From Pusillimonas sp. T7-7 (GTDB lineage Bacteria; Pseudomonadota; Gammaproteobacteria; Burkholderiales; Burkholderiaceae_B): a stretch of DNA of 64,000 nucleotides. The position numbers and the translations under genes were made by a program. The notes beneath the pieces were generated by a model. It saw only the letters and a program-made list of their open reading frames with translations, was not told the DNA's origin and searched no databases. Below are positions 1 through 64,000 of this stretch, one piece after another. Numbering within the stretch: position 1 is the first letter of the stretch; every line of letters starts with the position of its first letter. Where the stretch lies: positions 186,001 to 250,000 of the forward strand of contig NC_015458.1 of assembly GCF_000209655.1 (NCBI RefSeq), given 5' to 3'.

Positions 1-1
1 C

Positions 2-220
2 GTGGTGCTGACCATCAACATGGAAATAGGGTTGATTACCCCACCCGTTGGACTGAACCTGTTTGTGCTCAACTCGATTGCGCCAAATGTGCCCACACGT
101 GATATTTTGTGGGGGGCTCTGCCTTATGTGCTGGTAATGATGCTGGGCATACTGATCCTATGCTTGTTTCCCGGTATTGTTACCTGGTTGCCAGAGCTCG
201 TCATGGGGCCGGCCATATAA
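2..220 (+). CDS. TRAP transporter large permease (DctM-type), C-terminal fragment
   Basis: Only the last 72 residues lie in the window; the gene begins upstream. The tail reads as two hydrophobic segments with the conserved ITPPVGLNLFV motif, typical of the end of the 12-TM large membrane subunit (DctM/SiaM-like) of tripartite ATP-independent periplasmic transporters. Such permeases use a cation gradient to import organic acids delivered by a periplasmic binding protein. The substrate cannot be told from this fragment. It converges on the cardiolipin synthase gene with only 9 bp between the stop codons. Confidence 0.85.
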   Translation: MVLTINMEIGLITPPVGLNLFVLNSIAPNVPTRDILWGALPYVLVMMLGILILCLFPGIVTWLPELVMGPAI

Positions 221-229
221 CGACGGCTG

Positions 230-1705
230 CTACAGGTAGGGACTGGCCAGCCAGATGATCCGGTTACGCAAACGCTTGCGAAACGGTATGGTGGCCAGCT
301 CTTCCAGTGTGACGAGATCTGCGTTTTCTATTTCGCTGTCTATCAGCCCTTCGATCTTGGCGGCAAGCTCGTGACTGTAGACTTCCATGTCCAACTCAAA
401 ATTAAGCCGTAGGCTGCGCGGGTCCATATTCGACGACCCCACATACGACCAGGAGCCATCTATGGTGATGAGCTTGGAGTGGTTGAAGTTGCCGCGGGCC
501 CGCCATACTCGGCAACTATTGCGTATGACCTGATCCAACTGTGCCGTCATGGCGTAGTTCACCAGACGCAAGTTATTGCGGCCGGGGATGACGATATCGA
601 CGATGATGCCGCGTCTGGCCGCGGTATTGATGGCGCCCAGCAGCACCTGGTCGGGCAGAAAGTAGGGCGATTGTATGCGTATGTGTTTTTGTGCGACGGC
701 AAATGCGCCCAGCAGCATGTTGTGGGTGCCCACTATATAGCGGTCGGGGCCAGATCGTATGCCGCGTGCGGGTACTTGCGGCATGGGTGCGTTCCATGTG
801 TTGCAGCACCATGCATCGAAAGGCAGGTTTTCTTTAGTGGTGAATTCCCAGTCGTGGGCGAACACCGACATCAATTGCAGTACGACTGGCCCTTCAACCT
901 TGAAGTGGGTATCGCTGCAGGTATCGAGGCCCGCCACGGCGGATACGAACTCTTCACGTATATTCATGCCGCCGGTAAAGGCGATGCAGCCGTCAATGAC
1001 CAGTATCTTGCGGTGACTGCGCAGATTGGCGTAGGGCATGCGCATGAATCCCAGCGGATTGGTCATGAAGAGGGCGGCGGGGATTTTTTTCTTGCGCAGC
1101 AGCCGGATGATGGGCGGACGTGAATACTTCGAGCCGACGGCATCGATCAGTACCCGCACCTGTACGCCACGCTCTACAGCGCGTACTAGTGCATCAACGA
1201 TCTTGCGGCCTTCGCTATCGTTATCGAAAATATAGGTTTGCAGAGCAATGGATTTGCTGGCTTTGTCTATGGCGGCGATCATGGCCGGATAGGTTTGGTC
1301 ACCCCCCACGAGCAACTGGATGTTATTGCCATCGCTGAGCGGAAAGTGGCTAATGCGGTCGCCTAGTACGCGCAGCGATTCGAACTGGGCGGGAACGATG
1401 TTGCTGATATCGGCAAGCGGAAGTTCCGGCTTGCTGACGTAGTTCTTCAAGCTCTTGTTGCGTTGTTCTGAAATATGGTCATGACGGATGCGGTTGATGC
1501 CTGCGATCAGGTAGATGAACGGGCCGAGCAGGGGTGACATCATGATGATGCCCACCCAGCCTATGGCCGCTCGTACATCGTTTTTGGTCATGGCGGCATG
1601 AACGGCTGCCGTACCGCCCACCGCTATGCTCAGCAATAGCGCCAGGTGGGGCCAGTATTCTGAAGCCAGGTATTCCAAATAGGCCATGTCCATAAACTGA
1701 GCCAT
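230..1705 (-). CDS. cls: Cardiolipin synthase (ClsA-type, phospholipase D superfamily)
   Basis: The 491-residue protein has two N-terminal membrane segments (about residues 20-38 and 44-70) followed by two phospholipase D domains. Each carries an HxKxxxxD motif: H231/K233/D238 and H409/K411/D416. This layout and length are those of bacterial ClsA, which condenses two phosphatidylglycerol molecules to cardiolipin and glycerol at the inner membrane. It stands alone, transcribed toward the TRAP permease end. The family also includes other phosphatidyltransferases, but the full-length ClsA architecture makes cardiolipin synthase the best call. Confidence 0.92.
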   Translation of the reverse strand: MAQFMDMAYLEYLASEYWPHLALLLSIAVGGTAAVHAAMTKNDVRAAIGWVGIIMMSPLLGPFIYLIAGINRIRHDHISEQRNKSLKNYVSKPELPLADISNIVPAQFESLRVLGDRISHFPLSDGNNIQLLVGGDQTYPAMIAAIDKASKSIALQTYIFDNDSEGRKIVDALVRAVERGVQVRVLIDAVGSKYSRPPIIRLLRKKKIPAALFMTNPLGFMRMPYANLRSHRKILVIDGCIAFTGGMNIREEFVSAVAGLDTCSDTHFKVEGPVVLQLMSVFAHDWEFTTKENLPFDAWCCNTWNAPMPQVPARGIRSGPDRYIVGTHNMLLGAFAVAQKHIRIQSPYFLPDQVLLGAINTAARRGIIVDIVIPGRNNLRLVNYAMTAQLDQVIRNSCRVWRARGNFNHSKLITIDGSWSYVGSSNMDPRSLRLNFELDMEVYSHELAAKIEGLIDSEIENADLVTLEELATIPFRKRLRNRIIWLASPYL

Positions 1706-1824
1706 TCCTTGCAGGGGAGTTCAAAGTTCAACCGAAGCGGTAGGGGCGTCTGATTCCCCGTGATGAGCCAGAGCAAGTATATAAGATCGCCTGGGCTTAT
1801 GGGCGTGGGCGGGCCGTGGCCCGC

Positions 1825-2061
1825 TCAGTCAGTGGATGGGCGTTCTTGCAAGCTGTCGTACCACTGCGGGTTGGGTGCCCCCTGGCAGGCAAAAACCTGG
1901 GCGCGGGATGGGGCGCGCCATACGCCGCCGCCTATCCCGGGCGTGGGTTGCACGCCATACCAGAACCAGCGGCCGTCTTCATCTTGAGCGGCCCAGTTCC
2001 AGGCAGTGGGCGCGAGCGACCAGTCGGGAAAAGAGGGATGAGAGTTCAGCGTATTGGTCAC
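1825..2061 (-). CDS. Small Trp-rich conserved hypothetical protein
   Basis: This 78-residue reading frame starts at GTG. It has a composition unlike a random shadow: six Trp, many Pro and acidic residues, and a readable pattern (AWNWAAQDEDGRWFWYG, then GGGVWRAPSR). No signal peptide or membrane segment is visible, so it is probably cytosolic. No known function is recognised. It lies alone between cls and a terminator/tRNA-His unit. The GTG start has no strong Shine-Dalgarno sequence, so the exact start is uncertain. Confidence 0.6.
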   Translation of the reverse strand: MTNTLNSHPSFPDWSLAPTAWNWAAQDEDGRWFWYGVQPTPGIGGGVWRAPSRAQVFACQGAPNPQWYDSLQERPSTD

Positions 2062-2094
2062 AACAGTGTTTTTGCGGTGTCAGGGAGCCATGTA

Positions 2095-2117
2095 CAAAAA
2101 AGCCCGCGTCAGCGGGC
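2095..2117 (-). terminator. Rho-independent terminator downstream of tRNA-His
   Basis: On the minus strand a GCCCGC/GCGGGC stem with a 4-nt loop (2102-2117) is followed directly by six T residues. It sits about 90 bp past the 3' end of tRNA-His and just before the small Trp-rich gene, so it should end the tRNA transcript. Confidence 0.8.
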
Positions 2118-2204
2118 GATAATTCTAAAGTTCTGGATTTTGTTCTAATTTTCATATTGCAGGACAGCGCGAATCGCACAATGCTATGAAAACCAAAGGG
2201 AATT

Positions 2205-2281
2205 TGGGGTGACCGATGGGGCTCGAACCCACGACAACCGGAATCACAATCCGGGACTCTACCAACTGAGCTACGGTCACC
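2205..2281 (-). tRNA. tRNA-His (GTG anticodon)
   Basis: On the minus strand the sequence folds as a complete cloverleaf with acceptor pairing GTGACCG/CGGTCAC. It has the extra G at -1 opposite C73 that is diagnostic for tRNA-His, anticodon GTG in the loop TTGTGAT, the T-arm GGTTCGAGCC, and an encoded CCA (2205-2207). Confidence 0.97.
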
Positions 2282-2356
2282 ATTGTAAGTGCGCAAGCAA
2301 TGCAGCATTGCGCTGGCTAATTGCTGCATGCCAATACTGGCTTGCAAGTATAGCAG

Positions 2357-2385
2357 CTTTCAGCAAGGCCATGCCTGGCTGAAAG
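2357..2385. other. Imperfect stem-loop between ypfJ and tRNA-His
   Basis: CTTTCAGC...GCTGAAAG arms extend to a 13-bp stem with one mismatch around a 3-nt loop. It lies downstream of the ypfJ stop codon and upstream of tRNA-His. There is no T tract on either strand, so it is at best a weak terminator or a processing site. I see nothing else in the 2282-2478 gap. Confidence 0.4.
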
Positions 2386-2478
2386 AACGAAATTCTAGCA
2401 TGAATGCGTGTCTTGTTGGGGCCGTTCATTTCAGCCTGCTTGGCGAACGGCATCTGTCTGGAAAATGGGTGGCAGAGG

Positions 2479-3330
2479 CTATAGCGTCGCGGCGCCAAAA
2501 GTGTCGCATTGTGCGGGGTCGCCGCTTTGGAAACCACGATCGAACCAGCGCACCCTTTGGGCCGAGGTGCCGTGGGTGAAAGAGTCTGGCACCACATAGC
2601 CTTGTCCCCGTTTTTGCAGTGTGTCGTCACCGATCGCGCTGGCAGCATTCAAGCCCTCTTCGATGTCGCCTGGCTCCAATGTGTTGCGTTGGGCGTCAGA
2701 ATGGTTGGCCCATACCCCTGCCAGGCAATCAGCCTGGAGCTCCACGCGCACAGACAACTGGTTGGACGCTGCCGTGCTTGCGCCGCGACGTGCTTGATCA
2801 ACCTGGTCCATGACGCCCAGCAGGTGTTGTACGTGGTGGGCGACCTCGTGCGCAATGACATAAGCCTGCGCAAAGTCGCCGGGAGAGTTGAGTTCTTGTG
2901 CCATCTGCTGGAAAAAGCTTAGATCCAGATACACCTTTCGGTCGCCCGGGCAATAAAATGGGCCCATGGCGGATTGGCCGGTCCCGCAAGCGGTAGGCGT
3001 GGAGCCATTGAACAGCACCAGCTTGGGTTCCTGATAAGAACCCCATTTCTTCTGCTGGAATACGGTGCTCCAGGCGTCTTCGGTGTCGGCCAGTACTTTG
3101 GATACGAATTGGGTTTGCGGAGTTTCGGCAGGCGCCTGTACGCTTTGCTCTGTGCCGACGGGCCCGGCAACGTTTTGCAGTACGACGCTGGGGTCAACGC
3201 CAAAGTATATGGCCACCAGTGCAAGTACGATGGTGCCCAAGCCAATTTTGCCACCTCGTCCGCCTATGCGCATGCGTTGGCCGCGACGATCTTCTATATT
3301 GCGGCTTTGGCGAGAGTTGTTCAATCGCAT
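2479..3330 (-). CDS. ypfJ: Neutral zinc metallopeptidase-like membrane protein, YpfJ family
   Basis: The 283-residue protein has an arginine-rich cytosolic N-terminus, one membrane anchor at about residues 29-45 and a large extracytoplasmic domain. The zinc-binding HEVAH motif is at residues 161-165, and a CGTGQSAMGPFYCPGD-type segment before it is typical of the YpfJ/putative neutral zinc metallopeptidase family (Pfam 'Zn_peptidase'). Length and order of motifs match the family. Substrates are not established. The gene is transcribed alone, divergent from the yciO-like gene 129 bp away. Confidence 0.85.
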   Translation of the reverse strand: MRLNNSRQSRNIEDRRGQRMRIGGRGGKIGLGTIVLALVAIYFGVDPSVVLQNVAGPVGTEQSVQAPAETPQTQFVSKVLADTEDAWSTVFQQKKWGSYQEPKLVLFNGSTPTACGTGQSAMGPFYCPGDRKVYLDLSFFQQMAQELNSPGDFAQAYVIAHEVAHHVQHLLGVMDQVDQARRGASTAASNQLSVRVELQADCLAGVWANHSDAQRNTLEPGDIEEGLNAASAIGDDTLQKRGQGYVVPDSFTHGTSAQRVRWFDRGFQSGDPAQCDTFGAATL

Positions 3331-3459
3331 GGTAGCTCCTTGGGGGCAGGCACGGCTTGCAATAGCCGTCCTATATATTATCGGAAAGAAGGCTGATTTT
3401 ATTGCCTGCGCCGTCCAGGGAACTTAAACTCTCCCATCAAGAATGTTAGGATACGTTAA

Positions 3460-4086
3460 ATGGCTCAATTTTTTGTCGTTCACCCACAGAATCCTCAGGC
3501 GCGACTGCTCAAGCAGGCCGGTCAGTTGCTGGCCGACGGCGGCTTGGTGGCCGTACCCACCGATTCCAGCTATGCAGTGGTAGCGCGTCTGGACGATAGG
3601 CCGGCAGCTGATGCCCTGCGCCGCCTGCGCGGCCTGGATGAACGCCATCACCTGACCCTGCTTTGCCGTGACCTGGCTGAGATAGGTCATTTTGCCAAGG
3701 TGGATAATCGTCAGTACCGTTTCCTGAAGATGGCCACGCCTGGCCCCTGGACATTCATCCTCGAGGCCACTCGCGAAGTGCCGCGACGGGTTTCCCATCC
3801 GTCGCGCAAGACCATAGGCATACGTGTACCTGACCACAAAGTGACCCTGGCCCTTATTGAAGCGGCTGGCACTCCCCTGATGTCCACCACATTGATACCG
3901 GAAGATGAAGAAGATCCCATGAATGACGGGCAGGCCATATACGACCGTTATGCCAACCAGCTTGCGGCTGTCATAGATGGCGGTGCTTGTGTGCTGGCCC
4001 CTACCACGGTGCTGGACCTGACAGGCGCCAGCCCCGAGGTCATTCGTCGCGGGCAGGGCGATTTGTCTGCATTGGGTCTGGACTAA
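3460..4086 (+). CDS. YciO/YrdC/Sua5-family protein
   Basis: The 208-residue protein is a single YrdC-type domain: the early GGLVAVPTDSSYAV segment, the KxR-like RRLRG region and the TPGPWTFILEAT segment are characteristic. Family members bind double-stranded RNA or ATP; Sua5/TsaC make threonylcarbamoyl-AMP for tRNA t6A synthesis. The sequence resembles the YciO branch more than TsaC, and the YciO role is less clear, so no tRNA-modifying activity is asserted. An M50 protease gene follows 80 bp downstream on the same strand, as is common in betaproteobacteria. Confidence 0.85.
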   Translation: MAQFFVVHPQNPQARLLKQAGQLLADGGLVAVPTDSSYAVVARLDDRPAADALRRLRGLDERHHLTLLCRDLAEIGHFAKVDNRQYRFLKMATPGPWTFILEATREVPRRVSHPSRKTIGIRVPDHKVTLALIEAAGTPLMSTTLIPEDEEDPMNDGQAIYDRYANQLAAVIDGGACVLAPTTVLDLTGASPEVIRRGQGDLSALGLD

Positions 4087-4165
4087 CGAACTTTTTTGAT
4101 TTCCCACAGCCCTAGTCTATGGGTCGCCTGTGTTGTTGGCGGCTGGCTACCCTTCCCGGATATTT

Positions 4166-4816
4166 ATGGATGCGTTGATACAAACGATAACGGTTTATGC
4201 CTTGCCTGTGCTTTTTGGCATTACCCTGCATGAGGCCGCACATGGCTATGTAGCCCGGATGTTTGGTGATCCGACCGCTTGGCAGGCAGGACGCATCAGC
4301 CTGAATCCCCTACGCCATATCGATCCTGTTGGCACCATTATTGTGCCGCTGGTGCTCTTGTTCAGCACCAAGTTGCTGGGTGGGGGCGGCCTGCTGTTCG
4401 GCTGGGCCAAGCCTGTGCCGGTCGACTGGGGCCGTTTACGCCGTCCCAAGCGCGATATGCTGTGGGTGGCGCTTGCAGGCCCGGCCTCTAACCTGGTCAT
4501 GGCCATTATCTGGGCCTTGAGCCTGCGGATGCTGGCTGAAACCGGGGCCAGCCAGGGTGATTTCTGGGTGCAAATGACTGTTGCCGGCATACAGGTCAAC
4601 CTGATACTGATGGCCTTGAACCTGGTGCCCTTGCCTCCCCTGGATGGCGGGCGGATTATGTTCAGCCTGTTGCCCAGTCGCATGGCCTGGCAATTCTCCA
4701 AAATAGAACCTTATGGCTTGCTGATACTCATTATTCTGATGTTGACGGGGGTTCTCTGGATCGTACTGGGCCCCTTGTTGGCTTTTGGTCAACTAATTGT
4801 TAATTGGTTTTTATAA
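4166..4816 (+). CDS. Site-2 protease family (M50) membrane metallopeptidase
   Basis: From the ATG at 4166 the protein has 216 residues and several membrane segments. The zinc ligands are in H22-E23-A-A-H26 inside the first helix; the second conserved motif NLVPLPPLDGGRI, with the Asp ligand, lies near residue 155. This is the short rhomboid-sized M50 form without PDZ or CBS domains, an intramembrane protease of unknown substrate. A TTG 36 bp upstream would add 12 residues but breaks the family pattern, so the ATG is preferred. Downstream is dapA. Confidence 0.88.
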   Translation: MDALIQTITVYALPVLFGITLHEAAHGYVARMFGDPTAWQAGRISLNPLRHIDPVGTIIVPLVLLFSTKLLGGGGLLFGWAKPVPVDWGRLRRPKRDMLWVALAGPASNLVMAIIWALSLRMLAETGASQGDFWVQMTVAGIQVNLILMALNLVPLPPLDGGRIMFSLLPSRMAWQFSKIEPYGLLILIILMLTGVLWIVLGPLLAFGQLIVNWFL

Positions 4817-4892
4817 ATTTTCCCGCTTATCCGGTAAACTTGTGAGTTGATAAGTTCCCGTTTACGGTGAGTTCAAGGAGATCATCCTCATC

Positions 4893-5798
4893 ATGGCAAC
4901 AAGCACGGATCCTGCGATTCCTACTTTTCAGGGCAGTTTGGTCGCCCTAATCACACCTATGCTGCCTGATGGCAGTCTCGATTTCGATGCCTATCGAAAG
5001 TTGATCGACTGGCACGCAGAGCAGGGTACCGATGGTCTGGTCGTCGTTGGCACGTCGGGCGAGTCGCCTACTGTCAGCGTCGAAGAGCATGTAGAGCTCA
5101 TCAAGGTGGCGGTGCAGCACGCAGCGGGAAGGCTGCCCGTTATTGCGGGCATAGGTGGCAACTCCACCTCTGAAGCCATTGAGCTGTCGCATCACGCCAA
5201 GGAAGTGGGTGCACAGGCTGGCTTGTCTGTTGTACCTTACTACAACAAGCCTACGCAGGAAGGCCTGTACCAGCACTTCAAGACCATCTCTGAAGCAGTC
5301 GACCTGCCTGCCATCTTGTACAACGTGCCCGGACGAACTGTTGCCGACATGAGCAACGACACCATACTCCGCCTGGCCCAGGTGCCTGGCATCATAGGCG
5401 TAAAGGATGCCACGGGCGATATGGCCCGTGCGGGGCTGCTGCTGCGCGACGTGCCAGCCGGGTTCCAGGTCTTTAGTGGCGACGATCCCACGGCTGCCGC
5501 CCTCATGCTGTTGGGCGGGCAAGGCAATATTTCAGTTACCGCCAATGTGGCGCCCAAGCTCATGCACGAGTTATGCATGGCGGCCATACAGGGCAATGTT
5601 GCGCTGACACGCCAGCTTAATGCCCGCCTGGCCACTTTGAACAAAGTGCTGTTCGTTGAAGCCAATCCGATTCCCGTCAAATGGGCCGTCGCCGAAATGG
5701 GCCTGACCAAACTGGGCTATCGCCTACCGTTAACCGCCCTGCATGAGCAGTACCATAACTTGGTGCGCAACGCTCTGAAAGAAGCAGGCTTACTCTGA
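4893..5798 (+). CDS. dapA: 4-hydroxy-tetrahydrodipicolinate synthase
   Basis: The 301-residue TIM-barrel enzyme condenses pyruvate with aspartate semialdehyde, the first committed step of lysine/diaminopimelate synthesis. Visible hallmarks are GTSGES (residues 53-58), Y143 in YNVPGRT and the Schiff-base lysine K171 in GVKDATGD. The ATG is preceded by AAGGAG at a good distance. bamC follows with one base between stop and start, the classic dapA-bamC (dapA-nlpB) arrangement, implying co-transcription. Confidence 0.97.
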
Positions 5799-5799
5799 A

Positions 5800-6945
5800 A
5801 TGATCTATATGCGTATGAATAAACGTTGCGTCGGCATTACGCTGGGCCTGGGCATGCTGGTATTGTCGGGTTGCTCAACCCTGAATCAGGCGCTGGGCAA
5901 CGAAGAGGCCGTCGATTATAAAAGCACGGTTGCGGGCGATCCGCTGACCATCCCCCCAGACCTGACTCAGGCCAATCGCGATGCCCGCTATCGGGCGCCC
6001 GAAGGCACGACGACTTTCAGCCAGTATGCGCAGAATCAGCAAGCCCAGCAGAACTCCAGCGCCAGCGATAACATCCTGCCCCAGACCGAAGGCATTAAAG
6101 TCATGCGCGACGGCGATGTGCGCTGGCTGGTTGTCGACCAGTCGGCCGAAGCGGTTTATCCGAAGATTATCGAATTCTGGAGCGAGCAGGGCTTTACCAT
6201 ACACTCGCAGGACCCGCGCGCTGGCCTGATGGAAACCGACTGGGCTGAAAACCGCGCCAAGATTCCCGAAGACTGGATCCACAGCGCCCTGGGTTCCATT
6301 CTTGAGTCGGTTTACGACAGCGGTGAGCGTGAGCGTTTCCGTACACGCCTGGAGCGCGTCAATGGCAAAACTGAAGTCTATATCAGCCACGACCATATGG
6401 TCGAAACAGCTGTTGGCGCAGGTGGCACGGGCGACACAGCATCCAGCTTCAAGTGGGTCATGGGTAAAGAAGATCCCGGCCTGAATGCCGCCATGCTGGC
6501 ACGCCTGATGGTTTACCTGGGTACTGATGTCAATAATGCCAGGGCCATGGTCGCCCAGGCCGAAAAAGAAGGCAGCGAGCCCCAGGTCGTACAGGCTGGC
6601 GAAGGCGGTTCTTCCTTGGTTCTGGCCGAATCCTTCGACCGGGCATGGCGCCGTGTGGGCGTGGCCATTGACTCGGCCGGCTTCTCGCTTGAAGACCGCG
6701 ACCGTTCCACTGGCGACTACTACATCCGCTATCTTGATAGTGATACGGGCGAGAAAATCGAACAGCAAAACTTCATTGGTCGCTTGTTCGGCTCACGCAA
6801 CACGGCCGAGGCTGTTCCTTACCGCATCCATGTTGCCGACCAGGGTTCGAGCTCTGCCGTAACAGTGCTCGATCAAAACGGTCAGGTTCAAGATACTGAT
6901 ACCGCGCGCCGCATCATGTCGGTACTGGCAACGCACATGAATTAG
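5800..6945 (+). CDS. bamC: Outer membrane assembly lipoprotein BamC
   Basis: The 381-residue protein starts with a lipoprotein signal whose lipobox is LVLSGC, so the mature protein begins at that Cys. The N-terminal unstructured stretch and two helix-grip domains match BamC/NlpB, a component of the BAM complex that inserts beta-barrel proteins into the outer membrane. It is coupled to dapA. A 40-bp palindrome just after the stop probably ends the operon. Two ATGs (5800 and 5809) are possible; both leave the lipobox intact. Confidence 0.9.
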   Translation: MIYMRMNKRCVGITLGLGMLVLSGCSTLNQALGNEEAVDYKSTVAGDPLTIPPDLTQANRDARYRAPEGTTTFSQYAQNQQAQQNSSASDNILPQTEGIKVMRDGDVRWLVVDQSAEAVYPKIIEFWSEQGFTIHSQDPRAGLMETDWAENRAKIPEDWIHSALGSILESVYDSGERERFRTRLERVNGKTEVYISHDHMVETAVGAGGTGDTASSFKWVMGKEDPGLNAAMLARLMVYLGTDVNNARAMVAQAEKEGSEPQVVQAGEGGSSLVLAESFDRAWRRVGVAIDSAGFSLEDRDRSTGDYYIRYLDSDTGEKIEQQNFIGRLFGSRNTAEAVPYRIHVADQGSSSAVTVLDQNGQVQDTDTARRIMSVLATHMN

Positions 6946-6956
6946 GCCAAAGCCTG

Positions 6957-6996
6957 GGTTAACGCTGAAAGTGCAGCTGCACTTTCAGCGTTAACC
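6957..6996. terminator. Perfect 40-bp palindrome, probable bidirectional terminator
   Basis: Two 20-base arms (6957-6976 and 6977-6996) are exact reverse complements with no spacer. It lies between the convergent genes bamC and cysG. On the plus strand it is followed by GG and a four-T run; the minus-strand side lacks a strong T run. As RNA the centre GCAGCTGC would open to a small loop. Confidence 0.7.
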
Positions 6997-7000
6997 GGTT

Positions 7001-8398
7001 TTAGTCAGCACGAATGCTGGCGCCAAACCACTCCAGCTTCGGCCCCAGCGCAGTCACTTCACCAATCAATAATAATGACGGCGCCTTGATATCGTGCTCA
7101 AGCGCCAGTTGCGCCATGTTTTCCAAGGTGCCCTGCAGTACCCGTTGTGAACTGCGGGTGCCATTTTCGACAATGGCAAAGGGGGTCTGGCCCGAGCGGC
7201 CATGCAACATCAATTGTCCGGCCAGCCAGTCCAACTGGCTGACACCCATGTAAAAGGCAAGTGTTTGTTTGGGCTGCGCCAATGCGGGCCAGTCTTCCAG
7301 CATGGTGTCCTGACGGCAATGTGCCGTGACCAGCCGCACTGATTGAGCATGATCACGGTGGGTCAAGGGGATGCCCGCGTAGGCGGCGCAGGCCAGGGCC
7401 GCTGTAATGCCGGGTACGACTTCGTAGGGCACTTGATGCTTGCGCAAAAACTCCAGCTCTTCTCCGCCTCTTCCAAACACAAAAGCGTCCCCGCCTTTCA
7501 GGCGTACGACCAACTGGCCTTGTTGTGCGCGCTCGAGCATCAGTGCATGTATTCTGGCTTGCGTGGCATTATGGTCTTCACCAGGAATTTTCCCGACGGA
7601 AATTTGCTCGGCGTCGCGGCGGGCCAGCTCCAGTATGGGTTCATCGACCAGGCGGTCATACAAAATGACGTCTGCCTCATTGAGCGCACGTAGCGCCTTC
7701 AAGGTCAGCAGTCCAGGGTCGCCGGGTCCGGCGCCCACCAGGAGTACTTTACCGCTGACCGTGGCCTGTGGCTGCTCCAGAGCCTCTTCAAGCAACCGTT
7801 CGGCCTGCTCCGGTTGTTGCTGGCGCAGGGCGGCGGCCACCGGGCCGTCCAACAGCCAATCGTAGAACTCACGGCGAGGACGTAGCTCGGGTCGTGCGCT
7901 TCGTATGGCAGGGCGGTACCTGGCGGCCAGTGTCGCCAACGAGCCCAGGGTGTGATCGAACAGCGTTTCTATGCGTTCACGTACCCGCCGCGCCAGAACA
8001 GGAGCGCTGCCTGCAGACGAGATGGCGATCGTCAGCGGCGAACGGTCAACGATGGAAGGCACCTGGAACGAGGAAAGTTCCGGGTCATCGACCACATTGA
8101 TAAAGAGGCGCTGCGCATTGGCCAGTTCAGCAATCTGGCGGTTCAGGCCGCGATCGTCGGTGGCTGCTACAACCAGCCAGACTTCGGCCAGCCAATCTGG
8201 CTGGAAGTTGTCACGCAGCCGTTCGATCCGGCCTTGCGCTTGCAGTTGTTCTAGCAGCTCTGTGGCTTGTGGTGCACCGATGGTGACCAGGGCGCCTGAA
8301 GCCAGCAGGCTTTTTGTCTTTCGTTCGGCGACCGGGCCGCCGCCCACAACCAGTACGCGCCGTCCTTTCAGGTCGGCAAAAAGGGGAAATAATCTCAT
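7001..8398 (-). CDS. cysG: Siroheme synthase CysG (fused methyltransferase/dehydrogenase/ferrochelatase)
   Basis: The 465-residue protein has the N-terminal NAD-dependent precorrin-2 dehydrogenase/ferrochelatase module ([18 protein letters not shown] near residue 15) and a C-terminal uroporphyrinogen-III methyltransferase module ([16 protein letters not shown] near residue 220). It turns uroporphyrinogen III into siroheme, the cofactor of the sulfite reductase encoded by cysI just upstream. Position as the last gene of the cysJ-cysI-cysG block supports the role. Spacing to cysI is 33 bp. Confidence 0.95.
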
Positions 8399-8431
8399 AG
8401 CGGGTAGGGGAAGGTGATCAGTGCCTGTGTT

Positions 8432-10135
8432 TTATACCACTGTGTCCAGGACGATAGGTATCAGTTTTTGGGATGGCGCTGGAATCACCTTGCTGCGAAC
8501 CAGAAAATCACCGAACTTCTCCTCGGGCAGGCGCTTTTGCGCGTAAGCGCCAAAGAGTGTGTCCAGGGTGCTGAGTATTTCTGACTCGTCAATATTCTGG
8601 CGATAGGTGATGTTCAGCCGCTCGCCGGTATAGTTTGCACCCAGACGCAGGTCGTAGCGACCCAGAGCCCGGCCTACGAGCGCGATCTCGCCCAGATAAG
8701 GGCGCGAACAGCCGTTGGGGCAACCCGAGAGTCGCAGCAAAATGGGCTCGTCAGTCAAGCCATGCCGGTCAAGCAGGGCTTCGAGTTTGGGCAGCAGTAC
8801 AGGCAGGTAACGTTCGCTTTCGGCCATTGCCAGGCCACAGGTGGGCAGGGCTACACAGGCGATACTGTGGCGGCGTATCCCGCTTTGCTGCTTGTAGCCA
8901 TCCAGGCCGTACTTGCTGACCAGCTTGTCGATTTTGCTGCGGTCTTTGGCACTGACATTGGCGATAACCAAATTCTGGTTGCAGGTCATGCGGAACTCGC
9001 CCTTGTGAATCTTGGCAATTTCGCGCACGCCGGTTTGCAGTTGCAGTCCGTCTTCATCCCAGAGTCTTCCGGACTCAACATACAAGCCCAGGTGCCATTT
9101 TCCGTCGTCGCCTTCTTCCCAGCCATAGCGGTCGCCATTCTGGTCGAAATGATAGGCGTGCACAGGCTGCAGGGTTATGCCGCTGCGCTCTTCCAACTGC
9201 TCCTTGAACCAGTCCAGGCCCTTGTGATCGATGGTGTATTTCAGGCGTGCATGCTGGCGTTCCTGGCGATTGCCATGATCGCGCTGCAGGGTTACGACGC
9301 CCTCGGCGATGGCGATCACTTGCTCCGGCGGCACAAATCCGATCAGGCTGCCCAGCCGTGGGTAGGTGGTGTCATCGCCATGTGTGGCGCCCATGCCCCC
9401 GCCAATGGCCACATTGAAGCCGAGCAGCACACCGTTTTCTATGATGGCGATCAGGCCCAGGTCCTGTGCAAAAACGTCGATGTCGTTGGTGGGCGGAATG
9501 GCCACCCCGATCTTGAATTTGCGTGGCAGATAGAGGTCGCCGTAAATGGGCTCCTCTTCAGGCTCGTCCGTGATCTTCTCGCCATCCAGCCAGATCTCAT
9601 GATAGGCCCGGGTGCGGGGAATGAAATGGTCGGACAGCTTCTGGGTCCACTCTTGAACCAGCCGGTGCTGGCTGGATAACTGAGGGTTGACCGAACTGAC
9701 GACCTGGCGGTTGACGTCGCCGCAGGCGGCGATGGTGGTGGCCATGGCCTTGTTGATGGCTTGCATGGTGGGTTTGAGATCACGCTTGATCACTCCATGC
9801 CATTGAAAAGTTTGCCGTGTGGTGATGCGCAGGCCACGTCCGGCATAAGTGCTGGCAATGTCGTCGAACACCAGCCACTGCGCAGGCGTTACGACGCCGC
9901 CTGGCAGGCGGGCCCGGATCATGAACGAATAGGCGGGCTCCAGTTTTTGCTTGCGCCGTTCGTCGCGTATGTCGCGATCATCCTGCTGGTAGCTGCCGTG
10001 GAACTTCAATAGTTTGTTGTCGTCATCGCTGATGGCGCCGGTAACCGGGTCGTTCAGTCCTTCTTCGATGGTACCGCGCAAGTGGCGGCTGTCTGCTTTG
10101 ATCTGCTCAAGGTGTGAAAGGGTGGTGTTGCTCAT
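8432..10135 (-). CDS. cysI: Sulfite reductase [NADPH] hemoprotein beta-component
   Basis: From the ATG of MSNTTLSHLEQ the protein has 567 residues. The siroheme/4Fe-4S cysteines are visible as CVALPTC and SGCPNGC near residues 430-480, and the nitrite/sulfite reductase half-domains occur twice. It reduces sulfite to sulfide with electrons from CysJ. An upstream in-frame extension to 10198 would overlap the end of cysJ and lacks family similarity, so it was dropped. cysJ ends 11 bp upstream, which points to one transcript. Confidence 0.95.
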   Translation of the reverse strand: MSNTTLSHLEQIKADSRHLRGTIEEGLNDPVTGAISDDDNKLLKFHGSYQQDDRDIRDERRKQKLEPAYSFMIRARLPGGVVTPAQWLVFDDIASTYAGRGLRITTRQTFQWHGVIKRDLKPTMQAINKAMATTIAACGDVNRQVVSSVNPQLSSQHRLVQEWTQKLSDHFIPRTRAYHEIWLDGEKITDEPEEEPIYGDLYLPRKFKIGVAIPPTNDIDVFAQDLGLIAIIENGVLLGFNVAIGGGMGATHGDDTTYPRLGSLIGFVPPEQVIAIAEGVVTLQRDHGNRQERQHARLKYTIDHKGLDWFKEQLEERSGITLQPVHAYHFDQNGDRYGWEEGDDGKWHLGLYVESGRLWDEDGLQLQTGVREIAKIHKGEFRMTCNQNLVIANVSAKDRSKIDKLVSKYGLDGYKQQSGIRRHSIACVALPTCGLAMAESERYLPVLLPKLEALLDRHGLTDEPILLRLSGCPNGCSRPYLGEIALVGRALGRYDLRLGANYTGERLNITYRQNIDESEILSTLDTLFGAYAQKRLPEEKFGDFLVRSKVIPAPSQKLIPIVLDTVV

Positions 10136-10146
10136 TACGATCCTGA

Positions 10147-11958
10147 TTAGTAAACGTCGCGGGCATAGCGGCCTTGGGCCGCCAGTTCGTCCAGCCATTC
10201 CTTGGCCTGGGCGGTATCAAGCCCGCCTTCCTGCTGTGCAATCTGCAACAGGGCCTGATGCACGTCCTTGGCCATATGCGTGGCGTCGCCGCATACATAA
10301 ATATGGGCGCCGCTTTGAATCCAGTCGAACAGTTCGCTGGCCTGCTCAAGCAGCTTGTCCTGTACATAAACCTTGTTGACCTGGTCTCGCGAGAAAGCCA
10401 GATCCAGGCGATGCAAGCCACCGTCCTTGAGGGCTTGCTGCCATTCGGTCTGGTACAGAAAGTCCGAGGCGAAATGCGGGTTGCCAAAGAACAGCCAGTT
10501 ACGTCCGCTGGCCTCTGTGGCGCTGCGTTCCTGAACAAAGGCGCGAAATGGTGCAATACCGGTGCCAGGTCCGATCATAATGATGTCGCGCGAGCTGTCG
10601 GCAGGCAGGCGGAACCGCTGATTCTCTTCCACGAAAATCGACAACTGTTCTCCTTCATCCAGCCCGGACAGAAAGTGCGAAGCTACGCCCCATCGTGCTT
10701 CACCTTCGTATTCGTAAGCGACATTGGCCAAGGTCAAATGGACTTCCTCGTCGACTACCACCTGGCTGGAGGCAATTGAATACATGCGTGGCGTAAGCGG
10801 ACGTAGGGCTTTGATCAAGCCCTGGGCCGTCCAGTTGGCCGGATAGGCTTTCAGCACGTCGACCAGCTGCCGGGTTTCCAGCAGGGCGCGAAAATCGTCC
10901 ATGGCTTCGGGTTGCAGCAGGGATTTCAGCTCATCGCTTTGCGCCAGCTCGGCATGAGCCGCCAGAAATGGTTTCGTCAATTGGGTAAGTTCCCGGTGCT
11001 GGCTCAACCATTCCTTGAGGCTGCGTGTAGCGTTGCCTACGGTAACGCTTTCGTCTGGCGACAGATTCAAAATGGCCATGACCTGGTCGACCAGAGCTGC
11101 AGATTGAGTGGGCCACACCCCAAGCGCATCACCGGGCTGATAGCTTAGACCGCTGCCTTCCAGCGAAATTTCCAGGTGACGAATATCTTTGTCGCTGCCT
11201 TGGCCCGTAATGGCCTGATTCAAAAGCAGCTCGGCCCGAAAAGGTTGTTCCCGGGTGACTTTGCTTGCTTTAGGGTGCAGTGCAGTTACGCTTGCAATGG
11301 GCGTGTCCGGCTGTTTCAGCGCCTTCCTGGCTTCTTCAATAGCCGTTTCTTGCCAAGGCAGGGCAACCGTTTCAATATCAAGGTCTGCCGTACCCACTTC
11401 ATGCAGGCGCGTTGCGCCCAGTTCTTGCAGGCGTGCGTCGATACGCTGCGCGATGCCGCAGAATATGGGGTAGCTGGAGTCGCCCAGGCCCAACACGGCA
11501 TATTTCAATTGGGGCAGCTTGGGCGCGCGTCGGCTATCCAGGAACTCTACAAAACTTAATGAGTCGTCAGGTGGGTCGCCGTCGCCCTGCGTACTCATGA
11601 CGATATACAACAGTTGCTCGTCTTTGAGCTCACGCGTGGTGTAGCTGTCGGCGCGAACCAGGCGAATATTCAGGCCTTGACCGCCAGCTCGCTCGGCCAG
11701 CGATTCGGCCACGCGTTTGGCGTTGCCGGTCTGGCTGCCATACAGTATGGTGAGCTGTTGCGCCGCGCTGGTTCCGGCAACGGCGGCTACGATAGGGGCG
11801 GCGACAGGAGCCGCAACAGGGCGTGCGTTTAATTGCCGTCCCTGAGCAACGCCCGCAAAATAGCCGGACAGCCAGCTTAATGCGTTGGATTCCAGGCCAT
11901 CGACCAGTTCGGTGGCAAGTAATTGTTTGGATTCGGGCAGGTAAGACGGTGCCAGCAT
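10147..11958 (-). CDS. cysJ: Sulfite reductase [NADPH] flavoprotein alpha-component
   Basis: The 603-residue protein has a flavodoxin-like FMN domain (ILYGSQTGNAKRVAESLAER, about residues 70-90), an FAD-binding domain with RMYSIASS, and an NADPH-binding domain (IGPGTGIAPFRAF, YVCGDATHMAKDV). It ends in RDVY, as CysJ proteins usually do. It passes electrons from NADPH via FAD and FMN to CysI. It is the first gene of the cys block. The 165-bp upstream gap is AT-rich in its middle, as expected for a CysB-controlled promoter, but I could not define an operator. Confidence 0.95.
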   Translation of the reverse strand: MLAPSYLPESKQLLATELVDGLESNALSWLSGYFAGVAQGRQLNARPVAAPVAAPIVAAVAGTSAAQQLTILYGSQTGNAKRVAESLAERAGGQGLNIRLVRADSYTTRELKDEQLLYIVMSTQGDGDPPDDSLSFVEFLDSRRAPKLPQLKYAVLGLGDSSYPIFCGIAQRIDARLQELGATRLHEVGTADLDIETVALPWQETAIEEARKALKQPDTPIASVTALHPKASKVTREQPFRAELLLNQAITGQGSDKDIRHLEISLEGSGLSYQPGDALGVWPTQSAALVDQVMAILNLSPDESVTVGNATRSLKEWLSQHRELTQLTKPFLAAHAELAQSDELKSLLQPEAMDDFRALLETRQLVDVLKAYPANWTAQGLIKALRPLTPRMYSIASSQVVVDEEVHLTLANVAYEYEGEARWGVASHFLSGLDEGEQLSIFVEENQRFRLPADSSRDIIMIGPGTGIAPFRAFVQERSATEASGRNWLFFGNPHFASDFLYQTEWQQALKDGGLHRLDLAFSRDQVNKVYVQDKLLEQASELFDWIQSGAHIYVCGDATHMAKDVHQALLQIAQQEGGLDTAQAKEWLDELAAQGRYARDVY

Positions 11959-12123
11959 AGCGTGCTCATGAATAATGGGTTCATGACCATTCTATGAAGC
12001 TTGGCGCCGTAGACGAACGATAAGATTATTATTTCTATATCTCTTATATGTTTATACGCCTGTGCGTATAAACTGCCCTGGCATTATGCGGGGTTGCCAC
12101 ATCAGCCATGGCAGGGCGCCAGG

Positions 12124-13314
12124 TCAATCTGGCGTGTAGTGCACCCAGCCTTCCTCGATCCATTCGCCCAGTGCCTGTAGCTCGTCTGGTTTCAGCTTTC
12201 GGGCAAGTGAATCGCCGCAGGCGAGTTCACGATCATCGGCAAGTTGGCGCATGGTTGTGCTTGCCGGTATATGGGCAACCTCGCCGTTAATGAATAGCTG
12301 CCGCTTGCGGTACATCAGGCGTGTACAGCGATCCAGGACAAGCCGGCCGGAAGCGGGCAGGCCTTGCATCAGGTCGACTTCCTGGTCCCCAGCCTCGAAA
12401 TACGCGTTGCTGGGCGGCTCGGTCAGCCATTGACCCAAAAAGCGCTCGGCCAGTGCTTCATCAAATTTGACTTTCCTGATTGCCTTGAGCGTGGCGTCCA
12501 CGAGTGCTGGTGGCAGAGCGGCAGGGTTGTCCGTGGCTGGTGTGCCCGCGTCTTTGTATGTTTGCGCCAACACAGGGCCGCGAAGAACGGGAAGGGCGTA
12601 TAGACCACCTGTATCGCCCAGATTGGCCATGATCTGGTCGTTGGCAGCTTCCAGCATGCCGCAGGCCAGCGCGGCTTGGGTTGGCGCCCGAAAGCCTATG
12701 GAAATCGTCATGCAGTCGCCTTGAGCGATACCGTCATGCGCGGCATGCGGTGGCAAGTACAGCATGTCGCCGGGTTCAAGAACAAATTCTTCTTCTGCCT
12801 TGAAATGCTTCAGGATCTTGAGCGGCAGGCCTTCTTCGAGCGTCAGGTCGTCTTGCTGGCTGATGCGCCAGCGTCGCTGGCCATGTGCCTGAAGCAGGAA
12901 GACATCGTAGCTGTCGAAGTGAGGCCCGACGCCGCCGCCGTCCGTGGCGATGCTGATCATGGTGTCATCCAGACGAGCATCTGAAATAAAGCGGAACTGG
13001 TGCATCAGGCTGGCGGTGGCATCGTCGTGCAGATCCACACTTTGCGCCAGCAGCGTCCAGTTCGGGCGGCCGGCTGACGGCAGGCGTGAAAAGGGGCCGG
13101 ATTTCATGTTCCAGCCCTTGGCATCGTGCCAGATCAGTCGTGATTCAACCTCTTCGCGCTTGACCAGCTTGCGGATGTCGGAGATGGACAATGATGGCTT
13201 GAAGCCTGGAATGGCCTGTCGTATGAGCAAAGGCTTGCGCTGCCAATAGTCGCGCATGAAAGCGCGGGGCGTCAGGCCAGCAAGCAGGTCTAAAGGTTGA
13301 TCGATATTCATCAA
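12124..13314 (-). CDS. roxA: Ribosomal protein uL16 3-hydroxylase-type cupin (RoxA/YcfD family)
   Basis: The 396-residue JmjC/cupin_4 protein has the iron-binding HFDSYDVF (HxD) motif in the middle and the distal histidine in [11 protein letters not shown]. This matches YcfD/RoxA, the 2-oxoglutarate/Fe(II) oxygenase that hydroxylates an arginine of ribosomal protein L16 in E. coli. The C-terminal winged-helix part (about residues 280-396) is also present. Its ATG overlaps the mutS stop codon (ATGA), so translation is probably coupled. Substrate identity is inferred from the family. Confidence 0.85.
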
Positions 13315-15932
13315 AGGTGCTCGTTACGCAAGCGGTAAAGTAGGTCCAGTGCTTCGCGGGGCGTCAACTGGTCGGGATCTATGTCTTCCAGTGCGGCTTT
13401 CAGGGCGGATTCGGCTTCACCATTATCGCTTATGTCGTCATTGGCGTCTGTATCGGCAGCAGCGGAAAACAAGTCCAGTTGTGGTGTAGGTGCGCCTTGC
13501 GCTTCCAGGCGCGAGAGCTCCCGGCTGGCATGCCGGATAACGGCGGCAGGAATGCCTGCACGTTGAGCCACCTGTATGCCGTAGCTGCGGCTGGCTGGGC
13601 CAGACTGGACTTCGTGCAAAAACACAATGCCGGATGAGGACTCGGCCGCGGCCAAGTGGACGTTGGCCGCTCCAGGCGCTTCGGTCGGCAGGCGTGTGAT
13701 TTCGAAATAATGCGTGGCGAACAGGGTCAGTGCCTGGTTGTGCGTCAGCAGGCGATGGGCGATGGACCAGGCCAGGGCCAGGCCATCGTAAGTGGATGTC
13801 CCGCGGCCGATCTCGTCCATCAGTACCAGGCTTTGCGGCGTACTGGCCGACAAGATGGACGCCGCTTCGGTCATTTCCATCATGAAGGTGGACCGCCCAC
13901 CCGCCAGATCGTCGGCTGCACCGATGCGGGTGAATATGCGATCGATCCGGCCTATACGCGCCGAGCGCGCCGGTACAAAGCTGCCTATGCGTGCCAGCAG
14001 GGCAATCAGCGCAATCTGCCGCATATAGGTCGATTTTCCGCCCATATTGGGGCCGGTGATCAGCAGCATGCGCCGTTGCGGGCCCAGTTCGCAGTCGTTG
14101 GGTGTGAATCGCTCTATGCTGTGTTCGACGACGGGGTGGCGCCCAGCCTCGATAAAGATTTCATTGCCTTCGAGCAGTTCGGGGGCGGTCCAGTCATTGG
14201 CCTGAGCATGCTCGGCCAATGCCGCCAGGGCATCGATCTGAGCCAGGGTGGCGGCACATTGCGACAGCGCGGAAGCATAGCCCGCCAATTGCTCCAGCAG
14301 ACTCTCAAACAGCCACTTTTCACGGCTTAGGCTGCGATCCTTGGCCGACAAGACCTTGTCTTCCCAAGTCTTGAGTTCCGGTGTGATGTAACGCTCTGCG
14401 TTTTTCAGTGTCTGCCGACGACGATATTCAGCGGGAACCTTGTCTGCCTGGCCGCGCGACACTTCAATATAGAATCCGTGCACACGGTTGTATTCCACGC
14501 GTAGAGTCGGAATGCCGGTGCGCTCGCGCTCGCGCGCCTCCAGTTCGACCAGAAATTCGCCACTGTCGCTGGCCAGCCGGCGCAACTCGTCCAGCTCGCT
14601 GTCGTAGCCTGTGGCAATGACCCCGCCTTCGCGTATCAGCAGGGCCGGCTCCGGATCTATGGCCCGCTGCAGAAGCTGGGCGATTTCGGAGTCTATGCTG
14701 ATGTTCTGTATGAACTCATCCAGGGCGGGCTGGCGAACGAAAGCCCGCAGCAGGTGCTGGGCGACATCGGGCAGTAGTGCCAGAGCCTCGCGCAGGCTGG
14801 CCAGTTCGCGCGGGCGTACCGAGCGCAAGGCAATGCGCGTGGCGATGCGCTCCAGGTCTGGGTAGCGGTCAAGCATCTGGCGCAGCGTGTCCAGCGGGGC
14901 TTCAGCATTCAGGGCATCGTCGCCAGGCGGCGCCGACAGAAAGGTTGCAATGACCTGTTGGCGCCCTTGTGCCGGGGCGTTGTCACGCAGCGGGTGATGC
15001 AGCCAGCGCCGTAGCAGGCGGCTGCCCATGGGGGTTTGGCAATGGTCCAGAGTCGAAAACAGCGTAGGGCTGCTTTCGCCACTGATGGTTTCCGTCAATT
15101 CCAGATTCTTGCGTGTAACCGGATCAAGCACGACGTATTCGCCGGCCTGGTCAACACGTATCGTCTGAATATGCGAGAGCGATTGTGTTTGCGTACGGCT
15201 TACATAGCGCAGCAATGCACCTGCTGCACAAGTGGCAACAGGCAGGTCGACCAGGCCGAAGCCCGCCAGCGTATCTACGGCAAAATGTCGGTGCAAGACA
15301 TCGCGTGCGCCGTCGGATTCAAAGTGCCAGTCGGGCAGCGCGGTAAGGGCAATGCCATTGTTGCCGCTCATGCGCAGGCTTTCCGCGCAGAGCAGCTCTG
15401 CAGGTTCGACACGATGCAGTTCCGTTTCAAGCATCTCGGGTGTGCACTCGGTGACCCGAAACTCGCCGCTGGCCAGATTCATCCAGGCCAGCCCGCTGCG
15501 TTCCGACCGATTGGCACGGGTCGTGTATACCGCCGCAATCATGCGGTCGGCCTTGGCGGGCAGCAAGGCTTCGTCAGTCAGCGTACCGGGAGTGACGATG
15601 CGCATGATTTTCCGTTCGACCGGACCTTTGCTGGCGGCCGGGTCGCCGATTTGCTCGCAGATGGCGATGGATTCGCCAAGGGCCACCAAACGGGCCAGGT
15701 AGCCTTCCATGGCGTGAAAGGGCACGCCAGCCATGGGGATGGGTGCGCCGTTGGATGTGCCCCGTTTGGTCAGCGTCAGATTCAGCAGTCGCGCTCCGCG
15801 CTCGGCGTCTTCATAGAACATTTCATAGAAATCACCCATGCGGTAGAACAATAAATGCGATCCGGCTTCTGCCTTTAGGCGCAAATATTGCTGCATCATG
15901 GGGGTGTGTGCACTTAAATCTTTTTTGTCCAT
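13311..15932 (-). CDS. mutS: DNA mismatch repair protein MutS
   Basis: The 873-residue protein carries the N-terminal mismatch-recognition motif [11 protein letters not shown] with the Phe and Glu that contact the mispair, and a C-terminal ATPase with Walker [10 protein letters not shown] (about residue 625) and the [16 protein letters not shown] signature. Length is typical for MutS. It recognises mismatches and recruits MutL. It is the first gene of a two-gene unit with roxA. The 289-bp upstream region is shared with the divergent DUF2799 lipoprotein gene. Confidence 0.97.
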
Positions 15933-16145
15933 TAAAAATCAATAAATAATGTTCTTTCAGGGTGCGGGCAGGGGCTAATCCGGAGTAGTTCCAATATCAC
16001 TGTTCTATGAGCGAAAGACATATGCCCGCAGAACATTGTAATGAGTATGCCTGCCATACGAATAGGCTATCAAAAATAGTGAGTCGTTACTCAGGACTGA
16101 AAGTGCCGGACGCATCATCACGTAATGTAATCATTATGCGTTCTT

Positions 16146-16163
16146 CCCCTTCATTTGCAGGGT
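16146..16163. promoter_or_regulatory. 7-2-7 inverted repeat operator, site 1 (before DUF2799 lipoprotein)
   Basis: CCCCTTCA-TT-TGCAGGGT agrees with the consensus CCCCTTCA-NN-TGAAGGGG at 14 of 16 arm bases. It lies 58 bp before the lipoprotein start. TAGCAT, a plausible -10 hexamer, begins 21 nt after it (16185). The same spacing is seen at the four other sites of this set. Confidence 0.6.
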
Positions 16164-16221
16164 GCCTGTAAGCGCGACTTCTTATAGCATGGGACACCGA
16201 CCTTGATGGCTTGCGCATCTC

Positions 16222-16791
16222 ATGCATTCGCTTATACATACACATTGCCGCTCATTCAGGGTGCTTCGTCTAAGCCTGGGCATCACGGCCCTTGTTGCTT
16301 TGTCGGGCTGCGCCACCATGTCTGAAGGCGAATGCCTGACCGCAAACTGGCTTGACCGAGGGTATAAAGATGGCCGCCATGGTTATCCGGCATCGCGTGT
16401 GGTGGATCACCGCGAGGCCTGCTCCGATGTGGGCGTCGCACCCGATATGACGCAATACCGTAAGGGATACGACCAGGGTATTGCGCAATACTGTACGCCT
16501 GCCAATGCGGTTGCTGAAGGACGGTCTGGGCGCTCTTATGGCCATGTTTGCCCGGCTAGGCTGGAAGGCCGATTTCTTGTTTATTACCGCCAAGGGCGGG
16601 ATGCCTACGATGCGCAGCAGCGGGTGGATCGACTCAATCGGCAATCTCGTGAGCTGCAACGCGAGCTGGACGAGGAAAAAGACAAGGACGTGCGTCAGCG
16701 CTTGCGCAACGAGCTTCGGAATCTGGATCGTCGCTTGAGTCGGGCGCGCGATGAATTGGCTGATTTCGACCGGCGCCTGCCTTATCGCTGA
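16222..16791 (+). CDS. DUF2799 family lipoprotein
   Basis: The 189-residue protein has a lipoprotein signal with lipobox VALSGC at about residues 26-31, then a domain with repeated Y-x-x-G-x-x-DG patterns (RGYKDGRHG, KGYDQGIAQYC, YYRQGRDAYDA) that marks the DUF2799 family, and a charged C-terminal coiled coil. It should be anchored in the outer membrane. Function is unknown. It is preceded by a copy of the shared inverted repeat, so it is probably co-regulated with the autotransporters. It converges on the VWA gene with 12 bp between the stop codons. Confidence 0.75.
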   Translation: MHSLIHTHCRSFRVLRLSLGITALVALSGCATMSEGECLTANWLDRGYKDGRHGYPASRVVDHREACSDVGVAPDMTQYRKGYDQGIAQYCTPANAVAEGRSGRSYGHVCPARLEGRFLVYYRQGRDAYDAQQRVDRLNRQSRELQRELDEEKDKDVRQRLRNELRNLDRRLSRARDELADFDRRLPYR

Positions 16792-16803
16792 GCGCAGGCC
16801 TGG

Positions 16804-18561
16804 CTATCGCACCTTGATGATGGATCGACCCAGCACGGTGCGCTGGCTTACGTCCAGGTAGCGCATCTCGTAGTCGCCGGGTTCTTTCGGCATATTGAAC
16901 TCAAGCGTCTTTGCCTCGTTGATCTTCTTGGCATCGATCCAGGTCAAATCGGCCTGATCCTTCGAGGCCAGCGCCACGCGCTGATCTGCGCTGTCGGATC
17001 CGCCCGTCCAGGACACCGTGACGGCCTGGCTGGGTGAGGCCTGCGTCGGAACTGTCAGCACAGCGCCAGAGCTCAGTGCGGCATCGGCGGCAACGACCTC
17101 AAGGTTGTGCCGGGCCAGCACGCTGCCGTCTTGGTCGAGCACATAGCGAATTTCATACAAGCCAGGCTGCTTGGGCGCTTTCAAACTGATTTTCAATCGG
17201 CTGTCAACGCGCTTTCTACCGTCCAGCGTTTTGTCCGGAGAGCCAGCCGGAGCGATGACGACCATGTCCCGGGAATTGATGGCCGTTGTCCAGGACACGT
17301 CCACAGCTGCGTCCGCCCGTACAAGATCGGGCCCGGTGATGGCCTGTTGGGCCGCCGTCACTTCCACCGGTGCACTGGCCAATGTCTTGCCGCCCTGACG
17401 GAGCACGTAGCGCACTTCGTACAGGCCGGGCTTGCCAGGAGCGGTCAGTTGCCCCTTCAAGGCGTTCTCCACGCGGATATAGTTGGTGAGTTTGCCCTCG
17501 GGCGACCCGGCGGGCACGATCTGTACCCAGTCGCGGTTGTTCAGGGCCGCTGTCCACGAGACTTCAAAGCGGGCGCCGGCAGTAAGCTGACCGGGTGCGC
17601 TGATGCCCATTTCGGCTTCGACCACTTCCATCGGCGCACTGGCCAATGTTTTGCCGCTTTGACTGAGCACGTAGCGCACTTCGTACAGACCCGGTTCACC
17701 AGGAGCGGTCAGTTGCCCCTTCAGGGCGTTCTCCACGCGGATATAGCTGGTGAGCTTGCCCTCGGGCGACCCGGCGGGCACGATCTGCACCCAGTCACGG
17801 TTGTTCAGGGCCTCGGTCCACGACACATCAAAGCGCGTGCCTGCGATGGCCTGTTCCGGCGCGCTGACCTGCACGGTGTATTCGGGTTCCGCTGCCGGCG
17901 GCTCGGGAACCGGTTCCGGGTCGGCCTCTTTTTGCACCACCTTGGCCTGCACTTGCTGCAGTGCGTCTTGCAGCTCGTCCGCATTGCTGGCCGGCACAAA
18001 TATCCCGCCCGTGTTTTTGGCTATGCACGAGAGCGCTTCGTTGCCTTCTTGATCCAGGTCGAAGCCCACCACGTGGGCCTTGAAGTCCACGCCTTTTTCT
18101 TTCAGCTCGGCGGCCACGGCGCATGGGTCGCCGTGGCAGGATTCCAGTCCGTCGGAGATCAAGACCACGGTGGCGTTGTGGTCCCGATATTGCAGCACGT
18201 CGGCGGCCTGCTTGAGCGACGCCGAAATGGGGGTCTTGCCCTTGGGCGTGATGGCATTGACGGTTTTGATGAACGCATCGCGATCGACTCGCTGCGGTTC
18301 GATCATGGTTTCGATGTCGCTGCAACTGCCTGCGCTGCGGTGACCGTAGGCGATCAAGCCCAGATTGGTGTTTTCGGGCCAGCTCTTGACCAGTTCGCCC
18401 ATGACCTTGCGCGCCGTGACGATCTTGTTGACGCCGTCGACCTGGCCCCACATGGAACCCGAGGCGTCATAGATGATCAGCACGTCGTCGTCAGCCTGTG
18501 CGGCCGATAGCGGCAATGCGCTGGCGGCAACGGCAAGGAGCAAGGCGGGCAGTCTGTTCAT
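16804..18561 (-). CDS. Secreted VWA-domain protein with four Ig-like repeats
   Basis: The 585-residue protein has a Sec signal peptide (residues 1-23), then a von Willebrand factor A domain with an intact MIDAS (DASGS at 32-36, the TPIS Thr near 110, SDGLESC near 136). A proline-rich linker (PEPVPEPPAAEPE) leads to four repeats of about 88 residues with VSWT...GLYEVRYVL cores, the first two almost identical at DNA level. VWA domains with MIDAS bind metal-dependent ligands, so a periplasmic or surface protein-binding role is likely. It is the last gene of the D-E-F half of the six-gene cluster, 28 bp after the DUF4412-like gene. Function unknown. Confidence 0.8.
   Translation of the reverse strand: MNRLPALLLAVAASALPLSAAQADDDVLIIYDASGSMWGQVDGVNKIVTARKVMGELVKSWPENTNLGLIAYGHRSAGSCSDIETMIEPQRVDRDAFIKTVNAITPKGKTPISASLKQAADVLQYRDHNATVVLISDGLESCHGDPCAVAAELKEKGVDFKAHVVGFDLDQEGNEALSCIAKNTGGIFVPASNADELQDALQQVQAKVVQKEADPEPVPEPPAAEPEYTVQVSAPEQAIAGTRFDVSWTEALNNRDWVQIVPAGSPEGKLTSYIRVENALKGQLTAPGEPGLYEVRYVLSQSGKTLASAPMEVVEAEMGISAPGQLTAGARFEVSWTAALNNRDWVQIVPAGSPEGKLTNYIRVENALKGQLTAPGKPGLYEVRYVLRQGGKTLASAPVEVTAAQQAITGPDLVRADAAVDVSWTTAINSRDMVVIAPAGSPDKTLDGRKRVDSRLKISLKAPKQPGLYEIRYVLDQDGSVLARHNLEVVAADAALSSGAVLTVPTQASPSQAVTVSWTGGSDSADQRVALASKDQADLTWIDAKKINEAKTLEFNMPKEPGDYEMRYLDVSQRTVLGRSIIKVR
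17401..17928 (-). repeat. Tandem 264-bp duplication inside the VWA gene
   Basis: The stretch starting at 17401 recurs from 17665 with only scattered differences over at least 150 bp. It encodes the first two 88-residue Ig-like repeats. The DNA similarity is well above that of repeats three and four, which suggests a recent duplication or gene conversion. Confidence 0.75.
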
Positions 18562-18589
18562 GTTGGGTCTCCGGGTGGCGAGTATGGGC

Positions 18590-19282
18590 TTATTGAGACT
18601 GCTTCATGAGTTGCTTCATCATGTCATGCATATTCACGGGCTTGGCCGGTAATTCAAACGCAGAGGCGGCAGGTGTGTCGGCGGCAATGGATTGCACCAC
18701 CATGTCGTCGCCCAGCCGCAGCAAACCGCGCTTGTTGTTTGGCAAGGCGTTTGTGAACTCAGCGATCATCTCGGCGCCCACCATCGCTTTCGACATGGCA
18801 AGATACGCGGCGGTCATTTCAACGACCAGCGGATCAGCTGTGAACACAGCTTGCGTGGTCTGGCTCTTGCCTTGCTTATCGGCGGTCGTCAGCTCATACA
18901 CATCGCCATCGATACCTGCGACGGTTTCTTTTTTGCCGGTCGCCTTGATGGATGTGATGCGCATCGCCAGGGGCGAGGTCTTGCCGCCTTCGTCGCTGTT
19001 GGCTACTTCGGCAAAGCCTTGCATCATGTTGCCGATTTCTATCACCGGCGGCATGCCCCCGGCCGCGTCGGGATAAACCACGTAGGCTTTGCCGTCGCGC
19101 GAGATCATGTAGCCGCCGTCGGTCGAGGGCATGTCAAAGCGGATAGTGTTGCTGTCCAGCCAGGACATGGTGTTGCTTTCGCCGTCGGTTGCTATCGTTG
19201 CCGTGCCGGCGGCCCAGGCGCAAAGCGGGCTGAGCGCGATCGTCAGCAGTGCGGCGCGTATGGCCAGGGATCGATGGTTCAT
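18590..19282 (-). CDS. Periplasmic protein, DUF4412-like
   Basis: From the ATG of MNHRSLAIRAALL the protein has 230 residues with a clear signal peptide (cleavage after ...CAWA, about residue 23). A beta-rich body follows (residues 24-190) with a short methionine-rich tail (MHDMMKQLMKQ). The repeating pattern, with a reported cargo-free domain of alternating strands, looks like the DUF4412 family, but this is a tentative match. A GGAG sequence precedes the chosen start; a longer in-frame start at 19414 would hide the signal peptide. It sits between gene D and the VWA gene. Function unknown. Confidence 0.7.
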   Translation of the reverse strand: MNHRSLAIRAALLTIALSPLCAWAAGTATIATDGESNTMSWLDSNTIRFDMPSTDGGYMISRDGKAYVVYPDAAGGMPPVIEIGNMMQGFAEVANSDEGGKTSPLAMRITSIKATGKKETVAGIDGDVYELTTADKQGKSQTTQAVFTADPLVVEMTAAYLAMSKAMVGAEMIAEFTNALPNNKRGLLRLGDDMVVQSIAADTPAASAFELPAKPVNMHDMMKQLMKQSQ

Positions 19283-19335
19283 GGGTGGCTCCGTGGGGCA
19301 ATTGAATAAATTGAATATAAAACGGCAATTTCCGT

Positions 19336-20037
19336 TTACTTCAGGCGTTCGAAGATGGTCTCGGCCAATTGCAGCGTTTGTAGTTTGCGAGCGGGCATGG
19401 TGTCTTTTCTCCATGCCCGGTCGGCTTTAATAATGGTCTTCATATCACGCTTGCTGGGCATTGGCATTCCAGGTCCGGAATAAGCCTCGATCGTAATAAT
19501 TGCCGTCCCCTGGCGTGCGACCAGCTTGCCTTCACCCAGGTCAAATCGAGCTTCATCGCCCATGGCCTCCACGTCTTCAAATTCGATAGGCGTCTGACTG
19601 GCGGCGTCAACGATCGAGTTTTTAGTGCGTTTGGCGCTGTCGGATTTTTGCGATTTATTGGTCTTGTCGGCGGCATCCATTTTGTCGCGCAGTATTTGCG
19701 CGGCTGCGGCCATTTCTTCACGGCTCACGGACCGTGTCCGCGATTTGAATCTTTTGGCCGCCTTTTCTTTACTGTCCATAATCTCTATCTGGGCTTTCGT
19801 GAAAACGCTGTGGTCGGCGCCAGACCATTTGGTCGTGCAGATCTGCCGCCGCTTCATCTTCAATTCGCGTTGCTTGATCTCGGCCTCGGGTACATCGAAC
19901 AGTTCAGCCACGGTGGCGGTGGGCACCATCAGACAAGGATCGTCGGCCAGCTTTTCCAGATCGACGGCCGCCGCAGGTAGTGCCAGTATGGCCAGTGCAT
20001 ATCCGGCCAATGTAGTGCGGATTGTGGTTGTTTGCAT
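19336..20037 (-). CDS. Secreted protein of unknown function (first gene of unit D-E-F)
   Basis: From the ATG of MQTTTIRTT the protein has 233 residues with a Sec signal peptide ending near ALPAAA. The mature part begins LEKLADDPCLMVP and has a second Cys in RRQICTTKW, so a disulfide is possible. A Lys/Ser/Thr-rich low-complexity middle follows. No family is recognised with confidence. It starts a new transcription unit: a 122-bp gap separates it from the metallopeptidase-like gene and holds a copy of the shared inverted repeat 81 bp before this start. The longer frame from 20226 would run over that operator and is rejected. Confidence 0.7.
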   Translation of the reverse strand: MQTTTIRTTLAGYALAILALPAAAVDLEKLADDPCLMVPTATVAELFDVPEAEIKQRELKMKRRQICTTKWSGADHSVFTKAQIEIMDSKEKAAKRFKSRTRSVSREEMAAAAQILRDKMDAADKTNKSQKSDSAKRTKNSIVDAASQTPIEFEDVEAMGDEARFDLGEGKLVARQGTAIITIEAYSGPGMPMPSKRDMKTIIKADRAWRKDTMPARKLQTLQLAETIFERLK

Positions 20038-20118
20038 AATTGATTCCCCTCGTGCGGCGTCTTGAGCAAGACGTTTTTTGCGGTTTTTGCAAGCATGAGC
20101 CAAAGCGCGGGCGTTGTC

Positions 20119-20136
20119 CCCCTTCAAATGAACAGG
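20119..20136. promoter_or_regulatory. 7-2-7 inverted repeat operator, site 2 (before gene 19336-20037)
   Basis: CCCCTTCA-AA-TGAACAGG matches the consensus at 14 of 16 arm bases. On the minus strand, 21 nt farther, CATGCT occupies the -10 position (20097-20092), the weakest -10 of the set. The gene starts 81 bp downstream. Confidence 0.55.
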
Positions 20137-20159
20137 TTTGGCGAGAAAGTCGGCCGAGG

Positions 20160-22541
20160 TCAATCTTTTGGAGTCTGATTTTTTTGCATGAATGTCGATC
20201 CACCAGGCAGTGCCGGGTTTGTCCACGGGATATCGCCGGTGACGGTGTTGGTGATCCGATTCAAATGGTTCAAAAGTCCACTGTCCTGGTCGGTATGCGT
20301 CGAGGTTGAATTAAAATATCCCGAGACGGTTTGATATTCGATCGGCTCGCCGTGTTCGTCTTCGCGGACGACCTGAAAGCGAAATGAACCCGCCAGATGT
20401 TTTGGCTCAGCGTGCTCCAGGATCAACTCAGGCGTCATGCAAGCATCATTCTCGTCATCACAGAGCCCCCATTTGTCCTCGCCCTGGGGTGCCAGAGCAA
20501 TGAGTTGTTGCAGCCTCAAAGTCTGTGTCGGGATTACAGAGACAGAAAACTGGTCTCCCGTGAGCGTTTGGGCACCGCCACTAGGCCCAGGCAGGGTAGC
20601 GCGAAGCATCATCTGGCAGGCTTTGGTGCCATGGTTTCCGCTGAATTGAGCCGATAGCGTGGTTTCATTTTTTGCTCGAAGTTTGCCCACGCCGGCATCT
20701 ATAATAGCGCCAGCCTGGCCGGCCATGGCAGTCGCGATTTGGTCTTCGACGTGTGACTGTAAGGCTTTGAGCTCATCAGGCGATAAGGGAGTGCTGATGC
20801 CTTTGTCGACGAGTTCCTTGAGTTTGCTTTCTGCCAGTTTAAAATCGCTTTTTATATTCTGCTCCATTTGTGGGGGCATCCGCTCGAGATCGGTGGCAGT
20901 GCTGTCCGGCGTCATCAATGTGAATGATGCACGCGCTTTGGTACCGCCCGTGCAATTCCAGAACAGATCAGGCCCCTGGATGTCAAACCCTGGGGGAAGC
21001 TCGCCTGCGGCCTGATCAACCCAGGATTTATCAGCCTCTTCGCCATAGAAGCCTTCAACCTCAACCCGTAGCGTGAAATCGGCCTCTTTGGTTTCGGCAG
21101 CGTCGCGTGCCACATTGGCGACCCGGACAAGCAGTTCAATCTCGCCCTCTTCATTTCGTAGTCTGCGGCTGCTTTGGGTGGTATAGCTATAGAGCGCCGT
21201 CGGATCGGGTGGTGGACTGATGACCTTGCGGTCTACAATCAGATGCAGCGCTTCGCGGTGGGCATCGTCGGGAGTTTCCAGCACGATTCGGATGGTATAG
21301 GGGATGGAGTCGGCACTGTCATCGGGTAGTTGGATGCGCAAGCGCCATGCGCGTGAGGCAATTGGCTGCAGGGGACCGCCGGACTGTGCGCTGCTGGCTT
21401 TATACAGGTCGGGGGAAGCCAGCGTGACGTTTTTCAGATGTTCGTAAAAGCGGTCGTCATCCAGATATCGTGCAACGAATAGGGGATAGAGGTTAAACAG
21501 CCCACCCTGATATACAGAGATCACATCAAAGATGTTCGCCGCGTTTTTCAGACCTGCATCTACTTGGGCCAAGCCTGTTTTTCCCGATGGCCCGGGTTGT
21601 TTGAATATATAGTGCAGATAGGTTTGACGACGATGGTCGTTGGCTTGCTTACTTCCCAGCATCTCGCCCATTGCGTACCAGAAATACCAGGTGCCGTAGC
21701 TGCACCACCATCCCAGCCCCTGGGTTTTGTATTGACTGATCAGGCTATCCCCCTTTGCTGCACTGTTCCGCAGATTTGGCGGCAGGGACCCCCAATCCAG
21801 AGGCTGGTCAAAATAGCGGACCCAATTGGCTCGATGTGAATCCTTGAACGGATGACCGTAGCGATATCCGTGGGTTTTCTCGAGCCAGCGGATCTGGATA
21901 TAAGCAGCCGTTCCCTCTGTCAGCCAATCCAATGCCCCAAGGCCTTCTCCCGTGTTGTTGTCAAAGGGCGGGTTTCGGCATTCAGGCGGCCCAGGCAGTA
22001 GACGGTCTGGGAAGCGGTAGGTACGGTTGCGTTGGATCGCGTGAAACAGCTCGTGTACAGCGGCCGGCTCCATGAGGTGGTCAAGTTTGCTCACGGGACG
22101 TAGAAAGCCGGGATTGGATGCAAGAAACATTCTGCCGGCTTTGTTATGTGACGAACTGATCTGTGAGCTATCGTCTTTGAGGAAAGCCAAATAACGATCA
22201 CCCGTTGTCAGTTTGAACTCGCGTTCCTGATTGATTTGGTAGGGAGCTGGAAAGCCCATCAATTGGAACCAGATGCTCGCACGATGCAGCATGTCCGTAT
22301 GTTTCTGGGCCATCAACAGCCGTTCGCCAGCGGGGGTACGGCTGGGCAGGACGAATTCGAGCATATCGACCTCTTGCTCCACGACGGTCCAGGCCAAGGA
22401 GGGCCATCGTGCCCAGGCTGGTGCGGCAAACAGCAGGCCAAAAACAAGAGTGGCCAGAATGGTACGGATGGCGCCTCCTGAATTACTGCAAATAATTTGA
22501 ATTTGCCCCATCCATCTGTAGGAGAATGCATGATTTGTCAT
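20160..22541 (-). CDS. Large secreted HExxH protein, putative gluzincin-type metallopeptidase
   Basis: With the start at MTNHAFSYRW the protein has 793 residues; the start is uncertain because no good ribosome site is seen (another Met is at 22511, and the frame is open to 22616). A hydrophobic export segment, ILATLVFGLLFAAPAWA, ends near residue 44. HELFH is at 163-167, and a third ligand candidate, the Glu of WLTEGTAAY, is 42 residues later, the order seen in gluzincin peptidases. The remaining 550 residues are beta-rich and of unknown fold. It is the third gene of unit A-B-C, 81 bp after gene B. Activity is inferred from the motif only. Confidence 0.7.
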   Translation of the reverse strand: MTNHAFSYRWMGQIQIICSNSGGAIRTILATLVFGLLFAAPAWARWPSLAWTVVEQEVDMLEFVLPSRTPAGERLLMAQKHTDMLHRASIWFQLMGFPAPYQINQEREFKLTTGDRYLAFLKDDSSQISSSHNKAGRMFLASNPGFLRPVSKLDHLMEPAAVHELFHAIQRNRTYRFPDRLLPGPPECRNPPFDNNTGEGLGALDWLTEGTAAYIQIRWLEKTHGYRYGHPFKDSHRANWVRYFDQPLDWGSLPPNLRNSAAKGDSLISQYKTQGLGWWCSYGTWYFWYAMGEMLGSKQANDHRRQTYLHYIFKQPGPSGKTGLAQVDAGLKNAANIFDVISVYQGGLFNLYPLFVARYLDDDRFYEHLKNVTLASPDLYKASSAQSGGPLQPIASRAWRLRIQLPDDSADSIPYTIRIVLETPDDAHREALHLIVDRKVISPPPDPTALYSYTTQSSRRLRNEEGEIELLVRVANVARDAAETKEADFTLRVEVEGFYGEEADKSWVDQAAGELPPGFDIQGPDLFWNCTGGTKARASFTLMTPDSTATDLERMPPQMEQNIKSDFKLAESKLKELVDKGISTPLSPDELKALQSHVEDQIATAMAGQAGAIIDAGVGKLRAKNETTLSAQFSGNHGTKACQMMLRATLPGPSGGAQTLTGDQFSVSVIPTQTLRLQQLIALAPQGEDKWGLCDDENDACMTPELILEHAEPKHLAGSFRFQVVREDEHGEPIEYQTVSGYFNSTSTHTDQDSGLLNHLNRITNTVTGDIPWTNPALPGGSTFMQKNQTPKD

Positions 22542-22622
22542 ATCATATGTTTTTGTTTGAAAGTGGGGCATCCCCGCTTCTGGTGCTTGCCCGCATGGAT
22601 TCTGCATTCTTCCCACGTCACT

Positions 22623-23594
22623 TTATTGCCGCCCGGCTCTGTGCACCACTTTCCGATGCCATTCAGGTCCCGATCCGGGGGACAGGCGCAGCAAGGTCCA
22701 GAGCTCCGACACGGCATCATCCATCAGCCCTTGCTGGTGCAGCAGACCGGTGATACCGCTGTCCTGGCCCGAGACATTCTTCGAGATCCGGAAAACCATC
22801 TCGGGTTGCCCGATCGAGGCGCTCTCGCTGGGCTCGGCCTGCCCACTGCCGCCCGTGGCGCTCAGGAACAGCATTTGTGCCACGCGGGCCGGGCCTGGTA
22901 GGTCTGCATCATTGGGCTCGCGGTACACCGCGGCACTCAGCGTCGACGGCGTGAAAGCACGCCAGACATCTGATGGGTCAGTGGGGCTGGCGGCGGACAG
23001 GCAGGGCATCCCAAGGCAATCCTGCTTTGCGGCATCGGTTTGATTGAGCTCAGCACGGCTGGCCCGCTCGACATGGGCCCGATTGCCCTGGACGGGGCCG
23101 AACACAAAACGCCAGGCCAGGTTGGGTCCTATACCAAAAATGCTTTCTGGTGGCCAAAATTCCCGCTCCACATGTCGGATGACATCCTGGTAGCGCTGGG
23201 GACCCAGATTGAAGCGCAGCACCTCGACATACTCGCGTTGCCCCTGGCCCGCTTGCGGCACGCGGTCCAGGTGGTATCGGATCAGGTAACGGGCATGCGG
23301 CAAGGGGGCCTCGGCGCAATCGACCAGCAGGACCGCCTTGGTCAGCGCATCCAGACCAGCATCCGGCCTGAAGGCCGTCTGGCCTGACTTCGGAAAGCGC
23401 TCCCTGGTGTAGAACGCCTCATCGCCGCAGGACTGGGTGATGTCCACTTCGGCAAAACCAGGAGCCCCGATGAAGGCAGCCGACCGCTGCTCGATGGCCT
23501 GCTGGGCCTTGGGTGGCAGGACTGTGGCGAGTCCTTGGCCTGGAGTTCCGGCTAGTGCCGCTGCCGCGAGCAGTAATGTTGTAAACAGGTTCAT
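22623..23594 (-). CDS. Secreted protein of unknown function (gene B)
   Basis: The 323-residue protein has a signal peptide (residues 1-24, MNLFTTLLLAAAALAG...). The mature protein has several cysteines (CGDEAF, VDCAEAP, QDCLGMPC) that could form disulfides in the periplasm. No known domain is recognised. Its ATG overlaps the stop of the upstream membrane protein gene (23591-23594), which shows tight coupling. The HExxH gene follows. Function unknown. Confidence 0.7.
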   Translation of the reverse strand: MNLFTTLLLAAAALAGTPGQGLATVLPPKAQQAIEQRSAAFIGAPGFAEVDITQSCGDEAFYTRERFPKSGQTAFRPDAGLDALTKAVLLVDCAEAPLPHARYLIRYHLDRVPQAGQGQREYVEVLRFNLGPQRYQDVIRHVEREFWPPESIFGIGPNLAWRFVFGPVQGNRAHVERASRAELNQTDAAKQDCLGMPCLSAASPTDPSDVWRAFTPSTLSAAVYREPNDADLPGPARVAQMLFLSATGGSGQAEPSESASIGQPEMVFRISKNVSGQDSGITGLLHQQGLMDDAVSELWTLLRLSPGSGPEWHRKVVHRAGRQ

Positions 23595-24592
23595 GATGTT
23601 TGAGATAAAGTCGTTTGTGCGTCATCGCCGGGCGTCTTGTCGGCGCCGCGCACGGCATCGTGGGCCTGTTCTTTAAGCTTGCGGAACTTGCCGGACATTT
23701 GTTCCAGCCTGGCTTCCCATTCCTGGTCGGGTTGCTGGCCTTCGATCGTCTTGAAATAGACATCCATCAGGCAGGTAACGGCAAAGGGCTCCAGCAGCGC
23801 GGCCTTGATGCTCCAGGCAAATAGCAGCGCAAAGACAAAAGCGCCGGCAGACCAGGCGCCCGGCATCAAATACACCACCAAGGTGGCCGGCGCCAGCATG
23901 ATCAGAAATACCAGAAAGCTGAACAGGTAGATCAACACAGCCAGCCATGCCGCGTTTTTCAGCATGATTTTGTAGTTTTGACCATAGAGGATCAGGGAGT
24001 CCCTGGCCGTGCCCCAGGGGTTGGTCGACTCCGTGTGTATCGTGCGGGCCAGGATGACTTCATCGACGAAGCCCACGGCCACTCGCAAAAAGGCATGCAG
24101 GATGCTGGATAGCTGTTGCGCGCCGGGCAGCGAGACAATGGACAAGGCGCCGCGCACCAGGCTGGTCAGTGCTTTGATTACGCCTTTGATGAGTTGGTCC
24201 ATGGCAAACAGCATGCTGGTTTGTGCAAACCGGGCCTTGACCACATCGGATCCATAGCGTATTTGCGATGTGCCTTGCGGTAGCGTTTTGCCGTCCAGCA
24301 GAGTCACCAGAATGGCGATATGGCCTGCTTTGACAAGATACAGCAGGTACTCGCGCGCCCAATACATGAAAACGCCAAAAACGCCAAAACCGATAATTCC
24401 ACCCCATACGGCGGCACTTGATTGCGTGCCTGGCCCGCTTAATGCGGCCAAGCCGTAACCCATGCCCGCACCCATGCCGGTCACCAGCACGTACCCCAGT
24501 GCAACGCCGACATAAACCAGCAGGCGCAAACCCAGAAACGGCAAAGTCTGCATCATGAGTTTTAACGTCTTCCCGATACTGAAATCCCACAT
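23591..24592 (-). CDS. Polytopic inner-membrane protein (gene A)
   Basis: From the ATG of MWDFSIGKTLK the protein has 333 residues, and AAGGAG lies 8 bp before this start. About five or six membrane segments are visible (residues 15-45, 60-85, 95-115, and two around 215-265), followed by a charged cytosolic tail (about residues 275-333). No transporter or enzyme motif is seen. It is the first gene of the unit A-B-C and has a copy of the shared operator 61 bp upstream, divergent from autotransporter 1. It might be the membrane anchor of the cluster; that is inference. Confidence 0.75.
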   Translation of the reverse strand: MWDFSIGKTLKLMMQTLPFLGLRLLVYVGVALGYVLVTGMGAGMGYGLAALSGPGTQSSAAVWGGIIGFGVFGVFMYWAREYLLYLVKAGHIAILVTLLDGKTLPQGTSQIRYGSDVVKARFAQTSMLFAMDQLIKGVIKALTSLVRGALSIVSLPGAQQLSSILHAFLRVAVGFVDEVILARTIHTESTNPWGTARDSLILYGQNYKIMLKNAAWLAVLIYLFSFLVFLIMLAPATLVVYLMPGAWSAGAFVFALLFAWSIKAALLEPFAVTCLMDVYFKTIEGQQPDQEWEARLEQMSGKFRKLKEQAHDAVRGADKTPGDDAQTTLSQTS

Positions 24593-24652
24593 GCCGCTTT
24601 CTCCTTGACCGCGCAAATTCAGGCCAGTCTATTGAGTTTTAGCGTGCGACGC

Positions 24653-24670
24653 GCCCTTCGTTTGAATGGG
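24653..24670. promoter_or_regulatory. 7-2-7 inverted repeat operator, site 3 (before gene A)
   Basis: GCCCTTCG-TT-TGAATGGG matches the consensus at 13 of 16 arm bases. On the minus strand TAGACT lies exactly 21 nt farther (24631-24626), in -10 position for the gene starting at 24592. Confidence 0.55.
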
Positions 24671-24723
24671 GTCAATCATAAAAGCGCAGATAAGGAAATA
24701 GCTTGCCTGAATAACTGTGCTTT

Positions 24724-24741
24724 CCCCTTCATATGAAGGGC
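24724..24741. promoter_or_regulatory. 7-2-7 inverted repeat operator, site 4 (before autotransporter 1)
   Basis: CCCCTTCA-TA-TGAAGGGC contains a perfect 16-bp palindrome (24725-24740) and matches the consensus at 15 of 16 arm bases. TAGCTT (24763-24768) follows after 21 nt as a -10 candidate; the start codon is 97 bp downstream. Confidence 0.75.
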
Positions 24742-24838
24742 GCGGTTTCAAATTGTTTACGGTAGCTTAAAAAAGAAACCATGTGTGGCCACGCACGCCT
24801 GTCTGCCATTTGAAAAATATTCTCTGGGGAAATGATTG

Positions 24839-27800
24839 ATGAACAAAATCTACTGCAAAGTGTGGAGCAAGGTCCGCAACGCCATGGTGGTGGCGTCTGA
24901 ACTGGCTCGTGGTGCGGGAAAGGGAAAAAATGGCGGCGCCCGGACATCGGCGCGATCCCGGCGCTTGAATGCCGTCGTTGTGGCGGTGGCCCTGGGCGGT
25001 GGCGCCGGCATGGCGCAAGCCGCCGACGTGCCAGTGGATGCTGACGGCAGCACAGAAACATTGAATGCCACAGATACGTATATCAAGATCACAGCCAGCA
25101 ATGGCGGCATAGTGGACGCCAATGGCAATGCCGTGACGATACTGGGCAACGACCCATCCAGTGAAGGCAGTGGCGTGGTGGTTCTGACGACCGGTGGGCA
25201 GTTGGTGCTCGACGGCGGCGGTACGCTGGACAATATCAATACGGTCGATGAGTCTCACGGCCTTTTCGCAGAAGGGGATGACACCAGTGCAATGCTAAGT
25301 GGCGTGGCGATATCGACGAAAGGCGACAAGGGCCGAGGGATTGACGCCAGCGAAAATTCGTCGGTCGACATGGTCGGAGGGCACATAACTACAGAGGGGA
25401 ATGGGTCCTCCCACGGTGTACTGGCTATTTTTGGTGCTCGAGTCACGCTTACCGATGGAGTGGTCATTACAACCAAAGGCTCAACGAATTCGTTCGGACT
25501 CCGAGGTTGGGATAGTGTCATTGATATGTCGGGCGGCAGTATTGCCACTGTTGGAGCCGGCGCCACTGGAGTTCAGGCCGGTGACGGGGCTACGATCAAG
25601 CTTACCGATGGCGTCAAGGTGACAACCACTGGCGCGTACGCCGCCGGTGTCTCGGCTAGTGGTGACTCAGACGTCACGTTGTCGGGCGGAAGCATCGTTA
25701 CCAAAGGTCAGAATAGCCACGGCGTTACGGGGATTGATTCATTTGTCACATTGAAAGATAAGGTGGCCATCACAACTGAAGGATCAGACGCTGTAGGGAT
25801 TCAGGCAACTGGCAATGCCAATATGGCCATGGCCGGCGGCAGTGTCACTACTCATGGCTCGTACGGTTACGGCGCCACGTCGGGCAATAACAGCACAATA
25901 GCGTTGACAGGCGTTGCCATCACCACCATGGGTGGCAGGGCGGATGGGCTCTCCGCACAAGCTCAGGGGCACATCAGCATGGCTGGAGGCAGCATCACCG
26001 CCGAAGGTTCGGAGGCGGCTGGTGCTGTTGCCGTAGATCAGTCTCGCATTACGTTGACCGACGGCGTGGCGATTACGACGAATGGAGATTGGGCAACGGG
26101 CATTGTTGCGGAAGACGATGCAAGTGTCACGATGTCTGGTGGCACTATTTCAACCGTGGGTGTGGGCGCGAAGGGCGCCCAGTTATGGAATAACAGTACA
26201 CTTTCTTTGGTCGATGTCTCCATCACGACCACAGGCGCGGACGCCAACGGCCTGCTCGTCGTGAATGACGCAAGCGCCCATTTGAACCGGGTCACAATGG
26301 ATACTGCTGGCGCATCCATCGCTCGTAATCTGAACTCCAGCGGCCTGAGTCCGCAGCCCATCCTCGTCGCGAATTCCGATCTGACGCAAAACAATGGTGT
26401 GCTCTTAGCCGTGACAGGCAGTAATTTGACTGACCCCACTGTTTTGCAGCTTACGGACGGCACACGAGCCGCTGGCGACATCACTGATGTCTCGACCAAT
26501 AACCGCAACACCCTGGCCCTAGCCAGCGGCTCGCAATGGACCGGCGTCTCGCGCTTGGATGGCAATTTGACTCTGACCGATGCCGGCACGGCCACCCACG
26601 GCGGTACCGTGGCGGCGCCGATTCAGGTTTCTGGGGACGTTATAGTCAGCAATGGCGCGGCCCTAGGCGGCAACCTGAACGTGGGTGGCATGCTCAGCGG
26701 CAGCAGCGGCGCTCTGCGTCCGGGCAACTCCATTGGCACGCAAACCTTTGCCAGCGCCGGCAGCTTTACGGGCGACTATCACGCCGAGGTCAACGCTGCA
26801 GGCCAGTCCGATCTGATCAGCGTCACTAGTGGCAACTTTGATTTGACGGGCACGAATCTGTATGTGGACGAAGCCGACGGTAACGGCGGCTACAAACTGG
26901 ATCATGACTACACCATTGTCACCACCGGCGATGCCACCGGGATTTCCGGTGTGGCCAACAATGAGTTCGCCAATGGCGGAGAACTCGAGGGCAGTCTGGC
27001 CAAATCCCTGGTCAAGCTTGATCCCGTCATCTACGGCGATGACGTCGTCAAGATCCGGCTTTCCATCGACCAGGCCAAGCAACTCACGCTGACCGACAAC
27101 CAGGACGCTGTCCTGACGGCGGCAGGGACCAATCCGGCGGTGCAGCAGGCAGCTCAGATGGATAACTACGCCGATGCCTTGGATCATCTATCGGGCGAAA
27201 TTCACGCCAGCACTCAGACCGCCTTGCTGGACACCGGCAACCTGATGCAGCGCACCTTGGTCAATCGCATGCGCGGCAATAGCGGCTCGCCGTCCTGCGC
27301 CAATACAGCGGGATCGGATCAGGACAGGGCGGGCCAGGCCGCAGCCTGCGGCCTGGATTATCCGCTCTGGGCTCAGGTCGTGGGCAGTTGGAACCATCAT
27401 GACGGCGACAGCAACACGGCGTCCACCCGCTACCGGCTGGGCGGCCTGTACCTGGGTGGCGACAAGACCTTTGACAGTGGCTGGCGTGTCGGCGGTGCTG
27501 TGGGCTTTACCGATGGCAAGATCAACGCGGATGACCGCGACTCCAATGCCGATGTGAAGAGCTACACCGCTGCGCTGTATGGGGGCAAAGGCTGGGCGCT
27601 GTCCAAAGGGCAGCTCAACCTGCTGATGGGGGCAGGCTACACCTATCATGATATCGACACCGATCGGGACACTAATGTGCTGGGCAGCCAGAGCCTGAGT
27701 GCGGGCTATCACGCCAACAGCACCCTGCTCTTTGCCGAGCTGGGCTATGCCTTGCCGGTGTCCGATGCCACTTACGTGGAGCCTTACCTGAATCTGGGCT

Positions 27801-28195
27801 GGACGGACTTGCGCACCAAGGGTTTCTCGGAGTCCGGCGGCTCGACCGCGCTGAAAGCCGATAGCGATCACAACCAGATCTTTACCCAGACCCTGGGGCT
27901 GCGCAGCACAACCGCATTCACTGCCGGCAAGACGGATATCAGCCTGCTGGCGGGCCTGGGGTGGCGCCACGCAAGCGGCGACCTGGACGCGACACGCACC
28001 ATGGCGTTCAGCCAAGGTGGCGGCGAGAGCTTCGAGATCAAGGGCGCCCCGATCGCGAAGAACGCGGCGGTACTGGATTTGGGAGCAGAGGCCCGCCTGG
28101 GGGAAAACACCGCGCTGGGGCTGTCTTATTCCGGTCAGTTCAGCAGTCACGGCAACGACAATACAGGATCACTGTACTTGCGTATGAAGTTTTAG
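24839..28195 (+). CDS. Autotransporter 1 (type Va) with repeat-rich passenger
   Basis: The 1118-residue protein begins with an extended signal peptide (ESPR, MNKIYCKVWSKVRNAMVVASE) and a hydrophobic core cleaved near residue 61 (GGAGMAQA). Residues 90-500 hold about nine repeats of 40-45 residues with GGSI-TT-G-A-GV and ITLTDGV patterns, which should form a beta-helix passenger. The autotransporter barrel occupies roughly residues 840-1118 and ends in a terminal Phe (YLRMKF), the outer-membrane assembly signal. The ATG is preceded by GGGGA. It is likely an adhesin or surface structure. It precedes the sensory operon, and a conserved operator lies upstream. Confidence 0.92.
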   Translation: MNKIYCKVWSKVRNAMVVASELARGAGKGKNGGARTSARSRRLNAVVVAVALGGGAGMAQAADVPVDADGSTETLNATDTYIKITASNGGIVDANGNAVTILGNDPSSEGSGVVVLTTGGQLVLDGGGTLDNINTVDESHGLFAEGDDTSAMLSGVAISTKGDKGRGIDASENSSVDMVGGHITTEGNGSSHGVLAIFGARVTLTDGVVITTKGSTNSFGLRGWDSVIDMSGGSIATVGAGATGVQAGDGATIKLTDGVKVTTTGAYAAGVSASGDSDVTLSGGSIVTKGQNSHGVTGIDSFVTLKDKVAITTEGSDAVGIQATGNANMAMAGGSVTTHGSYGYGATSGNNSTIALTGVAITTMGGRADGLSAQAQGHISMAGGSITAEGSEAAGAVAVDQSRITLTDGVAITTNGDWATGIVAEDDASVTMSGGTISTVGVGAKGAQLWNNSTLSLVDVSITTTGADANGLLVVNDASAHLNRVTMDTAGASIARNLNSSGLSPQPILVANSDLTQNNGVLLAVTGSNLTDPTVLQLTDGTRAAGDITDVSTNNRNTLALASGSQWTGVSRLDGNLTLTDAGTATHGGTVAAPIQVSGDVIVSNGAALGGNLNVGGMLSGSSGALRPGNSIGTQTFASAGSFTGDYHAEVNAAGQSDLISVTSGNFDLTGTNLYVDEADGNGGYKLDHDYTIVTTGDATGISGVANNEFANGGELEGSLAKSLVKLDPVIYGDDVVKIRLSIDQAKQLTLTDNQDAVLTAAGTNPAVQQAAQMDNYADALDHLSGEIHASTQTALLDTGNLMQRTLVNRMRGNSGSPSCANTAGSDQDRAGQAAACGLDYPLWAQVVGSWNHHDGDSNTASTRYRLGGLYLGGDKTFDSGWRVGGAVGFTDGKINADDRDSNADVKSYTAALYGGKGWALSKGQLNLLMGAGYTYHDIDTDRDTNVLGSQSLSAGYHANSTLLFAELGYALPVSDATYVEPYLNLGWTDLRTKGFSESGGSTALKADSDHNQIFTQTLGLRSTTAFTAGKTDISLLAGLGWRHASGDLDATRTMAFSQGGGESFEIKGAPIAKNAAVLDLGAEARLGENTALGLSYSGQFSSHGNDNTGSLYLRMKF

Positions 28196-28311
28196 CTTGA
28201 GCTTATGTAAGCGCCCTTGGTAGCGCCAGGGTGCTTGTATGAAGTATGGTGTCCCATAAGGCAGTCTAGACTTCGGACTCGCCTACGAATAATAAATAAT
28301 GGGAGGCAATC

Positions 28312-28854
28312 ATGTTTTTAGGAATGATTGGGAGAACAGCCCTGCGATCCTGCAGGGCATGGGCGGCCATGTTTTGGCTGAGTATGCCGACCCAGGTTCT
28401 GGCGGAACATGTCAACGAGCTGCCCGCGGCCAAAGGCAAAATTGTGCTAGAGGTCTATGGCGCCATTCGCAACACCAATGCTGACGAGGTCGCTCAGTAC
28501 GATTGGGCCATGCTTAAGGCTTTCCCACGCGTGCGGATAGAAACACATACGTCCGTCACCGATGGCGTGCATACGTTCGATGGTTTCCTGCTGCGCGATC
28601 TGCTTGAGCAGGTGGGCGCTGCCGGCTCTGCCGTGGTGGTGACGGCTTTGAACTATTACGAGATCGAGATTCCCATCGAGGAGTTCGATGACTATGACGT
28701 CATCCTGGCTTATGCCATGGATGGGAAACGGTTGCGGTACCACGAGAAAGGGCCGTTGTGGATTGTGTATCCACGTGACGACCATCCTGAGTTGCAGGAT
28801 ATTCGCTACGATTATCGCTGGGTCTGGCAAGTTTTCCGCCTGGGCATCCTATGA
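28312..28854 (+). CDS. Periplasmic molybdopterin-oxidoreductase-like (PruR/SUOX-fold) putative pterin sensor
   Basis: The 180-residue protein has an N-terminal signal or anchor (residues 8-30, ...MFWLSMPTQVLA) and a single oxidoreductase molybdopterin-binding domain: the FDGFLLRDLLEQVGA and YAMDGKRLRYHEKGPLWIVYPRDD-type segments. It lacks the long catalytic part and the molybdenum-ligating cysteine of YedY-type enzymes. Such stand-alone domains beside sensor proteins (PruR of Agrobacterium) bind pterins in the periplasm and act as sensors. The next gene, a histidine kinase, overlaps it (ATGA), which supports a sensor role. The ligand is not shown by sequence. GGGAGG precedes the start. Confidence 0.75.
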   Translation: MFLGMIGRTALRSCRAWAAMFWLSMPTQVLAEHVNELPAAKGKIVLEVYGAIRNTNADEVAQYDWAMLKAFPRVRIETHTSVTDGVHTFDGFLLRDLLEQVGAAGSAVVVTALNYYEIEIPIEEFDDYDVILAYAMDGKRLRYHEKGPLWIVYPRDDHPELQDIRYDYRWVWQVFRLGIL

Positions 28855-30674
28855 AACGGCCGCTGCGGCCGTTGTTTGGCGTGGGCTTGCCGCTGCTTGC
28901 GATTGTGAGCTTCTTTGTGCTGCTGGCTTATTCGTTGTCGCACCTTTTTGCGATTCAGGCTCGTATGCGGCTCGAGGCGCCTCATAATATGCTGTGGGTC
29001 ATCTCTCGGGCGCAAGTAGCCAGCTTTCGCCTGGCCAACACGGTGAGCGACCGTGCGGCAGGACAGGCCGACGCAGATGAGTTGCAACGCCAGTACCATG
29101 TGTTCCTGAGCCGTCTGCATTTGCTCGGACAGGGTCCGCAGCGGCGTCAGGTGGAAGCGTTCGGTTATGCCGACAGGCTCGATAGCCTTGCCCAAGGGCT
29201 GCCGGAACTGCAAGCGCGCATAGCCGCGTTGCAAGTGCAAGGCGACGGCGCTAATGCGCGGGAAGTCGAGCGGCTGCTGCAGCCTTATATTGCTATCCTG
29301 GGCCAAGCCTCGACCAAGGCCATGGTGGCCGGATGGGACGGCCTGGGCAGCAAATTGGATGATGCCCGCGATAAGCTCTGGTGGGTCATCGGCTCGCTGG
29401 CCGGTATTCTGCTGGCGGGCATTGCGCTCATCATTCATGCCTTGCTGGCGATACGCCACGCTCATGAACGTACACGGCTGTTGAATCAGGAAAAGGCATT
29501 TTCCCAATTGCTGATTGGTTCCAGCGGTGAAAATATTATTGCTGTGGATATGGAGCGCCGATGCACGGTGTGGAACGCGGCGGCGGAACAGCTGTTTGCG
29601 TGCCCCGCCGATACGGCTCAGGGATGGAAGCTGGGTGATGTGTCCAGCTTCTTTGAGGTGGAACGTGTTCGACGGGCTGTTGATGAGGCGCTGGCCGGCC
29701 ATAAGGCGGAGCTGCTCGACCAGCCCTTTTTTTGTGATTCGCGGAGCGAAGCCCGTTATGTGGACCTGCGTTGCTTTGCTCTGTATGAGCGCGAGCACAT
29801 TATCGGCGCGATCCTGCTGATTTTTGATGTGACCGAACGGCACGCCGCGCAACGTGAAATCGCCATGCATCGCGATCATCTGGAAGAACTCGTGCACGCC
29901 CGTACGCAAGAACTCGACGCCGCGCTTGAACGCGAGCGCGCCACGGCAGAGCTCTATCGTAATTTCGGCGCCATGGTGTCGCATCAATTCCGTACCCCCT
30001 TGGCGATTGTGGATTCTTCCCTGCAACGATTGATACGACGCGGCGAAAAATTGTCGCTGGCCGAGGTGCGCGAACGCAGCGGCAGGGCGCGCGAGGCCAT
30101 CAAACGCATGACCAAGCTGATTGAATGTACGTTGGATGCGGGCCGGCTGGATGCCGGGCAGGTTGAAGTCCATAACCAACTTTGCGATCTGACTTTATTG
30201 GCCGCGGGCATCTGTGAGCAGCAGCGCGCCGCCACGTCGGATCGGGTTATTGAGCTCACGCTGCCTGAAGATGCCGCTCCATTCGTCAATTGCGATCCGA
30301 CTCATGTAGAGCATATTCTTAATAACCTGCTTGCCAACGCCATCAAATATTCGCATGCGGGAAGCCCTGTGCGTGTGGAAGTCCGCTGCACTGACGGGAG
30401 GGTCGAATGCGCGGTGATCAACCAAGGGACTCTCGCGGGCCTCGAAGAGGGCGAGTCGGACGTGCTGTTTACCCGTTACTTTCGGGGCGACAACGCCAAA
30501 GGCCATACCGGTATTGGCATTGGTTTGTATATGGCCAGGGCGTTGGCGCGCTTGCAAGACGGCGATGTACGGTTGGTGCAAGACAAGGAAGGAGTCATTA
30601 CCTTTATTTTATGTTTGCCGCGAGTGGCTGCCCCCTACGTGGCGCTGTCTGATATGACGGAGAAAAGAGCATGA
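28851..30674 (+). CDS. Sensor histidine kinase with periplasmic domain and PAS domain
   Basis: The 607-residue protein has TM1 (about 8-28), a periplasmic helical domain (30-175), TM2 (176-200), a PAS-like domain (211-330), a coiled linker, and HisKA with the phosphoacceptor H378 in MVSHQFRTPL. The ATPase has an N box (HILNNLLANAIKY) and a glycine box (GIGIGLYMA). The upstream pterin-sensor-like gene overlaps by ATGA, and the response regulator overlaps downstream by ATGA, so the three are translationally coupled. The periplasmic domain is well placed to receive the sensor protein. It should phosphorylate the adjacent regulator. Confidence 0.9.
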   Translation: MKRPLRPLFGVGLPLLAIVSFFVLLAYSLSHLFAIQARMRLEAPHNMLWVISRAQVASFRLANTVSDRAAGQADADELQRQYHVFLSRLHLLGQGPQRRQVEAFGYADRLDSLAQGLPELQARIAALQVQGDGANAREVERLLQPYIAILGQASTKAMVAGWDGLGSKLDDARDKLWWVIGSLAGILLAGIALIIHALLAIRHAHERTRLLNQEKAFSQLLIGSSGENIIAVDMERRCTVWNAAAEQLFACPADTAQGWKLGDVSSFFEVERVRRAVDEALAGHKAELLDQPFFCDSRSEARYVDLRCFALYEREHIIGAILLIFDVTERHAAQREIAMHRDHLEELVHARTQELDAALERERATAELYRNFGAMVSHQFRTPLAIVDSSLQRLIRRGEKLSLAEVRERSGRAREAIKRMTKLIECTLDAGRLDAGQVEVHNQLCDLTLLAAGICEQQRAATSDRVIELTLPEDAAPFVNCDPTHVEHILNNLLANAIKYSHAGSPVRVEVRCTDGRVECAVINQGTLAGLEEGESDVLFTRYFRGDNAKGHTGIGIGLYMARALARLQDGDVRLVQDKEGVITFILCLPRVAAPYVALSDMTEKRA

Positions 30675-31333
30675 AATTCGCGTCTACGGTGAAACGAAAG
30701 CCTGTCATCCTGTGCGTGGAGGACGAGGCGGATTTATTGCGTGACACCGCCGAGGAACTCAGTGAGGCGGGTTATACGCCATTGCTGGCCAGCAATGGCG
30801 ACGAAGCCCTGGATCAACTGCGCACGACACGCCCCGACCTGATCCTGTGCGATATATCCATGCCGGACATGGATGGTTTCAGCTTGTTGTGCGCGGTGCA
30901 AGGCATGGCGCCCGACTACGCGGGTATTCCCTTCGTGTTCTTGACGGCGCTTTCCGACCCCCGCGAAGTCGTCGAGGGCAAACGCCTGGGGGCTGACGAT
31001 TATCTGGTCAAGCCCGTCGACTACGACCTGTTGCTGGCAACAATACAGGCTCGTCTGCGGCAAGTAACGCGCATTCACACGGCGCAGCGGGCGAGCATGA
31101 CGCACATCGACCCCGACATGCTCATCGCGCGTTTTGGTTTGACTCAGACTGAAGCGCGTGTTGCCGTCGCATTGACTGAAAATAAGCAACCTGCCCAGAT
31201 CGCCGCTGACTTCCGCATCTCGCGCACGACAGTCACTTTCCATCTGAAGAATATCTTCGGCAAAACGGGCACCACACGCCAGGCGGAGCTGGTCGCGCTT
31301 TTGCTTAGATCAGCGGTGGCCGACGCGCCGTAA
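30671..31333 (+). CDS. NarL/LuxR-type response regulator
   Basis: The 220-residue protein has a receiver domain with the phosphoacceptor D61 (ILCDISMPDMDG), acidic pocket (EDE near 17-19) and K114 (YLVKPVD). A LuxR-type helix-turn-helix (about residues 155-215, LTQTEARVAVALTENKQPAQ, then IAADFRISRTTVTFHLKNIF) follows. Proteins of this class bind inverted repeats, often in a 7-2-7 arrangement. The shared 7-2-7 repeat occurs upstream of both neighbouring autotransporters, so this regulator is the prime candidate to bind it; that is inference. It overlaps the kinase gene by ATGA. Confidence 0.92.
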   Translation: MKFASTVKRKPVILCVEDEADLLRDTAEELSEAGYTPLLASNGDEALDQLRTTRPDLILCDISMPDMDGFSLLCAVQGMAPDYAGIPFVFLTALSDPREVVEGKRLGADDYLVKPVDYDLLLATIQARLRQVTRIHTAQRASMTHIDPDMLIARFGLTQTEARVAVALTENKQPAQIAADFRISRTTVTFHLKNIFGKTGTTRQAELVALLLRSAVADAP

Positions 31334-31437
31334 AGGGCCTGCTGTCCAGCCGTTTCTGTTTTTGATCGCAGCGTATGCCAAGAGAGCTTGAGCGATAACG
31401 CCTGAGGCGTTGGTATATGTGCTTTTTCTTCACGCTT

Positions 31438-31455
31438 CCCCTTCAAATGAAGGGG
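31438..31455. promoter_or_regulatory. 7-2-7 inverted repeat operator, site 5 (before autotransporter 2)
   Basis: CCCCTTCA-AA-TGAAGGGG is the full consensus with perfect arms. TAAGCT (31477-31482) follows after exactly 21 nt in the -10 position. The GTG start is 66 bp downstream. Confidence 0.75.
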
Positions 31456-31521
31456 GCCAGATCGACTTTCCTTCGTTAAGCTTGAAGCGATCCGTTACCG
31501 CTTCATCCAAAAGGAAATACC

Positions 31522-34281
31522 GTGAACCCAGACGCACCATCGCATGCTCATGTTCGCACACACGCCGGGCAAGGCAAGTTAAACGCGCAGCGCATGCTGA
31601 AACCGAGTGTCTTCGAAAGGTCGACAATATATGGGTTTGTATTGGCAGCCCTGACGTTCGGTTTTCCATTAACGGGCGAGGCGAACTTGCTCGGGGGAGA
31701 CTGGTATTCGGATATAGATGGTAGCTGCAACGGCCCCCAATCGTCCAAGCCAACCTACGCACCCAGCTATGCCGGGGCTTGTGGCGACAGGAGCGACGTG
31801 GTCGGCGCCTATGTGCAGGTCATCAATGAAACAGACCCCGACGCCTATGTAATAGGCGGGTACAGCTACCAAGGAAACGCAGCGGGGAATCGAGTGGAGG
31901 TTATAGACTCGCACATTAATACGGTATGGGGTGCTTTGAAAGATTCCTACGATGACGATGACGAAAGTGCCAATGACAACGTCGTCATTATCAAAAACTC
32001 AACCATTGAGGGTAGCGTCTACGGTGCGGACGCCAACGGCGGTGCAGCCAATAGCAATACTGTTGAAATCTATGACAGCGAGATCCGCTCTTCTGGTGGC
32101 CGTGTGTCGGGAGGAGTTGGTGGCAGTGGTTATGGGGAACATGAAGCTAACAACAATAAGGTCACAATTATGCGTAGTACCGTTGACGTTGGGGTAGTGG
32201 GCGGCGATGCGTATACAGAAGACGCAATGAATAATACGGTTATTATTTCGAACAGTACGATTACACGTGGCGACGTAATAGGGGGCGACGCCGACGGGGT
32301 AGCAAGCGGCAATAAGGTGATATTAAATGACACCGAGGTGGGGGACTATGTCTACGGCGGCGATGGGAGCGACGGCGCATACGATAATCACGTTATCATT
32401 TCTGGCGCTGGCAGTTTGGTAGACGGCGAAGTATTGGGCGGCTATAGCTACCACAACGGCACCATTGCTTCCAATAATAGTGTTGAAATTTCAGGGGGAG
32501 TCATAGAAGGCAAGGTTGTCGGCGGTAGGAGCTTGGGGGATTCCGCAAACGAAAACACGGTAAAGCTATCGGGCGGCTGGCTAAAGGGCGATGTGTATGG
32601 CGGACAGACAGGCGGAAGTGCGACCGGCAATATTGTTGATATTTCAGGAACCGCCCGAGTAGACGGTAATGTTTACGGTGCGGGTGGTGATGGAGTTCCC
32701 GGTGCTAGTGGCTATTATGAGATAGATGCCTACGACAATCGTGTGGTGCTTTCTGGCACGCCAACTCTTACAACCAGCACGCTTTTCGGGGGCTATGCGC
32801 AAACAGGTGTAAGCTCAGGCAACGTGCTTGAGGTTCGTACTAAAGGGTTAACCGCCCACAACGTCAAGGATTTCCAGGAGTACCATTTCATTCTGCCAGG
32901 TGATATTCAACCCGGTGAGACGGTGTTGACCCTTATTGGCGGAGAGTCCACCGATCTGCAGGGCGCCAAGGTGGGTGTAGCCCTGCAAGGTGGGGGTAAT
33001 GTTCTGGAGACTGGAGATCAAGTCGCGCTGATTCACAACGCCGATGGCGTGTTGGTGGATGCTTCGATTGCCCGGGTGTCTGTGACTGGGTATCAGGGGA
33101 TTTCGCTCCAGTACGAGTTTGATGTATCGGCTGATCCCGAAAATCTGTATGCGACCGTAAGCTCGGGTTCACCAGGCGATCCAGGCAATCCGGGTGACCC
33201 CGGTGATCCGAGCAACCCAGGCAATCCGGGTGACCCCGGTGATCCGAGCAACCCAGGCAACCCAGGCAATCCGGGTGAGGGTTCAGGCGCCCCGGACGTT
33301 CCGGATATGTCCGAGGGCTCCGGCGCGACGGTGCTTGAGCAGACCAAATCGCCGGTAGAGGGCCGAGTCAGCGCCTTGGCCCTGTCTTTGCAGGGGGCCG
33401 ACATGGTGGCCGGCGAAGGCTTGAAGCGCGCCGGGGAGGCGGCGGCCGGCTCCAGTGTAGCGATGGGCTTTGGCGCGGTCAGTGGCGGCAGTATGCGATA
33501 CCACTCGGGCTCGCACGTTGACGTTGATGGAGCCAGCCTGATGTTGGGACTGGCCCGCAGCATCCCGGTCGCCCAGGGCGATATGCTGGCCGGCGTGTTT
33601 TTCGAGGGCGGTTACGGCAGCTACAACACGTATAACGAGTTTTCAGGCGGCCAGAGGGTGCGCGGCGGCGGTAACGCGCGTTATTTCGGCGGCGGGGTGT
33701 TGTTGCGCCGCGATTGGGCGGTTGAGCAGACTGGCCCTTACGCTGAGGGTTCGTTGCGGATCGGTCATGTCAGCTCGGACTGGGGCAGCAACGATTTGAT
33801 CGGGGGGCCCGGCAGTGCTGATGCCCATTATGATCTTTCCAATCTGTATTATGGCGCCCATCTTGGGCTGGGCTATGTGCAGCCACTGACGGATCGCCTT
33901 TCGGTGGATGTGTCGCTCAAGTACTTCTGGACCCATCAAGAAGGCGGGTCGGCCACAATCGCGGGTGACCCGTTCGAGTTCTCAGCGATCGACTCGCACC
34001 GCACACGTCTTGGCGTACGTTTGAATCAGGCGCTTACCGAGCAAGTCGTTGCATATGCCAGTGCCGCCTGGGAGCGCGAGTACGACGGCCAGGCGCGGGC
34101 GACTACCTATGGGTTCGATACGCCTTCGCCGGGTTTGAAAGGCAACTCAGGCCTGTTCGAGCTGGGCTTGGATATCACCCCCGACGCCAAACAACCCCTG
34201 ACCCTTGGTGTCGGTCTGCAGGCCTATGTTGGCAAGCGCGAGGGCTTTAGCGGGGTGGCCAAGCTGTCGTACGAGTTTTGA
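31522..34281 (+). CDS. Autotransporter 2 with polyglycine/proline linker
   Basis: The 919-residue protein starts at GTG with AAGGAA upstream. The long N-terminus (about 54 residues) ends in a hydrophobic core, FVLAALTFGFPLTGEA, the likely cleaved signal. The passenger has repeated GG-x-x-N-x-V-x-I-x-x-S/G units (for example NKVTIMRSTVD, VYGGDGSDG). A GDPGNPGDPGDP-type linker (about residues 550-590) joins it to the C-terminal barrel (residues 640-919), which ends in a terminal Phe (LSYEF). It shares no obvious passenger family with autotransporter 1. It is probably a surface protein under the same regulation. Confidence 0.9.
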   Translation: MNPDAPSHAHVRTHAGQGKLNAQRMLKPSVFERSTIYGFVLAALTFGFPLTGEANLLGGDWYSDIDGSCNGPQSSKPTYAPSYAGACGDRSDVVGAYVQVINETDPDAYVIGGYSYQGNAAGNRVEVIDSHINTVWGALKDSYDDDDESANDNVVIIKNSTIEGSVYGADANGGAANSNTVEIYDSEIRSSGGRVSGGVGGSGYGEHEANNNKVTIMRSTVDVGVVGGDAYTEDAMNNTVIISNSTITRGDVIGGDADGVASGNKVILNDTEVGDYVYGGDGSDGAYDNHVIISGAGSLVDGEVLGGYSYHNGTIASNNSVEISGGVIEGKVVGGRSLGDSANENTVKLSGGWLKGDVYGGQTGGSATGNIVDISGTARVDGNVYGAGGDGVPGASGYYEIDAYDNRVVLSGTPTLTTSTLFGGYAQTGVSSGNVLEVRTKGLTAHNVKDFQEYHFILPGDIQPGETVLTLIGGESTDLQGAKVGVALQGGGNVLETGDQVALIHNADGVLVDASIARVSVTGYQGISLQYEFDVSADPENLYATVSSGSPGDPGNPGDPGDPSNPGNPGDPGDPSNPGNPGNPGEGSGAPDVPDMSEGSGATVLEQTKSPVEGRVSALALSLQGADMVAGEGLKRAGEAAAGSSVAMGFGAVSGGSMRYHSGSHVDVDGASLMLGLARSIPVAQGDMLAGVFFEGGYGSYNTYNEFSGGQRVRGGGNARYFGGGVLLRRDWAVEQTGPYAEGSLRIGHVSSDWGSNDLIGGPGSADAHYDLSNLYYGAHLGLGYVQPLTDRLSVDVSLKYFWTHQEGGSATIAGDPFEFSAIDSHRTRLGVRLNQALTEQVVAYASAAWEREYDGQARATTYGFDTPSPGLKGNSGLFELGLDITPDAKQPLTLGVGLQAYVGKREGFSGVAKLSYEF
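33184..33255 (+). repeat. Exact 36-bp tandem repeat in the autotransporter 2 linker
   Basis: Two identical 36-bp copies (33184-33219 and 33220-33255), followed by partial copies, encode the 12-residue GDP/SNP/GNP linker units. Loss or gain of one copy keeps the frame, so linker length could vary between strains by slippage. Confidence 0.8.
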
Positions 34282-34493
34282 CAAGCACCGTATCGTGCAT
34301 AGATAAACAAGTATTCCCCCCCTCACAATCGGTTCCCCCAGTGTGGCTGACAATTGCCGACACCGGAAGATACCGCTTGTTTCCATGCCAGGCGCCAACA
34401 CCACGGTATGCTCCGAAAGTTATGTATTGTGGCAAGTGCTCCGTTTCGCGACGCGGAGTCCATGCAATCCCGACAAGGAGCAAGAGGCTGGCG

Positions 34494-35807
34494 ATGAACA
34501 TCGTGATGTTTACCAATACGTATCGACCACATGTTGGCGGGGTTGCCAACAGCGTCGCGTGGCTGGCCGAAAATCTGCGCGGCGCCGGCCATCGCGTGCT
34601 GGTGGTGGCGCCGGAATTTCCCGGTTGTGCCACGAACGAACCTGGCGTGGTGCGCATACCGGCCATGCAGAATTTCCGTGGCAGCGACTTTTCCGTTCCG
34701 ATTCCGCTGACCCGGCCGCTACGCGATACCTTGGCCGATTTCGCGCCGGATATCGTCCATTCCCATCATCCCTTCCTGCTCGGCGATACAGCCCTGAGGG
34801 TATCGGCATCGTTTGATCTGCCGATTGTCTATGGCTGCCACACACGCTACGAGCTCTACGGCCATTACGTTGCCCAGGATGCGCCGATGCTGCAGCGCCT
34901 CGTACTCAACCTTGCGCTTGGCTATTGCGATCTGTGCGATGTGGTGGTTGCGCCAAGCCAGAGCATGGCCGGGTTCTTGGTCGATCATGGTGTCACGGCG
35001 CCAGTAAAGACGATACCCACCGGCATCGACATCACAGCGTTTTCAGCCGGAGACGGCAATCGTATCCGTGCCGACTTGGGTATTCCAGCCGATGCATTTG
35101 TGGTCGGCCACGTCGGTCGGTTGGCCATGGAAAAGAATCTGAACTATCTGGCTGACTCGGTCGAGCGGTTCCTGGCGGTGGAAAAGCGCGCTCATTTCCT
35201 GGTCGTGGGGGATGGGCCGATGAGGGAGCAGATGAAGCGGTCCTTTGCCGCGCACGGGCTTGCCGACCGCGTCCACCTGCCCGGCGCTTTCGGTGGCGAT
35301 CACCTTACGGACATGTATGCGGCGATTGACGCCTTTGCGTTTTCTTCACATTCAGAAACCCAGGGCCTGGTGCTTGCGGAAGCGATGGCCGCCGGTGTGC
35401 CGGTGATTGCACTGGATGCCTTCGGGACGCGTGAGATGGTTCGTAGCCGTCTGAATGGCTGGCTTTTGCACGCCGATGCGCCGCCCAACCAGTTTGCCGA
35501 GGCAATACAATGGACTCACGACCTTGATGTCGACGCAAAGCGCCGTCTCCGCAGTGCCGCTCGCCGGACCGCAGCCTTGTTCAGCCGCGAACGCGCGACA
35601 GCCTCCATGCTGGATCTCTATCACGCGCAGACCCTGGTGCAGCATGATGCGCGGTCGGTAAAAGATAGCGTGTGGCAAACGGCCAAGCGGCGTATTGAGC
35701 AGGAACGAAAGATACTGAGCAACGTCGCGCATGCCATCGGGGAGGCCGTCATGGCGGAACCGGAAATGGAAACAGTTGTGGCTCGGAACAGGCAGACCGG
35801 GGAATGA
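34494..35807 (+). CDS. Glycosyltransferase, GT4-type
   Basis: The 437-residue protein starts at the ATG of MNIVMFTNTYRPHVGG, which is the N-terminal pattern of GT4 enzymes (Pfam Glyco_transf_4 and Glycos_transf_1). The C-terminal domain has VVGDGPMREQM and the E-x7-E motif (ETQGLVLAEAMAAG, near residue 290), diagnostic for retaining GT4. It transfers sugars to cell-surface or lipid acceptors; acceptor and sugar are unknown. The frame is open upstream to 34278, but that extension has no similarity to the family and lacks a good start. No operon partner is clear. Confidence 0.88.
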   Translation: MNIVMFTNTYRPHVGGVANSVAWLAENLRGAGHRVLVVAPEFPGCATNEPGVVRIPAMQNFRGSDFSVPIPLTRPLRDTLADFAPDIVHSHHPFLLGDTALRVSASFDLPIVYGCHTRYELYGHYVAQDAPMLQRLVLNLALGYCDLCDVVVAPSQSMAGFLVDHGVTAPVKTIPTGIDITAFSAGDGNRIRADLGIPADAFVVGHVGRLAMEKNLNYLADSVERFLAVEKRAHFLVVGDGPMREQMKRSFAAHGLADRVHLPGAFGGDHLTDMYAAIDAFAFSSHSETQGLVLAEAMAAGVPVIALDAFGTREMVRSRLNGWLLHADAPPNQFAEAIQWTHDLDVDAKRRLRSAARRTAALFSRERATASMLDLYHAQTLVQHDARSVKDSVWQTAKRRIEQERKILSNVAHAIGEAVMAEPEMETVVARNRQTGE

Positions 35808-35872
35808 GCGCATAGCGTGCATGAGCGCGGTCTGGCGTATTATGCTATCGCATCAATTACCTGGGAGACAAC

Positions 35873-36622
35873 GTGAATTTCATTTTTCGGGGCGACGAGC
35901 TTCTATTACCCGAATCCAGCATAGCCTTCCCCGAGGCAGACGTCTGTGACCTTGTCGGCGCCGGGGCCGACGCACTCCAGCCGCTATGGATGACGGCGGA
36001 TTGCAGCCACTATACCTGTCATGTTGCGCGCGATGCCCAAGCGCCTGCCGGCTTTGCCTTTCGCAAATTGCGGGCTGTCCTGGCCGAGCTTGGCGAGCAT
36101 GGAGCGCTGGCCGGTCGTGCATTTCAGGTGTCTGAGTGGATACGTACCCACCGTTATTGCGGTGTTTGTGCGACGCCCATGCGCAAGTCAGAAAAAGAAC
36201 TTTGTTTTCATTGTCCTGCCTGCGGTTATTCCGCCTATCCGCGCATCTCGCCTGCAATGATGGTGCTTATCAAGCGGGGTAATGAAATACTGCTTGCGCG
36301 TCATGCCACATATGCCACGGCGCGCTACACCGCTCTGGCCGGTTTTGTCGAAGCGGGCGAAAGCATAGAAGAGGCCATCCATCGCGAAGTACTGGAAGAA
36401 GTGGGCTTGCACGTTGAAGACTTGCGCTATTTCGGTAGCCAGTCGTGGCCATTTCCGCATTCGCTCATGATCGCCTATACCGCTGAATACGCCGGTGGTG
36501 AGCTAAGTATTCAGGAAGATGAAATAGCCGATGCGCGCTGGTTTGGGCCGGGCGATGCGCTGCCTGATATTCCCATGATGGAGTCCATTGCCGGTCGTCT
36601 TGTGCGGGCAAATCTGCCATAA
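35873..36622 (+). CDS. nudC: NAD(+) diphosphatase / NAD-cap decapping enzyme
   Basis: The 249-residue protein starts at GTG with GGGAGA upstream. It has the NudC layout: N-terminal domain, zinc ribbon (C96, C99, C114, C117), Nudix box (GFVEAGESIEEAIHREV..., from residue 157) and the SQSWPFPHS motif that separates NudC from other Nudix enzymes. NudC hydrolyses NAD(H) and removes NAD caps from RNA. It stands alone, 65 bp after the glycosyltransferase. Confidence 0.93.
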   Translation: MNFIFRGDELLLPESSIAFPEADVCDLVGAGADALQPLWMTADCSHYTCHVARDAQAPAGFAFRKLRAVLAELGEHGALAGRAFQVSEWIRTHRYCGVCATPMRKSEKELCFHCPACGYSAYPRISPAMMVLIKRGNEILLARHATYATARYTALAGFVEAGESIEEAIHREVLEEVGLHVEDLRYFGSQSWPFPHSLMIAYTAEYAGGELSIQEDEIADARWFGPGDALPDIPMMESIAGRLVRANLP

Positions 36623-36627
36623 GGGGC

Positions 36628-36714
36628 TCAGCGGCTGCATGCATACAAGCCGTCGCGTATCAAGGTTACGGGCTTGCCCTCTACCCAGTTGTTGAAGCGG
36701 TGGGAGCGCTGCAT
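36628..36714 (-). CDS. Possible 28-residue small ORF
   Basis: An ATG at 36714 with AGGAA directly upstream opens a 28-codon frame (MQRSHRFNNWVEGKPVTLIR...) closed by TGA. It reads like protein rather than random sequence, but spacing of the ribosome site is poor and no homologue is recognised. It could also be a remnant of a longer gene. The rest of the 36623-36836 gap shows nothing else. Confidence 0.25.
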   Translation of the reverse strand: MQRSHRFNNWVEGKPVTLIRDGLYACSR

Positions 36715-36836
36715 TTCCTGTTGGAACTATAACCCCATAAAGCGCTGGTGTGAGCGTTCAGGCCAGGAACGTTAATTGCCTGCTCACTGGACACGGGCGA
36801 AGCCGGGAATCAACATCAACGTCAAGGAGACACATA

Positions 36837-37073
36837 ATGGCAAAATGCGATAACTGCGGGAATGATTATGACAAGTCGTTCCAGGTATCGGGCCTGGATG
36901 GTAAAACCTATACCTTTGATAGTTTTGAATGTGCCATACACGCCTTGGCGCCGCTTTGCGATCACTGCGGCGTCAAAATCATAGGACACGGACTGGAGCA
37001 AAACGGCCGTATGTTCTGCTGCAATCATTGTGCGGAAGGCCAGGGGGTGACCGAATTACGGGATCGCAGCTAA
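36837..37073 (+). CDS. Small Cys-rich, probably zinc-binding protein
   Basis: The 78-residue protein starts at an ATG with AAGGAGA 7 bp upstream. Cysteines occur as CDNC near the start, a single Cys with a nearby His (ECAIHA), CDHC, and CCNHC near the end, the pattern of a treble-clef or metallothionein-like zinc protein. It has no signal peptide. No family was assigned with confidence. It stands between nudC and a methyltransferase gene, with no operon link. A longer frame from 36750 is rejected because its start region lacks a ribosome site. Confidence 0.7.
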   Translation: MAKCDNCGNDYDKSFQVSGLDGKTYTFDSFECAIHALAPLCDHCGVKIIGHGLEQNGRMFCCNHCAEGQGVTELRDRS

Positions 37074-37197
37074 AATTTTGACAGGCTCTTTTGCGTGCCC
37101 AGGCGCTTGGGCCTGCGGATGCCATTGGTCAGAACGAGTTATTTAGGCCATACTGGGGCATGGCCAATTTTTTTATATTTTTCAATAAGTTATTTTC

Positions 37198-37938
37198 ATG
37201 ACGGCGCTGGGCTACAAGACCAAGCTCGAGCGTATTGCCGTTACCGGCGTCGACGATCTGCTTATTCGTTCTTTACTCGATCGTCAGCAATATCATGACC
37301 CCGAGGGCACGGCGGACCGCCTGGGTATTTGCTCCGCATCCTGGCCCTTGTTTGGGATGCTCTGGCCTTCAAGCATGCAGTTGGCTGCCCGCTTGGTACT
37401 GCGTCCCGTCTGCTCCAATGAACGTATTCTAGAAATCGGTTGCGGCTTGGCCCTGGCAAGCTTGGTAGGCCATCGGCGGGGGGCGCATGTCACAGCCAGC
37501 GATTGTCACCCGCTGGCTTCCAGCTTCTTGGGACATAACCTGCGGCTCAATCACCTGCCCGAGCTTACATACCGGCATGGGCAATGGGGCGCAGCGGCCA
37601 TGCCGTCAGAGCTGCTAGACATGGGCATTCAGGCTCTGTCGGCGCGTTACGACCTGATCATCGGCAGTGACTTGCTTTATGAGCGCGATATGCCGGAAAT
37701 GCTGGCTGACTTTATTGATGACCATGCATTGCCCAGCGCTGAAGTGTGGATCGTCGATCCCAATCGGGGCCATAGGCCCGCCTTCAATCGGAACATGGCG
37801 GCTTGTGGATTTAAATTGACGAGCGACGAGCGCTTGCACGACAAGGCCGAAATCAATGTCAGCGGTGTGCTGACTGACGAATACAAAGGCCGTTTGCTGG
37901 TTTATCGACGGGTGGCGTCAGGCTGTTCGGGCCAATAA
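37198..37938 (+). CDS. SAM-dependent methyltransferase (METTL21/protein-lysine-type)
   Basis: The 246-residue Rossmann-fold protein has the SAM-binding motif ILEIGCGLALASLVG and the TASDCHPLA post-I motif. It is closest in pattern to the class-I 'methyltransferase 16/METTL21-like' group, which methylates protein lysines; the substrate is unknown. Its last 37 bp overlap the convergent yggS gene. The ATG has no strong ribosome site. Confidence 0.75.
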   Translation: MTALGYKTKLERIAVTGVDDLLIRSLLDRQQYHDPEGTADRLGICSASWPLFGMLWPSSMQLAARLVLRPVCSNERILEIGCGLALASLVGHRRGAHVTASDCHPLASSFLGHNLRLNHLPELTYRHGQWGAAAMPSELLDMGIQALSARYDLIIGSDLLYERDMPEMLADFIDDHALPSAEVWIVDPNRGHRPAFNRNMAACGFKLTSDERLHDKAEINVSGVLTDEYKGRLLVYRRVASGCSGQ

Positions 37939-38654
37939 TAGTCATTGCCATAGATGCGGCCGCCAAAAATGGCCGTGCCGATGCGCACTTCTGTGGAACC
38001 CTCTTCAATGGCGATTTCAAAATCGCCGCTCATGCCCATGGACAGGCGATCAAGCTCGATGCCGGCTATGTCTTCCTGGCGCATCTGGTCGCGCAACTCG
38101 CGCAGCGTGCGAAAGCAGGCACGTACCGCGGCGTCATCTGCTGCATTGATGGCCAGTGTCATCAGGCCTTTTATACGCAGGGTAGGAATGTCGCGCGCCA
38201 CTTGGCGCAAGAAGCCAGGCAACTCTTCCGGAGGCAATCCATATTTGCTGGGCTCTGATGAAGTCTTGACTTGCACCAGGGCGTCGATGGCACGGCCTTC
38301 CTGCTGCAGGCGGCGATCAAGTGCAATGGCAAGATCCATGCGGTCGAGCGATTGAATTTCAGAAGCCATGCGGGCCACATCCTTGGCCTTGTTGGTTTGC
38401 AGGTGGCCTATCATGACCCAGTCTATGTCGCAGTCGGCTAGCGGCTCGAACTTGCTGCGGATTTCCTGCGCCTTGTTTTCGCCAAAACGGTAGACGCCGG
38501 CCTTGACGGCTTCGCGTATGGCGTCTTCGCCGAAGGTTTTGCTGACCGGTAATAGCGTCACTGAGTCTGCACTGCGCCCGGCCTGGATTGCGGTTTTGCG
38601 GATGCGGTCCTGGACCTGACTCAGGCGTGCTGCGATAGTGTTGTTGACATTCAT
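37902..38654 (-). CDS. yggS: Pyridoxal-phosphate homeostasis protein YggS
   Basis: The 250-residue TIM-barrel protein has the PLP-lysine region near its N-terminus ([16 protein letters not shown], Lys in VSK) and the FGENKAQEI motif, both typical of the YggS/PROSC/PLPBP family. It binds PLP and helps vitamin B6 homeostasis; no catalytic activity is known. Its start overlaps the stop of the upstream luciferase-like gene (ATGA). The 3' end overlaps the convergent methyltransferase gene by 37 bp. Confidence 0.92.
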
Positions 38655-39637
38655 AAGCTTGTTGAAACCTGGGCGGTGATCTCATACGAACGCAGCCGTG
38701 CTGCGTGATCGAACATATTCGATGTGATCATCAACTCGTCAGCGCCGGTTTTGTTGATGAAAGCCTTCAGTTGACCGGCTACGGTGCCGGGTGCGCCAAT
38801 GGCTGAGCATGACAGCACGTGATCAAGCAGATCTTGCGCCCCCGGCCCAAGTTGGTCAAGGTAGTTGTGTACGGGCGGCGGTAAACGCGAAGGGCGGCCG
38901 CTACGCAAATTCACAAAAGACTGCTGCCACGATGTGGCGAGGTATCGGGCCTCATCGTCGGTGTCGGCGGCAAACACGTTGAACCCCAGCATGACGTAAG
39001 GCTTGTCCAGATAGGCCGAAGGTTTGAAGGTACTGCGATATATCTGAATGGCCTGCATCATTTGCTGTGGAGCAAAATGCGAGGCAAAGGCATAGGGCAG
39101 GCCCAGGGCCGCGGCCAATTGAGCCCCGAAAAGGCTGGATCCCAAGATCCAGATCGGAATATTCAAACCCTTTCCAGGTACTGCCTGCACGGGTTGGCGC
39201 GGCTCGTCTGAAAAGTAATCCATCAGTTCCAGGACATCGCGCGGGAACTCGTTGGCATCTGAAGACAGGTTGCGGCGCAGGGCGCGTGCAGTGGTCTGAT
39301 CCGATCCGGGTGCGCGGCCCAGACCTAAATCAATGCGGCCCGGGTGCAGCGATTCCAGCGTCCCGAATTGTTCTGCAATGACCAAGGGTGAATGATTAGG
39401 CAGCATGATGCCGCCAGCGCCCACCCGTATGCTGCTTGTGCCGGCCGCCACATGGCCGATCAGGATGGAAGTGGCTGCGCTGGCAATGCCCGGCATGCCG
39501 TGATGCTCAGCCATCCAATAGCGTTTATAGCCCCATTTTTCACCATGTTGAGCAATGTCTAGCGTGTTGCGGAACGATTCCGTGGCGGTGCCGCCTTCGG
39601 TAATCGGTGAAAGATCGAGTATGGAAAATGGAGTCAT
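38651..39637 (-). CDS. Luciferase-like (LLM class) flavin-dependent oxidoreductase
   Basis: From the ATG of [16 protein letters not shown] the protein has 328 residues. [12 protein letters not shown] and the [14 protein letters not shown] segment are hallmarks of the bacterial luciferase-like monooxygenase group of YhbW/MsnO8 type. It should use FMNH2; the substrate is unknown. The upstream frame to 39688 was dropped because the family starts at this Met. It is co-transcribed with yggS (4-bp overlap). Confidence 0.88.
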
Positions 39638-39715
39638 GGCCCATATATAAGGGCGGCACCCGATAAAATCAAGTGCCGCCGCGTGCAAGCCTCAGGTTGA
39701 CATCACTCTATGGTG

Positions 39716-40159
39716 TCATGGTGTGACTTCTACCTTGGGCAGTTCTTTCAATTGCTCTTTGGTGTAGCCGGACAGAATCAGCTTGTCTCCGGTTTGTGTG
39801 ATTTCGTCATAAGGGATGGCAACGTCGCGCTCGCCCAGGCCAAGAAAGCCGCCTGCCCCAACGATAAAGTATGCGGCTTTCCCGTCGGCTGACAATACGA
39901 CGTCGCTGATATTGCCGATTTTTTCATCGCCCTCGTTATAGACAGCGTTGCCTATGATTTTGTCCTTGACACTCCATCCGCTGATGGCTTCTACCTTTTC
40001 CTCTTGCACAGGAGCTGCGCCGGGAGGAGTGGGGCCAGCGCCAGGCATTGTGGTGCCGCCCGTTCCAGGTGTTGGAGCGGGCGCCGTCGATTGTGCATAA
40101 ACGGCGGGCGCCATGGAAAGGGGAAGCGAGCAAATTGCAACAGCTAGAATCTTTCTCAT
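39716..40159 (-). CDS. Secreted PRC-barrel domain protein
   Basis: The 147-residue protein has a signal peptide (residues 1-22, cleaved near VYA) and a Pro/Gly/Thr-rich linker. A PRC-barrel domain (residues 55-147) follows, with GWSVKDKIIGNAVYN and an IGNISDVVLSADGKAAYFIVG core. PRC-barrel proteins in the periplasm often come with stress or general envelope genes. No specific partner is known. It diverges from the small glycine-zipper lipoprotein gene 151 bp away. Confidence 0.85.
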   Translation of the reverse strand: MRKILAVAICSLPLSMAPAVYAQSTAPAPTPGTGGTTMPGAGPTPPGAAPVQEEKVEAISGWSVKDKIIGNAVYNEGDEKIGNISDVVLSADGKAAYFIVGAGGFLGLGERDVAIPYDEITQTGDKLILSGYTKEQLKELPKVEVTP

Positions 40160-40310
40160 ACGGTTTCTCCTGGTTAACGACTAAAAGGTCATTTACCATG
40201 TAGCAAGTGCTGTGCCTGAAGTAAATATACGGTGGCATGGGCATGGCGCTTGCTGGAAAGCCTATGACATATTGGCATTATTCCGTTGAACCATTGAAAG
40301 AGGTATTGAT

Positions 40311-40526
40311 ATGAATAAGACGAAAAGAATAGCAAGTACTGCCTTGGTGCTGACTGCATTGCTCAGTCTTGGCGCTTGTAGCGGGATGTCTCAGCAAGGA
40401 AAAAATACCGCTATTGGAGCAGGTGTCGGAGCGGTAGGCGGGGCTGTCCTGACAGGGGGTAGTGCCTTGGGTACGGTAGGCGGCGCCGCTGTTGGCGGCG
40501 TGGTAGGGCACGAGGTCAGCAAATAA
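40311..40526 (+). CDS. Glycine-zipper lipoprotein, OsmB-like
   Basis: The 71-residue protein has a lipoprotein signal with lipobox SLGAC (Cys near residue 23) and a glycine-zipper tail (AIGAGVGAVGGAVLTGGSAL, then VGGAAVGGVVGHEV) that is typical of the 2TM/OsmB group. It should sit in the outer membrane. Genes of this type are often stress-induced. It is followed 48 bp later by a second tiny membrane gene, probably in one transcript ending at the hairpin at 40741. Confidence 0.85.
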   Translation: MNKTKRIASTALVLTALLSLGACSGMSQQGKNTAIGAGVGAVGGAVLTGGSALGTVGGAAVGGVVGHEVSK

Positions 40527-40574
40527 TACTGACCGGCGGCAGGCTCAAAATTTATAACTGAAGGGAAGATCGAT

Positions 40575-40721
40575 ATGCTTTATACCATTGCGATTATTCT
40601 GTTGGTTCTGTGGCTTCTGGGCTTGGTTACGTCCTATACCATAGGCGGATTCATTCATATTCTTATAGTTGTTGCCATTATTATGGTATTGGTGCGCTTG
40701 ATTTCCGGCAGGTCACCCTAA
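40575..40721 (+). CDS. Lmo0937-family small membrane protein
   Basis: The 48-codon frame starts at an ATG (GGGAAG upstream) and encodes two hydrophobic helices, LYTIAIILLVLWLLGLVTSY then GGFIHILIVVAIIMVLVRLI. This is the pattern of the lmo0937 family of tiny inner-membrane proteins of unknown function, frequently next to stress genes. The strong hairpin at 40741 lies 20 bp after the stop. Confidence 0.8.
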   Translation: MLYTIAIILLVLWLLGLVTSYTIGGFIHILIVVAIIMVLVRLISGRSP

Positions 40722-40740
40722 ACTGGCGACATCATAAAAA

Positions 40741-40784
40741 AATGCCCACCCACCGTCCCTGTTGCGGTGGGTGGGCATTTTTAA
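40741..40784. terminator. Strong rho-independent terminator
   Basis: A 15-bp perfect stem (40741-40755 with 40765-40779) with a 9-nt loop is followed by a run of T; the plus-strand stem starts after a run of A, so it could act on both strands. It closes the small membrane gene pair. Confidence 0.9.
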
Positions 40785-40958
40785 CTCTCTGGTGCTAAGT
40801 CTTTGTTATTGTCAGCATAATTCATACAGTCCAATAGTTGTCCCTGGATTTATCCACAATTTGCGTGGACAAGTCGGGGCTTGTCAGCGGCAGGCATTCG
40901 ACTGTAAAAGGTACGATGTCCTACGCTTGTTTTTGCTTAACTCCCTGGTGAATCACAT

Positions 40959-41816
40959 ATGGTGGAAAAACTGAAAGAATTGACGGCCCTGATGCCTGCC
41001 GTCGAGTATCTTGCCTTTAACCTGGCCCTTACTCTCGTCATCCTCGTGGTGGGCTGGGCCGCGTCTTCACTTGCGGGTCGTAGCGTTCAAAAACTGGCTA
41101 CGCGCTCATCCAAGATCGACCCCACCATTGTTCCCATGGTCTATACCGTAACGGTCTGGTCCATTCGGATTTTTGTCGTTGTTGCCGTCTTGGCGCGATT
41201 TGGCGTGCAAACGGCCAGCATTATTGCTGTGCTCGGCGCTGCCGGCCTGGCCGTGGGCCTGGCCCTGCAGGGCACGCTGCAGAACATTGCCGCCGGCATC
41301 ATGTTGCTGGCCTTGCGTCCTTTGCGCACTGGCGAGTATGTTTCAGTAGTAGGCAAGGGTGACGGCACCGTGGCCGAAGTGGGCCTGTTTCTAACGCGCC
41401 TGATTCAAATTGATGGCATACATCTGACCTTGCCCAATAGTCTGGTATGGGGTAACCCCATTATCAACTACAGTCGAAATGCCACGCGTCGCCTTGATAT
41501 AGAGGTATCGGTACGTTACGGTGATGACCTTGAGCTGGCCCTGCGCGAGCTGGGCTTTTTGGTGCAGAACCATGAGCATGTACTGCCCGAGCCCAAGCCA
41601 CAAGTCATGGTGACTGGGTATAGCGACAGCACAACTACAGTAACCATGCGGGTATGGGCCGCTGTCGATAACTATTGGGATCTGCGCTTTGATCTGTACC
41701 GCAATGCCCTACAGGCTTTGGGGCGTGCAGGCCTGAACATGCCCATACCGGTACGCGAAGTTCAAGCCAAGACGGTTGCCGAAGCTTTGACGCAAGGCGG
41801 TGCAATCGAGCCCTGA
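40959..41816 (+). CDS. MscS-family mechanosensitive channel
   Basis: The 285-residue protein has N-terminal membrane helices (residues 20-45, 60-85), then the pore helix AAGLAVGLALQGTLQNIAAG typical of MscS, and a C-terminal cytosolic beta domain ending in the vestibule. The three-helix layout and length match small-conductance mechanosensitive channels, which release solutes on osmotic downshock. It is a single gene 174 bp after the terminator. Confidence 0.93.
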   Translation: MVEKLKELTALMPAVEYLAFNLALTLVILVVGWAASSLAGRSVQKLATRSSKIDPTIVPMVYTVTVWSIRIFVVVAVLARFGVQTASIIAVLGAAGLAVGLALQGTLQNIAAGIMLLALRPLRTGEYVSVVGKGDGTVAEVGLFLTRLIQIDGIHLTLPNSLVWGNPIINYSRNATRRLDIEVSVRYGDDLELALRELGFLVQNHEHVLPEPKPQVMVTGYSDSTTTVTMRVWAAVDNYWDLRFDLYRNALQALGRAGLNMPIPVREVQAKTVAEALTQGGAIEP

Positions 41817-41821
41817 GTCGA

Positions 41822-42619
41822 TCAGATGCTCGAGGCCAGGGTGTTCAGTTTTGCCTGTATCAGGCCTGCAATTTTACGTTGGCGCGTAGCAGGCATGCGA
41901 TCAGTAATGGCGGTGACACTGATGGCCAGATAAGGTTTTTGCTCTTTGTCGCATAAGGCGCAACCCACGCCAAGTGCGCCACGCACCGCGTAGTTGCCCA
42001 CGACGGAATAGCCGCGCGTGCGTGTGTTGTCCACCAATTGCCGCATTTCACGTGAACTCATACCGCCATACTGCTCCAGATATTTGCTATTGCAGGCAAT
42101 AATGTTGTCGACTTCTTCGTCATCAAGCTTGGCCAGCAGAGCCAGTCCGCCCGAGCCCACCCCCAGCGGTTGGCGTTTGCCAGCGAAGGTCGCAAGAATC
42201 TGCACAGGGTAGGGGCCGATTTCCCGCCACAGGCTGAGTGACTCGTTGCCGTCTTGCACGACCAAAAAAACAGCGTCGCCCGTTTCTTCGGCCAATTCTT
42301 GCATTATCGGCAGTGCGAGCCTGATGCGTGGGTCTTGGCCAATGGTGGTGGGTTCTGCCGGGTGGCTGGCTGCGAAACGCTTGGTGCCGCCTATGTTGTA
42401 CACAAAACCTTCTTCCACCAAGGCAGCCAGTAAACGGTAAATAGTGGGGCGCTGCAGTCCCGTCAGCCGAGCCAGATCAGTAACGCTCAAGCCCCCATCT
42501 GGATAATCCCGTAATGACCGCAAAAGATGCAAGCCTCGCCTGAGAGTGCGGGGGCCTGTTGCTGCCGGATCTTTGTTTGATGTGTCCACGGGATGTACAG
42601 TCGGTTTGGAAAAAAACAA
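41822..42619 (-). CDS. IclR-family transcriptional regulator
   Basis: The 265-residue protein has an N-terminal winged helix (SVTDLARLTGLQRPTIYRLL) and a C-terminal IclR effector-binding domain (PILATFAGKRQPLGVGSGGLALLAKL region). The start is a TTG at 42619; a GTG at 42589 is an alternative. It diverges from the Bug receptor and CoA-transferase genes, so it probably controls them. A 15-bp inverted repeat (42656-42670) in the shared promoter region could be its operator. The inducer is unknown. Confidence 0.9.
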   Translation of the reverse strand: MFFSKPTVHPVDTSNKDPAATGPRTLRRGLHLLRSLRDYPDGGLSVTDLARLTGLQRPTIYRLLAALVEEGFVYNIGGTKRFAASHPAEPTTIGQDPRIRLALPIMQELAEETGDAVFLVVQDGNESLSLWREIGPYPVQILATFAGKRQPLGVGSGGLALLAKLDDEEVDNIIACNSKYLEQYGGMSSREMRQLVDNTRTRGYSVVGNYAVRGALGVGCALCDKEQKPYLAISVTAITDRMPATRQRKIAGLIQAKLNTLASSI

Positions 42620-42655
42620 ATTGTGTCAGAAAATTAACGCCTCAATTATAGAACT

Positions 42656-42670
42656 GTCCATTCAATGGAC
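42656..42670. promoter_or_regulatory. GTCCATTCAATGGAC inverted repeat, candidate IclR operator
   Basis: Seven-base perfect arms flank a single C. It lies between the divergent IclR gene and the Bug receptor gene, 17 bp before the Bug start. Position and symmetry suit an operator; the binder is inferred. Confidence 0.5.
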
Positions 42671-42687
42671 GCCAACCGGAGGACACT

Positions 42688-43680
42688 GTGTCAATTCATT
42701 CCAAATTAAAGACTGGCGTAAAAGTATTGGCCGGCAGCTTGATGCTTGCCGGCGCACTGGGTTTTTCAACGACCGCTGCGGCCGCATACCCTGACCACGC
42801 TATCAAGATGGTTGTCGGCTTTTCGGCAGGCGGTACCACCGACACCGTGGCGCGTATTATGGCCAAGGAAATTGGTGATGCGTTGGGTCAAACCGTGGTT
42901 GTCGACAATCGCCCGGGCGCAGGTAGCAATATTGCATCTGAAATGGTTGCTCGCTCCGATCCCGACGGCTACACCCTCTACATGGTGGCCGTTACCAGCG
43001 CCATCAACCAAACCTTGTACAAAAACCTGCGTTTCAACCTGATCGAAGACTTCAAGCCGGTTGCCCTGGCGGTCCGGGTGCCCAATGTGCTGGTAGTCAA
43101 CCCCAAGGTCCCGGCCAAAAGCGTTAAAGAGCTTGTCGAATATGCCAAGGCCAATCCGGGCAAATTGAATTTTGCATCGTCGGGTAGCGGCACCTCCATA
43201 CACATGGCTGGCGAACTCTTCAAGCAGTCGGCCGATATTGATGTGGTTCATATCCCCTATAAAGGCAGTGCACCGGCAATGGCCGATCTTCTCGGTGGTC
43301 AGGTCGACTACATGTTCGACAACATGCCGTCGGCATGGCCTCATGTAGAAGCGGGCAGCCTGCGTGCACTGGCTGTCACCACGGCAGACCGCTCCAAGAC
43401 GGCTCTCGATCTGCCTACCATGCAAGAGTCCGGCTTCCCGTCGTTCGATGTGTCTTCCTGGTTTGGTGTGATCGTACCTAAAGGTACGCCCGACGACATC
43501 GTCAACAAGCTGAACGAAGTCATGCTGGCCGCCCTGGCCAAACCTGAGGTCCAGAAGCGTCTGGAAGACCTGGGTGCGGTACCCGCCAAGACCACGCCTG
43601 CCGAGTTCGGCGCCTTCATCAAGTCTGAAGTCGAAGGATGGGCCAAGGTGGTCAAGGCTTCCGGTGCAACGGTAGACTGA
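42688..43680 (+). CDS. Bug-type tripartite tricarboxylate transporter receptor
   Basis: The 330-residue protein starts at GTG with GGAGGA upstream and has a signal peptide (residues 1-32, cleaved near TAAAA). The mature protein shows the Bug/TctC signatures: YPDHAIKMVVGFSAGG, DNRPGAGSNIA, and YKGSAPAMADLLGGQVD. These receptors bind carboxylic acids in the periplasm and are greatly expanded in Bordetella relatives. No TctAB partners are next to it. It is followed by the CoA-transferase genes. Confidence 0.92.
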   Translation: MSIHSKLKTGVKVLAGSLMLAGALGFSTTAAAAYPDHAIKMVVGFSAGGTTDTVARIMAKEIGDALGQTVVVDNRPGAGSNIASEMVARSDPDGYTLYMVAVTSAINQTLYKNLRFNLIEDFKPVALAVRVPNVLVVNPKVPAKSVKELVEYAKANPGKLNFASSGSGTSIHMAGELFKQSADIDVVHIPYKGSAPAMADLLGGQVDYMFDNMPSAWPHVEAGSLRALAVTTADRSKTALDLPTMQESGFPSFDVSSWFGVIVPKGTPDDIVNKLNEVMLAALAKPEVQKRLEDLGAVPAKTTPAEFGAFIKSEVEGWAKVVKASGATVD

Positions 43681-43767
43681 TCTTCTAAGTTGTAGTGCGA
43701 TGGCCGGCTGTTGTGGCTGGCCACTGTCTTGAATGCTCCTGCACTGTACGCAGGCAATGGATGTGAC

Positions 43768-44439
43768 ATGATCTCAAAAATTTTTGACAGTATGCGCGCC
43801 GGTCTGGCCGACGTTCCTGATGGGGCAACCATCATGGTCGGCGGCTTTGGTCTGGCAGGCCAGCCCAAAGAATTAATAGATGCATTGCTCGAGCAAGGTG
43901 CAAAAGACCTGGTCATCATCAATAACAATGCGGGTAATGGCGACACCGGCCTGGCGGCTTTGCTGGCGGCAGGCCGGGTGCGCAAGATCATTTGTTCATT
44001 TCCGCGCCAAAGCGATTCCCATGTATTCGATGGCTTGTATCGGGCGGGCAAGATCGAACTCGAACTTGTACCGCAAGGCAACCTGGCCGAGCGCATTCGC
44101 GCCGCAGGTGCGGGTATAGGGGGGTTTTATACCCCTACTGGGGCGGGAACGCCTCTGGCCGAGGGCAAAGAGCAACGCCGTATCAACGGACGCGACTATT
44201 TGCTTGAGTACCCGCTGCAGGCCGACTACGCGCTTATCAAAGCCTTGCGTGCCGACCGCTGGGGCAACCTGGTGTATCGCAAGACGGCTCGAAATTTCGG
44301 GCCCATCATGGCCACCGCTGCCCGGATCGCGGTGGCTCAGGTAGATAACATAGTCGAACTGGGCGAGCTCGACCCTGAAGCCATCGTCACGCCAGGATTA
44401 TTTGTTCAACGCGTCATTGCCACAGGAGCCGCAACATGA
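43768..44439 (+). CDS. 3-oxoacid (3-oxoadipate-type) CoA-transferase subunit A
   Basis: From the ATG of MISKIFDSMRAGL the protein has 223 residues. MVGGFGLAGQPKELIDAL and NNNAGNGDTG are typical of subunit A of the two-subunit family I CoA-transferases (PcaI/CatI/ScoA). It transfers CoA from succinyl-CoA to a 3-oxoacid. It overlaps subunit B by ATGA. Context (IclR, Bug receptor) suggests aromatic or organic-acid catabolism; the acceptor is not fixed. Confidence 0.9.
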   Translation: MISKIFDSMRAGLADVPDGATIMVGGFGLAGQPKELIDALLEQGAKDLVIINNNAGNGDTGLAALLAAGRVRKIICSFPRQSDSHVFDGLYRAGKIELELVPQGNLAERIRAAGAGIGGFYTPTGAGTPLAEGKEQRRINGRDYLLEYPLQADYALIKALRADRWGNLVYRKTARNFGPIMATAARIAVAQVDNIVELGELDPEAIVTPGLFVQRVIATGAAT

Positions 44440-45074
44440 ACCGACTGACTCGAGACCAGATGGCTGCCCGTGTTGCGCAAGACATTCCGGAAGGCAGCGT
44501 GGTGAATCTGGGCATAGGCCTGCCAACCAAAGTGGCCAATTATCTGCCGGCCGATCGTGAAATCATGCTGCACAGCGAAAACGGTGTGATAGGCATGGGG
44601 CCGGCGCCTGAAGCGGGCGCCGAAGACCCCGACCTGATCAACGCTGGCAAGCAGCCAGTAACGCTGCTGCCGGGCGGCGCTTTCTTCCACCATGCCGACT
44701 CTTTTGGCATGATGCGCGGCGGGCATCTTGATGTTTGCGTGCTGGGTGCTTTCCAGGTGTCGCGCAACGGCGACCTGGCCAATTGGCACACGGGTGCTGC
44801 CGATGCCATACCCGCAGTCGGCGGGGCCATGGATCTCGCGATAGGCGCCAAGTCAGTTTATGTATTGATGGAGCTTCTGACGCGCGATGGCCAGAGCAAG
44901 CTGGTCGAGCAATGCAGCTATCCCTTGACCGGGGTAGGCTGCGTGACCCGTGTTTATACTGACCTGGCCGTATTCGACCTGAAAGACGGGCGGCTTGTGC
45001 TGGCGGACGACGTCTCGGGTACTGGTATTGCCGAGCTGAGTCGGTTGGTGGGCATGGATATCGCCGCCGCCTAA
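44436..45074 (+). CDS. 3-oxoacid (3-oxoadipate-type) CoA-transferase subunit B
   Basis: The 212-residue protein contains NLGIGLPTKVANYLP and SENGVIGMGP, whose Glu forms the CoA thioester in the catalytic cycle. It pairs with the upstream subunit A (overlapping ATGA start), completing the heterodimer. Likely PcaJ/CatJ-like, but the acceptor is unknown. Confidence 0.9.
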   Translation: MNRLTRDQMAARVAQDIPEGSVVNLGIGLPTKVANYLPADREIMLHSENGVIGMGPAPEAGAEDPDLINAGKQPVTLLPGGAFFHHADSFGMMRGGHLDVCVLGAFQVSRNGDLANWHTGAADAIPAVGGAMDLAIGAKSVYVLMELLTRDGQSKLVEQCSYPLTGVGCVTRVYTDLAVFDLKDGRLVLADDVSGTGIAELSRLVGMDIAAA

Positions 45075-45147
45075 ACGATTAAGCGGCAATCGATGCACCG
45101 TTTGTCCTTGGCCGGTGCTGATTCGACCAAGGGCGGCGGTAGCCGTT

Positions 45148-45921
45148 CTATCTTTTTTTAGCAGCCTTGATCATGGCCGTGCAAAGGCCGCGCAGCATAT
45201 CAACCTCGTCATGGGTCAGGCCATTGCGGCCAAACATATGCCGCATGCGCGGCATCAATTTCTTGGGGTGCGCGGGATCCAGGAAACCCACTTCGGTAAT
45301 TGCCTGCTCCCAGTGTGTCATGAGGGCCTGTACTTTTTCGCCAGGGGCGGCCTGATCGCCCTCATTGGCTTGGCCTTCCGTGCTGGGCAGCAGAGGTAGC
45401 GATGCTGCGCTAGCCAGCGTGTAGCGCAGTTCCCAGGCAGCCAATTGCAAGGCTTGCGAGACATTCAAGGAGCTGTATTCAGGGTTGGCCGGAATATGGC
45501 AAATGCGCTGACATAAAGCCACGTCTTCGTTCGTAAGCCCTGATCTTTCTGTGCCCAGCACGATGGCGACACGGGCGTGCCTGGTGCTTTGCAGATGTTG
45601 ACAGCTGACTTGCGCCGCTTTACGGATGTCGCAGGCGGGTGGTCCCAGCATACGGGCCCGGGCGGTCAAGGCAAAAGCCAGCGTAATGGGGGCCAGGGCC
45701 TCTTCTAGCGTCGGAACTATGCGGACGGATGCCAGGACGTCGGTAGCGCCACTGGCAAGGGATTGCGCGTCGGGTAGCTCAAGCACATCGGGAAATCTGG
45801 GGGCGACCAGGCATAAATCATGAAAACCCATGGTTTTGATGGCGCGGGCAGCTGCACCGACGTTGCCCGGATGGCTAGGGCGCACCATGATAAAACGCAC
45901 TTGTTCAAAAAATTTGCTCAT
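45148..45921 (-). CDS. trmJ: tRNA (Cm32/Um32) methyltransferase TrmJ
   Basis: The 257-residue SPOUT protein opens with VRFIMVRPSHPGNVGAAARA (motif 1) and has the LGTERSGLTNEDVALC motif 2 and INVSQAL-type SLNVSQALQ motif 3. These fit TrmJ, which methylates the ribose of residue 32 in tRNA. It diverges from suhB with a 214-bp gap, the usual order in betaproteobacteria. Confidence 0.92.
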   Translation of the reverse strand: MSKFFEQVRFIMVRPSHPGNVGAAARAIKTMGFHDLCLVAPRFPDVLELPDAQSLASGATDVLASVRIVPTLEEALAPITLAFALTARARMLGPPACDIRKAAQVSCQHLQSTRHARVAIVLGTERSGLTNEDVALCQRICHIPANPEYSSLNVSQALQLAAWELRYTLASAASLPLLPSTEGQANEGDQAAPGEKVQALMTHWEQAITEVGFLDPAHPKKLMPRMRHMFGRNGLTHDEVDMLRGLCTAMIKAAKKR

Positions 45922-46135
45922 GGCTGCGGGACCTGGGGTCGCGTTTCGGGCGAAATCGTGGGCAATTCAATAGGAATTGCGGATGATTTGGATAAAAACA
46001 CGTGGGTTTCGGGATAAAACGACTGAGTCATTTAAAATAGATGTTTTCTTGCGTTGCTTGACGGACCTTTTCCAGGCCGAGAACCAAATCCGGCAAGGCC
46101 AAGCTTCAACAATTTTTTGTTAAATACGGAATTCT

Positions 46136-46927
46136 ATGCACCCGATGCTCAACACCGCCATCAAGGCGGCACGCCGTGCTGGCACTATCATCAATCGCGC
46201 CAGTCTCGACCTGGAACGCCTGGCCGTGGCGCGCAAAGGGCCTAAAGATTATGTCACGGAAGTGGATCACGCTGCAGAAGAAGCCATTATCGACATCTTG
46301 CGAACCGCTTATCCGGATCATGGCTTTTTGGGCGAAGAGTCAGGCACGCATTTGGCGGCAGAGCAGGGCAGTGATGGCTTGGCCGCCTATCAGTGGATTA
46401 TCGATCCTCTTGACGGTACTACGAATTTTATACATGGCCTGCCCGTTTATGCGATCTCCATTGCTCTGGCGCAGCATGGCCAGATCACTCAGGCTGTCGT
46501 TTACGACCCATCGCGTAATGAGCTTTTTACCGCCAGTCGTGGTGGCGGCGCTTTCTTGAACGACAGGCGTATACGGGTATCGGGGCAATTGCGTTATCAC
46601 GATGCATTGTTGGGCGCCCATGTGCCCGGTTCGGCCTCTGCACCGACCACTGATGTCAAGTTTTCCAAGCTGTTGTCCGAGTGCGCCGCAGCTCGTCGCC
46701 TGGGCTCGACGGTGCTCGACCTGGCTTATGTCGCGGCGGGCCGGCTGGACGGGTTTTGCGGTGTCAAGCTGAAGCCTTGGGATCTTGCCGCCGGCAGCTT
46801 GCTGATTCTGGAAGCCGGGGGGCTGGTGGCTGACTTCGACGGTGAGCAAGAATGGCTGAAAAGCGGCAATGTGTTGGCTTCTACGCCCAAGCTGTTCCCG
46901 CAGATGCTAGGCTATTTGCGCGACTGA
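46136..46927 (+). CDS. suhB: Inositol-1-monophosphatase (SuhB)
   Basis: The 263-residue protein has the metal-binding motifs GEESG, WIIDPLDGTTNFIHGLP and WDLAAGSLLILEAGG in the correct order. It hydrolyses inositol-1-phosphate; SuhB also has roles in rRNA maturation in enterics. It diverges from trmJ. Confidence 0.93.
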   Translation: MHPMLNTAIKAARRAGTIINRASLDLERLAVARKGPKDYVTEVDHAAEEAIIDILRTAYPDHGFLGEESGTHLAAEQGSDGLAAYQWIIDPLDGTTNFIHGLPVYAISIALAQHGQITQAVVYDPSRNELFTASRGGGAFLNDRRIRVSGQLRYHDALLGAHVPGSASAPTTDVKFSKLLSECAAARRLGSTVLDLAYVAAGRLDGFCGVKLKPWDLAAGSLLILEAGGLVADFDGEQEWLKSGNVLASTPKLFPQMLGYLRD

Positions 46928-46948
46928 TCTTCCTTTTCGGAGCCTTTG

Positions 46949-48514
46949 ATGGAGTGGATGCTGGACCCATCGGCATGGGTCGGCCTGCTTACCCTGGTTA
47001 TTCTTGAAATAGTCCTGGGTATAGACAACCTGATCTTTATCGCAATTCTGGTGGAAAAATTGCCGCCGGCATTGCGTGATCGGGCCCGCGTCATCGGTCT
47101 GTCGCTGGCACTGCTGATGCGGCTGGCGCTACTCTCCATCATGTCGCAGCTGATTCAGCTGACGGCCCCCCTGTTCGCTATTGGGCCACTGGAATTTTCC
47201 GGGCGAGATCTGATACTTATTGTTGGCGGATTCTTCCTGCTCTTGAAAGGCACGCTGGAACTGCATGAGCGGGTCGAGGGCGGCAACACGCGTGTGTCCG
47301 GCTCGCGCATGCACGCCAGCTTCTGGATCATCGTCACTCAGATCGTGATTTTGGACGCTGTGTTCTCCATTGATGCCGTGATCACGGCTGTGGGTATGGT
47401 CGACCATCTGGCCATCATGATGATTGCGGTAACTATTGCCATCGGATTGATGCTGATTGCGTCCAAGCCGCTGACGCGTTTTGTGAACGCCCATCCAACG
47501 GTCGTCATACTTTGCTTGGGATTTCTGCTTACTATCGGTTTTTCACTGGTAGCCGAGGGCTTTGGTTTTCCCGTGCCCAAGGGTTATCTGTATGCGGCCA
47601 TTACGTTCTCTGTAATGATAGAAATCCTGAATCAGGTTGCCAGGCGCAATCTGCGGCGGGTCGATTCACGGCGCCCCCTGCGTGAAAGAACAGCTGAAGG
47701 TGTGCTGCGTATGCTGGGCAAGCGGCCTGTGGCAGGAGCCGAGCAGCCGCTTGAACGGCTCGTGCCCGAGCAGGTGTTTGAAGATGAAGAGCGCTACATG
47801 GTTAGCGGCGTGCTGACGCTGGCAGATCGGAACATCCATTCGATCATGACACCACGCACTGATGTTTCATGGATAGACCTCGATGACGAGCCGGATGAGT
47901 TGCGCGAGCAGATCGCCAAATCGCCTCACAGCTTTTTCCCGGTATGCCGCGGCTCGTTGGACGAGGTGATAGGCATAGGGCGCGCCAAGGAAATGATCGC
48001 AGACTTGATCGTACATGGCAGCATACGCTTGTCCCGCTTGCGGGACCCCATGATAGTGCATGAGTCCATAGGCATCCTGCAACTGATCGATACGCTCAAG
48101 CGTTCACGTGGTCAGTTGGTTCTGGTTACCGACGAATTTGGCGCAATTGAAGGCGTGGTGACGCCTATCGATGTGTTTGAAGCCATCGCCGGTGAGTTTC
48201 CCGACGAAGACGAAACACCGGACATCGTTGTGGAAGGCGAAGACCGCTGGCGCATCGACGGCGCAGCCGACCTGCATCACCTTGAACTGCTGCTCAACAC
48301 CGATGGCCTGGTTGACGATGAGGAAGATTACTCTACATTGGCGGGCTATTTGCTGGAACGTTTTGGACACCTGCCCGAGCCCGGCGACAGTTGCGAACTG
48401 AAACAAGAGCATGTGAGTTTCCGGTTTACCGTACTGCATGTCGACGGTCGACGTATTGCCGCCGTGCGTATTGAGCGCTTGTATGAACAGGCAGATGAAC
48501 ACCACAACGAGTAA
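46949..48514 (+). CDS. TerC-family membrane protein with CBS and CorC/HlyC domains
   Basis: From the ATG at 46949 the protein has 521 residues: a TerC membrane domain with [19 protein letters not shown] and several TM helices (1-220), a CBS pair (300-425) and a C-terminal transporter-associated CorC_HlyC domain (440-521). The combination is that of the YoaE/YegH group. The TerC part is linked to metal export (Mn/Ca); the role of the whole is not established. uppP follows directly, 2 bp after the stop. Confidence 0.88.
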
Positions 48515-48516
48515 CT

Positions 48517-49395
48517 ATGACTGAAAATAGCTGGTTTATGTTGAAGGCCCTGTTTCTGGGCCTGATTGAAGGTTTTACCGAATTTATTCCGGTATCGAGT
48601 ACGGCGCATTTGCTATTGATAGGAGACTGGATCAATTTTTCGTCCAGCAGCGACAAAGTCTTCGAAGTGGTCATACAGTTCGGATCGATCCTGGCCGTCA
48701 TGTGGATATTCCGGGCTCGTCTATGGCAACTGATCCACGGCACTTTGACGGGTGTACGCAGCGAAGTCATGTTCACGCGCAACCTGCTCATCGCCTTCTT
48801 GCCTGCAGCTGTAATTGGTGCGCTGGCAATCAAGTACATCAAGATGTTGTTTCACAGCCCGGCAGTGTTTGTATTTACGTTGGTCGTGGGCGGCATCATC
48901 ATGCTATGGGTTGAACGCAAACCGCAGTACGCCAAGCAAGCAGACGGCGAGCCAGAACAACAAATTGAGCCGGGTGACAGCCGGGCATCGCAACTGGCGA
49001 CCGCGCATAGCCTGGAAGAAATCACCTGGAAGCAGGCTTTGGTGGTAGGTTTTGCGCAATGCCTGGCCATGGTGCCGGGCACTTCGCGTTCAGGCGCCAC
49101 CATCATCAGCGGCATGATCGCCGGCATACAGCGTAAAACAGCCACCGAGTTCTCGTTCTTCCTGGCAATGCCCACCATGCTGGCGGCTACGGTCTATGAC
49201 CTGTATCGCAACAGCGGCGCACTCGACGACACACAGCTGACTGCCATTGTGGTGGGCTTTGTCGCTGCTTTTGTCAGTGCGCTGATTGTGGTGCGGGCCG
49301 TACTGCGCTTTGTGTCCCGACGCACCTACCGTCCGTTCGCTTGGTATCGGATTGGTCTGGGCATCGTAGTGTTCATTTGGCTGGCAGCGCGCTGA
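48517..49395 (+). CDS. uppP: Undecaprenyl-diphosphatase UppP (BacA)
   Basis: The 292-residue membrane protein has the two conserved regions EGFTEFIPVSSTAH and PGTSRSGATIISG. It dephosphorylates undecaprenyl diphosphate to the carrier used in cell-wall and O-antigen synthesis. It is co-transcribed with the TerC gene and its end overlaps lpxH on the opposite strand by 23 bp. Confidence 0.94.
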   Translation: MTENSWFMLKALFLGLIEGFTEFIPVSSTAHLLLIGDWINFSSSSDKVFEVVIQFGSILAVMWIFRARLWQLIHGTLTGVRSEVMFTRNLLIAFLPAAVIGALAIKYIKMLFHSPAVFVFTLVVGGIIMLWVERKPQYAKQADGEPEQQIEPGDSRASQLATAHSLEEITWKQALVVGFAQCLAMVPGTSRSGATIISGMIAGIQRKTATEFSFFLAMPTMLAATVYDLYRNSGALDDTQLTAIVVGFVAAFVSALIVVRAVLRFVSRRTYRPFAWYRIGLGIVVFIWLAAR

Positions 49396-50149
49396 AAAAA
49401 CGCAGGCCAGCGGCATTAATGGCCAGCCAGCCGCCACGGTGTATGTCGCTGTGATCGTAGTCCCAGTCGGGTAGTACGTAGCGGCTACGCGCTTGACCAC
49501 CGACATCCAGGTGATGGACCTGGGGTCTATGGGTGTGGCCGTGAACCATAATGTTGGCCTTGCTGCTTGAAAACGCCTGTTCTATTGCCGAAGGCGTGAC
49601 GTCCATGATGTTCATGGCCTTATGGCGATTGCTTGCCTTGCTGCGTTGACGTGCCAGATTGGCAATGCGGCGTCTAAGCGGCAAGCTTAGATTCAGGAAC
49701 AGCCATTGCACGGCTGGGCAACGTACCACGCGGCGAAAGCGCTGGTAGTTGCGATCGGCCACACAGTATTCATCACCATGGGAAAGCAGAATCTTGCCTG
49801 CATCGGTGTCCAGACATACCTGGTCGGGCAGCAATTGTGCTCCAAGGTGCGCAGCCAACACTTTTCCGATCAGGAAGTCGCGGTTACCGCGCCCCAGCCA
49901 CAAGGGTATTTCTTCAGAAACCTGTTGGAACTTGGCCAAGGTTTTGGCCAGCCAGGCAGGGGGCGATGTCAATGCAAAATCATCGCCTATCCAGGCGTCG
50001 AAAATGTCGCCGCATAAAATCAAGGCATCCGCCTGCGCGCATGCCTGATCCAGAAACGCATGGAAAGCCTGGGCGGTGGCCGGCGTATCGGGCCCCAGAT
50101 GGATATCCGAGGCAATCCAGACCGTACCCGCGATCGATAGCTTATTCAA
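49373..50149 (-). CDS. lpxH: UDP-2,3-diacylglucosamine diphosphatase LpxH
   Basis: The 258-residue calcineurin-type protein has the metal motifs [22 protein letters not shown] and HGHTHRP. It hydrolyses UDP-diacylglucosamine to lipid X in lipid A synthesis. The upstream cyclophilin gene end overlaps it by 8 bp (50142-50149), so they form a unit with the TPR gene. Confidence 0.94.
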
Positions 50150-50789
50150 CGACCGTGGCTTTCTCGATAATTACACTTTCAACCGGTACGTCTTGGTGGA
50201 AACCTTTGTTGCCGGTTTTTACTGCCTTGATCTGGTCGACGACTTCAGTGCCTTCGACTACCTTGCCGAATACAGCGTAGCCCCAGCCATTAGGGGTGGG
50301 GGACGTGAAGTTCAGAAAATCGTTGTCGGCCACATTGATGAAGAACTGCGCCGTGGCCGAGTGTGGGTCGGCTGTACGGGCCATGGCCAGCGTGTAGCGA
50401 TCGTTCTTCAAGCCGTTGTTGGCCTCGTTTTCGACGGGTGCGTGGGTTTGCTTTTGCTTCATGTCGGCATCAAAACCACCGCCTTGCACCATGAAGTTGT
50501 TGATGACGCGATGGAAAATCGTGCCGTCGTAAAAGCCTTCATTCACATAGGTCAGGAAGCTTTCAACGGTTTTGGGCGCTTTTTCGGCATTCAGTTCGAT
50601 CAGTATCTGACCATGGTTGGTTTGAAGACTGACGCGAGGATTTGTGCTCATGGATTTACCTTCGGTAGAGTTGGATGAGGCTGCTTGTGCGGTGCTGCCC
50701 AGGCATAGGGCGATCGACGTTGCACAAGCAAGGCTGAAAACACGCAGCGTTGAGCTGAACGTGCTTGAGGAAAAGGAAGTAAAAGGCAT
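50142..50789 (-). CDS. ppiB: Cyclophilin-type peptidyl-prolyl isomerase with possible two start sites
   Basis: From 50789 the frame gives 215 residues with a signal-like N-terminus ([19 protein letters not shown]). An internal ATG (50651) with GAAGG 9 bp upstream opens [16 protein letters not shown], the usual start of cytosolic PpiB. The catalytic cyclophilin domain has [13 protein letters not shown] and [13 protein letters not shown]. It could make a secreted and a cytosolic form, or the upstream part may be a leader. It speeds proline isomerisation in protein folding. Confidence 0.88.
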
Positions 50790-50827
50790 AGGAGTATCGT
50801 GACAGAAACTTGTGACGAGAAGCTGGT

Positions 50828-51664
50828 TTATTGCGACAGAATGTCGCGGGTTTGTTGGGCCTTGGCCTGTGCCTGGCCTGCGCCAAGCCGCGAGGCTTCC
50901 TGGAACGAACGCTGTGCCAGCATGAGCTGGACTTCGCCCAGGTTTTCCTTGGCTGTGGCGTAATTCGGGTTGGCTGACAGCGACATCTGCAGGGCATCGT
51001 AAGCCATATCGAGTTTGCCCTGTTTGACATATTCGGCGGCCAGATTGTTCCAGGGTTCTGGCAGCTCGGGATAAAGTGTAGTCATGTTCTGGTAGGTGCT
51101 TATGGCTTCGGTGTTGCGGCCCACGGCAGCCAGTGCACGACCGCGCAGGAACAGCAACTGCACATCAGCGCCCATGCCGCCTCGTGCTTCAAGTTGTGCC
51201 ATCCGCTTTTCGATGACTTGCAACGCTTCCTGGTTTTGCCCCTGATCGAGCATGCTACTGATGCGGTCAGTAATTTGCGAAGCCGACAGTGGAAGGTCGG
51301 TGTCTATGCTGGGGGTCAGGGCCTCAAGCAGTCTGGCCAGGCCCTTCCAGCCTTTTTCTTCGGCTGGGGGATCGCTGAAAAGCTTGCCGCCACTGTCGGC
51401 CTTTTGACCACGAGGAACGACAACCAGCAGGCCGGCTGCGATGTCGCTGGCCTTATGCTGGCCTGGACCTGCGTCCAGCGAGGCGTTAAGATCAACGTGC
51501 GGTACAAGACCGGGCACAGGCGTTTGCGCTCTAGCCACTTGTATCGACAGCCCGCCGGCAAAAAGGGCAATCATTAATGCGGGACAAGAAATTCGAAACA
51601 CAGATTTTGCACCTATAGGTAAAGGATGTGTTGCTGGCGGCTTGCTATACTTATCGACCGCCAT
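50828..51664 (-). CDS. Tetratricopeptide-repeat secreted protein
   Basis: The 278-residue protein has a signal-type N-terminus ending near VARA (residue 46), a middle linker, and three TPR motifs (about residues 140-245; [43 protein letters not shown]). This is a conserved betaproteobacterial gene at the head of the ppiB-lpxH unit. The function is unknown; likely periplasmic. Confidence 0.8.
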
Positions 51665-51761
51665 TTTAGCCTTGCTTGTCGTTTTACGCCGAGTTGGCAG
51701 CTAACGGGCCCTTTATTTGCAGGGTCCGTCATCGACATTGACTGACAGATATTATCCATCC

Positions 51762-53213
51762 ATGCTGCACATTTATAACACTCTTTCCCGGGCCAAAGAG
51801 CCGCTGAAAACCGTGGAGCCCGGCCTTGTCCGCATGTATGTATGCGGCATGACGGTTTACGATTTCTGTCATTTGGGGCATGCGCGGATGTTGGTCAGCT
51901 TTGATATTGTGCAGCGTTGGCTACGGGCCAGTGGCTATCAGGTCAAGTACGTGCGCAATATTACCGATATCGACGACAAAATCATACGGCGCGCGGTACA
52001 GAACGGGCAGCGCATGAGCGAGGTCACTTCGTTTTTCATTGACGCCATGCACGCCGATGAGCGTGCCCTGGGGGTGGCTTCGCCCGACTTTGAGCCGCGC
52101 GCCACCGAGCATGTGGGCGAAATGCTGGGAATCATCAAGTGCCTTGAACAGAACGGCCTGGCCTACCAGTCCGATGACGGTGACGTCAATTACGCTGTGC
52201 GTGATTTTCCAGGTTATGGCAAGCTGTCTGGCAAGTCGCTCGACGACCTGCGTGCTGGCGAGCGTGTGGCCGTTTCTTCCGGCAAGCGTGATCCTCTGGA
52301 TTTTGTCTTGTGGAAAGCCGCAAAAAGCGATGAACCCGACGAATCCAAGTGGCCGTCCAACTATGGCTTGGGCCGGCCGGGCTGGCATATAGAGTGCTCG
52401 GCCATGAGCCGCGCTTTGCTCGGCTTGCCGCTGGATATTCATGGTGGCGGTCCCGATCTGAAATTTCCCCACCACGAAAACGAAATCGCCCAGTCTGAAG
52501 GTGCGTTCGGCGGCACTCTGGCGTCCGTCTGGATGCATTGCGGCCCCCTGATGGTGGACTCAGACAAAATGTCCAAGTCTTTGGGCAACTTCCGCACCAT
52601 ACGCGCAACCATTTCTATCGATGCGAACTTGCCTGCTGACCAGGCCAGCTATAGTGCAAATCCGCGTGAAGCCGAAATGCTGCGATTCTTTATTGTGCGC
52701 AACCACTACCGCAGCCAGCAAAACTACGCACCCGATAATCTGTTCGATGCGCAGAACGCTCTAGACCGCCTGTACCAGACATTGCATAACGTACCGGCCG
52801 AGCCCGTCCAGATAGACTGGAACCACCCGGCGGCGCAGGCATTTCGCGCTGCCATGGATGACGATTTCAACACCTCGGGCGCCGTGGCTGCGCTGTTTGA
52901 GCTTTCGTCTGAAGCAAATCGCAATGGATCAGGGCGATCATCCGGTCTGATGCGCGCGCTGGGAGGCATTCTTGGGCTCTTGCAGTCCGACCCTGCCACC
53001 TATTTGCAATCGCCTACCCGCTATCAGCCGGGCAGCGGCAGTGCGCAGGCGGTTTTTGCCAGCGAACAGATTGAAGCCCTGATCAAAGATCGGGCGCTTG
53101 CCAAGCAAGAACGCAACTTTGCCCAGGCCGACCAGATACGCAAGACGCTGCAAGAAGGCGGTATCGAGCTTGAAGACAAGGCTGGCGGTGTCACGCAGTG
53201 GCGTCGAGTTTGA
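51762..53213 (+). CDS. cysS: Cysteinyl-tRNA synthetase
   Basis: From the ATG of [14 protein letters not shown] the protein has 483 residues. The HIGH-like CHLGHARM, the zinc-site Cys in YVCGMTVYD and [13 protein letters not shown], and the [10 protein letters not shown] motif define class I CysRS. A TTG 45 bp upstream is not needed. The alkA-like gene follows 12 bp later. Confidence 0.95.
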
Positions 53214-53225
53214 GCGGGGTAGGAA

Positions 53226-53876
53226 ATGTCTGACAGTCGCTCAAATACCGCCCAAGAAAAGCCAGAATATTGGGATCAGGCCTCGGCCGAGCTCATGGCA
53301 CGAGACCGTATCCTGAAGAAGCTGATTCCCCGGCATGAAACCGAATGGCTGGCGCCATCGGCCACGCCTTTTGTTACCCTGGCGCGCGCCGTGGTGGGGC
53401 ACCAGATTTCTGTCAAGGCGGCTGACGCCATGTGGCAACGTTTCACCGATGCCTGTGGTCGCACGCCGACGCCTCAGTGCATTATCAAGCTGGCCGAAAC
53501 CGGTATCCAGCAGTCTGGTCTGTCCAAGCGCAAGGCCGAATACATTCTTGACCTGGCCGTGCATTTTGCCGAAAAAAAGGTCAGGCCGGCAGCCTGGCGC
53601 ACAATGACAGACGAGGCGGTCATTGCCGATTTGTGCGCCATTCGTGGAATTGGCCGCTGGACGGCCGAGATGTTTCTTATTTTCAATTTGCAACGACCCG
53701 ACGTGCTTCCACTAGACGACGCGAGTCTGCTCAAAGCAATTTCGTTACACTACTTCAGCGGCGAGCCTGTTTCGCGCTTCGAAGCCCGAGAGGTCGCACA
53801 AGCCTGGCTGCCATGGCGCACGGTCGCGACCTGGTATTTGTGGCGTAGCCTTGACCCGGCTTCTGTGCAGTACTAA
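53226..53876 (+). CDS. DNA-3-methyladenine glycosylase (AlkA/HhH-GPD family)
   Basis: The 216-residue protein has the helix-hairpin-helix LCAIRGIGRWTAEMFLIF and the catalytic Asp in LPLDDASLLKAI. It removes alkylated purines for base excision repair. It is shorter than E. coli AlkA because it lacks the N-terminal domain, as in many bacterial AlkA-like proteins. It lies in a row with cysS and accA. Confidence 0.85.
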   Translation: MSDSRSNTAQEKPEYWDQASAELMARDRILKKLIPRHETEWLAPSATPFVTLARAVVGHQISVKAADAMWQRFTDACGRTPTPQCIIKLAETGIQQSGLSKRKAEYILDLAVHFAEKKVRPAAWRTMTDEAVIADLCAIRGIGRWTAEMFLIFNLQRPDVLPLDDASLLKAISLHYFSGEPVSRFEAREVAQAWLPWRTVATWYLWRSLDPASVQY

Positions 53877-53911
53877 AACAGTGAATGCCCTAATCTGGAA
53901 AACTAGCTCTT

Positions 53912-54874
53912 ATGCGTAATACCTTCCTGGAATTTGAACAACCCCTTGCCGAGCTCGAGAACAAGATCGAGGAATTGCGCTATGTGCAAACCGATTCTGC
54001 CGTCGATATTTCGGAAGAAGTGGGGCGCTTGCAGCAAAAAAACCAGGCTCTGGCCAAAAGCATTTATGCCAAGCTGACCCCTTGGCAAACCGCTTTGGTG
54101 GCGCGTCACCCACAACGGCCCTACACCCTGGATTACGTGCGCGAGATATTTACCGATTTTCACGAGTTGCATGGCGACCGCATGTATGCCGATGACCTGT
54201 CCATTGTTGGCGGCCTGGCGCGTTTCAATGGTACGCCTTGCATGGTGGTCGGACATCAAAAAGGGCGCGACACCAAAGAGCGTGCCATGCGTAATTTCGG
54301 TATGCCCCGTCCCGAAGGCTATCGTAAAGCCTTGCGCTTGATGCGCCTGGCAGAAAAATTCCGGGTTCCCGTCTTTACCTTTGTCGATACGCCCGGAGCA
54401 TATCCAGGCATTGGAGCCGAAGAGCGCGGCCAGTCTGAAGCCATTGGTCATAATCTTTATGCCATGGCCGAACTCAAGGTACCCATTATTTCAACCATTA
54501 TCGGTGAGGGCGGTTCGGGTGGCGCTTTGGCCATTGCTGTGGGCGACGTCGTCATGATGCTGCAGTACTCCACCTATGCGGTGATTTCACCCGAGGGCTG
54601 CGCTTCCATTCTATGGCGCAGCGCCGACAAGGCATCGGTGGCGGCCGAAGCGCTGGCCATTACCGCGCCACGCTTGAAAGAGCTGGGCCTGATTGATCGT
54701 ATCGTCAACGAACCGGTTGGCGGCGCTCATCGCGATCCCGTTGTCATGGCGCGTCAGCTTAGCCGGGCCTTGTCCGATTCCTTGCGTCAGGTGTCGGGCA
54801 TGACCTCTGAACAATTGATCGAGCATAGGCTGCAGCGGCTGATGTCCTACGGCCGCTTCCAGGAAGTACGCTAG
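53912..54874 (+). CDS. accA: Acetyl-CoA carboxylase carboxyltransferase subunit alpha
   Basis: The 320-residue protein opens with the typical [18 protein letters not shown] helix and has [27 protein letters not shown] and [14 protein letters not shown] of the crotonase-like carboxyltransferase alpha subunit. It acts with AccD in malonyl-CoA synthesis. It is placed after alkA-like and before tilS, a typical order. Confidence 0.96.
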
Positions 54875-54911
54875 GGCGCCGGCCCAGCCGCTACAGGGCG
54901 TTGAAGGTCCA

Positions 54912-55940
54912 ATGCTTCCCCTGACGTTCTGGCAGGATTTCGGCTCGGCGCCCTTGCTCAAGGCGATTGCTGCCGCAGTCAACGCCTTGCCCAAGGCGTC
55001 GCGTCGCATTGGTATCGGGCTTAGTGGCGGCGCCGATTCCGCCATGCTGGCGGTGCATGCTGCCTTGTACGGCCGTCGCACGGGCGTCGAGCTTCATTGC
55101 TTCCATGTGCATCACGGACTTCAGGCGCCAGCCGATGGCTGGCAGACCCATGTGCATGATTTGGCCCAGATGTTGCAAATATCGTGTCACACCCGATTCG
55201 TTCAGGTTGACGTGTCTGGCGGCGACGGTATGGAGTCGGCTGCTCGAGACATGCGCTACGATGCCTTGCAAGAACTGGCGGTCCAGGCGAACTTGCATCA
55301 CATACTGCTGGCTCATCACCAAAATGATCAGGCTGAAACTGTTTTGTTGCGGCTGTTGCGCGGGGCAGGCCCCATAGGCCTGGCAGCCATGGCGCCGGTC
55401 ATGCAGCGCCAGGGTCTGAGCTACGTGCGCCCATGGCTGGAAGTTGACCGTGCGTTGATTCTGCAGCAGGCAGAGCTCTTTGCCAGCCTTACCGGCTGGG
55501 TGCCTGTCAGCGACCCCAGCAACGCTGACGACCAGTACACTCGGGCCGCACTGCGCGAGCGCCTGGCTCCTGAGCTGAACGAGCGCTGGCCGGGCTGGCA
55601 AGGAATACTGGCGCGTCATGCACGTCAGAGCGCTGAAGCTGCCGAAGCACTGCATGAACTGGCTGAGCAGGACTTTGCCGGGCTCGAACCTTCGGCTGAC
55701 ACGTGCAGCTTTTCGCTGGCCGCCTGGCGCGAGTTGTCGCCTTCACGCCAGGCGCTGGTCCTGCGTTACTGGCTGGCGCAACAAGGCCTGCGCATGCCGA
55801 CGGACGCCCGTTTGCAGGACCTGATGCGGCAACTGAGGGGCTTGCATGCTCTGGGACACGACCGCCATATGCAGCTCAAGCATGGCCAGGTGTGGATACG
55901 CTGCGCCAAGGGTCGGGTCTTTATAGACACAGCAGCTTAG
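54912..55940 (+). CDS. tilS: tRNA(Ile)-lysidine synthase TilS
   Basis: The 342-residue protein has the PP-loop SGGADSAMLAVHAAL and the HHGLQ and DQAETVLLRLLRG motifs. It converts C34 of tRNA-Ile(CAU) to lysidine so that AUA is read. It is 37 bp downstream of accA and 93 bp upstream of lysC. Confidence 0.93.
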   Translation: MLPLTFWQDFGSAPLLKAIAAAVNALPKASRRIGIGLSGGADSAMLAVHAALYGRRTGVELHCFHVHHGLQAPADGWQTHVHDLAQMLQISCHTRFVQVDVSGGDGMESAARDMRYDALQELAVQANLHHILLAHHQNDQAETVLLRLLRGAGPIGLAAMAPVMQRQGLSYVRPWLEVDRALILQQAELFASLTGWVPVSDPSNADDQYTRAALRERLAPELNERWPGWQGILARHARQSAEAAEALHELAEQDFAGLEPSADTCSFSLAAWRELSPSRQALVLRYWLAQQGLRMPTDARLQDLMRQLRGLHALGHDRHMQLKHGQVWIRCAKGRVFIDTAA

Positions 55941-56033
55941 GGAAGCGAGCGGGGCGTTCGGGAATGTTCCGATTGCAGAAAAACGCTAAAATAGTCCGTT
56001 TTGTCTGTCCTTCCCAATAATACAGAGTAGAAG

Positions 56034-57296
56034 ATGTCCCTGATTGTTCATAAATACGGTGGCACGTCGATGGGCTCGGTCGAGCGCATCCAGAACGTGG
56101 CGCGGCGCGTAGCTAAGTGGCATGCCGCCGGTCACCAGGTGGTCGTCGTTCCGTCGGCCATGTCCGGCGAAACCAACCGCCTTCTGGGCCTGGCAAAAGA
56201 AATTTCGCCTCAACCCGATACCCGCGAGCTTGATATGCTGGCATCCACCGGCGAGCAGGCCAGCAGCGCCTTGCTGGCCATGGCGCTGCTGGCAGAAGGT
56301 GTTGCCGCCCGCAGCTTTACCGGATGGCAAGTGCCTGTGCGCACCGACGCTTCTTATACCAAGGCGCGCATCCAGTCCATTGACGATGCCCGCATACAGG
56401 CTGAACTCGATTCCGGCCGCGTTGTCATCGTGACCGGCTTTCAGGGTATCGACGAAGATGGCAATATCACGACCCTGGGGCGTGGCGGTTCCGACACATC
56501 TGCTGTTGCCATCGCTGCCGCGGTAAAAGCCGACGAATGCCTTATTTTCACTGATGTTGACGGCGTCTACACGACCGACCCGCGCGTCGTGCCCGAGGCG
56601 CGTCGCATGAATGTCGTTTCCTTCGAGGAAATGCTGGAAATGGCATCGCTGGGCTCCAAAGTGCTGCAAATCCGCGCCGTGGAGTTCGCCGGCAAGTATC
56701 AAGTACCTGTGCGCGTCCTGTCGTCATTGACCGACCCCTTAATACCGCTCGACGAAGAAATGTCTTCGGGCACACTTATTACTTTCGAGGAAGATCAGAA
56801 AATGGAAGCCGCCGTTGTTTCAGGCATCGCCTTCAGCCGGGACGAAGCCAAACTTACCTTGCTGACCGTACCCGATACCCCGGGCGTGGCCTACTCTATT
56901 CTTGGCCCGGTTGCCGCGGCCAACATTGATGTCGACATGATTCTGCAGAATCAGTCCGTCAAAGGCACCACAGACTTTTCCTTTACGGTAAACCGCAACG
57001 ACTTTTCCCGTACGCTCGATCTGCTGAACAACCAGATCGGCCCAGCTGTGGGTGCCGGCGAAGTCGTGTCCGATGACAAAGTCTGTAAAGTATCCATTGT
57101 TGGCATAGGCATGCGCAGCCACGTGGGCGTGGCCAGTCTGATGTTCCGCACCTTGTCGGAAGAGGGCATCAATATCCAGATGATCAGCACCAGCGAGATC
57201 AAGACCTCGGTCATCATCAACGACAAATACATGGAATTGGCAGTGCGCGCCTTGCACAAGGCTTTTGAGCTGGATCAGGACAAAACCCAGGCTTGA
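56034..57296 (+). CDS. lysC: Aspartate kinase
   Basis: The 420-residue protein has KYGGTSMGSVERI, the TGFQGIDEDGNITTLGRGGSD segment and the FTDVDGVYTTDPR loop, followed by two ACT domains (about residues 270-410) for feedback by lysine and/or threonine. It makes aspartyl-phosphate for the Lys/Thr/Met family, upstream of DapA in the pathway. No attenuator was seen before it. Confidence 0.95.
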   Translation: MSLIVHKYGGTSMGSVERIQNVARRVAKWHAAGHQVVVVPSAMSGETNRLLGLAKEISPQPDTRELDMLASTGEQASSALLAMALLAEGVAARSFTGWQVPVRTDASYTKARIQSIDDARIQAELDSGRVVIVTGFQGIDEDGNITTLGRGGSDTSAVAIAAAVKADECLIFTDVDGVYTTDPRVVPEARRMNVVSFEEMLEMASLGSKVLQIRAVEFAGKYQVPVRVLSSLTDPLIPLDEEMSSGTLITFEEDQKMEAAVVSGIAFSRDEAKLTLLTVPDTPGVAYSILGPVAAANIDVDMILQNQSVKGTTDFSFTVNRNDFSRTLDLLNNQIGPAVGAGEVVSDDKVCKVSIVGIGMRSHVGVASLMFRTLSEEGINIQMISTSEIKTSVIINDKYMELAVRALHKAFELDQDKTQA

Positions 57297-57405
57297 TAAA
57301 GGTTTTATCGGCTGCTGTGCTTCACTGTAAAGACATGTTTTTAGGCCGGCTTTCAGGCTTGGCAGCAGTACAGGTTTTTATCGTGCTAGAATAGCGGCCT
57401 GTTTC

Positions 57406-57498
57406 GGAGACGTGGCCGAGAGGTTGAAGGTACTCCCCTGCTAAGGGAGCATACGGCTTATACCCGTATCGAGGGTTCGAATCCCTCCGTCTCCGCCA
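57406..57498 (+). tRNA. tRNA-Ser (GCT anticodon)
   Basis: The acceptor stem GGAGACG/CGTCTCC, a long variable arm, and anticodon GCT in the loop CTGCTAA fit tRNA-Ser reading AGC/AGU. CCA is encoded at 57496-57498. It has a mobile element with a tyrosine integrase starting 175 bp downstream, so this tRNA is the probable attachment site. Confidence 0.97.
57470..57498 (+). other. Probable attL core at the tRNA-Ser 3' end
   Basis: The T-arm and acceptor 3' part of tRNA-Ser is where tyrosine integrases of this group recombine, leaving a direct repeat at the far end. The other copy (attR) is outside the window, so the exact core is not defined. The following gap 57499-57673 holds no gene. Confidence 0.5.

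Positions 57499-64000: not shown

Follow-up and report, generated by a model that had tools for sequence, protein, structure and literature searches.

A candidate palindrome-promoter regulon of surface genes beside a FixJ-like sensor system in Pusillimonas sp. T7-7

In the FixL/FixJ system the FixL kinase is of the HisKA type. NarL sites are 7-2-7 inverted repeats of TACYNMT heptamers, and the NarX and NarQ kinases are of the HisKA_3 type. Sulfite-oxidase and YedY-like molybdoenzymes (PF00174) bind molybdenum through a conserved cysteine. The locus described here lies in 64,000 nucleotides of Pusillimonas sp. T7-7 (NC_015458.1, positions 186,001 to 250,000; the window, whose numbering is used throughout) and encodes, on the forward strand, an exported molybdopterin-fold protein (28312–28854), a sensor histidine kinase (28851–30674) and a response regulator (30671–31333). 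The kinase matches HisKA (PF00512) and PAS_4, with no HisKA_3 match at E ≤ 0.001. The regulator joins a receiver (PF00072, residues 13–125) to a LuxR/GerE HTH (PF00196, 157–209), and among the best 60 of its 81 matches to solved proteins only FixJ (5xso) matches over the full length (10–216). The NCBIfam FixJ model spans residues 10–214 with 68.7 bits, below its cut-off of 255, so the regulator is not FixJ itself; the MadR model spans 40–208 with 62.2 bits (cut-off 300). From its sequence, the regulator is best read as FixJ-like rather than NarL-type. The exported protein resembles PF00174, but no invariant or nearly invariant column of its family alignment holds a cysteine (13 aligned members); it is likely an accessory sensor.

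Six palindromes and the genes behind them

The earlier note on this DNA had described five copies of a 7-2-7 inverted repeat upstream of envelope or surface genes. The five sites were borne out: CCCCTTCANNTGAAGGGG matches the window at ≤3 mismatches in exactly five places, 16146 (two mismatches), 20119 (two), 24653 (three), 24724 (one) and 31438 (none), while 100 shuffles gave a mean of 0.27 matches and a maximum of 2, none of them reaching five. The arm length and the total did not stand, since the arms are eight bases long (8-2-8, the sites reading CCCNTTCA-WW-TGAANGGG) and there are six sites. Across the whole 3.92 Mb genome, CCCCTTCANNTGAAGGGG occurs at ≤3 mismatches in 12 places, five of them in these 15.3 kb, against eight for the same pattern read backwards. 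The refined pattern CCCNTTCAWWTGAANGGG occurs at ≤3 mismatches in 51 places (17 for the reversed control), eight of them with ≤2 mismatches; six of these eight are upstream of genes and two are within reading frames. The six are the window sites and C1:2657921, a perfect palindrome outside the window and upstream of a gene distantly paralogous to one in the local regulon. Of the two intragenic places, C1:1928279 was rejected for its position in a reading frame, and C1:3143139 (one mismatch) as a conserved coding coincidence, because it lies within a reading frame which, together with the site-like stretch, Pollutimonas harenae and the regulator-less congener G002 also have.

A −10-like hexamer begins exactly 21 bp past the palindrome in all six promoters, reading TAnnnT in five of them. 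Palindrome 1 (CCCCTTCATTTGCAGGGT; 16146–16163, +) is followed by TAGCAT (16185–16190), which is identical in P. harenae, and lies at the promoter of a DUF2799 lipoprotein gene (16222–16791, +; PF10973, 2.8e-25). Palindrome 2 (20119–20136, −) is followed by CATGCT (20092–20097), the one hexamer that departs from TAnnnT, and serves as the putative promoter of the second of two three-gene units; on the same strand lie genes for two exported proteins with no family assigned (19336–20037, whose likely start, 20037, falls within the open reading frame 19336–20226, and 18590–19414) and an exported vWA-domain protein (16804–18561). Palindrome 3 (24653–24670, −; hexamer TAGACT, 24626–24631) is at the promoter of the first unit, that of the membrane protein c23591 (23591–24592, −), which accompanies the motif more constantly than any other neighbour; an exported protein with no family assigned (22623–23594, −) and an exported metallopeptidase-like protein (20160–22616, −) are encoded beyond it. 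Palindrome 4 (24724–24741, +; TAGCTT, 24763–24768) is at the promoter of an autotransporter gene (24836–28195, +; ESPR and beta-domain), a promoter that perhaps reads on into the signalling genes. Palindrome 5 (31438–31455, +; perfect; TAAGCT, 31477–31482) is at the promoter of a large exported surface protein (31522–34281, +). With the likely start codons (ATG 16222, ATG 20037 and ATG 24592 on the reverse strand, ATG 24839, and GTG 31522), the gaps from site to start are 58, 81, 60, 97 and 66 bp, in agreement with the 58–97 bp noted before.

Both large surface proteins had earlier been called autotransporters. A Pfam autotransporter barrel is found in the 24836 protein, whereas the 31522 protein has none and gives a weak collagen match only. 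In the 20160 protein, H188, E189, H192 and E234 (HExxH...E) are invariant in 36 aligned sequences. BLAST found nothing significant between it and a remote 916-aa protein (E 0.17), while profile comparison aligned 153 columns of the two around HELFH...W[IL]TEG with a probability of 97.7%. With 8000 sequences scored, c23591 has 2815 relatives at E ≤ 1e-10; the 120 listed are 64–95% identical and none of them carries a Pfam domain. A structure model of c23591 built from 41 sequences (mean pLDDT 74.5, pTM 0.69) is all helices and matches nothing in the PDB at E ≤ 0.001; its weak resemblance to yeast PNS1 (E 0.04) and CysZ (E 0.07) may offer leads only.

Conservation and recurrence in relatives

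The bare palindrome is non-specific: at ≤2 mismatches it has at least one match in 27 of 61 related genomes, including two in each of the congeners G002 and G003 and four in G006. Specificity comes from palindrome and hexamer combined. The 45-bp pattern of palindrome, spacer and hexamer is found at ≤2 mismatches at only six palindromes in this genome, all of them before genes, at five in P. harenae and at none in G002 or G003; the reversed pattern gave none in any of the four genomes even at three mismatches. The five P. harenae sites lie on three contigs upstream of the same genes, the sites being kept even where the genes have moved. Palindrome 1 is identical there at 18/18 bases (L084), palindrome 4 keeps 13/18, one of the changes being mirrored in the opposite arm, and palindrome 5 is found together with the orthologue on another contig (L083). 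Between the two species the hexamer is identical at 30/30 positions, the palindrome at 81/90 and the spacer at 76/105; the upstream flanks reach 80/150 and 54/150, and the downstream flank, which is partly coding, 109/165. The response regulator is present in G000 and G001 and absent from G002 and G003, and the DUF2799 and c23591 genes follow the same pattern, with no match to the DUF2799 lipoprotein gene in G002 or G003. The regulon proposed from the window is thus supported by genome-wide specificity, once the hexamer is included, and by conservation in relatives, the two comparisons that had been suggested as checks.

A scan of 268 family genomes found matches in nine (one for the reversed control). 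Twelve matches fall outside the two Pollutimonas genomes, ten of them upstream of homologues of regulon genes, among which is a homologue of the 18590–19414 protein in G624. Signalling genes are present in the flanks of the matches in G582, G690, G560 and G624, and absent from the examined flanks in G583 and G585. The motif also recurs in Alpha- and Gammaproteobacteria beside a conserved module, which in full comprises c23591, the molybdopterin-fold protein, the kinase and the regulator. With a matrix trained on 11 Pollutimonas sites, 12 of 14 full-module regulator loci scored above all ten shuffles, compared with 0 of 10 loci without the full module (no c23591), a split that, like the hexamer, was spotted in the data before being tested. 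In the other two full-module loci, L179 and L239, the matches at the position where a site is expected are only weak and score lower than the best shuffle. A profile search of genome contigs with the regulator alignment gave 80 loci, mostly unrelated receivers, of which five were useful; the other 75, which include many from distant phyla, were used as rough controls for the matrix, and one of them scored 20.0. Among the plasmid matches, 7 of 15 were examined; an Aminobacter plasmid (L178) carries an orphan regulator and no site.

In 35 palindromes from other genomes (29 palindrome places and six from the matrix scan), 14 of 70 strands carry a TAG that starts at offset 21 (next best offset, 3), and 8 of 70 carry TAGnnT there (next best, 1). 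Sixteen of the 35 have TAnnnT or TAG at this offset and 19 have neither on either strand; some of these 19 are probably chance, and others precede module genes (L092, L179, L184).

Judged by co-occurrence and by linkage, the most likely binder is the local response regulator. The palindromes might instead be bound by another factor, encoded elsewhere and co-occurring with the gene set, the local system controlling something else. Linkage is compatible with another regulator travelling with the module, and the G583 and G585 matches have no signalling genes in their examined flanks; set against this, the motif stays beside c23591 and the kinase-regulator pair, as the full-module loci show, and the regulator-less congeners have no extended site at ≤2 mismatches, which makes the other factor unlikely.

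Promoter geometry and proposed mechanism

At class II activator-dependent promoters the activator is centred near −41.5 or −42.5 and there is no −35 hexamer. The 21-bp offset to the hexamer would put the palindrome centre near −42.5, a class II activator position. TAnnnT stands at offset 21 in 5 of 6 promoters of this genome and in 9 of 11 when P. harenae is added, and shuffling the six stretches downstream of the palindromes 200000 times never brought five TAnnnT to any single offset. The six palindromes are read, with considerable confidence, as probable sites of the phosphorylated regulator (30671–31333), from which surface genes would be activated in a class II-like manner. An envelope signal would be perceived by the exported molybdopterin-fold protein together with the kinase; the regulator, once phosphorylated, would pair up, bind the palindrome, stand in for the −35 element and recruit RNA polymerase to a −10 box 21 bp downstream that is weak and often reads TAGnnT. 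Exported and membrane proteins would thereby be switched on as a set, perhaps along with the system's own operon through the 24724 promoter.

A protein at this position, which overlaps the expected −35 element, could also be a repressor that blocks the promoter until the signal arrives. The base-exact spacing, however, would be unneeded by a repressor, the −10 boxes, with TAGnnT in place of TATAAT, are as poor as those of activator-dependent promoters, and a scan reported no sigma-70-like −35/−10 pair at any of the five window promoters, a weak test since it gave eight pairs overall against 7.7 in shuffles; repression is accordingly judged very unlikely. Chance palindromes, or a short mobile or transcribed hairpin repeat concentrated in the window, can practically be set aside: two of the eight best places do look like coincidences within reading frames and bare palindromes are common in related genomes, but the shuffles, the conservation at moved genes, the fixed offset, the six pre-gene copies of palindrome plus hexamer, the 45-bp counts and the 268-genome scan all contradict it.

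Under activation by the local regulator, a set of "hypothetical" exported proteins becomes one predicted co-regulated unit, with binding sites, start points and targets predicted to the base, and the c23591 family gains a functional context. The 45-bp signature recovers the regulon from DNA alone in other genomes, and in distant relatives, too, this palindrome-promoter code marks genes of these kinds. The balance of evidence leans, more tentatively, towards a widespread module of Alpha-, Beta- and Gammaproteobacteria, in which a molybdopterin-fold sensor partner without metal ligand, a HisKA kinase and a FixJ-like regulator would remodel the surface through an 8-2-8/21 bp/TAGnnT code kept base-exact from class to class, and whose most constant target would be the highly conserved membrane protein family of c23591 (>2800 relatives).

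Relation to described systems

No description of this sensor system or of its motif was found in the literature searched. The arrangement of the motif had been compared with that of NarL-type sites, a resemblance that proved loose. The NarL/NarP systems of enteric bacteria share the LuxR-type HTH and an inverted repeat around two bases; here the site sequence is another, the arms are of eight bases and the kinase is HisKA, not HisKA_3, and a NarL-type site was rejected on site sequence and kinase type. Judging from excerpts of their descriptions, VraTSR and QseG-QseE, which sense the envelope with three components, are alike in joining an accessory protein to a kinase and regulator with envelope output, but the putative accessory protein here has a PF00174-like fold without the conserved cysteine. 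The BiofilmReg operon, in the part of its description available (PMC5192318), likewise joins a further component to a kinase and a regulator in an operon of Burkholderiales, yet is another system: its regulator is of the CreB type, with a wHTH, and it includes a LysM/FecR protein. FixL/FixJ shares the HisKA kinase and the regulator of receiver and LuxR-type HTH. The present system differs in that its sensor has an exported molybdopterin-fold partner, the site is a strict 8-2-8 palindrome, and the predicted targets are surface proteins, whereas those of FixL/FixJ serve nitrogen fixation.

The palindrome and its downstream hexamer

All five inverted repeats claimed in the earlier note are recovered by pattern search, at positions 16146, 20119, 24653, 24724 and 31438 of the window (2, 2, 3, 1 and 0 mismatches, respectively). 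Shuffled versions of the window contain a mean of 0.27 matches, and five were reached in 0 of 100. The arms consist of eight bases, making the motif 8-2-8 rather than 7-2-7. With the original pattern, the whole genome of 3.92 Mb, in which C1:186001–250000 is the window, contains 12 places at up to three mismatches, compared with eight for the reversed control; the tighter consensus CCCNTTCAWWTGAANGGG gives 51 compared with 17. At up to two mismatches, CCCNTTCAWWTGAANGGG is found at eight places: the five window sites, a perfect sixth site at C1:2657921, and two places within reading frames.

In all six promoters, a hexamer starts exactly 21 bp past the palindrome in the direction of the gene (TAGCAT, CATGCT, TAGACT, TAGCTT, TAAGCT and TATAGT). 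Five of the six fit TAnnnT, a count that none of 200,000 shuffles of the six downstream stretches reached at any single offset. The hexamer class was spotted in these same data before it was tested, and independent genomes therefore carry more weight. Among 35 palindromes from other genomes (all 29 distinct places plus six from a matrix scan), offset 21 is the commonest starting point for both TAG (14 of 70 strands, against 3 at the runner-up offset) and TAGnnT (8 of 70, against 1). At least one strand has TAnnnT or TAG there in 16 of the 35, and 19 have neither; for the first-tested 25, the counts were reached by 0 of 1501 shuffles. Because TAG and TAGnnT peak at offset 21 in these foreign palindromes, the putative promoter code is common to several classes, though not to every palindrome. 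If the hexamer is a −10 box, the palindrome would span −51 to −34, with its centre at −42.5. Class II activators occupy the region near this position. A scan covering the five promoters in the window, which is a weak test, reported no sigma-70-like −35/−10 pair at any of them.

The genome-wide scan suggested in the earlier note is specific once the hexamer is included. The bare palindrome is unspecific, being present at up to two mismatches in 27 of 61 related genomes, including the congeners G002 and G003, but the 45-bp pattern of palindrome plus hexamer finds, at the same threshold, six palindromes in strain T7-7 (from seven rows, since the sixth site is also picked up in reverse orientation), five in Pollutimonas harenae, and none in either congener. 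At three mismatches, further rows number six in T7-7, six in P. harenae, three in G002 and two in G003, while the reversed control has none in any of the four.

Candidate regulon genes and their conservation in relatives

The six promoters precede a DUF2799 lipoprotein gene, two three-gene units, an autotransporter gene, a large surface protein gene and a remote gene for a 916-aa exported protein. Exported and membrane proteins are the products of the three-gene units; one has a vWA domain, and another, encoded at 20160–22616, carries an HExxH...E motif. In the latter, HExxH and its downstream E are invariant in 36 aligned sequences, and 50 proteins, itself counted, are related at E ≤1e-5. Two autotransporters had been proposed; the first is one, while the large surface protein (gene at 31522) lacks an autotransporter barrel in Pfam. 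There is a four-base overlap between the end of the latter gene and a glycosyltransferase ORF (34278–35807), and one promoter may serve both. Profile comparison (97.7% over 153 columns) shows the 916-aa protein to be distantly related to the HExxH protein, a relationship that BLAST of the two did not detect; the DNA motif has therefore added another gene of a family that the regulon already contained. The membrane protein encoded at 23591–24592 (minus strand; c23591) is modelled as all-helical with moderate confidence (pLDDT 74.5); the model matches nothing in the PDB significantly, and its resemblances to yeast PNS1 and the sulfate permease CysZ are weak and non-significant.

The regulator (30671–31333, plus strand) is found in P. 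harenae at 90% identity, and G002 and G003 have only distant receivers (best E 7e-15) and no match to DUF2799 or c23591. Conservation in relatives, another check put forward earlier, is seen in P. harenae, which keeps the same five promoters with their genes, spread over three contigs: L078 carries the cluster, including the second unit and both divergent sites, L083 has the 31522 orthologue and its site, and L084 the DUF2799 gene and its site. Between the two genomes, identity is 30/30 in hexamers, 81/90 in palindromes and 76/105 in spacers, and outside the sites 80/150 just upstream, 54/150 further up and 109/165 in the partly coding downstream stretches. The autotransporter site has diverged most (13/18 bases kept): across its arms, C-G replaces one T-A pair, a former outer mismatch is now paired, and one pair has been lost. 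Among the four genus genomes, the 20160 protein has a match in T7-7 alone; P. harenae has none, though neighbouring genes and both flanking promoters are kept there.

Allowing one mismatch and ignoring gene positions, the 45-bp pattern matches in 9 of 268 family genomes, compared with 1 of 268 for the reversed control. Seven genomes other than the two of Pollutimonas account for 12 matches, ten of them upstream of homologues of regulon genes: vWA (G560, G690 and G583, in the last as second gene after a lipoprotein), the autotransporter and c23591 (G582), the 916-aa protein (G583 and, as a fragment, G585), the 20160 protein (G585), the 18590 protein (G624) and DUF2799 (G690). The eleventh (G560) points towards a different exported protein, encoded divergently from vWA; the remaining one, in G021, is unrelated. 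A single palindrome in G690, flanked by hexamers 21 bp away to either side, separates DUF2799 and vWA genes of opposite orientation. Kinase, regulator and molybdopterin-fold genes lie within the fetched flanks of matches in G582, G690, G560 and G624 (where the contig stops 28 residues into the regulator), and are absent from those in G583 and G585. Of 37 family genomes common to the regulator search and the pattern scan, both with a full-length regulator have matches, as does one of the other 35 (G021). G013, also among these 35, has no match at up to one mismatch; it contains the module, in which the regulator is longer and c23591 is preceded by only a weak site. Almost all of the gene set is present at its locus (L239, 1648–11879): DUF2799, 20160, 22623, 23591, vWA and signalling genes.

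The signalling module beyond the family

Among 8000 candidates scored in each search, the regulator has 1822 relatives at E ≤1e-20 and c23591 has 2815 at E ≤1e-10. Named regulator relatives among the 120 listed belong to P. harenae and to Alphaproteobacteria such as Devosia, Aquamicrobium and Chelativorans; the 120 c23591 relatives listed are 64–95% identical, none with a Pfam domain. Judged by length alone, the two best-120 lists apparently have 20 contigs of ≥5000 in common (of 53 and 65 such contigs), a sign of linkage.

A matrix trained on 11 Pollutimonas sites only was run on 24 loci chosen by their regulator protein, with 10 first-order shuffles each. The full module of c23591, molybdopterin-fold protein, kinase and regulator is present in 14 of these (L091, L092, L094, L179–L184, L218, L229–L231 and L239), a split drawn after the matrix scores were known. 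The best or second-best match (the latter in L182 and L230) lies upstream of c23591 in 14/14, with a small ORF between them in L091 and L181. The best match exceeds its shuffles in 12 module loci (exceptions, L179 and L239), compared with 0/10 loci without c23591; 75 rough control loci have a median score of 8.2, and one reached 20.0. Named carriers include the alphaproteobacterial Devosia, Sulfitobacter, Nitratireductor, Roseibium, Paracoccus and Lentibacter, and a gammaproteobacterial Vreelandella MAG. In the nine named loci (L091, L092, L094 and L179–L184), c23591 and a signalling gene diverge from an intergenic stretch that holds a site; in L180 and L183, the signalling gene so placed is the regulator by itself. 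The Pollutimonas signalling genes follow the autotransporter gene, downstream of the 24724 site.

In Paracoccus aminophilus plasmid pAMI8 (L179, 228–22389), the whole module may have moved as one unit, since a gene for the same Tn3-family transposase stands on either side of it. An Aminobacter plasmid (L178, 13986–14624) has an orphan regulator relative downstream of a Tn3 transposase, with no kinase, partner or site. In Qingshengfaniella (L182, 11977–13031), the regulator is annotated as two genes, one encoding a receiver protein and the other an HTH protein.

Proposed mechanism and comparison with known systems

The regulator comprises a receiver and a LuxR-type HTH domain, and the kinase (28851–30674, plus strand) is of the HisKA type. 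The exported molybdopterin-fold partner (28312–28854, plus strand) has a PF00174 signature with no conserved cysteine in 13 aligned members, and thus more probably serves in sensing than in catalysis. PF00174-like exported proteins without a conserved cysteine adjoin kinase and regulator genes in many Proteobacteria. An envelope signal would act on the exported partner and kinase, and a dimer of the phosphorylated regulator would then bind the palindrome at −42.5 and activate a weak −10 promoter; the output would be exported and membrane proteins, and perhaps the signalling genes too. We infer the envelope signal itself, the binding and the direction of the effect. Literature searches, with most subscription journals outside their reach, found no account of the system or motif, an absence that is not proof of novelty.

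On the features tested, the system is not of the NarL type that the earlier note had read into the arrangement. FixJ (5xso) is the sole full-length match to the regulator among the 60 shown of 81, although the regulator falls far under the cut-off of the NCBIfam FixJ model. Two longer relatives tested (L091 and L181) have a weak PAS-like stretch between the domains, under the Pfam cut-off. In its working, the proposed system resembles FixJ-type or accessory-protein two-component systems.
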